A stretch of 64,000 bases of DNA from Nannobrachium achirus (lineage: Eukaryota > Chordata > Actinopteri > Myctophiformes > Myctophidae). Numbering within the stretch: the stretch's first letter is position 1; every line of letters starts with the position of its first letter. The translations under genes were made by a program, and so were the position numbers. Positions 1 through 64,000 of this stretch are shown here, one piece after another. Below the pieces are notes generated by a model, which was given only the letters and a program-made list of their open reading frames with translations, was not told the origin of the DNA and did no database searches. Location of the stretch: assembly GCA_963921795.1 (NCBI GenBank), contig OY997653.1, positions 24,225,158-24,289,157 on the forward strand. Direction: 5' to 3'.

Positions 1-1028
1 TATGATGCAGACACACGCACGCACATACACAAATATTAACACATCCCTTGTGAAATGACCCGTATCGGAATTATTAATATTATTGGTCCGACTGTCTTTA
101 ACTAAAAGATAATCGTGGTTTGGCCCATTTGGAGGTGCTCCGCTCCGCTTTTGTCCAAAAGAGCACACTGATTACGCACAGCACGCGCCGTCGGTATCTC
201 CAGGCCAGATTGCTGGAGGAGTGGTGGAGGGAGGGGGGGTTCACCGTGCAATTTCCTTTTCAATCACAAGCGGGTGTACAGCTTGCACAAGCGCCACCAT
301 TGTAATGCAAAACAGGGAGGGGGGGGGGGGACCTCTCTTGTATTAATTATGTATGCGTAAAATGACTGTTTCATATGTCCGCAGTTAACTGTCACATCCA
401 ACACAAACTCTACTATATGGACGGATTTTAACTGTTTCTTCATTTTGTTTCTGCATGTTTGCTGGATATAGGCTTGAGGCTTCTATAGCCTATATTTTTT
501 AGTAGCCTAACAACAAAAATCGAGTGTAGAATATGATAGGCCTACTACTGCCTATTTTGTAGGCCTATAATAACTTACAAAAGCAAATGAGTAGAATTCA
601 GATTTTTGGTGAAATTATGTTGAGAAGTAAGCCTATTTTTGCCTATTCTTAATAAATGAATAAATAAATAAGCATTGCAAAAAGTAGGCCTATATTCTTT
701 TTGTACATTTCCTTTCGTAATTATACAGCTATAACACACGGAGGGATTATTATTATTATTTATTTTTCAAAGATAAATCTCAACCCCCCTCTCCCAGTCA
801 GACACATAAAGCCAGGGCACGTGTAGATCTCTATACAAACCCAGCAGACCGTAAAAATAGGAGGCTAGTGGCGTGTGCCCTGTCTGTGCAGGAAGAGGGC
901 GGGGCGCGCACAGCACACACTAATACAATGCAAGCCTCAGGTATAGGCTACATCTGCGTTGCAATCTGCAAAGTCTCCTGCAGTTATCTATTGTATTATA
1001 TATTCTTTAATTTTCCCGTAATTATTCC
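1..1028. other. Upstream flank of insm1, no gene recognised
   Basis: This AT-rich stretch has short homopolymers (a G run near 315-329) and several copies of the palindromic octamer TAGGCCTA (around 537, 562 and 684). I see no convincing coding region, RNA gene or complete mobile element. The short open frames have no recognisable protein similarity. It may contain distal regulatory sequence for insm1, but nothing in the sequence proves it. Confidence 0.5.
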
Positions 1029-1030
1029 CT

Positions 1031-1066
<36 letters not shown>

Positions 1067-1119
1067 GTTCTTTCTTTCTTTCTTTCTTTCCAACATTTTT
1101 TTTTTTTTTTTTTTTTTTA
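1029..1119. repeat. (TTTC)n microsatellite followed by poly-T
   Basis: A run of TTTC tetramers passes into a pure T tract of about 23 bases. It lies roughly 400 bp upstream of the insm1 start codon and creates spurious Phe/Ser/Leu-rich and Lys-rich open frames on the two strands. Confidence 0.9.
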
Positions 1120-1222
1120 ACAACAGGGCACCCCCTGTCCCCTCCCTCCCCCTTCTCCACTCTCCATCCATCCATCCACACCTCCCACGCCCACTCCCAA
1201 ATCCACTGGGGAATCACAGTTC

Positions 1223-1297
1223 CATCTGATTGGTCGCAGATGAGGCAACAAGAAGAGGGGGGGGCGAGGACAATGTCATCATTTCACCCTTAAAAAG
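1223..1297 (+). promoter_or_regulatory. Putative insm1 proximal promoter: paired E-boxes, CCAAT box, TATA-like motif
   Basis: CATCTG at 1223-1228 and CAGATG at 1237-1242 are two E-boxes of the NeuroD/Neurogenin type, flanking an inverted CCAAT box (ATTGG, 1229-1233). A weak TATA-like TTAAAAAG follows at 1290-1297, about 220 bp before the start codon. Mammalian INSM1 is known to be activated by Neurogenin3/NeuroD1 through E-boxes, so the arrangement fits. The assignment is motif-based only. Confidence 0.45.
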
Positions 1298-1515
1298 AGT
1301 GCCGCTATGTTTGGTGCTGAAAGAAAGCAAAGAGAGGCAAACAGAAGGGTCAATAGATAGGTATACCAAAACAAAACAACACACAAAAACCGCATCCCGA
1401 TGTATCAGTGAGTGTCTTTGGAAACTGGTGCTCTCTTATTTCTTATGCACCGGCGTTTGTTTTTTGGTTCCAAAGTGCCTTTTTTCCCCCCACCACCGAC
1501 ACTTAAAGCGCAACT

Positions 1516-2943
1516 ATGCCGAGAGGATTTCTGGTGAAAAGAAACAAGAAGCCGAACCCGGTGTCCTACAGGGTGCGTTCAGAGGATGAGGATACAGAGG
1601 CATCCCTGCCCTCCTCCACCGCCACCTCTCTGCCGCCCTGCCCGGCCGGACGCAGCGCTCTGGGGCCGCCGGTGGTGCCGCTGTACGCGGCGGCCGCCGC
1701 AGCTCCGGAGCGGAACGCTGCTCCGGTGCAGTTCGGCCAGCCGGAGGCGGCGCACCAGGCGCTCTACAGCCCCACGCGGCCCGTCAGCCGCGATCACGAC
1801 CGCGAGGCCTACCTGAGCCGGCGCTTCAACCTCGGCTCGCCGGTGTCCGCCGAGTCGTTCCCCACGGCGGCCGCGTTCACCGCGCTGGACCATCTCTTCG
1901 CCCCCGTGGACCTGAAGATCGGCACCAGCAACAGCAGCCGCACGGGGACGACGAGCGTCGCCGCCGCTCCGAGGGGCAGCCAGGGAGGCACCAAGAGGTC
2001 CGCCGACACCGAGCGCAAAGGCAAGCCGCCCTCCAAGAAAACCAAAGCTATCCGGAAACTGCACTTTGAGGACGACGTCACCACGTCTCCGGTTCTCGGG
2101 CTGAAAATCAAAGAGGCGCCGGTGGACCAGAAGCCCCCCGGCAGAGCCCTGCCGTCCGCCGGAGGAGAGAACAACAGCAACAGCATCCCGCTCGGGGAGT
2201 TCGTGTGCCAGCTGTGCAGGGAGGCGTACGCCGACCCGCTGGCGCTGGCGCAGCACAAGTGTTCCAGGATCGTGCGCGTCGAGTACCGCTGCCCCGAGTG
2301 CGACAAGGTGTTCAGCTGCCCGGCCAACCTGGCCTCGCACAGGCGGTGGCACAAACCAAAGCCCCAGCAGCAGAGCGTGGACACCACGGATCATAACAAT
2401 AACAGCCACAACAAAGGGACTGATAATAACGCTAAGGACGAAGGGAAGGAGGGCAGCGACAGGGACACTCCCAGCCCCGGGCCCTCGGACTCCGGCTCCG
2501 AGGAGGGACTCTACGACTGCGGCCACTGCGGGAAAAGGTTTAAGCGACACGCGTACTTGAGGAAGCACGTCTCCTCGCAGCACAAAGCAGCAGCAGCAGC
2601 AGCCGGCGACCAGGACCAGCGCGACCCCCGAGCCGGCGATCGGTCAACAACACCGGCCGACAACAGCGCCGGCGCACCGTTAAACCTGAGTTCCTCCTCA
2701 TCCTCCTCCTCCTCGCCGCCCTGCCGCCACCCGTGTCCCGTGTGCGGGGAGAACTTCTCCAACCGCGCGAGCCAGGAGAGGCACGTGCGCCTCCTGCACG
2801 CCTCCTCGCAGGCGTTCCCGTGCAAGTACTGCCCGGCGGTGTTCTACAGCTCGCCGGGACTCACCAGGCACATCAACAAGTGCCACCCGTCCGAGAACAG
2901 ACAGGTGATCCTGCTGCAGATGCCGCTGCGCCCGGCCTGCTGA
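1516..2943 (+). CDS. insm1: Insulinoma-associated protein 1 (SNAG / C2H2 zinc-finger repressor)
   Basis: Nuclear zinc-finger transcriptional repressor that drives differentiation of neuroendocrine cells and late neuronal progenitors. The protein is 475 residues and opens with the SNAG motif [12 protein letters not shown], which recruits LSD1/CoREST-type corepressors and fixes the start codon. A conserved middle part includes [25 protein letters not shown] and [20 protein letters not shown]. Five C2H2-type fingers follow, near residues 230-252, 257-280, 333-356, 403-426 and 434-457; the first has the atypical spacing known for INSM1. The C-terminus (ENRQVILLQ, ending RPAC) is typical of the family. 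Poly-Ala, poly-Ser and Asn/His-rich linkers separate fingers 2, 3 and 4. The gene is a single exon, as in other vertebrates. Teleosts carry insm1a and insm1b and I cannot say which this is; INSM2 fits less well. A hAT-type element lies about 50 bp after the stop. Confidence 0.95.
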
Positions 2944-3034
2944 GCGGGACGTCAGCGCCGCGGTTCCCCTTTTCCTCGCTCCGTGCCTTTACCTGCAGTG
3001 TTTCTCAAACTTCTAAATTTCAGGGTCTCCCCTT

Positions 3035-3110
3035 AACTCTGACAGTGTACAAATGGAACCAAATGGACCCTGACGGGTCCATTTGGTTCCATTTGTACAC
3101 TGTCAGAGTT
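3035..3110. repeat. Perfect hairpin with 36-bp arms
   Basis: The two 36-bp arms, from AACTCTGACAG to CTGTCAGAGTT, are exact reverse complements around the loop TGAC. It lies in the hAT-type element in the insm1 3' UTR. If transcribed it would form a very stable stem. Confidence 0.9.
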
Positions 3111-3180
3111 ACAGACTTGTTAGCTCTGGTCCATAGCGTTAGAACTCCACTAACGCTATGGACCAGAGCTACAGACTTGT
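3111..3180. repeat. 50-bp palindromic insertion bounded by 10-bp direct repeats
   Basis: AGCTCTGGTCCATAGCGTTAG (21 bp, 3122-3142) is followed by a 7-base loop and its exact reverse complement (3150-3170). The unit is bracketed by ACAGACTTGT at 3111-3120 and 3171-3180. Removing one copy plus the hairpin restores the sequence seen in related elements (for example near 41625: GTTACAGACTTGTAAG), so the hairpin looks like a secondary insertion. A diverged relative of the palindrome occurs near 15438-15470. Confidence 0.7.
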
Positions 3181-3365
3181 ATGGGTCCATTAGACCCCCT
3201 AAAAGATAAAGGAACCCACAGATTCCCTGGAATCCACTTTGAGAACCACTGCTTTACCTTGAAACCTGTGCGTCGTGTGCGTATTTTGCGTAAAGGCGCA
3301 TTCACTGGAAAGGTCGAGTCCAGTCCACCCTTTTGTATGGAGCAAAAAGGGATGGTAAATGCACC

Positions 3366-3478
3366 GTAAAAATCCAGAGTGTTTGTTTAACTCTGAGAGT
3401 GTATACATACAGGGTCGCAAAGAAAGGGTTCCATTTATAGGCTCTCAAAGTTAAATACTCTTTTACCCAGGATTTTAC
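3366..3478. mobile_element. Small foldback MITE (GTAAAAATCC ends)
   Basis: GTAAAAATCCAGAGTG at the left and its imperfect inverse ending GGATTTTAC at the right form inverted repeats of about 37 bp around a short centre. Related ends (CTGTAAAAT...) appear near 30600 and 41570. It lies in the presumed insm1 3' UTR. Confidence 0.55.
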
Positions 3479-3977
3479 TCTGTTAGAACTTGCAAGTCAT
3501 CATTCAAACATAACTGGTGTAGTTTTCGAACGGGAATGAAGCGCTGTAGACTGTTGGTTTATTTTTCTATAGCCTCTGCACAAGTGCTATTAGCTTCTAG
3601 ACCTAAGAAAAAGCCACATCCTAGACTACTTAGCATGTAGCCTATACTGTTTGTCAAGACATTTGCCTTGAATTCACAGGCTGGAAATGTTATCTTATCA
3701 CTTTGATTAGCTTTAAGATAGCTTGTGAATCTGTGACCATTATACATTTAGCTTTGCCTAGCAATTTAAAGTTAAGACTAGAGTAGCCAGTAATGCCTTT
3801 TGGACTAGAACCACTGTATACTGTTGTAAAACTGCCTTAAAAGGATAAGTTAAACTATACGGTTTGTTTTTTGATGACTTAGCCTATTTAACCTGCTGGA
3901 TATTATATTATACTTTTTTTAAACGAAACCCTACTACTGTATTACCACTATATATCTAAACCCCTATGACCATTTTC

Positions 3978-3994
3978 TATTTATTTATTTATTA
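3978..3994 (+). promoter_or_regulatory. AU-rich element in insm1 3' UTR
   Basis: Overlapping ATTTA pentamers (TATTTATTTATTTATTA) lie about 1 kb after the insm1 stop, upstream of the AATAAA. Such elements usually shorten mRNA half-life. Transcription through this point is inferred. Confidence 0.45.
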
Positions 3995-4284
3995 ATTAAA
4001 TTATTTGTGTAAATTATTTACTCAGTGTGATCAACTCATGTGATTCATTACTGTGTTTTTCATGATGTAGCCAAAACTGTTTCATGATGTGTTAACTTAT
4101 TATAACATAGAAGGAAGATTGCTTCTGAGAATGGTGTGTGTGTGTAAGTGACATAGCAATCAATGAAGTGGAATTATTTTTTTTATTTAAACGCAATCAT
4201 CCATTTTTATTCTTTTATTTCTTTGTAACTCTTAGCTCTTATGGCTTTGGATTTATTTGCAGTATTTTTGCTAAATGTCCAAAC

Positions 4285-4290
4285 AATAAA
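4285..4290 (+). terminator. Candidate insm1 polyadenylation signal
   Basis: This is a canonical AATAAA in an A-rich setting, followed within about 30 bp by T/G-containing sequence. It gives a 3' UTR of about 1.3 kb, in line with the long 3' UTR of this one-exon gene in other vertebrates. Confidence 0.45.
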
Positions 4291-4527
4291 AACCAAAACT
4301 TGAAAACAAAGACTGTATTGTTGCTTCGACTTTTAGAGATCTTTGGCATTTGAAATATTTACATAGAACACCCCATGTGAGCTTGTAGATCTGATATTTT
4401 CGGTGAAGAGATTTGGTATACACTGACCAAGTTCAAAGCCAACTCTGGTAAAGTTATTGCAGCACTATTTTAATGAATACATTTTAATTTGTTCCAATCT
4501 GTTATATGCAGAGTATGTTAATACAAT

Positions 4528-4784
4528 ATATCGTCACTGTCGGGCAGAAACCTCGTATCTCCAAGTTTCAAATGTGTATGTTTTTTCACAAAGTAAAGCC
4601 CTGCTTCATCACACAAGGCCGTCGCACAAAAGTAGTGAAAACAGCAGATCTACAAGCACACAACACCTCGCGGTGCGAGGCGTTGTAGATCGGCTGTTTT
4701 CACTAGTTTAACTCATTTTTAAAATGATAAATACAAAACGAATGGTTTTGGACATATAAGGTTTCCACCCGACAACGACGATAT
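4528..4784. mobile_element. ATATCGTC-family MITE, complete copy with internal palindrome
   Basis: The ends ATATCGTCACTGTCGGGC and its inverse (…CCCGACAACGACGATAT) form terminal inverted repeats of about 27 bp. The outermost TA could be a Tc1/mariner-style target duplication. The 257-bp element is non-coding. Its middle carries the recurrent palindrome at 4631-4707 (AGTAGTGAAAACAGC … GCTGTTTTCACTAGT). Confidence 0.8.
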
Positions 4785-5061
4785 GTTTTACAATTGGGAT
4801 GGTTGTATTTTGTCTCCCTGCTCTTCTGTTGAGACATTTAGATTGTCTCACCTAGACACATGAATCTGACCGGAATTCTGACCTGATGGTCAACATTCAA
4901 TGTATCCTCTGAGCAAGCAGGCAGGCTCAATTTAGCTCAATGGTAAAACATTTCAGCACTTTTGAACCAGGTTAAAATCCAGAGTAGTAGAAAGTTACAT
5001 ACCGGTAGTCTAGCTTTAACTAGAGGTTGTTAACTATGTAAGCCCTATTTTATACTTCTGC

Positions 5062-5138
5062 ACTAAAATAGCTGATCTACAAGCTCACAACACGTTGCAC
5101 CATGACGGGTTGACAGCTTGTAGATCTGCTACTTTCCC
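5062..5138. repeat. Recurrent palindrome, copy without a recognised host element
   Basis: ACTAAAATAGCTGATCTAC leads into AAGCTCACAAC and returns as GCTTGTAGATCTGCTACTTT. The arms are imperfect. I see no terminal repeats of a host element around it. Confidence 0.7.
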
Positions 5139-5143
5139 TGTTT

Positions 5144-5817
5144 TAGTTTTGAAAATGTTCACCTATAACAACAGGCCCAAAATAGGGACAGCAGGTTGAA
5201 AATGTTTAGTTTGTTCACAAAGCAGGTGTAATCGGTCTCTGAACATTGATTTAATTTGTATACATGGGTCACAATTTCAACTCAAAATTCAAAGGAGCTT
5301 CATTGGCATGAGAAAACATGAGGTTTACATTGCCAAAGCTAACACTATATGCATTTTTAGTCCCTGGCACAAAAACGTTTTAAATAGGGGTCCGCGGCCA
5401 AAGGGGGCCTTGACGCAAAAAAGTGTGAGACCATGCACTCTACAGAGATCCAGTTAATGAAACCTTGGCAGTGTGTAGCTATACTTAGGAGTTACGGTCA
5501 CTAAGGGTTGCCCACCTGCCCCTGGCAGGTGAATAAAACTTTCTGGCAAGTGGAGTTTGCTTTCAGGTTGCCTGACCGGGGAAGTGCTCGCTTGAGAGGG
5601 GAATTACCATCTGTCTATAAACACAACACGAGATGTCTGTCTACCTGAACACCTGTCTAAACACCTGAACGTAGCCAGAGTCTTCTGGTCTGTGGAATGT
5701 AAAATAAGAGCACTGTTGACCTGTAATGTGCTGTTTTCATTGTGGCTACACTTAAAAAATATAAAATAAGTGTGAACCCATAGTCATATTCATAGCTATA
5801 TAGGTTTGTTTTTTAAG
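5144..5817. other. Gene-free stretch with degraded repeats
   Basis: Only old repeat remnants are visible: an imperfect inverted repeat around TTGGCATGAGAAAACATG near 5300-5335, with a relative near 34290-34320, and a hAT-like fragment near 5375-5440 (GGGGTCCGCGGCC). No gene is seen. Confidence 0.4.
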
Positions 5818-5825
5818 ATGTTTTG

Positions 5826-6000
5826 GGGGGCTTTTCTGCCTTTATTCATAGTACAGTAGGTAGACAGGAAACAGGAGGAGAGAGAAGGGGAGTGACATGC
5901 AGCAAAGGTCATCAGGATTGGGATTCGAACCCATGACACACTGTTAGGCATCAGAGCCTATGTGGTATGTGCTTGGTCCGCTAGGTCAGCAGGCGACCCC
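5826..6000 (-). mobile_element. tRNA-derived SINE
   Basis: On the minus strand the head carries an A-box-like GACCTAGCGGACC (complement of about 5977-5990) and a perfect B box GGGTTCGAATCCC (5920-5932). The tail reads TGCATGTCACTCCCCTTC … and ends near AATAAAGGCAGAAAAGCCCC. The same family appears on the + strand at 29694-29795. This is the usual teleost tRNA-SINE layout, transcribed by RNA polymerase III when active. Confidence 0.75.
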
Positions 6001-6166
6001 TCCTATCCTCATTTTATAATGGACCATTATGCCTTACATGCAAGTGGGCATGACTTTAGTAGAAGTAGAACATGGCCTGTGCTTGCCAGACGGGCAAGTG
6101 CCTCTGAGACCTATAGTGTCAACCCCTGTCCAGGTTCACCAGTTGCATGGTCACAACTGACTAATC

Positions 6167-6310
6167 CATATCGTTGTTGTCGGGCAGAAACATATTATAT
6201 ATTAATTAATATTCTATCTTTTTGTGTTTTTTCGCAAATCAATGCCTTACTTAATCACACTACAGCGTGACAGAAAAGTATCAAAAGTAGCAGATCTACA
6301 AGCTCAGTCA
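6167..6310. mobile_element. Truncated ATATCGTC-family MITE
   Basis: The left end ATATCGTTGTTGTCGGGC and a diverged interior with GCCTTACTTAATCACAC lead to one arm of the recurrent palindrome (GTAGCAGATCTACAAGCTCA, 6286-6305). The right half is missing. Confidence 0.6.
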
Positions 6311-6355
6311 AGGCATGTTGCTTTGCTTTGCGTTTATGTGTGTGGGCCTTTAGGG

Positions 6356-6728
6356 CAGTGTTTTTTAACCAGTAGTCCTTGAAGGGATTCCAGGTGGTCC
6401 CCAGCTAAATGGAGAGTTGGTATCCAAGTGGATCCTTGTAGATCTTTAACTCTTTGAGTTTCATTTTACGCTCTCAAGAGTTAAATTATTGTTAAACACC
6501 TGCATTACTTATACAAGAAGTCCACACAATCATTAGTAGAACGTAGAAGAATCGTTATTCTGATCAACGTTGGCCTGCTATCTCACCTATGGTACCAACA
6601 TCAATACAGCATGGACATCTGAGATGTCTTGCATGGATCTGAGATGCCAAATCTCATCAAATGGTGGTCCGTGGCTCAAATGTTGAATAAATAATGGACC
6701 TTGATATGAAAAGGGTTGAAAACCACTG
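6356..6728. mobile_element. hAT-type MITE with perfect 8-bp target duplication
   Basis: It starts CAGTGTTTTTTAACC and ends GGGTTGAAAACCACTG. The identical 8-mer CTTTAGGG flanks it (6348-6355 and 6729-6736). The interior is non-coding and includes GGTGGTCCGTGGC-type sequence shared with fragments at 5375, 20660, 25920 and 33270. Confidence 0.9.
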
Positions 6729-6736
6729 CTTTAGGG

Positions 6737-7140
6737 TGTCCTTCAAACCTTTATTTGTGCCGTCAGTCACTTATTTTATCTGTTATTCTTGCGGTGAAAC
6801 AGCTTCTTTTTTTTTGTTCAGTTTGTAGGGCTACTGTAGCGCCACAATCATAAACTCACCCTATCCATCATGTTGCTATTGTTATCCAGCTCGAGGTCAC
6901 TTATAAACGGAAGTGAGGGAGAAAGCCGTGCTTAGCGGCGTTAAAGCATGAGGTCAGTGGGGGTCACTGGTAGGTGACACCCACAGGTCACCCAGGGGTC
7001 CCCGGAGACAAAGACACCTCATTGCATGTGAAAGACATTCCAGAAGACCCGTCCCCAGGCTTTCCTCCGAGTCTATTCACTAGAATCACTACCACCCCTC
7101 AGCTTGATCTCCCTCTCTGTCCCTCTCATTCCACACACGC
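6737..7140. other. Gene-free stretch
   Basis: I recognise no gene, RNA or complete mobile element here. It runs into a short CA/CG-rich tract at about 7130-7208. Confidence 0.4.
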
Positions 7141-7212
7141 CACACACGCACACGTGTACGCACGCGCACACTCACGCACGCACACTTCCCGCACGCACAC
7201 TTCCCGCACAGT

Positions 7213-7462
7213 ATATCGTCACTGTCGGGCGGAAACTTTGTATCTCCAAGTTTCAAGTTTGTATGTTTTTTTCACCAAGTAAAGCCCTGCTTCATCACAC
7301 AAGGCTGTCGCACAAAAGTAGTGAAAACAGCAGATCTACAAGCACACAACGCCTCGCACCGCCTCGCATCGCACCGTGTAGTTTAGTTCATTTTTAAAAT
7401 GATAAATACAAAACGAACGTATGTCTTGGACATACAAGGTTTCCACCCGACAACGACGATAT
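7213..7462. mobile_element. ATATCGTC-family MITE, second complete copy
   Basis: It has the same terminal inverted repeats as the copy at 4528-4784 and a similar length (250 bp), starting ATATCGTCACTGTCGGGCGG and ending CGACAACGACGATAT, inserted right after a CA/CACG tract. The internal palindrome is decayed: the left arm (AGTAGTGAAAACAGCAGATC) is intact but the right arm is mostly lost. Confidence 0.8.
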
Positions 7463-7783
7463 ATTACTATACTGAGGACATCAGTGTTTTAGGAAGTGAT
7501 TTCATGAACACTAACCCTATTACATTAATTGATTTTTTTTTGCCATTGTCAACCCTAACCCTTATACCGAAAATAACAGATTTACAAGCTTGGCTATTTC
7601 TGGTGTGTATAAGACCAACCTCTAAATATCTAATCTTAACTTAACCCCAACCTGAATCCTTTCCTAATTGTAACTCCAAACAACTCTTTTCAACCACAAA
7701 ACAACCATCTTGTCACAAATGTCTATCTCTCAAATTCTACTACTGTATTCTGGTGGTGACATCTGGCCCTAACAACTACAAGT
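7463..7783. other. Gene-free stretch
   Basis: No gene or clear mobile element is recognised between the MITE and the following microsatellite. Confidence 0.4.
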
Positions 7784-8253
<470 letters not shown>

Positions 8254-8569
8254 GATTACAGAGGGAGGGGACTTGTCATTGTCACTGTAACAGGCATCAT
8301 CAAAGGACACACAACAATGTGGGTGGGGGTTAATGAGTTGCATTGATGCCTGTAAAACACTGAAAGGAGTCTTGACACATGTTGAATTACATGGAAATGT
8401 CTTCTGTAAATCCAGAGGATCGAAGCCCACTGCAAATGCCTTCATTTTAGCTGTATGCCCTTGTTTAAACTAAAGTGTGTGTTGTACAAGCTCACGCGCT
8501 GCGACTTTGTACATCTGTTATCTTTGAACATTTTTGAAAATTGAAAGTGGGAGAACTACTGATTTAAAA

Positions 8570-8899
8570 CAGTGGTTCTCAACCACTGTGCCTGGGGACC
8601 TTTGGTGTGCCCCTGAGAAGGGTCAAGTGTATTGTATTTATCATTTTAAAAATGATTTAAACTAGTGAAAACAGCCGATCTACAAGTTGTGTGCTTGTAG
8701 ATCGGCTGTTTTCACTACTGTTGTGCGACAGCCTTGTATGATGAAGCAGGGCTTTACTTTGCGAAGAAACACACAAATTTGAAACTTGGAGATACAAGGT
8801 TTCTTCCCGACAGTGACGATATTTACACCCCTGTATTATGTTGGTGTGCCCATGGATTCTTGGGGCATGAAAAGTGTGCCAAAAGGTTGAGAAACACTG
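8570..8899. mobile_element. hAT-type MITE carrying a nested ATATCGTC MITE
   Basis: The outer element begins CAGTGGTTCTCAACC and ends GGTTGAGAAACACTG. Its 8-bp flanks are ATTTAAAA (8562-8569) and ATTTAGAA (8900-8907), 7 of 8 matching. An inverted, 5'-truncated ATATCGTC-family MITE (about 8633-8822, ending CCCGACAGTGACGATAT) sits inside it, and that in turn carries the recurrent palindrome at 8662-8718. This is a three-level nest. Confidence 0.8.
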
Positions 8900-8907
8900 A
8901 TTTAGAA

Positions 8908-9240
8908 GACATTTTGTAGAATCTGCCTCAGGTCTTAATGGGTTAAGTCAAGTACAAATTTGACAGAGCAACTTTCACCTGTAGTTGAGTAATATTTGAT
9001 CAGGAGTATCTATCTATACTTTCACTGGAGTCCTGGGGTTGTTGAGTATACTTTGTGTCCACCACTGGCTGTGACAGCCATCTGATCCCTTCATTAACCG
9101 GGATTCAGGGACTCAGGGATTAGCTCTAATCACTTTGTTGACCTGAAGCGCTGTCCAAAGTGCAAACTTCTCTAATGAATGCTCAGAGTTATTGTGATCT
9201 TAATCCTCCTGACAGCTCTGTGGCATTGCTTTCATTTTGG
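8908..9240. other. Gene-free stretch
   Basis: No gene, RNA or mobile element is recognised. Confidence 0.4.
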
Positions 9241-9244
9241 TCAT

Positions 9245-9500
9245 TCAGTTCAGTTCAGCTTCAGTTTATTTGTTATTTGTAGTGCAAGGTGGAAAAAAAC
9301 ACAGTAAAACAATTACCATGTGGCAATGCACATCTGAAAAATGTACAGATCTGCAAAAGATTTTGATCATGCAGGAATGTAATAAAACCAGTAATGCAAG
9401 GAAAAAAAGATGAGTTTTTAGCCTAGATTTAAAAATGTCCAAAGAGTCGGCATTCCTGTCAGCTGTTCAGAGAGCATTCCAGATACAGGGGGAACAATAT
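9245..9500. repeat. Dispersed interspersed repeat (TTTATTT … GATTTAAAAATG type)
   Basis: CAGTTTATTTGTTATTTG … GAGTTTTTAGCCTAGATTTAAAAATG … TTCAGAGAGCATTCCAGA matches in layout the repeat at 14115-14490 (TTTTATTTCTAGAGCAC … GTCTGGATTTAAAACC … CATTCAAAGACTTTTC). It looks like a diverged copy of a common teleost dispersed repeat; the class is not certain. Confidence 0.45.
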
Positions 9501-9665
9501 TTTATTATATTTCATGACTGTGAGCTGACCAGCATCCTGGGCCCGTAGTGGGTTGTCCAGGGATGTATGGTTCTATTATACTGGACAAGGAAGAAGCTGA
9601 TTCCATGACAGTGCACACGGGGCCATGGAAATCCTCCACACATGCCCACTGTATACAGTACACAT

Positions 9666-9670
9666 GCACG

Positions 9671-9703
<33 letters not shown>

Positions 9704-9790
9704 GCAAGCGCATGCACACACACGCACACGCACACGCACACGCACGCACGCACGCACGCACGCACGTACGCACGCACGCACGCACACACG
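9666..9790. repeat. (CA)n/(CACG)n microsatellite
   Basis: Alternating CA dinucleotides pass into CACG tetramers. No gene; the overlapping His-Thr and Cys-Val frames are artefacts. Confidence 0.9.
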
Positions 9791-9976
9791 CTGTGCACAA
9801 TGCTTGTAAATCTATATTCACTCATCTAGATAATGGCAAGCTGTTGTGAATGCTTCTGTAACGAGGAGAGTAAAACCATCAGAAAGATTTTGTTTACATA
9901 GTGAGATACATTGACCCGCCACAGTTCCGTTAAAGGTCAGAGGAGGTCAGAGTGGAGGCTCTCCATGGTATTACAG

Positions 9977-10408
9977 CAGGGGTCTTCAATGTTTTCAGGC
10001 CAAGGACCCCTTAGTTTAGAGAGAGATGAAGCAGGGACCCCCACAACCTTTTCATAGATTCTATAGTTTCATTGTTTGACAGCACAAACATCAGTGTATT
10101 TTGGATTCATTTAATTTTTTTCTTCAGATATTTAACCACTTAAACCGTCAATGCTTAATAAACTTGACCTTTCACTGTACTTAGTCTGCTCTTTTTCCCT
10201 CCAAAGCAATTTGCCGAAAATAGCCAATCTACAAGCTGGTAGATTTGCTATTTTTGGCCAAAGTTCTCAGAATATGGACGCTAGGGTTCAAATGGTTAAA
10301 ATAAAAAAGGGGAGAAAACAAGTTTCTATCACACAAAGATTTGGAGGACCCCCTGTAGTAACTCTGAGGACACCCTAGGGGTCCTGGACCCCCTGTTGAA
10401 GACCCCTG
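9977..10408. mobile_element. hAT-type MITE (CAGGGGTCTTCAA ends) with internal palindrome
   Basis: It starts CAGGGGTCTTCAATG and ends GTTGAAGACCCCTG. The flanks TATTACAG (9969-9976) and CGTTACAG (10409-10416) match at 6 of 8 positions. A short form of the recurrent palindrome (GCCGAAAATAGCC … GCTATTTTTGGC) lies at about 10214-10260. It is a sister of the copy at 12476-12976. Confidence 0.85.
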
Positions 10409-10546
10409 CGTTACAGGAAGCAGGGGGCTGTCGTTATGCTAATGAACCTGGCTCCCCTCTAAGCCCCTCCCTCTCTGCAGCCTGCCACTCTGGCTGGCCC
10501 CTCCAGTCTGCATAGACACACATGCCAATGCACACCACGCATGCAT

Positions 10547-10548
<2 letters not shown>

Positions 10549-10633
<85 letters not shown>

Positions 10634-10670
10634 CACGCACACACATGCACACACTCACGGACGTGTGCAC
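10549..10670. repeat. (CA)n microsatellite
   Basis: About 80 bp of pure CA, then CA broken by CG and CT. Confidence 0.9.
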
Positions 10671-10814
10671 GCACACAGGCAATAACAATAAGCCCTATAT
10701 GACAATTAAGCGCTGATGACTATTTTACAACGTTGATCAGCTGAACTGTAATAGAGTGAGTGCACTTTGAAAGGAACAAGACCAAGACGGACAAGACTAA
10801 GAGGCAAGGGCTCA

Positions 10815-10846
10815 GACAGACAGACAGACAGACAGACATACAGACA
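10815..10846. repeat. (CAGA)n microsatellite
   Basis: About eight CAGA tetramers, one with a T substitution. Confidence 0.85.
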
Positions 10847-11365
10847 GGTAGAGAAGGGGCGAGCCAGGAAAAGACACAGAGAGAGGTTACAGTACCAGCT
10901 GGGCTCAAACCACGGTGTGGCCTATTAGCTATCATACTGTAGTAGACCCAGGTCAGCCAGGAGTCACAAACGGTAACCGGTAGAGTCCCCGGAAAACATA
11001 CACGTTTTATGCCCATATATAGAGATCCCTGTTAAGGACATATCTGGGAATGCCCATATTTGGTAATGCCCATATTTGGGCATGTTTTGACATAACATAG
11101 TTGACTATCAGCGCCCCATGTTGCCCTGAGGCGTCTTACTAGTAGGCCTAGGTGTGGCCTTTGTCAGAATCCATGTTTTTGTTTGGATTTTGTTTTTTGC
11201 GAGCGCAATCGAAGGAGCGGGAGAAGTACAACAACGGATCTTTTTCCAGCGGGGTACACGTTTGCAGGAACACCAAAATGTGAAAAAAAAGAAAAGAAAA
11301 ACGACTTTCGGGGAAATTCACACGGAGGTCCACTGCCTCATATCGCGCCCAGGCTTTTCTCTTCG
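10847..11365. other. Gene-free stretch with a CArG-like pair
   Basis: No gene is recognised. Two CCATATTTGG decamers (11054-11063 and 11070-11079), each matching the SRF-type CArG consensus, lie 16 bp apart with no gene nearby. Confidence 0.4.
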
Positions 11366-12025
11366 CACATAACATAACATAACATAACATAACATAACAT
11401 AACATAACATTACATTACATTACATTACATTACATTACATTAGGGCATTCACCAAATATTCGAATATTCGAATATCCAAGTCACTATTCGATGTTGTTCA
11501 CCGAAGTCAAATATTCGCTTATTTTTATCTTTTAATTGTTTTCTCTTTAAAAAATATATACTTTATAAAGCTTGGCTAGATAGGAAGTCATAAGAATGAG
11601 TTGTCAATTAATTTGTTAATGCTCTATACCAGGGGTTCTCAAACCTTTTTAGGCCGTGACCCCCAAAATAAACATATTTGAACTGGGGACCCCCACCCCG
11701 ACAAGCACTTGGAATTGTAGGTATTACATTTAATGTGACTCGGTTCCGCAGATAAATATTGTGAAAATAGCAGATCTACATGCTCACAACGCCTCGCATT
11801 GCGAGGCGTTGTGGGCATGTAGATCGGCTATTTTCACAATGTTCGCCTCTTGCTTACTTAATATTTGACAGTTTGGCCAGTCCTGTCGAATATTCGACTA
11901 TTCGAATACTTTGAGGTTGAATAATTTGAATACTAAAAATCAGTATTCGTGAATGCCCTACATTACATTACACTACATTACATTACATTACACACATTAC
12001 ATGACATAACATTACATTACGTTAC
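11366..12025. repeat. Pentamer microsatellite (ACATA)n/(ACATT)n split by a hAT-type element
   Basis: ACATA repeats pass into ACATT repeats (11366-11440). The ACATT tract resumes at 11961 after a 520-bp element. The two halves are one tract interrupted by insertion. Confidence 0.85.
11441..11960. mobile_element. hAT-type element (TAGGGCATTC ends) with nested second element and palindrome
   Basis: It begins TAGGGCATTCACCAAATATT and ends AATATTC-like sequence, then GTGAATGCCCTA; the interior is rich in ATTCGAATA. The flanks are CATTACAT on both sides, though the target is itself a repeat. From 11630 it contains the left part of another hAT-type element (CAGGGGTTCTCAAACC) carrying an almost perfect 83-bp palindrome at 11758-11840. 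Confidence 0.75.
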
Positions 12026-12467
12026 ATGAGTTGCATCCTAATTATACGTTCACAGACAATGGAAAGCTTGGCTTTGCCACACAGTACGGCACGAGCCACG
12101 CGCTCTTGAACATAAACCCACACAACCTCATCGTATAATTTATCGACATATAGTCCTCCTCCCCCTCCATGCCAATCCCCCGCAAAAGATATTTGTCCCG
12201 AGCACAACAGGGTTACAAATATAGATGCTATAGTGCTGTCAGAGTGGGACAATGAGACGGGTCAGTAATTGAAACATTATGGCACCCCAGCGCTCCCAGC
12301 TCTTCAGTGACGGTGGAGAGGTTAGTGGGGGATGGGGTGATTTGGCTCCAGACCTCAATCAATAAAGGTCAGAGGTCAAGGGGTCACGTGGAATCCCTCC
12401 CATAATCTGACAGAGGTTTCAAACGGTCAGCGGGGGCAGGCAGCAGGTGAGGCCTTTTAACATAATG
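12026..12467. other. Gene-free stretch
   Basis: Nothing recognised. Confidence 0.4.
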
Positions 12468-12475
12468 CCTTATAC

Positions 12476-12976
12476 CAGGGGTGTTCAATAAGTTTTCAGG
12501 CCAAGGACCCCTTAGCTGAGAGAGAGATGAAGCAGGGACCTCCTCTACATGTTGTATAAATGTGTGATGCCGATTTTCATCGATTTCATAGATAGATTCA
12601 ATAGACTTGTTTGACAGCACTGTCATCAGTCTATGTTGGATTCATGTTAATGTGTATTTTCAGACATTTAACCACATGAATCATTGATATTTTGTATACT
12701 TGACCTTTCACTATGTACTTGGTCTGCTCTTTTTTACCTCTACACCAAACCTATTTGCCGAAAATACCGATCTACAAGCTCTCATCGCCTCGGGCTGCGA
12801 GGCGTTGAGAGCTTGTAGATCTGCTATTTTTGGCTAAAGTTCTCCTCGGAATAGGGATGTGAGCGTTCAAGTTGTTAATTTAAAAGAATTATCCCATCAC
12901 ACAAGTATTTGGAGGCCCCCCTGTAGTAACTCTAAGGACCCCCTAGGGGTCCCGGACCCCCTGTTGAAGACACCTG
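12476..12976. mobile_element. hAT-type MITE with perfect 8-bp target duplication and internal palindrome
   Basis: It starts CAGGGGTGTTCAA and ends GTTGAAGACACCTG. CCTTATAC flanks it exactly (12468-12475 and 12977-12984). The 501-bp interior carries the recurrent palindrome at 12757-12834 (GCCGAAAATACCGATC … GATCTGCTATTTTTGGC). Confidence 0.9.
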
Positions 12977-12984
12977 CCTTATAC

Positions 12985-13700
12985 ACCAGTAGTTGGCTCA
13001 CTTTCAAGATTTTTCAGAATGTTCAAAAATAGCAGATACAGACACAAACTGCTATTCTTTTGATAGCCAACACAAAGAAAAGACACAGATGCTTTTCTGG
13101 TTTTTAAGGCTGGGTAGCCTTGAAATTACAATGATAATCCTGGATCTAGTCCTCCCGCCCCAATAAAGGGCACATTCTTTTATTTATTCTATATCGTCAT
13201 AACACTCCTGTGTCCAGTTGAGATACCCTTGAGCAAGGCACTGCATGCTCCTTTGTAAGCCACTCTCAATAAGTGTCCGCCAGTCCAGATGGATAAAATA
13301 TCGAATGAGTTAACGATCACTTGGTTTTCCTCACAAAAGCTATAGCGCCTGCTGGCCTATAGCGGTCGACCTCTCCTGTCCACCTCCACTATCCCCTATG
13401 AATAAAGATAGATAAAGAAATAGCCCACGTGAATATCTAAAAAGCCAATAGTGCATATTGGTTTGCTTCTTTGTCAAATGGAGTAGCGTGCGACGGCCCC
13501 ATTCCTTTCAACAGCGTGTTGTTCTTGTTGCTGTCAGTTTTTCGAACAAAAGGCCAAGAGTGTCCCCCTGTTTTTCCATATTGATTTCGTTTTGACCTTT
13601 TGAAAAGCCTTTGTTTTGATTTACTCGTTTTAGGTTATTATTATTATTATTATTATTGTTATTTGTAATTTGGAGTAGGTAAGATTCAACAAGGTCAGAA
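12985..13700. other. Gene-free stretch with a SINE/LINE-tail-like fragment
   Basis: ATACCCTTGAGCAAGGCACT near 13222-13241 resembles the tail motif of common fish retroposons. A (TTA)n tract lies at about 13634-13660. No gene. One arm of the recurrent palindrome follows at 13707-13728. Confidence 0.4.
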
Positions 13701-14114
13701 AATTAGCTTGTAGATCTGCTATTTTCAAATTGCCGAAATACAGGTTAATGTACTGTATGTTACTTTCCACCAGCGAGTATAGGAGCAGATGCCCTTGAGT
13801 TCATTTGGCTGATGGACGAGGACATGCGTAGTGCAGAGACTCCTACTTGACAGCGTCTCTCCAGTGATGCTGGTGTAATTAACCCACATCAATGGTACTG
13901 ACCTTGCAGTAAGATGCTTGAAGGGGTCACGGTCACGCAGGCCCGGCGTTCCCCTCGGAGAAATGATTGCACTGTAACTAAAAAGCTTTAAGCTGTTCAC
14001 AGGGGGCCAGAAACAATGCCCAGAGGCGCGCGCGCACGCACGCACACACACACAAACCACCACCACCACCACCGCCAACAACATGCAAAACCAATATTCC
14101 ACGTGGACATAAGT

Positions 14115-14490
14115 CAAGTCAATTTTATTTCTAGAGCACATTTTAGAACAACCTAGGGTTGACCAAAGTGCTGCACAAGCAGCATACATAAATAAGAGCA
14201 AAAACTACATTTACAAAGAAATGTATACAACAACACATCACATTTTAGGCCGAGCAATTAACAAAGAATTAAGCAGAGTATGGAGGTTTTAAAAAGCACA
14301 AAGTAAGAATCCAGCCAGGCCTTTACTCCATGGAGACAGTGCATGGGGCATTTGTTTTTTAAAAGGCCAGGGAGAACATAATATGTCTTTAGTCTGGATT
14401 TAAAACCTTTAAATGGAAACTGTAGCAGGGTTTGCCATTCAAAGACTTTTCTGAACATTGGATGATATAATGGATTTGAGAATTGGTCAA
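14115..14490. repeat. Dispersed interspersed repeat (AAGTCAAGTCAATTTTATTT type)
   Basis: AAGTCAAGTCAATTTTATTT, GTTGACCAAAGTGCTGCACA and AAGGCCAGGGAGAACATAAT in this order match the arrangement of a very common teleost dispersed repeat. No intact protein is encoded. Its right edge carries ATTGGTCAAGCTTCACGTG. Confidence 0.55.
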
Positions 14491-14496
14491 GCTTCA

Positions 14497-15210
14497 CGTG
14501 ACATCACGTATGGCCTAGAAATAGGCAACCACACTTTTGCAACTTCCCAAAAATGAGCCTTTCTAGTAATTACTGCAACCAGATATAGCTGTAGTACTTT
14601 TGCTGCGCTACTCCTCCCACATGCGTCACGGCAACCACACTTGCCATTTCCAATTCTGCATCTTTAGTTTGCATACACTCTAGTTAATAGAGTGTATACA
14701 AACTAGAGTATAGTATGACATAAGTAGGGCATATTAATTTACATGGGAAGAATATGGAAAAGCTGTAATACGGAGATACAAGGTTTGTGCCCGACATCAA
14801 CAACATGGTCTAACAGTGGCGTTGAATGTGTGCACCCTGTGCTCCAGACAGCCCAGTGCTGGGAGAGTGGCCGAAATCCAATTTCATCACCATTAACCAA
14901 ATAAGTGAGCAGATTAAATTTTCATCTGCGTTAGAGCATTAAGTAAATTAAGACAGGGATTGTAACCGAGACAAAGCTTGATTACTTACAAAATGTGATT
15001 GTCAACTCCAGAACGCATGCTGCTCAGTGATGCTGTTATTCAGCCCGTAATACAATTAGACTGAGAGAACAGTCGGGGCTGGCCCGCATCCTAGTGCTTG
15101 AAACATTCATTATTATGCACAGGCTGTAGAATAGTAGAAGCTGAATATAGAGAAGCTGGGTGAAACTATTATCATTTCTAATGTGACCCTTTGCCACTGT
15201 ATGATCACCA
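14497..15210. other. Gene-free stretch with MITE fragment
   Basis: A short decayed end of the ATATCGTC family (GATACAAGGTTTGTGCCCGA) is at about 14776-14795. Otherwise nothing is recognised. Confidence 0.4.
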
Positions 15211-15500
15211 TATCGTTGCTGTCAGGCAGAAACCTCGTATAGAACTCCATATTCTAACGGTTTGTGTGTTTTTTTATTTTTATTTTCATTTTCATAAATA
15301 ATGCTGTACTACAGTGTCATACACACCAGCTCAGTGGCATTGTGGTTATAATGTCTGCCCTGAGATTGGGAGGGGACCCAATGCCTCCCTGCTTGGCACT
15401 CAGCATCAAGGGTTTGGATAGGAGACACATGCACTATAGCTCTGGTCCAGAGCGTCAGCCTGGACCAGTTTTGAACTTGTAGATCTGCTACTTTAGCTAT
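15211..15500 (+). mobile_element. Composite repeat: ATATCGTC MITE end, truncated tRNA-SINE, palindrome arm
   Basis: ATATCGTTGCTGTCAGGCAG (about 15211-15230) is a MITE end. From about 15330, TGGCATTGTGGTTATAATG, GTCTGCCCTGAGATTGG and CTTGGCACTCAGCATCAAGG resemble the head and tail of a teleost tRNA-derived SINE that has lost its B box. It is followed by a diverged AGCTCTGGTCCA hairpin and one arm of the recurrent palindrome (CTTGTAGATCTGCTACTTT). Confidence 0.45.
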
Positions 15501-16430
15501 TTTTGACAGAGCCTATAGCCTATACTATGACCTCACAACCCCATTCTGGTTAAGAGGGGGAAGATAGATGGATACTAGAGACCGATTTCTCAGAGCGGCA
15601 ACCTATGCTACCGGTATGTGTGTGTGTGCGGCTGTGCGCCGACACGGCAGCTACACAGCGCTCTGGAAAAAGGTTTATATAATGACACAGGGTAACCGGA
15701 AGAGTGGGCACCAAAACATTGTGAGCACCTCAATGTTACAATTGGCAATTTTCTCCTAAATGTATAAATATTATAAAGTTCTTTACCTACACCGACCTCA
15801 ATGATATTTATGTCACTTATTATTTTAGGGTTGTTTAGTTCATTTTTCAGATTACGTTGCTAATTGTATTGTTTGGTGGTGAAATGAGGTGAGATTAAAT
15901 GTATAAACCCCATGGGGTTTTTCAATCTCACGTGCACAATCTGTTTTTATTATTTTGTTGTTGCCTATATTGTTTTGCTAAAAACTGCAAATAAACAAAA
16001 ACAAACTAAATGCCCTGAGTGCCAGGTACAGCATGCTACTTCAGAGCACAATTAGACAAATGGAAAGACCTGCTGATTAGTTAACCTTGGTACTGTTCCT
16101 GAGAGTCACTCCTCCTGTCTCCACCCACAGCAGTGTTAATTGGGTGATATATCGCAAAAATGCAATTAAACATGATTACATTTGGGGAAAAAGTGAAACA
16201 TCAGCTTCCTGGATCCCTTTATATGCCACTGCTGGCCAATGCCTGTGTGTAATTTGAGATCTGTTTGTCTACCCACTGAGGAGAAACACTGACGAGGATA
16301 GACAGACAAAGAGAGGTTTCCTTGTTTCATAGTTAGATAATTAGATAGAGAGCACAGTAGATAAATAACCTACTAGGATATTCTTCAGTCATAACCACAT
16401 TCACCCTGGTGTCCCTATTTTGGGTCATGG
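15501..16430. other. Gene-free stretch
   Basis: No gene or complete mobile element is recognised. One arm of the recurrent palindrome (GGGCTTGTAGATCGGCTGTG) follows at about 16438-16457. Confidence 0.4.
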
Positions 16431-16695
16431 TGTTGTGGGCTTGTAGATCGGCTGTGTTCGGCGTGCAACATCATCATACAACAAAGTATAAACTAGGGCC
16501 TCTCTCGATAAAGCTTGGCATATCTGTAGCAATCCCCTGACTTGACATAGCTGATCCACCCTTACCTCATGTCAGGGCATGCCCAGACCCAAGTGTCTTG
16601 TTAGCATCTCCGTTTGGCCCCTTGGGAGCCAAACAGTCCTGGTGTTACGTGCCGCGCTCACAGGAAAGGAAGAGGGAAGCAAAGAGAGCTGATGG

Positions 16696-17288
16696 CAGGG
16701 GCGTCAACTGGGTATGGCAGGGGTATGCAGCTGCCATACCCTGGGTCCAGGGGGGGAAATAAAAGTTACTTTTAAATATAAATCCATGAATGTCTCTTTG
16801 TCTATCTGCGCTGGTTATTATGTTGTTAAATTACAGTAAAATAACTACAAATGCTAAATTTAACAAAATGGTCACTTTAACAAGGTATTATAATTATATT
16901 CTCCACACTTGTATTCTCCCCAGCTTGACAGTAAGGTATATTCCCAGGTTCCGCAGGTCAGCTGCACAGGTGCAATGCATTATTGTTAATTGTGGCACGT
17001 TTACTAACATGCTAAGTTTAGCTGTACTTGAACAACCATTCCAGGCTGCCATATCCAACCCAAGAAACCGTAGAAACCTGTGTAAAGAACTGACAAAACT
17101 CGTTTTTTTCAGACATTGTGAAAATAGCCGATCTACATGCTCCCAACGCCTCGCAGTGCGAGGTGTTGTGAGCATGTAGATCTGCTATTTTCACAATAAA
17201 ACCGTGTTATACAAAATGTAATGTCTCTTTTCCATGAGGACTGCCATCTTTGCGATACCCTATAGCTTTTGCTGAACTGACGCCACTG
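16696..17288. mobile_element. hAT-type MITE (CAGGGGCGTCAACTGG ends), perfect 8-bp target duplication, 83-bp palindrome
   Basis: It starts CAGGGGCGTCAACTGG and ends GAACTGACGCCACTG. GCTGATGG flanks it exactly (16688-16695 and 17289-17296). At 17115-17197 it carries an 83-bp palindrome from ATTGTGAAAATAGCC to CTATTTTCACAAT that closely matches the one at 11758-11840 in a different host element. Confidence 0.9.
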
Positions 17289-17348
17289 GCTGATGGTGAT
17301 TCAACCTTCCCTCCCTCTTTACCGTACTAACGAACCATATAACAACCA

Positions 17349-17825
17349 AGTGTTGGGAGAGGTACCCAGATGTTTTTACTTAGCTAAAAGTAGCATGCCA
17401 CACTATAGAAAAAGTACCGTATTCAAACGTATCGGCATCAAAATATACTTAAAATACCAAAAGTAAAATTCATTGTGCAGAATGTTTTCAAATGTATAAA
17501 ATACATTATATACAAATCTTTTGAAAATTGCAGATCAACCAGCTCACAACACGTCACATGGGACAATGTGAGCTTGTAGACAGGCAATTTTCAAAAGTCG
17601 TTAATGTGTGTTTTGTGATAACAATCAAAATCTACCAAGTAACTATTAACTTAAGTTTTCAAAATAATTTTAGTGGAGTGAAAGGTAGGATTTTCCTCTG
17701 AGATGTAGCGGAGTAGAAGTAAAAGCATTGAGAATTGGAAATACTCCTGTAAAATCTAAATACCAGAAACTGTGCTCGAATACAGTACTTGAGTATTAAT
17801 GTACTTAGTTACTTTCCCCCCACGG
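17349..17825. mobile_element. AAGTAACT-family MITE with internal palindrome
   Basis: The interior alternates AGTACTT/AAGTAC-like words, as in the common teleost repeat that starts CAGTGGTGTAAAGTAAC. The left end is AGTGTTGGGAGAGGTAC; the right end runs AGTTACTTTCCCCCCACG. The recurrent palindrome is at 17518-17597 (CTTTTGAAAATTGC … GCAATTTTCAAAAG). Confidence 0.6.
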
Positions 17826-18139
17826 TTGGTGACTCAACCCTCCCTCCTCCCTCCTTATGTACAGCACTAACAAACCACATAACAACACCTCCACGCTTGC
17901 GAGAAAAGCCCTACCCTGAGACCATTGGATACCGTAGGAGCCCGGGCCCTCCTGTGTGTGTAAGCATGTCCCGTGGGTCTCATCGCAGCGCAACAACTGC
18001 CACCACCACAAGTTCTTCCAAAGGTGTGTCGGCTCTGAGCACGAGAGCTAATGAAGGCAGAGAGGACCTGTAATTGACCCTTGGGGACATTCTCTTAGTC
18101 TACATCAGCATTCTCTCTCTTACTCTCTCTCTCTCTACG

Positions 18140-18213
18140 AGAACTACGAGCTCACAAGCCCTCACACAGCCAGGCGTTGTGAACTTGTCGATTGGCTATT
18201 TTCACAATGTTTG
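18140..18213. repeat. Decayed recurrent palindrome next to hAT-derived sequence
   Basis: GAGCTCACAAGCC and CAGGCGTTGTGAACTTG … GGCTATTTTCACAATG are remnants of both arms. The right flank (TTTGCCTCTTTCTTACATA) matches the flank of the palindrome at 11758-11840, so both derive from the same host family. Confidence 0.6.
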
Positions 18214-18406
18214 CCTCTTTCTTACATACTATTTGACAATTTGGCTAATTTGGTGTTAAAAAAGGCCTTAAAAGTAATTAAAATGTCACGTTTAGAAATG
18301 TGCAGAATGATACCCCGTATAGTACACTCATCCTGTATGTTGGTTTGTTTACTGTTGAGTGAAAAAACAGTAATGTGGCACAAGCCAATCATCTGGGCCC
18401 CAGTTT

Positions 18407-19932
18407 AGCCCCTTTTCCAGAGGCCCAACACCACACCACTCCACACCACACCCCGCACTTGTGCCAGGTTTTCCACTACAACGACCTGGGTAGAGTGGTG
18501 TGAAAGTGGTACTAAACGTGGTACTAAAAAGTATCAAATCTAGAGTAGGTCTGAGCTAGCCCAAACAGGGCCAAACATAGCCTTGTGTAGCCAGGCTCAC
18601 TCATCTGCGAAGAGAAAAGCCTGGTGACAATATCAGGCAGAGACCGTTCAACTTCCGCCGCAAGAATTTCACAGGCCACTTCCGCTAGAACCAACCGGAA
18701 GTTATATTGTGGCCAGGGTGGGCCAAACACTTCATAATGACTGATCACTCACTGACTTTTCATTTAGACCACCACAGGATATAGTTGGAATATATGATAA
18801 TAGATTCCATTGTGTTATAATAACCACTATTATAATCTATTATAGTGTATTATAATTATCATAGTAATACATTAATACTTTATAGTGTATTGAATTCTAA
18901 TCACTATAAAATAATCACAAAAAAATACCCAAGGCCAGAACAGGAGCCAGAGCATTTAAGTATCAGGCACCTCAGTTGTGGAACCTCCTCCCCGTCTCTG
19001 TCCGCACAGCAGACACACTTTGTGTTTTTAAGAGTAGATTAAAAACCTTTCGCTATGATAAAGCCTATAATTAGGTTTGTTCGTTCCTTCGTTCGTCCGT
19101 TGCCTCGTCCGTCCGTCCGTCCGTCCGTCCGTCCGTCCGTCCGTCCGTCCGTCCGTCCGTCGTTCGTTCGATCGGCTAGATTACTGTCCGGGTGCATGTT
19201 GGGCTGTACAGTCACTCCTAATCCCAACCTACAAAGTTACTGGGTTGGGCTGAATAATGGGTCAGAGAGGAGGGGGAACCCTCCTTCCTCTCTTCCCTTT
19301 TGGTTGTGTGGGTTTGTGTCACATCGGTGCAATTGTAACTAGCACTGTACCTGCCACTATAAGGCCTGCCACTAATTCGAACTCCAGGGATCATCCCTGG
19401 AGTTTATTTTTTTATTGTCTTTCACTCCACAGTTCCAGTTCCTGGAAACTCGACAACCTAAAAACCTAAAACTCGACAACTCAGCTGCTGGGATTGCTAC
19501 TAAAACTCGACTACTCAGCTGTGTGACTCCGGACCGGGCCTCCATGAAGCACGCCTGTGCACCTGCCTGGATCTCTGTGTCTATCTCTTAATCTCTCTTT
19601 GTTCCTTACTGTCCCCCCGACTCGGTCGTGGCAGCACGGCTGTTCACCCCAGAGTCAGGATCTGCCTGACATTTCCTCCTCCTTAAGAGGGGGTTTTTCG
19701 TTACCATTGTCGCAAATTGCTTGCTCAGGGTGGGGGCCTCAGACCTGTGAGGTATCCGCTCGGGTTCTCTCGAGGGGGTACCTCACTGGTACAGGTTCTG
19801 CTCGGGTTCTCTCTCTCCTCCCCCCCACCCCCCCTCCCCTTACCTCCCCCCTTTCCCTCTTTCCCTTTTATGTGGTGCAGTGCGGCGTGGTGTAGTGTGG
19901 TATGGTGCTAAAGCTGCAGTCGAAAAGGGGCT
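18407..19932. mobile_element. Candidate non-autonomous PIF/Harbinger-like element
   Basis: The left end AGCCCCTTTTCCAGAGGCC and the inverse of the right end (AGCCCCTTTTCGACTGCAG) match. Both are followed by CCACACCAC-type tracts. A TTT triplet flanks each side, compatible with a 3-bp duplication. It is about 1.5 kb with no transposase. It contains a (GTCC)n tract (19106-19161) and a dispersed-repeat tail (GGGGGTTTTTCGTTACCATT, about 19687-19706). The class is inferred from end sequence only. Confidence 0.4.
19106..19161. repeat. (GTCC)n microsatellite
   Basis: Roughly 14 perfect CCGT/GTCC tetramers. Confidence 0.9.
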
Positions 19933-19939
19933 TTTGGGA

Positions 19940-20330
19940 ACCACTGGGGTCCACTCCTTGGCCTGAAATATGTCGACTAACCCTGCTATAATCGGCCCCT
20001 AGAATTATACACAGATCAAGCTTGTCTGCAGGACGGGGATGGAGGATGGGTGGATGGGAGGATGTTACGTTGCCATCTCTTCCTGGCACCGTTAAACGGC
20101 AACAACCGAGGGGGGGTGGGGGGGGAGTCTAGCATGTCTGCCACACAGATGGCCCGTCCCCTGCTCTCCCTCTGGCCAGTTATACTGCAGAGCGAGAGTC
20201 TGCGTGCCCGCTTCCCAGCTTGACTCTGCCGGTTCTTGGAACTCGGTGCCAACCTGCTTGGGTCTTGGCATGTTGTTTGTGGTGGCCAGAAAACCCGCAC
20301 TCCTCACTCATCATCTCACCCGTCAGTTTT
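19940..20330. other. Gene-free stretch
   Basis: No gene or mobile element is recognised. GGAT-rich and G-rich tracts are present. Confidence 0.4.
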
Positions 20331-20335
20331 TTTTT

Positions 20336-20337
20336 GT

Positions 20338-20368
<31 letters not shown>

Positions 20369-20491
20369 GGTAAATAAATAACAACAACAACAAAATAGCA
20401 ACAAGAGAGGAGCACTGCGTGTCCGCCATATGGGACCTGCTACATGGGTTGTCAGCAGGGCCGTCACAAGAGGGGGGGGGGGGGGGGGGGA
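20336..20491. repeat. TG tract with two poly-G runs
   Basis: (TG)n runs into about 20 consecutive G (20351-20370), and a second G run of about 18 lies near 20473-20490. Such runs could form G-quadruplexes and often cause assembly errors. Confidence 0.85.
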
Positions 20492-20755
20492 GTGGGACTG
20501 AGTTACCAGGGCCCACGGTGGAGGGGGCCTTAATTATTTTATACTTTAGCTATTGAAAAAGTCGTGAAAGTGTGTGCAAATCTTTGAATATTATGTATTT
20601 TTTAAGCAAACATTTGCAACGCAAAATTTTGCTTCCGGAGGGTCCCTGGAACTAAATATTTTGAGATGGGGGCCCGTGGCCAAATACATATAATTTTGGG
20701 GGTCCTTCACATGAAAAGGTTTGAGCATCACTGACCCAAAAAAATCTAGATCTTT

Positions 20756-20819
20756 CAAAAATAGCAGATATAGAAGCTCGCAGCGCGGCTGGGAGCTTGT
20801 ATATCTGCTATTTTTCAAT
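20756..20819. repeat. Recurrent palindrome beside a hAT fragment
   Basis: CAAAAATAGCAGATATAGAAGC returns as GCTTGTATATCTGCTATTTTT around a GC-rich loop (…CGCAGCGCGGCTGG…). A hAT-like right end (AAAGGTTTGAGCATCACTG) lies about 20 bp to the left. Confidence 0.75.
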
Positions 20820-20834
20820 AGTTAAAGCACAACA

Positions 20835-21270
20835 TAATGCGTTCCCAGTCTAAATGGGTTAAACCCCCTTCCCCCTATGAAGATCATTCATGGTGGGCCC
20901 ACAGTGAATCTTTGTACCCAGGGCCCAGAATGTGGTGCGACACCACTGGTTGTCAGCGTTATACTGTGTCCCCGCGGAGTCACGGGGACACAGATGGCCG
21001 AGGCCTGATGCACACACACCACCCTGAACCATTGGACTCTTCAGTGTCAAAGGTTATGACTGGGAGTTTTACTTACATATCGTTGCTGTCCGTCAGACAG
21101 AAACCTGTTATCTCCATATTTTAACTTTTTGTGTTATTCTTTTGTGTTTTTTTTTCTTCTTCGTAAATTAACCCCCAGGGGTCCTTGAGCAGATTCAGGG
21201 GTCCCCAGCAAAATGTGTTAAATGAACAATTGAACATTAGTTTAACTTTTTTGACACTATATCAGATATG
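20835..21270. other. Gene-free stretch with a MITE end
   Basis: An ATATCGTTGCTGTCCGTCAG end of the ATATCGTC family lies at about 21078-21097. No gene is recognised. Confidence 0.4.
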
Positions 21271-21278
21271 ATGTAGGC

Positions 21279-21807
21279 CAGTGATCCCAAACTGGCCGTC
21301 GGAACCCCCAGAGGGGTCCCCAAATGATTTTACAGTAGCTCAATGTGCCACATTGTTTTCTCACTCAACAGTAAAACAAACCAGCATCCAGTATGAGTGT
21401 ATACAGGGTCTGCACATTTCTAAAGTGAAAATGTAATTGATTGATTGATTGATTGAAGAAATCACTGGTAGAAGGTCAACTAAAAGGAGATCCTAGTAAG
21501 CTTTTCGGCTTAATGATTTTGAAGACCTTTTTTAATCCCAAATTTGCCAAATATTAGTAGGAAAGAGGCAAACATTGTGAAAATAGCCGATCTACAAGCT
21601 CACAACGCCTGCAGTGGGTGAGGCATCGTGAGCTTATAGTTCGGCTGTTTTCATTTTCTGTGGAACCGAGTCAAAATAAATGCATAATTCCAAGTGCTTG
21701 TCTGGGTGGGGCCCGGGGGGTCCCTAAAGTTCAAGGCAAATAAACTGAAATGTTTGGGAACCCCCCCCCCAAAAAAAAAGTCCAGTAAAAAGTTTGAGAA
21801 GCACTGA
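21279..21807. mobile_element. Rearranged hAT-type element with internal palindrome
   Basis: The left end resembles CAGTGATCCCAAACTGG and the right end AAAAAGTTTGAGAAGCACTG. The flanks do not match, so it is probably composite. The recurrent palindrome lies at 21574-21655 (ATTGTGAAAATAGCCGATC …). The left flank GAAAGAGGCAAAC is the inverse of the flank seen at 11841-11855, showing the same host family in opposite orientation. Confidence 0.55.
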
Positions 21808-21809
21808 AC

Positions 21810-22520
21810 TCGGGGTCCATTAAGTCCATTAATTGATTTTAAATTAACATTCTGGCTTTTAGGCTGTAGCCTATAAACTGTTCTTTTAATAGGGAAAATA
21901 ATAATTGCCTATCTGCACTGGCATGCTGCATGCATGCTTTTAGATCGCTTTCTTTTCCTATTCCTATTCACCCCCCCACCCCACCCTTTTTTTGACTGAC
22001 ACAGGGGCTCAGATGGGTGAACACACAATAGCAAACAATTAACCAAACCGACCAGTCAAAGGGGGGAAAAAACGGGGGCTGAATTAATGGGGAAGTTTAT
22101 TATGGGACAGGCGTTATGGTGTGCAGCAGCCTATATGACTCATTTTGCATTAGGGGCTTTTGAAGAAGGGTCCCAGGTGACCACTGTTGGTTTAGCATTA
22201 AAAGCCACTACCGTCCTGGCATCTATTCTCTGTAGAAAACAGGCGGTTGGTCTCGGCTGCATTAGCGTCCATTCTTTTGTTCTCCAGGGGTCTGTCAAAT
22301 GGATAGACAGACAGCTTCCTGCAGACGTTTTTATAGACGTTCGCCATTAAACGGCAGCTGAGCTCTGCTCAACACGCTGGGCTGATGAGCCGTTAGAAGT
22401 GAATGTTAAAGTATCCCATTCAGTAGCCTAATGCTCTAAATCTAAATGAACTCTGTTTTTTTCTTCTTCTTCTTTTCTTTTCAAGGGACAAAATAACAAA
22501 TTGGATAAATTGCCTGACTG
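21810..22520. other. Gene-free stretch
   Basis: An 87-codon open frame (22087-22350) shows no recognisable protein features. Nothing else is seen. Confidence 0.4.
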
Positions 22521-22522
22521 GT

Positions 22523-22534
22523 CTTTCTTTCTTT

Positions 22535-22566
<32 letters not shown>

Positions 22567-22568
22567 TC
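22523..22568. repeat. (TTTC)n microsatellite
   Basis: About eleven TTTC tetramers. Confidence 0.9.
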
Positions 22569-22929
22569 AGGCTGCCAATTATTTATCCCTTCCTTACTTT
22601 CTAGCCTATTTCCTCAGCCTTTATTTGACTTTTAAGCCTATAATGTAATGAGTGGATTTAACCTGTAGACCTATTGTTGATGCATGCAATGTGAAGATGT
22701 TAACCTATAGGTCTACTTCTATCCATTCCAGAGCGACAATGACTAAGCATTGGCATCCCAGAGATACACAGTTCACCATAGGGAGACAGTCGCGCCCAGT
22801 GGAATGGGAGTTACATTAGAATTGGTGACCCATGGAATTATTTGACTCCATGGCCTTTCTTTAATAGGAAGCTCATTTACTTTTTTATCCACTATTCCTT
22901 TCCAGAATAATTATATTTTCTGTGGGGAA

Positions 22930-22985
<56 letters not shown>
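22930..22985. repeat. (ATTG)n microsatellite
   Basis: About fourteen ATTG tetramers. A shorter run of the same repeat lies at 21431-21455. Confidence 0.9.
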
Positions 22986-22987
<2 letters not shown>

Positions 22988-22989
22988 GA

Positions 22990-23940
22990 ATTTATTAGAA
23001 GTTTGCATAGGAAAAGGTACAGTTTCATGACAGTAGCCTACAGACAGTTCACAAGGTCAACTACAAGGATACGCCCAAGAAAGCACATGGCTTATTTAAA
23101 TTTAGATCCTTTCTTGTAATTCTCATACAACATTGAATTGTATGAATGACCAACCATATACAAGACGGGACTATTAACCCAACAGACCATGCATGTGGAG
23201 AATGGAGATACATCTCTGATAAACTGCCACATTATTTATTGACCATGCAGCCAAGGTGTTGCAAATTAAAATTCAAAAGGAAACCGGGCCTTTTCAGCTT
23301 TTTGACCAGACCGGAAAATATGCAAAGTTGAAGAGAGTATTAAGTAGCTGTCACTCCTGACTTGCAGAACAGTGCCCTCTGGAGTCACAATATACGATAG
23401 GTCATCAATGTCCATGTCACAACTGTTACCACGGCAGCTGGTGCGCAGTGGTGCTGAGGACAGCTCCTCTCCTGTAGGCTGGGATCACTTCACTTTTCGG
23501 GCTTGTAACCATTCTGGAGCGGAAACCACAACAAGTCATGTTGTAGTCCTCAAAGACTACAATTTGGCCGGAACTATCCACCAGAAACAGTTTTAACCCA
23601 AAATATTTCCCCTGCGCTCAAGGACATACTTTTAGGGGCCTACCTAATAAACCCCTTGATGCGGAGTAGTTTTGCTTTTGAAAAATTAGTTTGGTATATG
23701 CATCTTTTAGTCCAACTCGTAGCTACTGGAAAGACTACACTAGGCTACTCAAGCATTTTAATAGGGATTGGGGAAACAAATGGAGGGAACCAAATCAAAG
23801 CGTGGTTTCCGCACAACGGCCTGTTGTGAACGAACACCAGGCTTTCCCCCAGAAAGTCTGGTGGGAGAGGCTACCTCTTCTGCAGTCACAGCCTTCCTCT
23901 GCTTGTTAGTTCCAAAGGAACTTAAAGGTTGGCAATGCAA
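22990..23940. other. Gene-free stretch
   Basis: Several 60-75 codon open frames have no recognisable features. No gene or complete element is seen. Confidence 0.4.
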
Positions 23941-23947
23941 GCAATTT

Positions 23948-24074
23948 ACCCCGAGTGAGAGGACATTATGCTCTCATAATGTCCGCAGTGAGGGTGTTAT
24001 CGGACGAGGCGCAGCCGAGTCCGATAACACCCTCACTCAGGACATTATGAGAGCATAATGTCCGACCCCGAGTG
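23948..24074. mobile_element. Compound palindromic insertion with 10-bp direct repeats
   Basis: Arms of 45 bp (23961-24005 and 24019-24063) are almost exact inverses, and each arm contains its own smaller palindrome (GGACATTATG-CTCT-CATAATGTCC). ACCCCGAGTG lies on both sides (23948-23957 and 24065-24074). The inferred empty site TTTACCCCGAGTGGTAAA is itself partly palindromic. Long inverted repeats with 9-10 bp duplications recall MULE/foldback elements, but the family is unknown to me. Confidence 0.65.
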
Positions 24075-24079
24075 GTAAA

Positions 24080-25389
24080 TAGCTTTTCTACCACTTTTTC
24101 CCGTATACATGAAAGAAAACACATAGTTGTAACTTGCAAGGATCTTAAGTTACAATCATTATTGCCTATAAAACTTCCGCGAGACAGCAGATAGTTCCAC
24201 AAACAACATCTTCTACTCACCAACAGATGGCGCCAACTCCATACTAATCCATGCGTCTAGCTTACAGCTAAGCTAACGTCAGTTAGAAGTACCGTTCCGG
24301 CCGTAAATAGAGGCTGTTCGCTTCCAGAAAGGCATAGGTTCAGAGAAAAGGGGCTTTAAAGTTGGCGGATTGCATTGGATCCAAATAAATCGGCGACTAT
24401 AGCATGCACGTTAGTAAACATAGGACCGTTGCCACCGTCATTTGTTGGTTGGGGGAAAGGTGTTCCGACTACCTCCTGAAGTCCCCGGATGTACACTGAG
24501 GTGCATTGATCTCGGACAAGTCCTCATACAACTTTGCGGCAGTTGTTTTGTCATAACCTCCGGAATTTAGCCAATCAGAATCCAGTATTTGAACACGTGA
24601 CTAGAAAAAGTGGTAGAAACTTGTTTTTAGTTTAAACAAAAGGTTTTTTGTTTTTGGTTAAAGCATCATATAGTAATAATAGCTAGTGTTTGACTCCAGC
24701 TCTTTCATAAACAGAAATTATATTTTCAGGTGAGTTGTCCGAGACTGTACCCATTTATTATTTATCAGCCTCAATTTTATAGTGACCCAGTTCCAATGTT
24801 TGTCTACTCTGCTCATTTCTTCTGTCATCACTTCAAAATCCACTTGTTTATCCTGTATCCTGTGTGAGTTCTCTCTGTCCTGATTGGATACAGTTGTTAT
24901 CCTGCGCTGAACACTGAGGTTGACTGAGCATGAAAGCCATGGAGCAAATGGACCTGTGCTTGTCTTCAGCAGGTTCCAAAACCTTTTAGCTCAAGACCTA
25001 AAAGAGAAAATGTACGTCTCCCCCAGAAACCAAAATATAGTTATATAGATAATGTAGATCTGCAATTTTCTCAATTATTAGTATTTGTTAAATTCCTTTG
25101 GGGGAAAAAATAGTCCTATATAGTCCTATATATCCTATATTTATTTTAATTAATGAAAACGTTATTTTTTTTGTTTGCTCTTGAATCGTTTTAATAATAA
25201 TAATTATATGTTTACAAAAATGGGTTCCGTTTGCTTTGGGAACCACAGCTCTAAATCCTCGGGTCCAAGCTGTACTGTGCACTGAAGCAAGCTTTACACC
25301 ACAACCAATTAACAAGATGCAGCCTCAAGCAGCACCTGGCCTCCTGTTCCCCTATTGGCTGCATGGCCCTTCAGTAGCAGCTGACTGTA

Positions 25390-25395
<6 letters not shown>
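24080..25395. other. Gene-free stretch
   Basis: No gene or complete mobile element is recognised. One palindrome arm (AATGTAGATCTGCAATTTTC) lies at about 25050-25069. Confidence 0.4.

Positions 25396-25442
<47 letters not shown>
25388..25442. repeat. (CA)n microsatellite
   Basis: A pure CA tract of about 50 bp. Confidence 0.9.
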
Positions 25443-25444
<2 letters not shown>

Positions 25445-25959
25445 TGCACATACAAACGTACCAAGACACAATGTATGCACACACACCAGGTGGTCCCACT
25501 TATGTCATATTAGCTAGTCACACAACCCTCACCCAAAACCAAAACACAGCCCTGCACACTACAGCAGCCAATACAAAAGGTAAGGTGGCCGTGAGGTACC
25601 TGAAAATAAATAACATAACACAGCCTAGTATGAGCAAAATAGGTAACCTACATGAATATAACCACAATATGTTGGCTAGTCTAATGGTTACTGTAGGCCT
25701 ACTGCTAAGATTCGCTGTTGCCAGAGTGTTAATTCACCCATTTGTAACACAGAGAGTGTAGCCTACACACATGTAAAAGAACAGCTGCATTAGCTTTATA
25801 ATTTGGTTAGACTAAGAGTTAAGAGTTTACGGTGCACCTTTTCTTATAACCTCCTCGAACAGTTATTACAGCTAAATTATTGATACAAAACAAATGGACT
25901 TTTACACACTCTCTGAGTTATGGGGTCCGTGGCCAAATTAAAACCAAGCTGCCTGGGTG

Positions 25960-26434
25960 CAGTGGTGTAAAGTAACTCCGGTACTGTATTTAGGTACAAC
26001 TTTGAGGTATTAGGCCTACTGGAGTATTTCCAATTTTCAGTACTTTTACCTCCACTGTCTGCACCTCAGAGGCAAATATTATTATTTTACTCCATTACAA
26101 TATTTGAAAACTTTAGTTACTATAGTTACTTTGTAGATTTTGGTTATTATTATTACAAAACATATATTAACCAATTCAGCCCTATATACATTTCATTTCA
26201 TTTTGAAAATAGTCGGTCTACAAGCTATTTTCAAGATATTTATTTATACATTTTATACATTTGAAAACTTGTGTAATGGTATTTTCTGCATAATGAGTAC
26301 TTTCTACTTTTGGTACCTAAGTACATTTTGATGCCAATTCATTTTCAATTCCGAACGTTCGCTTGTAACAGGGTACTTCTACATTGCAGTATTGATACTT
26401 TTACTTACGTAGGAGTACATTTTCCCCACCACTG
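25960..26434. mobile_element. AAGTAACT-family MITE nested in a hAT fragment
   Basis: It starts CAGTGGTGTAAAGTAAC and ends GTACATTTTCCCCACCACTG. The flanks CCTGGGTG and GCTGGGTC match at 6 of 8 positions. Host sequence on both sides (GGGGTCCGTGGCC … ACATTTGAGAACCCCTG) belongs to a hAT-type element. A short form of the recurrent palindrome is at about 26204-26236 (TTTTGAAAATAGTCGGTCTA …). Confidence 0.7.
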
Positions 26435-26439
26435 GCTGG

Positions 26440-27360
26440 GTCCTTTAAATGAAAACATTTGAGAACCCCTGCTCTAGAAAATGGCCATCCCTTCACATGC
26501 TGCAGCAGCGTAATGATCAGGGAAGGAGGAGGAGGAGGGTTGCACGAGGATGCTTCCAATCTTGAGGCAGTGGGGCGGGGGGCACCGTGCCCCCCATCCT
26601 CTTAGTAGTCCATTTGTACAAAGAGCCAAAGGAGGATCATAATGAAGCTTTTCATGAACAGACAAGACAGATGGGGAGGGCCAATTGTAGCGAGACAGCC
26701 CAGGCACTGTATAGAACGTATCTTTGCCCGGGCACCAGGCAATATGGAGGGATTCACGCACACAAACAAGTGGCTCCTCCAGCGATCCAAGGCCCCAGCC
26801 AAGAGGAATGGCTTGCCTGTTGCTTTTGTGTGTGGTTGTTGTGCCCCCCACCCCCGCCCGCCCCTTCCCGTCCCCAAACCATGTGTGCCAATGGGTTATC
26901 GCACTCAAGCAGCTTGCATACGAACCCAAGACAACAATTAAAAGAGGTGCAGGCAAATCTGCCGCGGCTTTGTGTGATCAATAGTCATTTGTAACCGCAG
27001 AGTGCACAGGACCGAGGAGGAGGACATTATGTGTAGAGTAATTTGACGAGTCTGGGCCTTTACGCATCAGCTGTGTGACAGATAAATCATTCAGACTGGT
27101 GAGTAATTCACATCAAAACTATTCATGTGTATATATCAGTGTTGTAAAGTAACTACTGCAGGTACTTGCACTCAAGTACTGTATATGAGTATGTAATACT
27201 TATATAAAACTATTAATAACGTTTATACATTCATATGGGTTGCAGGTTTGCAGGGAAATATAGACCTTGTGCCGTTTTAAAATTGCATCGCTTTATTGCC
27301 GCGTAATATTTGTGTAAATGTAATCACTAAACAGTAAAAAAAAAAACTCTGATGCTGTGT
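26440..27360. other. Gene-free stretch
   Basis: Open frames up to 160 codons lie on both strands near 26470-26990, but they overlap each other and show no recognisable domain. A partial AAGTAACT repeat starts near 27141 (CAGTGTTGTAAAGTAACT). No supportable gene. Confidence 0.4.
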
Positions 27361-27363
27361 GAC

Positions 27364-27415
27364 GGAAATAGCAGATCTTCAAGCTCACAACGTGTCAATT
27401 TGGCTGTTTTGGACA
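27364..27415. repeat. Half copy of recurrent palindrome
   Basis: GGAAATAGCAGATCTTCAAG and CTCACAACGTGTCA are the left arm; the right arm is reduced to GGCTGTTTTGG. Confidence 0.55.
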
Positions 27416-27849
27416 CTTGACACCATTGTACGACAAAGTATAACTTTGACTTTACACTCCCAGACCTAAAGGATGGATGGCACTGAGGAGGCGGAGAGAA
27501 GAACTTCAGGAGAGAAGAAAGGAAGATTTGGAGAGAAGAATAGAAGACGTGAGAGTTGAGGAAAATCAATGTGCACACATAGACAGGGGGCTTGAGCCTT
27601 TCTGTAAAAAGTGCCCTCTCCAGACCATGAATGCAGTTTTTACCATGGTGAAAGAAATGCAAATGCCCCCTCTTTCCATGCCATACCTGAAGGCAGCATT
27701 CAAGAGAATTGCCTTGTTCAAACTCTCCTGAACTTGAATGCGGCATCTTATGTTGAAAGAATTGCCCTCTTTGTGTAGAAATCCTTGCCGTTACGCCACA
27801 TCTCCAGTATTGACTTGAGTCTGCTTAGTTCAGTGTATTATCACGCAGT

Positions 27850-27889
27850 GAAAATAGCCGACCTCCAAGCTTGGAGGTCGGCTATTTTC
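27850..27889. repeat. Perfect 40-bp palindrome, short form of the recurrent family
   Basis: GAAAATAGCCGACCTCCAAG is followed immediately by its exact reverse complement. It keeps the GAAAATAG/CTATTTTC ends of the family but a different core. Confidence 0.9.
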
Positions 27890-27894
27890 GATAT

Positions 27895-28660
27895 TTTCAC
27901 CAAAGGGCCATTTTAGAAATGTCAGCCCCTGCCTCTCTAATATTCTCTGCACGTCCGTGCGGAAAATGGAATGGGAAGCAGAGGTTGGGGAGAATGTGAA
28001 GGAAGAGGAGAGGAGGAGATGTGTCAGAATGCAGGCGCTTGAATCTCCTTTCTCCATTGATGTGAGGAGAGCCCGGCCGAATTCCATTAAAAAGAATAGA
28101 TGAAAGAAAATCTGAAACCGTCTCTGCGCCAGACTGAACAAATTGGGATGCAAAACCGCGGCCTTTGAACTGTGTAAAGTGGTATAATGGAAAGAAGCAT
28201 CAATTATTAATCAGCGTTGGTTCAGCTGAGAGCTATGAGCGAGGAGCAGATGACATCACCGGCAGCGCACACAGAATAATCACCCATAATGCATCTAAAC
28301 TGCATAGAGTTCAATGTATGAACACACGTTAACACCACACGTGTTAGATTATGGGCAGAACAATAAGTCAGTCAATTTTTTGGGGGGTCAAACGCTCCTT
28401 TAAATGTCATTTTCTTGTCCAATTAGCGAAAAGAAAAAAGGAGCCTGTTGTTCAAATGGGTTTGTTTTGGCACTGTTCCATTGTTGTATGTTCCTCTCCT
28501 CTCCTCTCCTGTGTGTGAGTGCGTGTGTGCATGCGTGTGTGTGCTTGCGTGCGTGTGTGTGTGCTGGCCAGACTATGGCAGCAGCTGGTCAGTTAGCAGG
28601 CCTAGTCAGCGTCAAGCCGTCCCACTGATAATGGGATTAGGCTAAGACAGGGAGCAGGGA
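27895..28660. other. Gene-free stretch
   Basis: No gene or complete mobile element is recognised; short GT-rich tracts lie near 28510-28562. Confidence 0.4.
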
Positions 28661-28663
28661 AAG

Positions 28664-28801
<138 letters not shown>

Positions 28802-29094
28802 GTTGGAGAGTAGTAAAAACACAGAGAGGAAATGGGGGGACATGGGGGACATGAGAAATGGGGGACATGTCTATATGCTGAATCCCTCCAACCTGTTCTA
28901 AGTGTGTTTACCCACGTGTGAAGACAGAGCAGAACTGCAGATATACTGGGAGACAGAGGACTGGGAGATTTCTGTGGGGGAATAGGATGGGGTGCATGGG
29001 GGGGCTATCTCCCTAAGGGCATCTTAAAAAAAAAACACTCCCCAAAACCCAATTTTGGCACCTGAGACCTGTACTTCATCGTACGACAAACCAC

Positions 29095-29160
29095 AAAAAT
29101 GTGCCAATCTACAAGCTCACAATGTGTCACATCGCAACGCATTATGGGCTTGTGGATTCA
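29095..29160. repeat. Decayed recurrent palindrome
   Basis: GCCAATCTACAAGCTCACAA and its diverged inverse GGGCTTGTGGATTC are visible. Confidence 0.5.
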
Positions 29161-29302
29161 TTGTGTAACTTTGGTTACATTTTGGTGGTGGTGGCAAGTA
29201 AATAAGTAAGTACCTTGATCCTTGATTCAAGTACTGTACTTGACCTAGCGGTCCAGGCGCATACCACAAGGGCCTATAGTGTGTGCCAGCGGCTACATCA
29301 TT

Positions 29303-29657
29303 GTAGTCCTTAGCGGCCATTTCTTGGGTCAAAACACAGGTGTTTCAATTGTTTGATTGCATAGAACTAATGCTAATGTCTAATCAGAACACCTGTGTAA
29401 AGCTGGTTGCACACTGCTGCGTTTTTTGTTGCGAAATGCGTTTTTCAGGGCAAGGAGAGAGAGAGAGATAGAGAGAGCAAGGGACTGAGTGGTGCGCGAA
29501 ACGGGCGTCAGTGTGCAAACGTGACTGACATAACGTGAGGTTAATTTTTTTATTCACGCGCTCCGAAATTCAGCCCGATATTCGGCCCGAAAAACGCAGC
29601 AGTGTGCAACCACTCTAAGGCTGTGTTTACCCAAGAAATGGCCGCTCTTAGAACTAC
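29303..29657. mobile_element. MITE inserted in the SINE
   Basis: GTAGTCCTTAGCGGCC with ATTTCTTGGGT at the left is repeated in inverted form at the right (ACCCAAGAAATGGCCGC … GAACTAC), giving terminal repeats of about 37 bp. A flanking ATT triplet is compatible with a 3-bp duplication. Confidence 0.65.
29405..29611. mobile_element. Inner MITE with near-perfect terminal repeats
   Basis: GGTTGCACACTGCTGCGTTT at the left has its exact inverse at the right end (29591-29611). It lies inside the element at 29303-29657, itself inside a SINE. Confidence 0.7.
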
Positions 29658-29805
29658 ATTTGGCACACCCTATGGTGCCTGACAGCGTGTCGCGGGTTCG
29701 AGTCCTGATCCCGACGACCTTTGGTGCGTGCGTGTCACTCCCCATCTCTCTCCCTATTTCCTGTCAGTCTACTGTCCTATCAATAAAAGCATATAAAAGC
29801 CCCAA

Positions 29806-30215
29806 TTTTCTGTACTTTTACTTCTACTCCACTACATCTCAGAGGCAAACAATTATTTGAAAACTTTAGTTACTAGTTACTTTGAAGATTTGGATTATTA
29901 TTAATATTACAAAACATGTATTAACCACTTCATATATAAAACAGACGATCTACAAGCTCACAATGCTTCACATTGTGAGCTTATCTGCTACTTTCAAAAT
30001 ATATTTAAACATTTTGAACTTGTGAAATGGGACATTCTGCACAATGAGTAATTTTACGTTTGGTACTTGAAGTATAGTTTGATGCCGATACTTTTGTACT
30101 TTTACTCAATTACTTTTTGAATAATGGACTTTTACTTGTAACAGAGTATCAACATTGCACTATTGATACTTTTACTTCAGTGAGAAAAGAAAATATGTTT
30201 TTCCAGCACTATGCA
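29806..30215. mobile_element. AAGTAACT-family MITE, left-truncated, with palindrome
   Basis: CTTTTACTTCTACTCCACTA and AACTTTAGTTACTAGTTACT mark the family. The recurrent palindrome is at 29938-29998 (ACAGACGATCTACAAGCTCA …). The right end reads TTTTTCCAGCACT. Confidence 0.6.
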
Positions 30216-30219
30216 TTTG

Positions 30220-31196
30220 TTTGAGTCAGAGTTAGAAAATGATTTGAAGGATTTCACTGTGCTGCAATGAGCCCATGGTCTTCTGTATGTGCAGTGGGTG
30301 GGTTCAGCTTTTGGAAGAATGAGTCAAGGGGATTAGTCATGCTGAATCTCAATAATACTCTTTTCAATCATGGCTCCTGGGCAGAGGAGCAGGGGGGGGT
30401 TCTTGCTAAGACAAAGCAGAATCCCCACTAATAGAAGTGTGAACCATATTCAGATTCCCATATTCTTCGATACTGATTAAAGGCTACGAATATGAGGGAT
30501 TGTGTGACCTTCCTTTGTTATCACGGGGTCACCTTCCACTCCACACTTCATCTATTCTAGATACAATCAATAGAGGTCTCTTTCCTTCACACACCACACT
30601 GTAAAATGCTCAGTGTTCATTTAACCCCTGGGAGTAAACAAATGGAACCTTAGTGCACCTGTCCTCTCCTGTAGGATTAATTCCTTCCACATTCTATGAT
30701 TTTTAATAATCACATGGTCTAAACTGTTGATACTCTTCAACTCTCTTCCTATCTCTCCTCTTTCCTATAGGGTGACCATATAAAAAAAAAGAAAAAAAAA
30801 ATCATCTGTCGTTCTCATCCAGGTCGATTATTACCACTTAGCACACCAATCGACTGCACCTTTCAACCAAACAGAACCTAAAACAACAATGAAATCACTC
30901 GAAACAAGCGTTATTATTGTTTTTTTTTTGTTATTATTGTTGGACAATTTGGTATAATATTTCGTTCCAGACCTTGAAATTTGAATTTTTGAGAAACACT
31001 GGTATAGTGGATGATGAAAAGGGGGGCATTTGAGTGTTTTAGACCTAATATTTGTCCTGAAGGCTGAATCGGCAGGACACCCAGCTTGAACCCAGGACGA
31101 TCCCGGCTAAACCGCGGCGTCTTGTCACCCGTACCCGTCGTAACCGTCCCTTTGTTTTTCTCTCCCCTCTCTTCCATCCCCTCATCATTTCCCACC
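30220..31196. other. Gene-free stretch with hAT fragments
   Basis: A GTAAAATGCTCAGTG MITE end lies near 30600 and a hAT-like right end (TTTTTGAGAAACACTG) near 30986-31001. No gene is seen. Confidence 0.4.
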
Positions 31197-31265
<69 letters not shown>

Positions 31266-31534
31266 CACTTTCTCCGTCTGTCTCGGTCCCTCTAGGGAGC
31301 GAGGCCCCCAGGATAGAGCTGGCTGGGCAGCTTAGTCACTGCTAAATCACTTGGCTTCCTGTGGACGGCAGCTGCACCCCCCCCCCCCCCCCCCCTTCCT
31401 CCCCCTTATACCCCAACAACACCAACCACAAGCACTGCAGGGCCCCCCCGGGGGCCCGCAGCAAACAAATGACTCATGACTCATGTAAAGGAACCAGAGA
31501 TCGGAGCTGGGTGACAAAATGTCAGAAACACACT

Positions 31535-31611
<77 letters not shown>
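31197..31611. repeat. (TC)n, poly-C and (GA)n tracts
   Basis: TC dinucleotides (31197-31261), about 20 consecutive C (31376-31395) and a pure GA tract (31539-31611). Confidence 0.9.
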
Positions 31612-32606
<995 letters not shown>

Positions 32607-32609
32607 GAC

Positions 32610-33500
32610 ACCAACACGCAACTAAGCATAAATCAAGACTTAGCCCAAATGCCACCATAGAGAAAGAGGCCATTTCTCAATTTGAAAAACATAAAGTCAT
32701 TCAAAAGGCTGCTAAAGAATTAGGCTTGGAGAAAGTCACACGCCCATGACACATAATTGATATACACGGTGGCCAAATAAATGGACCCTTTGTCATTGAG
32801 TCAGGAGATAGGACCCCAATGTATGACCAGAAGCAGAGTACAGTTACAACAGTTTATTGACAAGAACATGAGGAAAAATACAACTTCGGTCTTCACCGGG
32901 AAAACATGGAAACTAGAGCCAAGAACTAATACTGGTAACATACTCATAGGCAGCTTACATACCACTACAGACAGGGACACAGATTAATGAGTCCAGTTCT
33001 ATAGACAGCAAATTGATTAGGGCCGTTTCCCAACCAAGCACAAGATAACTTGCATTTTGGGTCATTATATTAAAAATACGTATATATTATACATAGTCAA
33101 AAATACTCTTTCAAAGATTGGATAGAGTCCCTTGCCTTGATCAAAAGATCATCATCTATGAACTGTGTTAATTGTAGACAACTCAACAAAATCTGAAAAA
33201 TGTGTTAGGATTTGTTAAACATTTTCACAATACCAATCTTGTATGGGGGTACCTGGCACTAAATATTTTCAGATGAGGCGTCCGTGGCCAAAATAATACA
33301 AATCAATTCTGGGGTCCTTGACATGAAAAGGTTTGAGAACTCTTGTCCCATTCTAATGTGTGTATTTTAAGCCTTAAGTGTTAGAGGTAGTGTTTGTGTC
33401 TTTGTCCTACCTGCCAGCAGCACACACACAATGACATGCAGGGACATGTCACCTCTACTCTAGGCAGCTGCCTGTGTCAGGCAGCTTGATTTGGGAGCTT
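32610..33500. other. Gene-free stretch with hAT fragment
   Basis: A hAT-like fragment (GGCGTCCGTGGCC … GAAAAGGTTTGAGAAC) lies at about 33245-33345. No gene is recognised. Confidence 0.4.
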
Positions 33501-33501
33501 T

Positions 33502-33503
<2 letters not shown>

Positions 33504-33582
<79 letters not shown>

Positions 33583-33594
33583 ATGCGTGCGTGC

Positions 33595-33651
<57 letters not shown>

Positions 33652-33739
33652 AGTGTGTGTGTACGTGCATGCGTGCGTGCGTGCGTGCGTGTGTGTGTGC
33701 GCGCGCGTGTGTGTGTGTGTGTGTGTGAGTGTGTGTGTG
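33504..33739. repeat. Compound (TG)n/(CGTG)n microsatellite
   Basis: Three TG blocks are separated by GTGC blocks over about 235 bp, producing artefactual Cys-Val frames. Confidence 0.95.
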
Positions 33740-34149
33740 GAAAAACGACTGAAAGGTTTTACTAAAGTAAAAGTATCAATACCACAATCCAGAAAAATAC
33801 TCAGTTAAAAGTAAGTCTGGTATTTAAAATATACAAATATACTCAAAAGTATTGGCATCAAAATATACCTAAACCACCAAAAGTGAAAGTACTGTATGTA
33901 TATACATCTTTTGTTTTGAACATAGCAAATCTACATGCTCACGCTCATGCGTGCGTGCATGCCGTGCGTACGTGTGTCTGTATGTGTGTCAGACATTAGG
34001 GACAAGGCAGTAAGTGGTGGGCAGGGGCCAGCAGGGACCCCCCGGTGCCTGTGGATCCATGCCTGAGCTCTGCCACGTCTCTGTGCACCAGCTGACACGC
34101 CCAGTATCCTGCCCCTCCCACCCCTGTACCTCTTACACTGGTACATCGA

Positions 34150-34283
34150 AATTTGAAGGTCTCCCCTTAACTTTGACAGTGTACAAATGGAACCAAATGG
34201 ACCCGCCATAGGGTTGACTTGTAAGGGTCAATTTAGACCCCCTGGCACCCCATAAGGGAGTCCCCGGAATCCACTTTGAGAAC
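34150..34283. mobile_element. Diverged relative of the insm1 3' UTR MITE
   Basis: GGTCTCCCCTTAACTTTGAC, AGTGTACAAATGGAACC and GGAATCCACTTTGAGAACCA occur in the same order as at 3025-3246 but without the two hairpins. Confidence 0.65.
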
Positions 34284-34289
34284 CAATTC

Positions 34290-34890
34290 AGGAGCTTTAT
34301 TGACATGAGAAAACATGCCAATAAACCACTGCTCTACTCCAGTGCTCAGAGAACCACTGCTCTTGTAATAGCCTACTGATGGTTTCCAAACTATGGGTCC
34401 CACATTTCTTTTTAAGTAAAGTGACAATCTAAGGACTTTTAAAGACCTTTTTAAAACCTCAAAACAAAAATAAAAAGTCCATTACTGCATAACAGGTAAT
34501 CAATAGTGTTTCATAGTATTAAAAGTAACATTACGATTCCTGTGGTAATTGTTTATCCCCAAAAAATCACAAAGGCTAATTTGACCTTTGTTACTGCACT
34601 TTGGGCTTTGGCCTGTCCAACCTCGCCCATATCTGTCCACCCCACAGCCCTGTCCCTCTCTCACCTTAACCCCCACCGACTCTTACCCCTCCAACCCCAA
34701 ACCCCCTCCGTGTCATATTCGCCCGAGTGCCCACTTGGCCAGCCGTGCCATTGTGTGAGGTGTCCACATGCATCTGTCACGCATGGACTGCACTGGCACT
34801 GATAGTTGTGTAATGCGCACGTACACACACGCGCACACACGCACACACACACCACTTAGGACGAGAAGATGCTGGTCCTCCTAATTAGAA
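34290..34890. other. Gene-free stretch
   Basis: Nothing beyond short repeat remnants is recognised. Confidence 0.4.
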
Positions 34891-34898
34891 CAAGCAAG

Positions 34899-34912
34899 CA
34901 CGCACACGCACA

Positions 34913-34943
<31 letters not shown>

Positions 34944-34960
34944 GCACGTACATTTGGCGC

Positions 34961-35034
<74 letters not shown>
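34899..35034. repeat. (CACG)n and (CA)n microsatellites
   Basis: CACG tetramers (about 34899-34942) and a pure CA tract (34965-35034). Confidence 0.9.
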
Positions 35035-35035
<1 letters not shown>

Positions 35036-35333
35036 TCACACTATCACACTAGTGCTGATGATTATTATGGATCCAAACGAATTATCCTAACTGTTAAAAG
35101 GGCCAAGAAAGGCCCAAGAAAGCCAGCATTGCCATAGGCTATTTTTATGTATTTTATTGTAGGCTATGTCTATTCATGCACAGCATGCCAGCAAACTCTC
35201 ATTTTCCGTTTGTCATCATTTCCTGGCCAGACATTCATGTGTTTTGGTGGGCAACTGATTTCCCCCCTTGGGATAATAAAGGTGTCTATCTATTTTCTCT
35301 CATCAAAACAGCCCCCTCTCTGTTTTGTTCCTC

Positions 35334-35802
35334 AAAGGACAACTTTAGTTTTTTACAACAAGGGTTCATATTTTAGATTGTAATTAAACAATATAAAAGA
35401 TTAGTGTTAAAATGATTTCATTTACTTCTTTCTATTGTTTTAGAGATTATTATTTTCAGTGGTTGGGGGCATGCATACAAGTGGCTAAATATGTAATTCT
35501 ACACATAATAAGCCCATTCCCAAGATACAATGCAACCTTTCATGGTTGGATGTGACTTATGGGGGCTAGAAGTGTAACTGTAAATAGCAATAAAGAAACT
35601 GCTGGCTTATTGTGTCTAAAAATACATATTTAGCCACTTGTACACATGCCCCCATGCGTACGCATGCCCCACATTTTAGCACAACAAACGCAATAAAACA
35701 ATAGAACGAAGCAAATGAAAACATTTTAACACTCAATTTTTCTTTTCTCTAATTACAATCTAAAATATTAACCCTTGTTGTAAAAAACTAAAGTTGTCCT
35801 TT
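35334..35802. mobile_element. Foldback element with arms of about 190 bp
   Basis: AAAGGACAACTTTAGTTTTT at the left is mirrored by AAAAACTAAAGTTGTCCTTT at the right. The arms continue with a few gaps through ACAACAAGGGTT, ATTTTAGATTGTAATTA and GTGTTAAAATG towards a centre near 35565. It encodes no protein. No target duplication is obvious. Confidence 0.75.
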
Positions 35803-35809
35803 AATACTT

Positions 35810-37825
35810 TCTGTTCTTGAGAGATTATCACTATGATGACTTATTTTATTTCCGTTGTGGTTCTCATTATGTAGGCTATATGACATGATATGACATTAAA
35901 AATCAGCTACCTTCTTAAAGAAAATAAAAACAATATCGCCATCTAGTGTAAATGAGATTAATCACATGATAGCTAGCCTATTTGCAGCTCAAAGCTGCAA
36001 TGCACATTTTGTCATAATACGATTATTATATCAAAATTTTAAAAATAGAATACCAAAATCATACCCCTTTTTTAAATTTTTCTCCTCTTTTCTGCTGTGC
36101 AGCTTGCATAGCATACGCAATGCTGCCACCATCTGGTGGAGCCAGGTTAACATAGGCCACAGCTTACAGCTAGTTTACAGCTGGTTTGTGGCTGGCATTA
36201 TCAAATTAGACGCTCTCGACGTGGTCAGTTCACTTCAGTGAGAAAAGGGAAGAAGAGGAGGTGAAATGTCTGAGGCCGGCTACAGACAAATGTTCCTTAA
36301 TCGAAAGTAAGTACCTAGATTTACTTAAATATAGGCCAAGGCCTACTGTAAGCTTCTTTAGGCTAAAATGTTAAGGTATTTGTAGGCCCACTTTACTTGA
36401 ATAGCCTATTTCCAATTTCATAGTTACAATTATACTCTAGGCTATAGCCTACGGGTTGTTATATCGGATACAACTACTTTTACTCCACTAGGCCTAGATT
36501 TATTTGAACACTTTAGTTAGGTCTGACTACAAGTTACTTTGGAGATTTGGATTATTATTACAAAACATAGCCTATAGACACTACTTCAGCCATATATCAA
36601 TTTTGCCTATATCCTCTAGTCTACTGGCATGAAACCGCTCCATTCCCATTGAAATACATTGGCGGAATGGGGAATCAACTCTCATAGAGTCATATAGGTA
36701 GCACTTTGGTGTGACTGTGCCCTTAGTGCACGTTCAGTCACCAATATGGTTGCCAGCTGTAAGGGGATTCCTGCCAATGCATTTCAATGAGAATGGGGGA
36801 TTTTTGAGAAACCTGCCATTTGTGGATTTCTCCAAAAATGGAAATTGGAAAAACTCAAGTATAGGCCTCAAAATTGTTCTTAAAGGGGTACTGTCACCTA
36901 AAGGTGTACTGTCACCTTAAGAAATCATCTTAAAATATGAGTTAATATTTTTATGATGTCATTGTGGGAATGCGCAATTATAAGCCAATCAAATTAATTG
37001 ACTGTACTTGGACTACTTACTGTACTGGTCAGCTGTTGTTGGGGGGCGACGACACTGCGACATGAGTTTCGGACTATTTCAGAGCTTTTTCAGAGAGACC
37101 ACGTGACCTACTGTATCATACTATTATAATTTTGGGGCGTGTCAGCGGGCCTTTAAGTAAAGGAGACTTCAATAATTCAAATTAGGTGAACTTATCCTTT
37201 AAGTAAATGTTCTTAGTTACTTTACACCACTGCCCATGTGTTGCAGAGGTCTGACATATCTGTTTGAGTGAGGTTTTGGCACTAACTATAAGCTGGTTGT
37301 GCATTTGGTGATGCAGATTATAGACAACAAATATTTGCTTTGTTTGAGCACTGGGGGGCATGTAGTTCTGTAGGCCCATGGATTAATGATTTAGAGCTCA
37401 TTGATTTAGAATAGGCTAAATATTACACATAGGAGAGCAATGTAAAGTAACTAAGCACATTTAGGCCTACTGCAATTTTGAGGCATTAATTAGCTTTCTT
37501 CCCTAATTTTCCATACTTTTACTTTTACTCAACAAGCTACTTCTCAGAGACAAATGTTGTACATTACTGCAACTGTTTGAACTAGTTAGTTGTAACAGGG
37601 TTGAACCAATATTTGATTTTATGGGGGAGCTAGAAAATCAGGCAATTGAAAGAAAACATATTTTTTTAAATTCAATTCCTACTGAAAATCAAATTATACT
37701 TTAGTCCCCCGACCTCTCCAGCTCTTTAATAAAGAGAAAATGCATTTTCAGGTGGGTCACCAATTTCATCAATCACAGAACACCAACGTGGAGCTAACCC
37801 GCTTCTACATCTGGCTTTGTGTGTA
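35810..37825. other. Gene-free stretch with AAGTAACT-type repeat fragments
   Basis: Fragments of the AAGTAACT repeat lie near 36420-36600, 37185-37235 and 37440-37620. A speculative first-exon-like ATG followed by GTAAGT (36266-36308) is discussed under findings. No supportable gene. Confidence 0.4.
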
Positions 37826-37829
37826 TAGG

Positions 37830-38050
37830 CGCTTTTCCACTGCAAGGTGGAACCAGAACTTTCAGGAACCAGAACCTATTTTTTTGGTTCTGGTTTTGTT
37901 TCCATTGCGAACGGCCCGGTTCCATACAAGGTTCCTGGAACCTCCTGGAACCTTTTTTCGGTCCTGCTCCTGAGGTAGAACTAAACTTGAGTTCTGGGAA
38001 CCTATGGGCGGGGCTAGCAGCGCTACTGCTCTTGATTGGTTGAGCGGAGA
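37830..38050. mobile_element. Possible Harbinger-like element end
   Basis: GGCGCTTTTCCACTGCAAGG, GGAACCAGAACC-type tracts and GGTTCCTGGAACC, followed by a GATTGGTTGAGCGGAG stretch, resemble the 5' part of teleost PIF/Harbinger-type elements. The other end was not found. Confidence 0.3.
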
Positions 38051-38366
38051 CAGTGGGAGACTACGCCGAGGAGAACTGGGAGAAATCTCTCACAACACAA
38101 CCCCGTCATTTTTTAAATCCTATTCCGACAGACAGAAACACTGAAACACTATGGACGCGACGCCAGAAGACAGAAGAAAATATCCAGAAGGAGTTAAAAG
38201 CATCCGTTCTAAATGAAGGAGTTTCAAACAAATTCCGTCGCCGTCGTCTTTCTGAAACGGGCGTCGACTGCATAAGCAAACAGACACGGTGCCAAGCAAA
38301 AATAAAGAAAATGTACGTCGATAGACAGACAACAAACTACAGTGGAGATACGCATTTCATTTCATT

Positions 38367-38369
<3 letters not shown>

Positions 38370-38414
<45 letters not shown>

Positions 38415-38423
38415 ACGCGCGCG

Positions 38424-38468
<45 letters not shown>
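38370..38468. repeat. (TG)n microsatellite
   Basis: Two TG blocks separated by CACGCGCGCGCCG. Confidence 0.95.
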
Positions 38469-38469
<1 letters not shown>

Positions 38470-38476
<7 letters not shown>

Positions 38477-38920
38477 GGAGACGCTTTTTTTCCTCCCTAG
38501 AGCAAAGGCAGCGTACCGACCAAACGCTCAGTAGCCTACAGTATAGCAGCTTGTTTGAACGTTCTATTGTTTTAATTTTTTTTATATTCAGAAAGTAGTA
38601 CCTATTAATATACGTATTTACATACAGCTGTTATTTAAGGCATCCTACTACTTCCACATACTACTTCTTGAAAAAAAAATCAGCTTTACGCAGTTATTAT
38701 TGCTTGTACTTTTCTTTTTACAATCTTTTATACTCTTTTATAACTGTTTCCCCTGTCTGATGTGTGTACATTTTCTACTGTACATAATATTGTGCGTGTT
38801 TTCAGGGAGTCCACGCAGTTTCAGCAGGAACTGCTTTTCTAGTTCACCATACCTCGTCGTTCATACTTTCACAACAACTCTAAGAATTTAAAGGAAATTA
38901 AACTTTACAACGTTGAATAT
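38470..38920. other. Gene-free stretch
   Basis: Nothing recognised. Confidence 0.4.
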
Positions 38921-38921
38921 A

Positions 38922-39194
38922 GGTAAATGGTAAATTTATATAGCGCTTTAATCCAAAGCGCTTTACAGAGATTGTGCTTTACATTCACCCATTCACGCAC
39001 ACATTCATACACCGGTGGCGGAGGAAACCATGCAAGGCACCAACCTGCTCACCGGGAGCAATGTGGGGTTCAGAGTCTTGCCCAAGGACCATTCGACATT
39101 AACTCAGGGGGAGCCCGGATTCGAACTGGGAACCCTTCGGGAATCCTTCGTGCTCTAATAACGGTTTCTCTACCCCTGAGCTATATGCCGCCCC
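38922..39194 (-). mobile_element. tRNA-related SINE/retroposon, minus strand
   Basis: Read on the minus strand, the head GGGGCGGCATATAGCTCAGG continues with an A box TAGCTCAGGGGTAGAG (complement of 39169-39184), then AGTTCGAATCC as B box (complement of 39117-39127). The body contains sequence complementary to CATTCACCCATTCACGCACA and TATAGCGCTTTAATCCAAAG, a widespread teleost repeat tail. Probably inactive. Confidence 0.65.
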
Positions 39195-39199
39195 TGCAT

Positions 39200-39550
39200 A
39201 GGTGTAGTGGTTAGTGAGATTATCCATGGACACACACAAAAACAATCTCAACCCTGACTTTAGCCGAACAGAGTTAACAAAGTTTAGTGGGTTATGACAA
39301 AACCGGCGTTGGGTTCCTTCCTAACAGACACACAGCCAGTAGTACTAGGGTGGGCATAAAGAAATGTCAGGTGGGCGACCCTCAAGACAAGTTATTTTCT
39401 GTGTAAGCAATCTGTGTAAGCAATCGCTGCTGGTTTAAACAAAGTGAAATGAACACAATCATACCTTTTGTTCTGATCCAGGACTTAGAAGGTTTGTTTA
39501 TGCATTCGAGTGAGTGATTTTTGAAGCGGTGAAAGCTGCTTCCAATGAGT
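39200..39550. other. Gene-free stretch
   Basis: Nothing recognised. Confidence 0.4.
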
Positions 39551-39554
39551 GGCT

Positions 39555-39858
39555 TTGTGTGTCCCACGCCCATATATGGTCATTTCAGTCCAGAATGAAC
39601 AGGATTTTTCAAAAACAAAATGTGTGTTTCATGTCCATATATGGTCATCCCAGTCCAGAATGAACAGGTTTTATCAAAAACAAAATGTCTGTCACCTCAT
39701 GTCCATATATGGTCATTCCAGTCCAGAATGAACAGGTTTTATCAGTCCCGTACGTCCAGAATATCATTCCAGAATGAATAGGGTTTTTCAAAAAACAAAA
39801 TGTGTGTCCCATCATGTCCATATATGGTCATATCAGTCCAGAATGAACAGGTTTTATC
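39555..39858. repeat. Minisatellite with four perfect CArG boxes
   Basis: About four and a half units of roughly 65-70 bp share GTCCAGAATGAACAGG and TTTTTCAAAAACAAAATG. Four units hold the exact decamer CCATATATGG (39570-39579, 39635-39644, 39703-39712, 39818-39827), a full match to the SRF-binding CArG consensus. It lies 0.5-0.8 kb upstream of the TATA box of the FAM177A-type gene. Confidence 0.8.
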
Positions 39859-39859
39859 T

Positions 39860-40340
39860 GTCCCGTCCCGTCCGTCCGTCCGTACGTACGTACGTACGTG
39901 TGTAGTGCCCGTCCCGGTCTGATGATTGGATACTTTGAGGATTGGTCAAGCTTCACATGACAATTCGGCCCTCCAGATAAAATCATTAATTAATTCAGAA
40001 TATAAAGAATGTATAGATCACAGAGTTCATAACTCTAGAACACATAGAATAAAAGTTCACCGCTTCACTTCGAACCGAGGTTTGATTTTTTACTAGCAGT
40101 GAGCCGCTGCTAAATGTTTCTGTGTGTTTATTTTGCGACAGCCCGTCACAGTCCCTCTCAGTCTACTGAGAGACACTACTTTAGTGGTGCGTGTTCAGGT
40201 GGGTCTAAAATGCTGCTCACGGTGTCCACCCATTCAAAATGAATAAATGTTAGATTGTTAAAAAAATATATATATATTTTTAAATTTTTATTTTTTCCCC
40301 AATTTTGCCCACCCCTGCCCCCCCTATGATCGGCCCTGGT
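39860..40340. other. Gene-free stretch upstream of the FAM177A-type gene
   Basis: A (CGTA)n tract (about 39877-39899) and the motif ATTGGTCAAGCTTCA (39941-39955) are present. Nothing else is recognised. Confidence 0.4.
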
Positions 40341-40346
40341 TCCTAA

Positions 40347-40380
40347 TGACGTAACCGCTCAACACCATACAGTATATAAG
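40347..40380 (+). promoter_or_regulatory. Core promoter of the FAM177A-type gene
   Basis: TATATAAG at 40373-40380 is a strong TATA box about 130 bp before the start codon. TGACGTAA (40347-40354), a CRE/ATF-type site, lies 18 bp upstream. Together they suggest initiation near 40405-40415 and a short unspliced leader. No splice junction is needed to reach the start codon. Confidence 0.6.
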
Positions 40381-40508
40381 ACACAGAGACAGAGAGACAA
40401 GTCATAGACAAGACAGAGACACCTGTCACATACACAGTGTCAGTTCTTTGGTGTCCTTTCTGGAAAGCGACAGAGACACGTGGGTGACACGAAGACGCAG
40501 CAGCGAAC

Positions 40509-41072
40509 ATGGAGGACGACATATCACTGTCTCTCACCGACTATGATGGTTCGATAAATATGGATGCCGTGAAGCTAGACGATATGGAAGAGAGAGCGAG
40601 GGACCAACAGGGGAGCACACAGCAACAGCAGAAAGGTAGGGTGAAAGTTCCCCGTAGAATCATCCATTTTGTCAGCGGGGAGACGATGGAGGAGTACAGC
40701 ACAGATGAGGAGGAAGAGGACTTACCCGAGATCAAACCTCCCCCGCCAAAGAACGTGGGTCCCTACGTCTGGTTCCACCTTTCCAAAGCCACCCTCTCTG
40801 TCTGCGACTACATGGGAGAGAAGTTCGCCGACCTCTTGGGCTTATCGTCGGCCAAGTATCAGTATGCCATCGATCAACATGACAGGCAGAAGAAGAAGGA
40901 AGAGGAGGAGGAGAGGAAGCGGAAGGAGGACCAGTTGCCAGAAGAGTCGGAGCGATACATCATCGACCAATTGCGTTCCGAAGAATATTGGGACGAGCGA
41001 ATCACCATCCCGGATGTGTCGGATGCCCCCCCTCCCTACACTGATTTGACACATGAAATGGCGAATTTGTAA
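40509..41072 (+). CDS. FAM177A1-like protein, single exon
   Basis: A 187-residue protein of the FAM177 family. FAM177A1 is a Golgi-associated protein reported to partner VPS13B; its biochemical role is not settled. The family signature is clear: VPRRIIHFVSGETMEEYSTD (about residues 48-67), then GPYVWFHLSKATLSVCDYMG, LLGLSSAKYQYAIDQHDRQK and a Lys/Glu-rich coiled coil (about 128-150). The C-terminus differs from the mammalian protein and carries a PPPY motif (174-177), a possible WW-domain ligand. The mammalian gene has several exons; here the whole domain is read without an intron, from a TATA promoter, so a retrocopy that gained a promoter is likely. The frame is intact. A 41-bp stretch of its leader is repeated at 41860-41900. 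Its neighbours on the minus strand are VPS13A-like genes. Confidence 0.85.
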   Translation: MEDDISLSLTDYDGSINMDAVKLDDMEERARDQQGSTQQQQKGRVKVPRRIIHFVSGETMEEYSTDEEEEDLPEIKPPPPKNVGPYVWFHLSKATLSVCDYMGEKFADLLGLSSAKYQYAIDQHDRQKKKEEEEERKRKEDQLPEESERYIIDQLRSEEYWDERITIPDVSDAPPPYTDLTHEMANL

Positions 41073-41206
41073 GCTGTTCTTACTAATAGAATATGCACAT
41101 CACTTTGAGGTGCTGGGTTGGAAAGTAACATGAAGAAAAAAGAACTAGACTGCACTCTGTCGAGGTGCCAACTTGCGTCTTGTTCACTCGTGTTCATATA
41201 TGGCCT

Positions 41207-41389
41207 ACTTGTGTGCCAGCAGAGCGTGTAAGTACTGCGATCGTTGATGGGTATGTGACGACACTTGTTGGTTGGTGGTGAGGTCTCCGAGAACGCTGCT
41301 CCCTCATTGGCTAAAGGCCCGGCCTTTGTACTGTAGGCCGGAAGATGACGGCACCGAACGCAGTACTTGTGCGCTCTGCTTGCGCAAGT
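41207..41389. mobile_element. MITE with ACTTGTG…GCAGAGCG ends
   Basis: ACTTGTGTGCCAGCAGAGCG at the left and its inverse CGCTCTGCTTGCGCAAGT at the right, each followed inward by GTACTGCG-type sequence, form terminal repeats of about 35 bp. The interior is shared, in opposite orientation, with the element at 53921-54110. Confidence 0.7.
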
Positions 41390-41859
41390 AATAAGAATGA
41401 AGAACAGCTCCCACCCGTCAGCTTTGGGATCCCTGCCACTGTCACAGCGACCTAAAGCACTGGTTCTCAACGTCAGGCCTGGCGGTTCAGGTGGACCGTC
41501 ACAGATCCGTAAGCTCTGAGAGCGTACAATGGGTCACAGAGATTACCCAACCTACACTGTAAAATTCTCAATGTAACTCTGAGATTGTACAAATTTCTTT
41601 CCATTTGTGGGAGTTACAGACTTGTAAGCACCCATGGTGGTTTCCAGACCCCACGTTGAGCACCTAGTGACCTAAAATCACTAAAAAGAAGACATCATTC
41701 AGACTTATTGACTAAAAGTTGTCAAATCAACACAACCTGGGATCTTATTTATTTATTTTTTGCTGTGGAGTGAGGGACGAGTGATGGAATTATTGTTTGT
41801 TTGCTTGACAACTGTTAAAACAGCCATGTGTCGTAAATCAGTTGATAGTGCCTTGTTGT

Positions 41860-41900
41860 TTTGGTGTCCTTTCTGGCAAGCGACAGAGACGTGTGGGTGC
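41860..41900 (+). repeat. Direct repeat of the FAM177A leader
   Basis: TTTGGTGTCCTTTCTGGCAA and GCGACAGAGAC match 40447-40487 in the presumed 5' leader, 38 of 41 positions. No coding sequence follows it here. Confidence 0.75.
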
Positions 41901-42487
41901 AGCATCCATTACATCCGATTACAATTAGTTAACGATTATTTTGTATACCCTCTTTTTTACATTGTCCTCATAGTTCTCTGACAAAAAATTTAAAACTTTT
42001 AATCGCACATCGATATTTGACCTGAGAAGCATTTCTTTTCAAGTAAAACACATTATGTTGTACGAGTGAATCAACAAGTGAGTTTTTTAAATCTAAATTT
42101 CGCATCCACTGTGCCAAGCAAATCGCTCTGATTGGCTACTTCTCCCTTTGCGTTTGTTGTCTCTTGGTTGGTGCATCGGTATGCCCGAAACTGAGTGTGA
42201 TTAAAATGCGTTAATTTTTTTAATCGCAATTAATCAGTTAAAGTCCCAGCCTTAATATACACACAAAGTTGGCACCTTGACAGAGTGCAATTCTAGTTCC
42301 CACTTACCGGTAGTTTAACGTTGAATCCTTTGTTCCCACTCAGTGTGGAATCAGTCTAAAAATGTGGAGTCACTGCAGTCGCGGTTCATGTTTAAACTGT
42401 TGACTATACTCAAACATTTTAATGTCAGGGAGTCAGGCCCTGCATATTTGGCTGCAGGCCCCTTTTGAAAATATTAAAGACTTATCC

Positions 42488-42560
42488 AACATAGCTGATC
42501 TACAAGCTCAAACCCGGCCATGATGTGACACATTATGAGCTTGCAGCTTGGCTATTGAAA
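42488..42560. repeat. Recurrent palindrome, diverged
   Basis: AACATAGCTGATCTACAAGC is mirrored by GAGCTTGCAGCTTGGCTATT around a GC-rich centre. Confidence 0.6.
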
Positions 42561-42728
42561 TATTAAATACCGTAAGTTCCTCATTTTGCTGCACCCCCTG
42601 GAAAAACCCATTATTCTGCGCAAACGTATAATGCCAAACATAGTCCAGTTGTTATATGAAAAACCCTAAAACAAATTGCAATAGTAGCAAACTCAACTGA
42701 TTTTGTATCCTCAATATGTCCTTAATGA

Positions 42729-43191
42729 GGGAAAAAAAATCCCAAGGAATCCCATCAGGGGAAAGTTTTGAAAACGACCCTTCACTATATACTACACTAT
42801 AAAGGAAAAAATGACTCCCAAAAAATCTCCTTTAAGTGGGATGTGAGGGGTCAAACTAGGGGTTTTTAATTATTCTGAATCCATTGCAAGCATTTGTTTT
42901 GCATGAAAAACATTCCTTGGGCTAAAAATGGACCCCAAAAGACTGAAAATCACTAAACCATCGTTTTGAGGGGCCATTTCTTGCCCATGTCTTGAATGTT
43001 TTTCGTGCAAAACAAATGCTTGCAATGGATTCAGAATAATTAAAAACCCCTAGTTTGACCCCTCACATCCCACTTAAAGCAGATTTTTTGGGAGTTATTT
43101 TTTCCTTTATAGTGTAGTGTATAGTAAGTGAAGGTAGGTAGGTCGTTTTCAAAACTTTCCCCTGATGGGATTCCTTGGGACCTTTTTTCCC
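42729..43191. mobile_element. Foldback element with arms of about 210 bp
   Basis: The left arm (42729-42936) and right arm (42969-43191) are close reverse complements, sharing AATCCCATCAGGGGAAAG, GGGATGTGAGGGGTCAAACT and TCCATTGCAAGCATTTGTTT, around a loop of about 32 bp. There is no coding capacity. A transcript would form an almost fully double-stranded hairpin. Confidence 0.85.
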
Positions 43192-43194
43192 ATA

Positions 43195-43680
43195 CAGAGC
43201 TCAGAAGGCTGTTCCAGGACGCTTCATGAACATAAAATGAATAACTTTTTTTATTTACAATAAATCCCTGGTACAATTAAAACAATTTAAGATAGGGGAA
43301 CATGCAGTCGTCACTGTTGGTGCAGCAGCTCAACAATGGCCAAGCTATCATTTGTCGCCTTCAACCAATCAAAACTATCATCCTGGGTTTGGGACAGGTC
43401 AGCTCAGCTCAGTGCTCTACACCAAGCAATGGCCGTTGTTGAGCAAATTACTATCTTCGTCACATCCACATCTTTCTTTCACTCCTCCCTCATGCCACAG
43501 AAGAAAAAAAACATCTCTCCCTTTGTTCATCATTCCAAGGAGGCTGGTTTGGACATAAACAAAAAGTACCTGTGTCCCAAATATGTACTCCCTCGCTATA
43601 GCTTATACTTTACAGCTTTCTGCAGGAGGTAGTAGTACTTTAGTAGATACTCGTTCTTAAAAGGTCTTTCCTCCCTCCAT
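43195..43680. other. Gene-free stretch
   Basis: Nothing recognised; the 98-codon frame at 43336-43632 has no recognisable domain. Confidence 0.4.
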
Positions 43681-43685
43681 CTTTC

Positions 43686-43745
43686 TTGTCCTGTCCTGTC
43701 CTGTCCTGTCCTGTCCTGTCCTGTCCTGTCCTGTCCTGTCCTGTC
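43686..43745. repeat. (CTGTC)n microsatellite
   Basis: Twelve perfect CTGTC pentamers. Confidence 0.95.
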
Positions 43746-44019
43746 ATGCATCCTGTCTCTTCCTTCATCAATAAATAGTGTAAACATCTGCGTGGCCTTC
43801 TTTAGTTCACGCGTTCCCAGAATTGGGTTCGCTGGGTCTAATGGACATGGCTTCTAAAATAGCAATCAGAAAAGTAGGTATATTGGCACAAAAAAATTTC
43901 AATTTAAATGAAAGAAAGGTAAAAGCATGACTGCCTTAGACCTTTTATGGCTATATACTCCTTTATAGACTGCATATCTTTGGTTCGCATTTCCGGAAGG
44001 TGGAATAAATATTTCCCAT

Positions 44020-44121
44020 AGCTTCGTTTGATTGGCTCAGAAAATTTGAACTGGAAACACAGGATACCTTCATGTACATTTCCAGTTCAAATTTGCTGCT
44101 GAGCCATCAAAGAACAAAGCT
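44020..44121 (-). repeat. Inverted repeat just after the stop of the first VPS13A-like gene
   Basis: AGCTTCGTTTGATTGGCTCA with AAATTTGAACTGGAAA (44020-44057) pairs imperfectly with TTTCCAGTTCAAATTTG … GAGCCATCAAAG (44079-44121). It would make a long stem-loop in the 3' UTR, starting 5 bp after the stop codon. No AATAAA was found close by on this strand. Confidence 0.7.
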
Positions 44122-44126
44122 AATCT

Positions 44127-47100
44127 TCAGGAGTCAGGTTCTTGCTTCCTTGCTTCCTCCAATTTAGCAAGAAACCACTGTGCTATCTCTGGAGTTTGGA
44201 AATGAATAATCTTGCCAAATCCTTCCTCTTCGCGACGGATGACATCTGTATGATGTTTGACTCTCTCTGCAGCCTCGATGCGAACGCACTGGCCCTCGAT
44301 TAAATGGGGTTCCTTGGTGAACTCATTGAACAGATACTGCCACATACAGGTCATTTGGCCATATGAACGCTTGGTCACAAATAAGATACTGCTCTTGGTA
44401 ATGATGAGGAAGTTGGAGTCATTGATCTTGGCATGAGCATGGTATATATAGTCTGCAAAACGTCCGTTCTCAATTACCCGAAGAATCTGTCTGCCGATAA
44501 TCTCTGCCTCCTTATACGGTTGTATGACCCCATGCTCGTGGATGAAGCGAGGAGGACGCAGAGACTCAAGGTCCTGTGAAGTCCCTGCCACCTTCGTGAT
44601 CCCTTGGAGGGTACTTCTGAAAACATCGACAACACCTCCTGTAGGTTTGGCCACCAATCCCACCAGACCCTTCACACAACCCTTACAGAAGCCTGTCACA
44701 CCACCTTTCCGAGCACCTTCTATAGGTTTGGTGAAAACACCTGTGACCCCACCGACAACACTTGACATCAGTGCGTTTCCAGTTCTGGAGATCTTCTCTG
44801 CCCGGCTGGTCTGTTGATCCTTCATTTTCTCTAGTCTCTCCTGCTGGTACTCGTCATCCATCGTTATGACAGCAAGACCTTTTGCCGCAACACCCGCTAT
44901 CCTGGACCCTGACCCGATTATGCCCTCTACAGCACCGCTGAACAGAGCCTTTGCTCCATAAGCCAAACCTTCGAAAAATTCCTCAGGCCCCTGGGTGGCT
45001 CCCTGATAGGACTCATGGATAAAAGTCCCCACTCCTTCCTTCATAACCCTTATTAACCTATTGGGATTACCCAGCACATCAAGACCGAACACCAACACAT
45101 ACGTTTGTCTGATGGCCTGCTTGACATAATGATTTCTAACTTCTATTTGGAGCTGCTGTGTTGTGCAGAACTGGAAGGTCATCTCAAAGCAGTTCAGTGT
45201 GAAGACAACGTCCTGTATGTCAGTGAGTGTGGCTCCTATACTCTTCAGAAGCAGTTTGAGGGACTCAATGGGGATAAGTTCTGTATCTCTCTCATCCTTT
45301 TGACCATCCTCTCCACCCGCACTAAGAGTGAAACTCAGGTGCAATTTTATCTCGGAGATGTGGAAGTATTCATAGAGGCTGACAGGTGAGGTGTCTGTAG
45401 CTGAGATGTGATCAAGTTCTGCCAATGTGTACTGTAAGTCTTTGTCAAACAACTCCACCTCCTCCTGTTCTGAGGTTGTGATACTGGTGTTCTCAGGTGT
45501 GAACAGATCTACGATGGCATTGAGGAAACCCAGGTCCAGCTTCAGACACATCTCCTGGATCAACACCTTGAAGTACTTGATGCGAGAGATATTAGAGTGT
45601 CCTGCTGCTCTGGTAACAATGAAGATATCTGCCAGGGGTTTAGGTGTAGAGTCCTTTGTGATGGACTTGGGCAGTTTGATTGGATAGAACACATAGGGAA
45701 AGATGGCTACTGGCAGCTGATTCTGGATTTGTACACGGTTGATTGTGATGCGGTAGGAGCTCTGTTGTGGGGAGATGCTGTACTGCACATTCACCCCAGG
45801 CCGGAAGTTCCTCTTGAGCTGAGCCTTGAATGGTTTTAACACAATCATATCCCTGCCATCGGGAGTCAGAGAAACCTGGTATTTCTTCCCCAAAGTAACT
45901 ATAGTTTTATCTATGGGCTCACGCTTTATATACTCTCTGAAGCTTTTTTCCAGCAACCTTGCCATTTTACCACTCAGTGACTTCCATCTGGAGTTCTTGT
46001 TCGTCCTGAACTCCCACACCACATCAGAACTTGTAACCCCGATGAAACAGACCTCCTGGCTGGTAGTGTTATTTACCAGAGACAAGCTTACATTTCGGAG
46101 AGACATAATAATTGCTGTCACAGACTGAGCTGTCTCTGTCTTGCATAGTAACTTGTAGATCTGAAGCTCTCCTGTAAAGAGCACCACCCGTTGGAGGCCT
46201 TCATAGAAGGAGATCACAAAAAGCTTTCCCTCTTCATTCATATCCACACGTAGATCTCCCTCACTCCTCAGATTGTCTTCGTACTTGCCACATATCCAGT
46301 GTAGCTTTCTAGACCCAGTGGGCTCAGTCCACGTGTAATAAACAGCTTTACCTGGCTCCAACTCTTCTTTCTCCTCCAGTGAGCTCTGGTAGAACTGTAG
46401 AACCTGGTCCTTGGTATGGTTGAGGATAAGGAAGGGAGCAGCACCGTCATAGTAGTCAGAGAATTGAATCACAGTCGAGTGCTCTGACAGGTTCACATCC
46501 ACTGTGATCCCACCCAGAGGCTTGTCAAGACGGAGCAATAAGCAGTTCTCTGGCCGTGTAAAGTCAATGGTCTGAGGAGGAGATTCACAACCTTCAACTT
46601 TGATATTCAGGTACCTGGTGTCTCGCTCAGGCCAGAATGGAATGGCTGACTGTTTAGGCTGTACCTGGGTCCAGTTCTCCTGTCCCTGCTCACTGATGCA
46701 GATGGTGTGTTTGGTTCTATTGACCAACAGATAGAATGGCATGATGGTCACAATGCATGTCAAACTGAAACTACTGGTGTCGATCTTCACCCCAAGATGG
46801 TAATCTTTGTACTTGCCTTTACATTTAATGTCTCCATAGCTACCGACAGTATCAGGAAAGAATTCTTTTGAAAACTCACTGTCTGAGATCATCACGCACA
46901 CTTTTTTGTTTTTCAGGAACATCCGTTGCTTGAAAGAGAAAAGCAGTGGGGTGTCATAGTCCAGGGGGTGTTTGCAAATTGTATCACCCGCCTTATACTG
47001 CAGGAGCTGGCCTGTCTTGTTCTCCATCCAGTAAGGTGAGTAGATAGCCACTATAGTTTGTTTTGGGTCATATTTGACATGCATCGCTATGTTGAGCTCT

Positions 47101-50100
47101 GCCCTCTCCCTCTCCGTGCGGTCACTCTGTCCACTCTTGTCATCCTCCTCCTTGAACACAGTAAAGGTGATCTCTTCCTGTCCACTGAGGAGACTGTACT
47201 CAGCAGACCAATTTTGAGCCAAGTACTTGAGGAGGCGGAGAGTGATAATTGACTGGTCGATAACAGCGGTTTGCAGCTGAGCAGAGTGGCCTGGTTCCAG
47301 AGTGGCCTCAGAGGCAGTGTCTCTCGTGTCCTGTAGTTTGTAGGTGATCGTGTATGGCAGCAGATTACGCAGCAAGATGGATGGCCACAGGTGGAGGATG
47401 TAGGGCTCCTCATATTCATCCCAGATGCTTCCTGTGTGTTTAGATGTAGTGACTGTGTCCTTCAGTGGCACAATATTGACAATCAGCATGCCAGCCATCT
47501 CTCCACAGCAGTGACAAGTCTGCTGAAGACGTGTGCCAGGTTCCTTTCTGATGACATCCTTGTAGTTGAAACCCTCTGAGCGCTTAAACTCTATCGCCTG
47601 ACCACTTTCGCCCACCTCCATTACTGGCTGCAGACTCAGCTCCAACCTGTAGTAATCCAGAGGCACACAAAATTCCTCATTGGGGAGAGACATACCCAGA
47701 CATGTTGATCCTTCAAACACTTTGAATGGGATAGAAAAGTGATTGATGATCTGGATGGGAGAGCGGATTTTGATGTACTTGTTGCCCTTCAAAGAGTAGA
47801 CCTGACACACCAGGAAGCGAGTGACCCCTGAATCAATATGCACCACACTGTACATCCCTTGGCCCATCTTGACCAGCGGGATGACACTGGACGACATGTG
47901 GCCCAGCGGAGTGGACTTTATGTAGTGATTATTTTCACTTGGAGAGATTATAGTGGAGAATTCATCAGAGTCGGTGGCGGTACTTGAGTAGTCCATATTG
48001 AGGCTCTCTCCATCCTGCAGCTCCACTGTACGGTTGTCACTCTGTCCATCGGTGGGGCTGAACATATCACTGTAGAGGACAGATAACGGCAGGCCCAGAC
48101 AGTTCCTCACCATAAATGGATGCTTTTGGAAGCATTCAGTTGTCTGCTCTGCTGCCTCCGCAAATTTTATCTGCAAGTTACTGAGGGTGCCAAGTCCACA
48201 TTTTGAGAGGGTGATGTTGAGATGGTCCTTGCTGCTGATGCTTATAACTGTCTTACACTTTGGGATGTTGGAGTCAACCTCATATGATTGTCCTGTATAT
48301 TCCTTTTTCATCTTCAGGTCTAGAGTCCAGGGTCTGTCATCCTTTAATGGTTCCTCTACTGGTTCCAAAAATGGCTCCCACACTTCCATCATCTCATTGT
48401 AGTAGTGCATCTCTAAACTAAGCTGACCATGGAAGTTAATTAAAGTTTTCCAGTTTTTTATATCTGCACGGAAGGAGGACTTGGCCAGAAACATGGGGAC
48501 GATCCCATACCCAACCCCTGCCTCTACAGTCAAGCAGATAGAGTTTATGGCTACCTGTAGTGACTCTCCCTGTGGTATCAGTGGGGCCAGGGACTGTGTA
48601 TCCTCATCCAGTTCATCCTCCAGGAACCACAACTTTAGCCCCTTCCAGCTCTGTCGCTCCCATAACTCGGGGGGTACAGAGCTGTCTGGCTCCTGCGGAG
48701 CCGCTGTAGCAGCCTCTGGCACAGACTGGATGATGGCGTTCACTGTGTTAATAATTTTTGGAGATACCGTCATCGAGAGGGCACTGATGCAGACCTCCAT
48801 AACTTCGGGGGAGGTGGGCATCTGGGTGCTTTTGAAGGAGACCTGACAGGGCTGTAGAACCGTGGTTATGTTGTTTATCCTATTGCTCCTCAGTAAAGGA
48901 CATGCCACAACCTTGAGGTCCTTGATGATGGCAGTCGTCAGCGATCCCTCTGCATCATTCTTCATCGCCAGTTCACACTGCATGACTCGCATCATCAGGG
49001 CGGGAGCATCGGCACGTGTTAAGTCTGCCACAAAGACAATCTCTGGGTTCCTCAACAGAATGTTGTACTTGAATGTGCTCGCCGGAACTGCAGCTGGAGC
49101 TGGAACTGGAGCTGGAGCTGGAGCTGGAGCTGGAGCTGGATCTGTATCTGGAGCTGGAGCTGGACCAGGATCACGAACATGCCCAGCATAGGCTTCCTGG
49201 CTGCCCTTGAGGAAGATGTTTGCAACATTGTGCAGGAACTTCATGTTGACACACAGGTAGAAGTCCAGAATACCTATGTCGATAATGGTGATATTGTCGC
49301 CCTCACAATTGGTCACCTCCATCATGAGGTTCAGCTCATCAATCGCCATCATTCTGGGATTAATCGTCTGGATACAGGGGTTCTTGTCATCCAGCAGGCA
49401 GTTGGTAAGTTTAACTAAGGTCTTCATGGACGAGTCAGAATACTGGAGGAGAGAGGTTGTGATGTTTCCCAGGGTAAACTCTGCCAGTTTTTGCTCTGGA
49501 CTGTACACGACCAGAGTGATAGAGTCAAACTTTACGTCCAGTTTGACTGTGTTTGTCACCTTGGAGTGGGAGGGGGGAGAGGGGGGTGGCACGACTTCAG
49601 CTACCTCCCCCTCCGACGGGGAAGGGGGAGAGGGGGGTGGCACGACTTCAGCTACCTCCCCCTCAGACATGGACAACAGTGTACACAGTAACACCTTCAC
49701 ATCAGCCTGCCTCTGCATCAGAGTCATGGGTTTGATGTGAGCTGCGATCTCCATGTCAGGTATTTCATGGTACCAGGCGGATGACAGGTTTCTCGAGATA
49801 GACAAATCCATGTTTGAGCAGCTGAACAGCTGAGTTTCTCCTTGAAACTGATCTGCCTCAAATGTGGTTCTGTAGAGCCTGAGGTCACTCAGTCCCACTG
49901 TCATCATATCCACCACAGGGGGGATGTTGGCATGGGTTTCGGACGTTATCTTGACAAACTGGTTCTTAACGGAGATCAGACCCAGGTGGACTACAATGAC
50001 ATTCCTCCCACAATCAGTAGACTGGGGATTGTGGGGAAGGAAGAAGAAAGGCATATTTATGTGGACGTTGAGAGCGATCCGTGCACTGCGCTCCACCAGC

Positions 50101-53100
50101 TCCACTACATCCATGGCAGCCTTCTCTGCAGACTGGACTTCTGTGGCAGCCTTCTCTGCAGGCTGGACACCCGTCGAATCCTTCTCTGCAGGCTGGACAC
50201 CCGTAGCATCCTTCTCTGCAGATTGGACATGTTGTAAGTTGTTGATGAAAGCCATTATGGAAGAGACAAACCTTTTGAGATACATGACTCGGATGCATCC
50301 CACAGTCAGTGCGATGGAAGTGTCAACTTTAGACATATCCAGATAGGACTCTCCTTCTGTGGCATCTGTATAGTTCACCATGTGGATGGCAATCTCCTCT
50401 TTATCTGTGGACACCACTTTCTTGTAAACAGCGTCCTTGTCGCAGTCCAGGATGGCAATGTTCTTGAACTTGGCCTGAACCTCTGTCTTCTTTTTCATCA
50501 TCAGTACATCTGACACCAGACCTTCAATACTGATCTCAGAGATCCTGGCTTTCTCTCCTGGGATGAAAACCTTCAGATTATTGAAATCTGCTTTGATGTG
50601 CTGATTCACCACATCTTCAAACTTAGATATCTCTGAAGTCTGTCTCTTGGCAATTACAGGTTCCTCCTTCTTATCCCCTGTGCTATCCTCCTGCCCTCTC
50701 TCCTTTGTCTGAGAAGGAGGGATGAGGTTGTTGAAGAAGTTCATGACATTGAAGAGAGCCTCGATGTAGAGGTGCATGTCTAGTGATGAGAGGTTCACCT
50801 TGATTAGCTGTTCTGTATTTTCGTGTTGGGACTTAAACTCAGGACCATACCTATCAGCCGTAATGTACTTCAGAGTGAGAAATGCATCATCCTTCGTGTT
50901 GTCTAGAGTGGTGATGAGATGAACCTCCTTCTCCTCAAAATCCTTGTACTCAGGGCACTTAAGGCAGATGTTGTGGATTGAAATGGACAATGACATATCA
51001 AAGGTGCACAATTTGAGATCGGTGTTCAGTCCTTCCATGTACACTTGAAGGATGATGACCTCCTGGCTCGCTGATAGACTACACAACTCTACGGACACCT
51101 TGGTAATCTCAAAGTTTATAAAGCAATTAGTCATGTTCTTCTGAGGATGTTTCTCGGTGTCTTCTGTATTTATGAGTGTGTGGGAAGCAGTGCTTTGTGG
51201 GGCAGGTTTGCTCTTAGGTAGTGGGATGCTGTCTATCAGCTCCAGAATTCCGCGAATCTTCTTGTCAAACATCCGAAGGGATAGCAAAGGTATTTTCCCG
51301 GATATTTTAAACTTGGGCATGCGTGAGTCTGTGTCGACCATGGCCTTTCTGAAAAACACCTCCAGATCCACCGGCTCTAGAATGTGGAGCGCCGACTGTT
51401 TCTGTTTACGAGCTTTCTTCCAGTCCCCATCTGATTTGCTGTAGAGAAACTGCAGTCCGCTGAGCTGTATGTCAAAGTCGTCGTAAGCTCTGTCTCTGAA
51501 GTCCTCAATGGTGCTGCTGCCCACTGACAGCTGGGGCAGGCCTTTCTTGCTCTGACTCGACACCTTCAAGTCTCCCAGGTCCAGCACCATGATCTTCTGA
51601 GCGGATTCATAGAAGCCGGTCTGGGGAATGATGACATAGGACGCCAACAGGTTCACTTGCAGGTCTAGAACCGTCTGTGTCTCAATGACATACATCAGAC
51701 CTGAGGCCGTACGGTCCCTGAACTTCTCCAGTTTCTCCAGGGCAACATTGGTCAGCTGGTCTAACTGCTGGTTGTCAGGGGGCCTGAAGAACTCTAACAT
51801 GCTGTTCACTGTTACAGCATCATAGATGATTTCCAGAGATTGTGACTCAACGTAAAGCTTCTGGTCAGCGGTCCCATCCAGCGGGTTGGTCTCAAACGCA
51901 ATGCTTAGCAGTGGTGTTCCTTTTCCCGTGGCAGCCTTCCTTGACGACACTAGGGTGGGTGTGGCCCGGTCACCGCCCAGGCCCTTGACCTCAAACATAT
52001 TGAGCTTAGCTATAAGTTTGATGGCTTGTGCTCCTGGTCTCTGTGTAAAAATGGACTTTAGCTCTCCAAGTGTCAACTTGATGATCTCATTCTGATCTGT
52101 GGTGTCGTCCTTGAAGGACACAGAGAGCATCTCCATGTGGAAATCAACCTTCATTTCCTCAAAGTCCTTCGGCAGGTTTTTATTACCAGCGACCTCACTG
52201 TATCCAATGGCAGTATAAAACTTCGCCTTCTCAGCAGCAAAAGCATCAGTTGTGACATCTTTATCCTGGCTATCAGGCTCACCTGTCTTTTTAAACATCC
52301 ATCCAAACCAACCTTTGGACTCTTTTCCCATCTTCTCCTCCTCAAGACGGTGGACATTGCTCAACTCCATCTCAGCATGCTGCCGGGCCAATGTAATATT
52401 AAATATATCCAGCATCCTCTCAGTCTCATCCAGCAGCATGGGGTCATTACCATTGATCTTTTCTTTGTAGAGCTCCCGGTAGCGCTTTACCGTCTCCCGG
52501 TGTTTCCGGATGCGCTGCCACGACCACTTGTGGAGTCGGGGTTTCACATCCACCTCCAGTATGCCCATGATTATATACCGCCACCATATGGGGGCATTGG
52601 TGTTAACGTGGACCTCTGGCCTGTATTTCCTATATGGCAGGTTCAGTGTCATCATAGACACTGAGTCCACCAGCTCCAGAATGCTGATATACTGTGGTCT
52701 ATTGAGCTCAATGCCCACAGCTGGGAGAGTGACTTCCAGGTCCACTTTAGGAGAGGAGAAATCCACATCCGACCTTGGATTCATTCGGAGTTTAGCATCC
52801 ACTGTCATCAGACGAAATAAGTACAAGTTGTTGATCTCCATGTCGGCCTCTAGATATTGCAAAACTTGATCTGGACTGTAATTAGAATAGATCTTGGATT
52901 TAACATTCCAGTAGACAAACAGGTTCTCAAGCTGCACAAACTTAAAGAAAAGCTTGGCATTCTCATCCAGAATGCAGGGTTCCCCTTTCTCATCAACGGT
53001 GTGGAAGCTAAGGTCTTTCAACGTCACACCAAATGACAGTGGACATTGGGGATTTGTAATGTCATCCTCATAACGGACATGGATGTTAGAAATTCTGACG

Positions 53101-53549
53101 TGTAGGTTCTTGATGATCTGAGTGATCATCTTCTCTATATAGGTGTCGTCCTTTATCTCTGGGTTCTTTCGTTCTGCGGCCTTCCGCTTGTTCTCCTCCA
53201 TCGCCTGCAGTTCCCTCTGGCGAGCCTCTTGCAATTGTTTTTCTTCCTTCTCGGCATCATACTTTATTCGGGCTGTCGGGACTAAAAGCAGACTGACACC
53301 ACTCAGTATTACCTCCACTGACTGGTAGTAGAGTTGGGACCATGGGATCTTCAGTTCTAGATGTCCTATCTGTCCCGCTATAACTTTAAAAGGAATGTCA
53401 AGTTGACTCAAGGCATTTTCCTTGATTTCAAGCTTTCTGAGGACAGCATTACCTCCCCATATGCCAAGTTGAAGTTCAGAGCCATCAAGGTCAACGTAAT
53501 CCCCTAAACATTTATTCAGGAGCTGTACAACCAGTGCCTCTAACACCAT
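44127..53549 (-). CDS. VPS13A-like bridge lipid-transfer protein, complete single exon
   Basis: VPS13 proteins form a long hydrophobic groove carrying phospholipids between organelles at contact sites. This protein has 3140 residues, close to mammalian VPS13A (about 3170). The start MVLEALVVQLLNKCLGDYVD matches the family N-terminus. Visible parts: chorein domain (about 1-115, with GIWGGNAVLRKLEIKENALS); extended chorein region (NLPYRKYRPEV, LDIFNITLARQ); repeating-groove middle; VAB/SHR-BD region (about 1810-2470, with ILHLWPSILLRNLLPY); ATG2-C-like part with YQGATQGPEEFFEG near 2846 and glycine-rich amphipathic helices near 2943; PH-like C-terminus (about 3010-3140). The FFAT-containing linker of VPS13A is missing near residues 780-806. 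Three in-frame coding repeats are unique to this copy. The ORF has no intron and no stop, unlike the normal multi-exon gene, suggesting a retrocopy under selection. It is tandem with the gene at 55550-64000. VPS13C-like identity is less likely. Confidence 0.92.
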   Translation of the reverse strand: MVLEALVVQLLNKCLGDYVDLDGSELQLGIWGGNAVLRKLEIKENALSQLDIPFKVIAGQIGHLELKIPWSQLYYQSVEVILSGVSLLLVPTARIKYDAEKEEKQLQEARQRELQAMEENKRKAAERKNPEIKDDTYIEKMITQIIKNLHVRISNIHVRYEDDITNPQCPLSFGVTLKDLSFHTVDEKGEPCILDENAKLFFKFVQLENLFVYWNVKSKIYSNYSPDQVLQYLEADMEINNLYLFRLMTVDAKLRMNPRSDVDFSSPKVDLEVTLPAVGIELNRPQYISILELVDSVSMMTLNLPYRKYRPEVHVNTNAPIWWRYIIMGILEVDVKPRLHKWSWQRIRKHRETVKRYRELYKEKINGNDPMLLDETERMLDIFNITLARQHAEMELSNVHRLEEEKMGKESKGWFGWMFKKTGEPDSQDKDVTTDAFAAEKAKFYTAIGYSEVAGNKNLPKDFEEMKVDFHMEMLSVSFKDDTTDQNEIIKLTLGELKSIFTQRPGAQAIKLIAKLNMFEVKGLGGDRATPTLVSSRKAATGKGTPLLSIAFETNPLDGTADQKLYVESQSLEIIYDAVTVNSMLEFFRPPDNQQLDQLTNVALEKLEKFRDRTASGLMYVIETQTVLDLQVNLLASYVIIPQTGFYESAQKIMVLDLGDLKVSSQSKKGLPQLSVGSSTIEDFRDRAYDDFDIQLSGLQFLYSKSDGDWKKARKQKQSALHILEPVDLEVFFRKAMVDTDSRMPKFKISGKIPLLSLRMFDKKIRGILELIDSIPLPKSKPAPQSTASHTLINTEDTEKHPQKNMTNCFINFEITKVSVELCSLSASQEVIILQVYMEGLNTDLKLCTFDMSLSISIHNICLKCPEYKDFEEKEVHLITTLDNTKDDAFLTLKYITADRYGPEFKSQHENTEQLIKVNLSSLDMHLYIEALFNVMNFFNNLIPPSQTKERGQEDSTGDKKEEPVIAKRQTSEISKFEDVVNQHIKADFNNLKVFIPGEKARISEISIEGLVSDVLMMKKKTEVQAKFKNIAILDCDKDAVYKKVVSTDKEEIAIHMVNYTDATEGESYLDMSKVDTSIALTVGCIRVMYLKRFVSSIMAFINNLQHVQSAEKDATGVQPAEKDSTGVQPAEKAATEVQSAEKAAMDVVELVERSARIALNVHINMPFFFLPHNPQSTDCGRNVIVVHLGLISVKNQFVKITSETHANIPPVVDMMTVGLSDLRLYRTTFEADQFQGETQLFSCSNMDLSISRNLSSAWYHEIPDMEIAAHIKPMTLMQRQADVKVLLCTLLSMSEGEVAEVVPPPSPPSPSEGEVAEVVPPPSPPSHSKVTNTVKLDVKFDSITLVVYSPEQKLAEFTLGNITTSLLQYSDSSMKTLVKLTNCLLDDKNPCIQTINPRMMAIDELNLMMEVTNCEGDNITIIDIGILDFYLCVNMKFLHNVANIFLKGSQEAYAGHVRDPGPAPAPDTDPAPAPAPAPAPVPAPAAVPASTFKYNILLRNPEIVFVADLTRADAPALMMRVMQCELAMKNDAEGSLTTAIIKDLKVVACPLLRSNRINNITTVLQPCQVSFKSTQMPTSPEVMEVCISALSMTVSPKIINTVNAIIQSVPEAATAAPQEPDSSVPPELWERQSWKGLKLWFLEDELDEDTQSLAPLIPQGESLQVAINSICLTVEAGVGYGIVPMFLAKSSFRADIKNWKTLINFHGQLSLEMHYYNEMMEVWEPFLEPVEEPLKDDRPWTLDLKMKKEYTGQSYEVDSNIPKCKTVISISSKDHLNITLSKCGLGTLSNLQIKFAEAAEQTTECFQKHPFMVRNCLGLPLSVLYSDMFSPTDGQSDNRTVELQDGESLNMDYSSTATDSDEFSTIISPSENNHYIKSTPLGHMSSSVIPLVKMGQGMYSVVHIDSGVTRFLVCQVYSLKGNKYIKIRSPIQIINHFSIPFKVFEGSTCLGMSLPNEEFCVPLDYYRLELSLQPVMEVGESGQAIEFKRSEGFNYKDVIRKEPGTRLQQTCHCCGEMAGMLIVNIVPLKDTVTTSKHTGSIWDEYEEPYILHLWPSILLRNLLPYTITYKLQDTRDTASEATLEPGHSAQLQTAVIDQSIITLRLLKYLAQNWSAEYSLLSGQEEITFTVFKEEDDKSGQSDRTERERAELNIAMHVKYDPKQTIVAIYSPYWMENKTGQLLQYKAGDTICKHPLDYDTPLLFSFKQRMFLKNKKVCVMISDSEFSKEFFPDTVGSYGDIKCKGKYKDYHLGVKIDTSSFSLTCIVTIMPFYLLVNRTKHTICISEQGQENWTQVQPKQSAIPFWPERDTRYLNIKVEGCESPPQTIDFTRPENCLLLRLDKPLGGITVDVNLSEHSTVIQFSDYYDGAAPFLILNHTKDQVLQFYQSSLEEKEELEPGKAVYYTWTEPTGSRKLHWICGKYEDNLRSEGDLRVDMNEEGKLFVISFYEGLQRVVLFTGELQIYKLLCKTETAQSVTAIIMSLRNVSLSLVNNTTSQEVCFIGVTSSDVVWEFRTNKNSRWKSLSGKMARLLEKSFREYIKREPIDKTIVTLGKKYQVSLTPDGRDMIVLKPFKAQLKRNFRPGVNVQYSISPQQSSYRITINRVQIQNQLPVAIFPYVFYPIKLPKSITKDSTPKPLADIFIVTRAAGHSNISRIKYFKVLIQEMCLKLDLGFLNAIVDLFTPENTSITTSEQEEVELFDKDLQYTLAELDHISATDTSPVSLYEYFHISEIKLHLSFTLSAGGEDGQKDERDTELIPIESLKLLLKSIGATLTDIQDVVFTLNCFEMTFQFCTTQQLQIEVRNHYVKQAIRQTYVLVFGLDVLGNPNRLIRVMKEGVGTFIHESYQGATQGPEEFFEGLAYGAKALFSGAVEGIIGSGSRIAGVAAKGLAVITMDDEYQQERLEKMKDQQTSRAEKISRTGNALMSSVVGGVTGVFTKPIEGARKGGVTGFCKGCVKGLVGLVAKPTGGVVDVFRSTLQGITKVAGTSQDLESLRPPRFIHEHGVIQPYKEAEIIGRQILRVIENGRFADYIYHAHAKINDSNFLIITKSSILFVTKRSYGQMTCMWQYLFNEFTKEPHLIEGQCVRIEAAERVKHHTDVIRREEEGFGKIIHFQTPEIAQWFLAKLEEARKQEPDS
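49087..49170 (-). repeat. In-frame hexamer repeat encoding Ala-Pro
   Basis: GGAGCT hexamers on the + strand read as a (PA)n tract of about 28 residues in the VPS13A-like protein (near residues 1460-1488). The tandem paralogue has an unrelated, non-repetitive linker here. Confidence 0.85.
49567..49668 (-). repeat. In-frame duplicated 51-bp unit
   Basis: Two nearly identical 51-bp units encode SEGEVAEVVPPPSPPS twice (near residues 1294-1328). The paralogue lacks this sequence. Confidence 0.85.
50111..50234 (-). repeat. In-frame 30-bp minisatellite, about four units
   Basis: Four units encode variants of AEKDATGVQP (near residues 1106-1146). The paralogue has one unit (PAEKAAIGM). Confidence 0.85.
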
Positions 53550-53566
53550 GTTTTTGGAGGTAACAT
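53540..53566 (-). promoter_or_regulatory. Short upstream ORF overlapping the VPS13A-like start
   Basis: An ATG at 53566-53564, 17 nt before the main start and out of frame, opens an 8-codon ORF whose TAG stop lies just past the main ATG. Ribosomes would need to skip it or reinitiate, so it could dampen translation. The main ATG has G at +4. Confidence 0.55.
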
Positions 53567-53574
53567 GTTAACCG

Positions 53575-53631
53575 TTTCTCTTTCCGTGTCTTGCCAACAC
53601 TGTAAGATCTTATATAGGCCTCAAGGCCAAT
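53575..53631 (-). promoter_or_regulatory. Core promoter of the complete VPS13A-like gene: CCAAT, TATA and ISRE-like motif
   Basis: On the minus strand: ATTGG (complement of CCAAT, 53627-53631), TATATAAG (53609-53616), then GGAAAGAGAAAC (53574-53585), which fits the interferon-response core GAAANNGAAAC. The TATA box predicts initiation at about 53582-53586, so the ISRE-like motif would sit at the start site and the leader would be about 35 nt. Confidence 0.55.
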
Positions 53632-53920
53632 TTGCGCAGATGCAAGTTGCTGTCCATTCATGAGTGTCCTGTCGTTTGACATTGTATGCCCATGGCTTTC
53701 TCGGCGGCACTATTAGAAAAATAACACCCAGTGTGAAGTGAGCGGTGCTATCGTATGAATAAATCCGGTCTCTCTGTCTGTGATACACGGGCCACAGGCC
53801 GTGTATGCCTGTAGCCAATCAGAGAGGGGCAAAGGGTGACATCAGAATACCTAAGCTGATCTACCAAATGTCTGATGTCTGTCCGATATGCCCGAATGCA
53901 AGCTTGAGGATTGGTCAAGC

Positions 53921-54110
53921 TTCGGTGCTGTCAAAGGCTGCTGTCTGTATCCGGCTGACTGTACAAAGGCAGGGCCTTTAGCCAATGAGGGAGCAGCGTT
54001 CTCAGTGACATCACCACCAACCAACAAGTGTCATATACCCACATACCCCGCTGTCAGACGGATACAGACAGCACCGATCACACTTGTGCGCTCTGCTGGC
54101 GCACAGGTAG
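53921..54110. mobile_element. MITE copy upstream of the VPS13A-like gene
   Basis: TTCGGTGCTGTC … CTGTCTGTATCCG at the left is inverted at the right (CGGATACAGACAGCACCG), followed by CGCTCTGCTGGCGCACAGG. The interior (GGGCCTTTAGCCAATGAGGG, AGCAGCGTTCTC) is the reverse complement of 41207-41389. Confidence 0.65.
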
Positions 54111-54114
54111 GACA

Positions 54115-54625
54115 TACAGATCCTTCTCGAAAATGTTGAATATTGTGTGAAAAAGCATTGCAGATGCCATAGCACCCAAAATCATAACCGACTTCGGAAA
54201 CTTCCCATTGGACTTCAAGCAAGTCTGACTTCAGAAGGTTGACATTTCTCTATTATAAATCCTTGTTTTGAGTGGTCACGTGTAATATTGTAATATTTGA
54301 AATATGGACTTTTGATATTCATAAGCTGTATGCCATAATAATTCAAAATTGTAACAAAAAAAGGTTTGGAATAATTCACTGAATGTCCAATGTATCTAGA
54401 ATATATGAAAGTTTCAAGAAATATATGAAAGTTTCAAGACAATTTACTTTTACACAATATTCTACAACGTCTGCACTATGGGGCGTTGGAAACCCGTGGA
54501 TAGGGGAAAGTAGGATTTCGAAGAAAGAAAAGAAGAATTTACCTACGTCCTCCCACAAGGGAAATTCAGTTTTCAGCTTAACCCAGCTGACCCCCAGTGC
54601 TTCACACAAGGCGCGCGGGGGGAGG
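54115..54625. other. Gene-free stretch between the VPS13A-like genes
   Basis: A 20-bp tandem duplication (ATATATGAAAGTTTCAAGA, near 54402-54440) is the only structure seen. Confidence 0.4.
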
Positions 54626-54628
54626 GGA

Positions 54629-54718
54629 GCAGTGATAGCTGGAGCGGGGAATTGTACCTGCGACCTCTGGGACCTCCGGAGTCCTAGGTATGGACACTAA
54701 CCACTCAGCTATCACTGC
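54629..54718 (-). mobile_element. tRNA-like SINE head
   Basis: Read on the minus strand, GCAGTGA and TCACTGC form a perfect 7-bp acceptor-like stem. ATAGCTGAGTGGTTAGTG matches a Ser/Leu-type D arm and A box; GGTACAATTCC is a damaged B box. The anticodon and T arm do not fold properly, so a functional tRNA is unlikely. Confidence 0.45.
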
Positions 54719-54724
54719 TATAAA

Positions 54725-55465
54725 TTTCCCAGCATGCCATGTCATCGTGTTTATTATTTTGTTGTTGGTTGAATATGGGAAGGCATTATGAGATTACGTT
54801 ATGGTCATCTATTTGTAATGTTGTGTCATGGTGTTCAATTTGTAATTTATGTTGGTGTACTATGTTTTGATGAAAGGGACCGTTCAATATTTATGGGAGG
54901 GAGTTACTGGAAGGAAACAAGGGCAGGGTTGTTTTTTTTTTTCACTAACTTTTTTGCAAACATGCAAACACACTAACAATCATGGGTGCAGATTGGGGGG
55001 ACGCGAGGAACACCCACTTTTTTTTCTCCTTTTTTTTGTGTGTGTGTGTGTGGGGGGGGGGGGGGTTTACAAGTATGGTTTGTGCAATATGAAATGTGAG
55101 CTTACCAAGGGCTTTTTGAGAGAAATGAGACTCCAGTAACTTAAGCTTAGAGGACTGCTGAGTGGAAGTCTGTGCATCTGTGACCAGCTGATGCTTGTTG
55201 ACGCATCGTTAATGGATCAAAGAAGGCTATTATGTGTCTGCACTGTCAAATAGGTTGACATCTATTCTAAGATGTCATCAAAGCCAAGCTTTTTTTTCTT
55301 TTTAAACCAAAAAGACCAGAAAAAGCCCTGCTAACAATACACGCTTTATCACACATAGCCTATCTAGCGTCTTTTGTCTTCTAATTCTGCAACTACAGTC
55401 ATAGTCAGAATACAGTTTTTGGTGCAAGTAATGCATGAAAACAATACTCGAAAGTCATTGGCACA
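54725..55465. other. Gene-free stretch
   Basis: A (TG)n/poly-G tract lies at about 55036-55066. Otherwise nothing is recognised. Confidence 0.4.
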
Positions 55466-55468
55466 CAA

Positions 55469-55470
<2 letters not shown>

Positions 55471-55546
<76 letters not shown>
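55471..55546. repeat. (TG)n tract touching the 3' end of the second VPS13A-like gene
   Basis: A pure TG tract of about 76 bp ends 3 bp before the stop codon on the minus strand, so the mRNA would begin its 3' UTR with CA repeats. Confidence 0.95.
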
Positions 55547-55548
<2 letters not shown>

Positions 55549-55549
55549 T

Positions 55550-58500
55550 TTATTTTTCAGTTTTGGTTTGTTGCTCATTTCTGTTGCAGTCTGGTTCTTG
55601 CTTCCTTGCCTCCTCCAATTTAACAAGAACCCACTTTACCATATCAGGATTTTTGAATTTAATGATTTTGCAAGATCCACCCTCTTTGGAATGTAAGATA
55701 GATCTGCCTTTCTCCTCAGCCTCGATGCAAAGGCACTGGCCATTGATTATACGAGGGTCCTTGGTGAACTCATCAAACCGATACTGCCACTCACAGGTAG
55801 GTTTATCACGTGTGCCCTTGGTCACAAATAAGATGCCCCTCTTGGTAATCATAAGGAAGTTGGAGTCGTCAATCTTGGCGTGAGCAAAGTATCTATACAA
55901 TGCAAAACGTCCATTCACAATTTCCTGAAGCATCTGTCTGCCGATAGCCTCCCTCTCTTTATATGGACGTATGACCCCATCATCATGGATAAAGCGAGGA
56001 GGACGCAGAGACTCAATGTCCTTTGAAGGCTCTGCCACCCTTTGGATCCCTTGGAAGGTACTTCCAAACATGTCAATGATGCCTCCTGCAGGTTTGGCCA
56101 CTGCTCCCACCAGACCCTTCACTACACCCTTAAAGAAGCCTGTTGCACCATTCTTCTGAGCCCCTTCTATGGGTTTGCTGACAATCCCTGTCATCCCACT
56201 GACAATCCCTGTCACCCCAGACAACAGTGCATCACCACCTCTGGATTGTCTCTCCTGCTGGTACTTTTCATCCATTGTTAGGTCAGCAAGACTCTTTGCC
56301 ACGGCACCCGTGATCCTGGAGGCTGTCCCGGCTATCCTGGAGGCTGTCCCTGCTATGCCCTCCACAGCACTGCCGACCAGTGCTTTTACTCCAAGAGCCA
56401 TGCCTTCCACAAACTCCTCAGGCCCCTGGATGGCTCCCTGATAGGGTTCATAGAAGAAGGTCTTCACTCCTTTAGACAGTCCTCTGATCAGCCCAAAGGG
56501 ATTTCCCAGCACATCCAGACCAAACACCAACACATACATTTGTTTAAGGGCCTGCTTTTTATAATGACTTTCAACCTCCCTTTGGAGCTGCTGAGTTGTG
56601 CAGAACTGGAAGGTCATCTCAAAGAAGGCCAGTTTGAAGACAACGTCCTGTACATCAGTGAGTGTTGCTCCTATACTCTTCAGCAACAGGTTGAGGGACT
56701 GGATAGGGAAGAGTTCTGTATTTCTCTTCTTCCGACCGTTTTCTCCACCCGTACTCATAGAGAAACTCAGGTGTAGCTTAATGGGGGAAATGTGAAAGTA
56801 CTCATAGAGGCTGATAGGAGAGGTGTCTGCAGCAGAGACATGGTTGAGTTCTGATAATATATACTCTATGTCCTTTTCAAACAGCTCCACCTCCTGTTCT
56901 GATGTTGCGATGCTGGCATTCTCAGGTGTGAACAGATCTCGGATGGCATTAAGGAAACCCAGGTCCAGCTTCAAATCCATCTCCTGAATCAACACCTTGA
57001 AGTACTTGATGCGAGAGATATTAGAGTGTCCTGCAGCTCTGGTAACAATGCAAATGTCTGTTAGGGGTTTTGGCCTCGAGTCCTCTGTGACAGACCTGGG
57101 AAGTTTGACGGGAGAGAAGACAAAGGGGAAGATGGCTCCTGGAAGCTGATTCTGTATCTGTATGCGGTTGATTTGGATACGGTAGGAGCGCTGTTGTGAG
57201 GAGACACTGTACTCCACTTTCACCCCAGGCAGGAAGGTCCTCCTGAGACGAGCCTTGAACGGTTGAAGCAGCTTCATATCCCCGTCATTGGGAGTAAGAG
57301 AAACCTGGAAGTTTTTTGCCAATTCAACTGTGGCTTTTTCCAAGGGCTCACGGTCCTTATACTCTCTGTAGCTATTTTCCAGCATCTCGACCGCTTTACC
57401 ACCCAGGGCCTTCCATCTGGACTTTTCCACCTCTTCATACCCCCACAGCACATTAGAACTTGTAATTCCGATGAAAGAGACCTCCTGGCCGGTAGTGTTG
57501 TTAACCAGAGACACCCCTACATCTTGGAGGGACAGAATAATTTCCTTATCTGCCAACTTAGCCCTCTCGCATTTGCAAAGGTACTTGTAGATCTGACGCT
57601 CTCCTGTAAAGAGCACTACCCGCTGTAGACCTTCATAGAAGGAGATCAAGAACAGTTTTCCATCATCATTCATGTTCTTCCATATGTCCCCCTCACTCTT
57701 CAGTGTGTGATGGTAACTGCCACATATCCATCGTAGCTCTCTAGAGCCAGTGGGTTCAGTCCAGGTGTAATACACAGCTTTACCTGGCTCCAACTGCTCC
57801 TTCTTCTTCTGCGAGCTCTGGTAAAACTGTAGAACCTGGTCCTTGGTATGGTTGATGATAAGGAAGGGAGCAGCACCATCATAGTAGTCAGAGAAATGAA
57901 TCACAGTCGAGTGCTCTGATAGGTTCACATCCACTGTGATCCCACCCAGTGTTTTGTCCAGATGCAGCAATAAGCAGTTCTCTGGCCGTGTGAAGTCAAT
58001 GGTCTGAGGAGGAGATTCACAACCTTCAACTTTGATCTTCAGGTACCTGGTGTTTCTCTCGGGCCAAAATGGTATGGCTGGCTGTTCAGGCTGTGCCTGG
58101 GTCCAGTTCTCCTGTCCCTGCTCACTGATCCAGATGGTGTGTTTGGTTCTATTGACCAGCAGGTAAAATGGCAGGAAAGTCACACAGCGCGTAAGGCCGA
58201 AGCTACTCGCATCGATCTTCACCCCAACTTGGTAATCTTTGTATCTGCCTTTACATTTTATATCTCCATAGTTACCAACAGTATCCAGAGAGAATTCTTG
58301 TGAAAGCTCACTGTCTGAGATCATCAGACGGACTTTGTTCTTTTCCAAAATGTTCTGTGGCTTGAAGGAGAAGAGCAGTGGCATATCATAGTCCAGGGGG
58401 TGTTTGAAAAAGATATCATCCGCCTTGTACTGCAGCAGTCGGCCTGTCTTGTTCTCCATCCAGTAAGGTGAATAGATAGCCACCACAGTTTGTCCTGGGT

Positions 58501-61500
58501 CATATTTGACATGCACCGCTATGTGTAGCTCTGCCCTCTTCCTCTCTGTTCCACCACTAGCTCCATCCTTATTGTCTTTGCTGAGAGACTTGAACGCAAT
58601 GAAAGTGAATTCTTCCTGTTCACTTAGGAGACTGTACTCTGCAGACCAATTCTGAACCAAGTAGTCAAGGAGACAGAGAGTGAGACTTGACTGATTGATG
58701 ACAGCAGTGTGCAGCTGTGCAGAATGGCCTGGTTTCAGAGTGGCCTCAGGGGCAATGTCTCCACAGTTCTGTAGTTTGTATGTGATCATGTATGGCAGCA
58801 GATTACGCAGAAGGATGGATGGCCACAGGTGGAGTATATAGGGCTCGTCGAAATTCTCCCCGACACATCCTGTGTGTTTGGATGTCACTGCATCCCTCAG
58901 TGACACAATATTGATCATCAGCACGCCGCCTTTTTCTCCACAATGGCAACAGATCCGCTGAAGGCGTGTGCCAGGTTCCTGTTTGCTGACTTCCTCGTAG
59001 CTGAAACCCTCGGAACACTCGAACTCTATTGCCTGACCGCCTTCACCTTCATCTGTTACTGGCTGCAGGCTCAGCTCTGACCTATAAGAATCCAGAGGAA
59101 CACAGAATTCCTCATTGGGGAGAGACACACCCAGACATGTTGATCCTTCAAACACTTTGAATGGGATAGAAAAGTGATTGATGATCTGGAAAGGAGAGTG
59201 GATCTTAATGTACTTGTTGCCCTCCACAGAGTAGATATGACACACCACAAAGCGAGTGACGCCCGACTTGCTGTGCATCACACTGTACATCCCCCGGCCC
59301 ACCTTGATCAGCGGCATGACACTGGCTGATGTGTGGCCCAATGGAGTGGGCTGTATGTAGTAATCCATTTCACTTAGGGAGATTATAGCAGAGTCATTGC
59401 CAGTACTTGAGTAGTCCAAATTTAGGCTCTCTCCATCCTGCAGCTCCATAGTTCGGTTGGTGCCCTCTCCATCAGTGGGACTGAACATCTCACTGTAGAG
59501 GACAGACACCGGGAGGCCTAGACAGTTCTTCACTACAAATGGAGCCTCATCCTTTTGGAAGCATTCTGTTGTCTGCGTCGCAGCCTCCACAAATGCCATG
59601 TGCAAGTTACTGAGCATGCCCAGTCCACATTTTGAGAGGGTGATGTTGAGATGGTCCTTGCTGCTGATGTTGATGACTGTTTTAAAATCTGGAACGTTGA
59701 AATCAACCTCAGATGATATTCCTGTATATTTCACTGGCATCTTCTTTATCTGCAGTTGTAGAGTCCAGGGTCTTGCATCCTCTAATTGCTCCTCTATTGG
59801 TTCCAGGAATGGCTCCCACACTCCCACCATCTCATTGTAATAGTTAACTTCCAGATTGAGCTGACCGTGGAAGTTAATGAACGTGCTCCAGTTCTTGACA
59901 TCTGCATGGAAGGAGGACTTGGCCAGAAGCATGGGGACGGTCCCATGCCCAACCCCTGCCTCCACGGTCAAGCAGATAGAGTTTATGGCTACCTGTAGTG
60001 ACTCTCCCTGTGGCATCAGTGGGGCCAGGTATTGTGCATTCTCATCCACTTCATCCTCCAAGAACCACAACTTGAGCTCCTTCCAGCTCCGTTGCTCCCA
60101 TAAGTCAAGGGGTACAGGGCTGTTTAGCTCCTGTGGAGTCTCTGCATTGGGTGTCAGCACTGAGTGGATAATGGTGATCACTGTGTTGATGATGGCGGGA
60201 GATACTTTAATTGAGAGGGCATTGACGCAGACCTCCATAGCTGGAGGGGAGGTGGATGCTTGGTTGCCTTGGTAGAACACCTGACATGGCTGAAGCACCA
60301 TAGTTACGTTGTTTTTCCTCTTGTCCCATAGGAAGGGACATGCCACAACATTGAGGTCCTTGATGACCGCAGTCGTCTGTAATCCCTCTGCATCATTCTT
60401 CTGCACCAGTTCACATTGCGTCACTCGCATCACCAGGGCAGGGGAGTTGGCACGTGTTAAGTCTGCCACAAATACAATCTCAGGGTTCCGCACAAGAACG
60501 TTGATGTTTAAGGCTACCACTTTACCTGCAGCATTGGTTGAAGTGGGATCAGTCCCATTCTTTTTATCCCCTCGTCTGTTTGTGGCCTTGGGCTGTGAGG
60601 CTGGAGCAAAGCCTTGCTCTGTAGCCTTGAGGAAGATGTCGGCCACTTTAAGCAGGAATTCCATGCTGGCACACAGGTAGAGGTCCTGAATAACTGTGTC
60701 CAGAGTGATGCCATCTCGGCCCTCACAGTAGTTCACCTCCATCATCATGTTCTGCTTAGCACTGGGATGCATAGCCATCATTGTGGGAGTGACCATTTTG
60801 ATCCTGGGGTTCTTGTCATCCAGTAGGCAGTTGGCCACTTTAAATGAGCCCTTCAAGGAACTGCCAGAATACGTGTGGAGGGAAATGGAGATGGTCTCTA
60901 GGGTAAACTCTGCCAGCTTCTGCTGCTCATCATGACAGTCCAGCAGCTCCACTTCGTTTGCAGTGGGGCTGTACAGGACCAGGGTCATGGAGTCAAACTT
61001 GAAGTCAAGCTTGAGTGTGTTTTTAAACTTGTTGGGAGGAGCAGGAACTGTGTCCGATGGCTTTCCTGCGTCCGATGGCTGAGAAAGGAATTCGTTAAGC
61101 GTAATTAGTAACAATGTCATGTCGGCCTGACTCTGCATCAGAGTCACGGTTTTGAGGTGACCTGTGATCTCTATGTCAGGTATGTCATGGTACCAGGTGG
61201 ATGACAGGTTTCTCGAAATAGACAAATCCATGCTAACTGGTTTCAGCAGCTGAGTCTCTCCTTGAAACTGGTCTGCCTCATGTGTGGTTCTGTACATCCT
61301 GAGATCATTTAGTACCACTGTCATTTTATCCACTACAGGGGGGATCTTGGAATGGGTTTTGGATGACATCTTGGCAAAGTGGTTCTTGATGGAGATCAGG
61401 CCTAGGTGAGCTACGATGACATTGGATGAGGAGGAGTGGGGGAGGAAGATGACAGGCGTGTTGAAGTGGACATTGAGAGCAATCCGTGTGCTGTGCTTTG

Positions 61501-64000
61501 CAAGCTCTGCCTCGAACATGCCTATGGCAGCCTTCTCTGCAGGCTTTACTTGTTGGAAATTATTGATGAAAGCCAGTATTGAAGAGATAAACTTGTTGAG
61601 GATGATGACTTGGATGGATCCCACTGTTAGTGTGATTGAAGTGTCTACTTTTGACATATCCAGATATGCATCTCCTACTGTGGCATCCGTGTAATTCACC
61701 ATGTGGAAGGCAAACACCTCCTTATCTGCTATGGACACCACATTCTTGTAAATAGCGTCTTTTACGCAGTCAAGGACTACAATATTCTTCAGGTTGGCCA
61801 GAACCTCCATCTTCTTTTTCCTCAAAAGAACCTCTGACCCCAAGCCTTCAATGCTGATCTCAGAAATCCTTGCTTTCTCTCCTTCGATGAAAACCTTCAG
61901 ACAGTTGAGTTCTGTTCTGATATGCAGATTCACCACATCTTCAAACGTTGATTTATTTGAAGTATGTCTCTTGGCAATCATAGGTTCCTCCTTCTTCCTC
62001 CTCTTGTCTTCCTCCTGTCCTTCCTCCATACACCAAGAAAAAGGAGGGAGACTCTTAAAGATGTTCATGATGTTGAGGATAGGCTCAGTGTAAAGGTGCA
62101 TGTCCAGTGATGAGAAGTTCACCTTTATTAGCTGTTCTGTATTTTTATGTTGAGACTCGAACTCAGGACCATTCCTATCAGCCTTAATGTACTCCAGAGT
62201 GAGCAAGTCATCCTCCATGTTGTCTAGAGTGGTGATGAGATGAACCTCCTTCCCTTGAGAATCCACATACTCTGGGCATTTGAGACAGATCTCTCGCACA
62301 AACGTGTATGAGAACATGTCAAAGGTTAGTAATTTAAGTTCAGTTCCCACTCCTTCGATGTCCAGGTGAAGGACAGTGACCTCCCGACCGTCTGATAGAT
62401 GACACAGCTTTATGGACATCTCGTTGATCTCAAATGTCACGAGGAAATCGGTCATGTTCTTCTGAGGATCCTTCTTCACCAGATCTTCTCTTTTACTTGC
62501 AGGTCTGCATGGGGCAGGTTTTCTATTGGGCACTGGGATGCTGTTTATCAGATCTAGAACACCTCGAATCCTGTCATCAGAGATACAAAGGGATAGCAAA
62601 GGGAGCTCCCCAGAGATCTTAAACTTTGCCATTCGTGAGTCTGTAACGACCATGGCCCTGCTGAACACCACCTTAAGATCCACCGGCTCTAGGATGTGGA
62701 GCGCCGATTGCTTCTGCTTACGAGCCTTCTTCCAGTCCCCATCTGGTTTGCTGTAGAGAAACTGCAGACTGTTGAGCTGTACATCAAAGCTATCGTACGC
62801 TCTGTCCATGATGTCCCCAATGGCACTGCTGCCAACTGACAGCTGGGGAAGGTCCTTCTTGCTCTGACTTGACACTTTCAAGTCTCCCAGGTCCAGCACC
62901 ATGACATTTTGAGTGGAGTCATAGAAGCCATTCTGGGGAATAATGACATAAGACGCCAACAGGTTCACATTCAGGTCTAGAACCTTCTGTGTCTTAATCA
63001 CATACATCAGACCTGAGGCCGTACGGTCCCTGAACTGCTCCAGTTTCATCAGGGTAACATTGGTCAGCTGGTCTAACTGCAGGTTTTCAGGGGGAAAGAA
63101 GAACTCTGACATGCTGTTCACTGTAATAGCATCGTAGATGATTTCCAGGGGTTGAGACTCGATGTAGAGCCTCTGGTCAGCGGTCTCATCCAGTGGGTTG
63201 GTTTCAAACTCAATACTAAGCAGGGTTCCCGTGGCAGCATTCCTTGATGATAGCAGGGTGGGTGTGGTCCGGTCACTGGCCAGGCCCGTGACCTCAAACA
63301 TATTGAGCTTAGCAATAAGTTTGATGGCTTGTGCTCCAGATCTCTGAGTAAGAATGGTTGTGAGCTCTCCAACTGTCATCTTGAAGATCTCGTTCCGATC
63401 TGTGTTGTTGTCTTTGAAGGACACAGAGAGAGTCTTCATGTGGAAATAAACCTTCATATCCTCAAAGTCCTTTGGCAGGTTGTGATTGACAGGGTCCTCA
63501 CTGTATCCAATGGCAGCGTAAAGCTTGGCCTTCTCAGCAGGAGTCATCAAGTCATCAAAAGCTCCAGTTTTCACTTGTGTAACACGTGTTTCTCGCTCTC
63601 CTCCCCATTTCCACACCCATCCAAACCACCCTTGGGACTCCTCTGCTTCCATCTTCATTCCAGGACGGTAGACACGCAGGCCTGCCTTGCTCGCCTCCAT
63701 CTCAGCCTGCTGCCTGGCTAACGTGATGTTAAATATATCCAGTGTCCCCTCAGTGTCCTCCAGCTCTTTGAGCAGTTCTCCGAGGGCTTTATTGCTGGTG
63801 ATCTTATCCTTGTAGAGATCCCGGTAGCGTTTCACTGTCTTCCGGTGTCGATGGATGTGCTGCCACGACCACATGTGGAGCCGGCGCCTCACATCCACCT
63901 CCAGGATTCCTGTGATAGCATAACGCCACCATATTGGGGCATTGGTGTGAATTCGGACCTCAGGCCTGTATTTCCTATACGGCAAGTTCCGTGCCATCAT
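55550..64000 (-). CDS. Second VPS13A-like protein, single exon, 5' end outside the window
   Basis: A bridge lipid-transfer protein of the VPS13 family, tandem and head-to-tail with the complete copy about 2 kb away. 2816 residues are visible; the frame is open at the window edge and about 315 N-terminal residues (chorein domain) should lie outside. The visible part begins at LPYRKYRPEVRIHTNAPIWW and keeps the order of VPS13A: LDIFNITLARQQAEME, KGWFGW-like box (QGWFGWVWKWGG), groove region, VAB/SHR-BD, YEPYQGAIQGPEEFVEGMAL, the glycine-rich amphipathic part and PH-like end (RFALYRYFAHAKID). It ends LEEARKQEPDCNRNEQQTKT plus EK. By eye it is roughly two-thirds identical to the neighbour and slightly closer to canonical VPS13A. 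It lacks the FFAT linker and has none of the neighbour's expanded coding repeats. No frameshift or stop is seen over 8.4 kb. Confidence 0.92.
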   Translation of the reverse strand: MMARNLPYRKYRPEVRIHTNAPIWWRYAITGILEVDVRRRLHMWSWQHIHRHRKTVKRYRDLYKDKITSNKALGELLKELEDTEGTLDIFNITLARQQAEMEASKAGLRVYRPGMKMEAEESQGWFGWVWKWGGERETRVTQVKTGAFDDLMTPAEKAKLYAAIGYSEDPVNHNLPKDFEDMKVYFHMKTLSVSFKDNNTDRNEIFKMTVGELTTILTQRSGAQAIKLIAKLNMFEVTGLASDRTTPTLLSSRNAATGTLLSIEFETNPLDETADQRLYIESQPLEIIYDAITVNSMSEFFFPPENLQLDQLTNVTLMKLEQFRDRTASGLMYVIKTQKVLDLNVNLLASYVIIPQNGFYDSTQNVMVLDLGDLKVSSQSKKDLPQLSVGSSAIGDIMDRAYDSFDVQLNSLQFLYSKPDGDWKKARKQKQSALHILEPVDLKVVFSRAMVVTDSRMAKFKISGELPLLSLCISDDRIRGVLDLINSIPVPNRKPAPCRPASKREDLVKKDPQKNMTDFLVTFEINEMSIKLCHLSDGREVTVLHLDIEGVGTELKLLTFDMFSYTFVREICLKCPEYVDSQGKEVHLITTLDNMEDDLLTLEYIKADRNGPEFESQHKNTEQLIKVNFSSLDMHLYTEPILNIMNIFKSLPPFSWCMEEGQEEDKRRKKEEPMIAKRHTSNKSTFEDVVNLHIRTELNCLKVFIEGEKARISEISIEGLGSEVLLRKKKMEVLANLKNIVVLDCVKDAIYKNVVSIADKEVFAFHMVNYTDATVGDAYLDMSKVDTSITLTVGSIQVIILNKFISSILAFINNFQQVKPAEKAAIGMFEAELAKHSTRIALNVHFNTPVIFLPHSSSSNVIVAHLGLISIKNHFAKMSSKTHSKIPPVVDKMTVVLNDLRMYRTTHEADQFQGETQLLKPVSMDLSISRNLSSTWYHDIPDIEITGHLKTVTLMQSQADMTLLLITLNEFLSQPSDAGKPSDTVPAPPNKFKNTLKLDFKFDSMTLVLYSPTANEVELLDCHDEQQKLAEFTLETISISLHTYSGSSLKGSFKVANCLLDDKNPRIKMVTPTMMAMHPSAKQNMMMEVNYCEGRDGITLDTVIQDLYLCASMEFLLKVADIFLKATEQGFAPASQPKATNRRGDKKNGTDPTSTNAAGKVVALNINVLVRNPEIVFVADLTRANSPALVMRVTQCELVQKNDAEGLQTTAVIKDLNVVACPFLWDKRKNNVTMVLQPCQVFYQGNQASTSPPAMEVCVNALSIKVSPAIINTVITIIHSVLTPNAETPQELNSPVPLDLWEQRSWKELKLWFLEDEVDENAQYLAPLMPQGESLQVAINSICLTVEAGVGHGTVPMLLAKSSFHADVKNWSTFINFHGQLNLEVNYYNEMVGVWEPFLEPIEEQLEDARPWTLQLQIKKMPVKYTGISSEVDFNVPDFKTVINISSKDHLNITLSKCGLGMLSNLHMAFVEAATQTTECFQKDEAPFVVKNCLGLPVSVLYSEMFSPTDGEGTNRTMELQDGESLNLDYSSTGNDSAIISLSEMDYYIQPTPLGHTSASVMPLIKVGRGMYSVMHSKSGVTRFVVCHIYSVEGNKYIKIHSPFQIINHFSIPFKVFEGSTCLGVSLPNEEFCVPLDSYRSELSLQPVTDEGEGGQAIEFECSEGFSYEEVSKQEPGTRLQRICCHCGEKGGVLMINIVSLRDAVTSKHTGCVGENFDEPYILHLWPSILLRNLLPYMITYKLQNCGDIAPEATLKPGHSAQLHTAVINQSSLTLCLLDYLVQNWSAEYSLLSEQEEFTFIAFKSLSKDNKDGASGGTERKRAELHIAVHVKYDPGQTVVAIYSPYWMENKTGRLLQYKADDIFFKHPLDYDMPLLFSFKPQNILEKNKVRLMISDSELSQEFSLDTVGNYGDIKCKGRYKDYQVGVKIDASSFGLTRCVTFLPFYLLVNRTKHTIWISEQGQENWTQAQPEQPAIPFWPERNTRYLKIKVEGCESPPQTIDFTRPENCLLLHLDKTLGGITVDVNLSEHSTVIHFSDYYDGAAPFLIINHTKDQVLQFYQSSQKKKEQLEPGKAVYYTWTEPTGSRELRWICGSYHHTLKSEGDIWKNMNDDGKLFLISFYEGLQRVVLFTGERQIYKYLCKCERAKLADKEIILSLQDVGVSLVNNTTGQEVSFIGITSSNVLWGYEEVEKSRWKALGGKAVEMLENSYREYKDREPLEKATVELAKNFQVSLTPNDGDMKLLQPFKARLRRTFLPGVKVEYSVSSQQRSYRIQINRIQIQNQLPGAIFPFVFSPVKLPRSVTEDSRPKPLTDICIVTRAAGHSNISRIKYFKVLIQEMDLKLDLGFLNAIRDLFTPENASIATSEQEVELFEKDIEYILSELNHVSAADTSPISLYEYFHISPIKLHLSFSMSTGGENGRKKRNTELFPIQSLNLLLKSIGATLTDVQDVVFKLAFFEMTFQFCTTQQLQREVESHYKKQALKQMYVLVFGLDVLGNPFGLIRGLSKGVKTFFYEPYQGAIQGPEEFVEGMALGVKALVGSAVEGIAGTASRIAGTASRITGAVAKSLADLTMDEKYQQERQSRGGDALLSGVTGIVSGMTGIVSKPIEGAQKNGATGFFKGVVKGLVGAVAKPAGGIIDMFGSTFQGIQRVAEPSKDIESLRPPRFIHDDGVIRPYKEREAIGRQMLQEIVNGRFALYRYFAHAKIDDSNFLMITKRGILFVTKGTRDKPTCEWQYRFDEFTKDPRIINGQCLCIEAEEKGRSILHSKEGGSCKIIKFKNPDMVKWVLVKLEEARKQEPDCNRNEQQTKTEK

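Follow-up and report, generated by a model that had tools for sequence, protein, structure and literature searches.

Tandem intronless VPS13A-like genes with intact reading frames, probably retrogenes that lost the FFAT linker, in Nannobrachium achirus

Results

Two giant intronless open reading frames lie head-to-tail

The window analysed here, a stretch of 64,000 nucleotides from the Nannobrachium achirus genome, carries two giant open reading frames (ORFs) on its minus strand, which far exceed all other ORFs in a listing with a threshold of at least 250 aa (the third-longest has 475 aa). ORF1 (44127-53549, minus strand) is a complete intronless VPS13A-like coding sequence of 3140 aa that runs from ATG to TGA, as seen from the ORF list, Pfam matches and collinearity with VPS13A chains. 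ORF2 (55550-64000, minus strand), recognized from the ORF list, Pfam and matches to PDB chains, is a second intronless VPS13A-like coding sequence, with 2816 aa in the window and open to the window edge. The two are arranged head-to-tail on the same strand, separated by a gap of 2 kb. The ATG of ORF2 at the window edge is internal, aligning near residue 299 of ORF1 in tblastn, so about 890 bp (about 298 N-terminal codons) of ORF2 lie outside the window. The original prediction of two ORFs holds, while its copy order is corrected: because transcription runs from right to left, ORF2, the incomplete one, lies upstream of ORF1. When each ORF was searched against the window by tblastn, the other was retrieved as one collinear single-frame match of 2892-2894 alignment columns with 65.8% and 65.5% identity, and 69.3% of the 2752 gap-free residue pairs are identical. 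No third VPS13 copy was found in the window by tblastn at an E value of 0.001. The 5,956 codons of ORF1 and ORF2 contain no stop. Collectively, the ORF list, the one-frame tblastn matches, the Pfam matches and the absence of stops bear out the claim of tandem giant intronless VPS13A-like ORFs with intact frames.

Flanks of ORF1 and neighboring genes

The sequence around the ORF1 start codon is Kozak-like (AAACATGG). An in-frame stop lies seven codons before this start, and an eight-codon upstream ORF (53540-53566, minus strand) overlaps the start codon. A TATA box (TATATAAG; 53609-53616, minus strand), a consensus match only, is located 60 bp before the ATG; loose TATA matches number 30 in the window. 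Downstream of this TATA box, 25 bp before the ATG, lies a putative ISRE-like motif (GAAAGAGAAAC; 53574-53584, minus strand), which is matched exactly only here in the window, against a chance expectation of 0.81. A same-strand ISRE would fall within 100 bp of any one start with a chance of about 6 in 10,000, a figure weakened by the choice of the motif after it had been sighted. The TATA box and the ISRE are thus putative promoter elements, a weak hint at best. Further upstream of ORF1, a short repeat (53950-54041) recurs in opposite orientation downstream of the FAM177 gene described below (41248-41342), with 88% identity.

On the 3′ side of ORF1, a MITE-like foldback hairpin (44019-44122, minus strand) starts four bases past the stop codon. 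It is very stable, with a fold z-score of -6.44 for 44010-44140, has TA at both ends and presumably resembles a Tc1-type MITE. Rfam at gathering scores gave no match, the hairpin after the ORF1 stop included. A large palindromic foldback element with arms about 86% alike occupies 42729-43191 in the same downstream flank.

A single-ORF FAM177 gene of 187 aa (40509-41072, plus strand; PF14774, 110.7 bits, profile positions 5-116 of 117) is convergent with ORF1 at a distance of 3 kb. Upstream of this ORF, a TATA match is found at 40373 and a CRE-like TGACGTAA at 40347. A 40-bp piece of the 5′ leader of FAM177 (40447-40486) recurs downstream of the gene at 41860-41899 with 92.5% identity; this may be a repeat or what is left of a second copy. 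No FAM177 relatives were found among the solved chains up to an E value of 1. A second neighbor, a C2H2 zinc-finger gene with a single ORF of 475 aa (1516-2943, plus strand; zinc fingers by Pfam), is taken by us to be insm1-like. Human FAM177A1 has introns and lies close to INSM2 on chromosome 14; the FAM177 copy here may therefore still occupy its original locus and have lost its introns there; possibly, it is another intronless copy. FAM177A1 has been described as a functional partner of VPS13B, both in cells and in zebrafish (PMC11451052). By default, we regard the position of FAM177 beside the VPS13A copies as chance. The CpG observed/expected ratio is 0.37 in ORF1 and 0.33 in ORF2, versus 0.97 in the insm1-like ORF, 0.79 in the FAM177 ORF and 0.51 in 3001-40000; the low values of both VPS13 ORFs look as if shaped by germ-line methylation.

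Both copies are VPS13 proteins closer to VPS13A than to VPS13C

Four VPS13 Pfam models match both proteins in order and above cut-off, ORF2 without its first 298 codons. In ORF1, on the minus strand, these are VPS13_N (PF12624, 777 bits; best stretch at residues 2-786, 51192-53546), VPS13_M (PF25033, 390 bits; best stretch at residues 995-1794, 48168-50567), the VAB adaptor-binding region (PF25036, 148 bits; residues 1889-2412, 46314-47885) and the C-terminal region VPS13_C (PF25037, 71 bits; residues 2997-3104, 44238-44561). The corresponding scores in ORF2 are 497, 476, 146 and 75 bits. Sacsin and GVIN, other giant single-exon families, were set aside as the identity of the ORFs in view of the Pfam matches, and six peptide patterns scanned against viral contigs returned no relatives. 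An AlphaFold structure predicted from two sequences for the C-terminal 700 residues of ORF1 was unusable (mean pLDDT 30.8).

Among the solved chains, the VPS13A and VPS13C entries of which we take to be human, ORF1 aligns with the N-terminal VPS13A chain at residues 1-793 (791 bits) and with the middle chain (380 bits), and its match to the C-terminal chain reaches residue 1623 of 1625. ORF1 is collinear with VPS13A from residue 1 through residue 1623 of the 1625-residue C-terminal chain. VPS13C tops the three solved-chain score tables (2281, 2331 and 1194 bits), since the solved chains include it as a single long one, whereas VPS13A is split in three pieces; summed against ORF1, the three pieces reach 2870 bits. 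Segment by segment, VPS13A scores 791 bits versus 134+537 bits for VPS13C at the N-terminus, 1639 versus 1057 bits in the C-terminal half and 802 versus 549 bits over the last 700 residues.

A five-sequence alignment was assembled from HMMER-printed stretches in two blocks, comprising 473 and 942 positions between the copies, with a third VPS13 chain, presumably fungal, in the first block only. Over the stretches compared, the copies share 47-52% identity with VPS13A and 34-44% with VPS13C. At signature sites, where the copies agree and the paralogs differ, 221 residues are found only in VPS13A and 89 only in VPS13C. A tree with VPS13A and VPS13C, as had been proposed, places the copies on the VPS13A side with moderate support (75.9 aLRT, 65 bootstrap), joined by a long common stem of 0.48. 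Taken together, the segment scores and signature sites argue, with moderate confidence given a branch support of only 75.9/65, that both ORFs are closer to VPS13A than to VPS13C, in agreement with the VPS13A ancestry originally predicted.

The hydrophobic pattern and VAB asparagines are kept and the FFAT linker is gone

In the stretches compared, 95.4% (ORF1) and 97.7% (ORF2) of the 216 positions that are hydrophobic in both VPS13A and VPS13C are still hydrophobic in the copies, and 6-7% of 176 polar or charged positions have turned hydrophobic. The asparagines of the VAB repeats have a functional role, and all six examined are present in both copies.

Human VPS13A carries a VAP-binding FFAT motif at residues 842-848, reported to be the main ER-targeting hub of the protein, and deletion of this motif leaves recruitment to mitochondria and lipid droplets in place (PMC6389287). 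We infer that this motif sits in the linker between the SIP and NMT parts, because one PDB construct stops at residue 793 and no FFAT was seen by eye in the printed part of the following construct. The counterpart of this inferred site is a short linker of 28 aa in ORF1 (51129-51230, minus strand) and of 25 aa, without an FFAT core, in ORF2 (62450-62542, minus strand). The two VPS13C matches that flank the linker leave 58 VPS13C residues unmatched versus 13 in ORF1. A motif scan detected no core FFAT in ORF1 or ORF2, and under a relaxed pattern the sole match, in ORF2, falls outside the linker; neither copy thus has the FFAT motif of the VPS13A subfamily. The short FFAT-free linker common to both copies is new here, together with the measured constraint and the VPS13A assignment. 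Because the FFAT linker is gone, whereas the VAB asparagines and the hydrophobic pattern are kept, both copies are predicted to act as lipid bridges without VAP/ER tethering.

Selection on the reading frames

Across 2752 aligned codons, ORF1 and ORF2 differ at 18%, 14% and 27% of first, second and third codon positions, respectively. The NG86 method gives a dN of 0.18 and a dS of 0.43, hence a dN/dS of 0.42, with a bootstrap range of 0.38-0.48 (60 replicates); LWL85 and YN00 give 0.46 and 0.50. Neutral simulations scored in the same way, three runs with one per transition setting, yielded 0.74, 0.80 and 0.97. The dN/dS comparison proposed for the copies thus falls below the neutral range. Over 14 windows along the alignment, dN/dS spans 0.24-0.78, with 13 windows below the lowest neutral run (0.743); the one at 0.78 is at the C-terminal end and lies inside the neutral range. 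Codon gaps between the copies come in threes by construction from the protein alignment and have no evidential value. ORF1 contains three minisatellites, and their periods of 6, 51 and 30 bp are all divisible by three. In ORF2, the period is 21 bp in two repeats and 26 bp, not divisible by three, in an imperfect pair.

Stop codons were simulated with ORF1 alone. Neutral evolution to 0.2 substitutions per site would give ORF1 a mean of 48 stops (minimum 31 in 100 runs), whereas the real ORF1 has none; at 0.05 per site, the mean is 15 and the minimum 8 (100 runs). A dN/dS of about half the neutral value could by itself fit one constrained and one free copy, and only the absence of stops argues against this. 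With a dN/dS of 0.42 and no stops in either copy, both look constrained, if loosely, in line with the selection on the frames originally predicted. VPS13A and VPS13C have the same residue at 568 positions; both copies have departed from it at 136 of these, ORF1 alone at 51 and ORF2 alone at 18 (binomial p = 9e-5). Fast evolution thus took place more before the duplication than after it, and ORF1 has been the faster copy since.

Discussion

Origin of the two copies

Homology to VPS13 is continuous in a single frame along the whole visible length of both copies, and the copies lack the introns that divide human VPS13A into 73 exons (PMC12411190). Since all coding introns are gone, a spliced mRNA intermediate is indicated, and retroposition followed by tandem duplication would be the simplest origin of ORF1 and ORF2. 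No target-site duplication was noticed by eye around the copies. There is likewise no clear poly(A) tail downstream of ORF1, where only an AATAAA with a short A run, a candidate polyadenylation signal or tail remnant, is found about 870 bp past the stop codon (43245-43256, minus strand). An old insertion would lose its target-site duplications.

The intronless locus might instead be the sole VPS13A of this organism, either because the parent gene was replaced or because the introns were lost in place via an mRNA-templated event. Retention of VPS13A homology over the full length and the constraint on the frames would suit such a gene. Against it, the identity to human VPS13A of 47-52% in the stretches compared is low for a sole vertebrate VPS13A orthologue, and the long stem and the linker loss are better suited to an extra copy released from its former role; we consider this unlikely.

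Less probable still is that both copies are retropseudogenes, or that one is live and the other dying, with frames still open by luck. The raised dN/dS at about half the neutral value, the one window of 14 in the neutral range and the faster alteration of conserved sites in ORF1 (51 versus 18 unique changes) all lean that way. They are set against a dS of 0.43 with not a single stop in 5,956 codons, when at least 8 and on average 15 would be expected in ORF1 at merely 0.05 substitutions per site, and against 13 windows under the lowest neutral run. Two independent VPS13A retropositions into adjacent sites are improbable to the same degree: blastn finds no similarity between the 3′ flanks of ORF1 and ORF2, but flanks at a dS of 0.4 with indels would in our judgment be hard to align regardless, and the copies lie on the same strand 2 kb apart and have the long stem and the short linker in common. 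The head-to-tail order at this distance, the common stem of 0.48 and the short linker in both copies support one event followed by tandem duplication, the course that the original prediction had given.

We therefore favor, with a probability of roughly 0.7, the reading that ORF1 and ORF2 are protein-coding VPS13A retrogenes that lost the FFAT linker, were duplicated in tandem and form lipid bridges without VAP anchoring. Under this retrogene reading, a spliced VPS13A messenger would have been reverse-transcribed and inserted beside the FAM177 gene, and the retrocopy would have acquired a promoter and then evolved fast. The FFAT-bearing linker was presumably lost before the tandem duplication. 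Each copy most likely still is a bridge-like lipid-transfer protein with a hydrophobic-lined groove, a VAB adaptor domain and a C-terminal part. Without FFAT, no VAP anchoring to the ER would be expected, and the copies may be placed via their VAB and C-terminal parts on mitochondria, lipid droplets or other membranes, like the human VPS13A mutant with the FFAT deletion. The intact frames, the homology, the constraint on the frames and the short FFAT-free linker are features of the DNA itself; retroposition, protein production, localization and lipid transfer are what these features suggest. A broader and doubtful extension would make the two genes part of an expanding retrogene-born family of FFAT-less VPS13A proteins that form ER-independent bridges, possibly interferon-inducible via the ISRE and forming a lipid-transfer module with the neighboring intronless FAM177, which is related to the VPS13B partner FAM177A1.

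Comparison with known systems

Human VPS13A (chorein) and the copies are collinear over nearly the full length and share the VPS13_N, VPS13_M, VAB and C-terminal regions, whereas the human gene has its many exons and an FFAT linker, both absent from the copies, which have diverged to about half identical residues in the stretches compared. Human VPS13C has the identical domain plan, yet it scores below VPS13A in the compared segments, is less similar to the copies (34-44% identity in the stretches compared) and has 58 residues at the linker versus 13 in ORF1. If the copies are expressed, a messenger of 9-10 kb would have been copied whole and retained for long, and they would amount to a natural test of which bridge parts are dispensable, with the groove and adaptor domain kept and the ER anchor gone. 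Loss of VPS13A causes chorea-acanthocytosis, and with a naturally ER-detached form, what VPS13A does where it contacts the ER could be told apart more easily from what it does on mitochondria and lipid droplets.

The fish GVIN/VLIG genes encode giant intronless interferon-induced GTPases, with a very large single coding exon and tandem copies. They share these last two features with the VPS13A copies, and a possible ISRE at ORF1 would be a further likeness; however, the protein family is unrelated to VPS13, and the ISRE of ORF1 is putative. A coding sequence of 9.4 kb is far above the usual size of a retrocopy; to our knowledge, ORF1 and ORF2 would, if expressed, rank with the largest retrogenes reported to be intact. 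Among the listed titles and abstract openings of open-licence papers, none concerns a fish VPS13 gene without introns; vps13a is mentioned in fish papers on Atlantic salmon and Astyanax. Functional retrogenes of fish, as seen in a zebrafish set (PMC3091775), a vertebrate survey (PMC13320880) and the single-exon genes of sea bass (PMC8207432), likewise are intronless with an intact frame; VPS13 does not occur in the available main text of these three reports. The zebrafish study takes a ratio under 0.5 as the mark of a functional retrogene (PMC3091775), a ratio of retrogene versus parent there and of copy versus copy here. What also sets ORF1 and ORF2 apart from these functional retrogenes is that they are duplicated in tandem.
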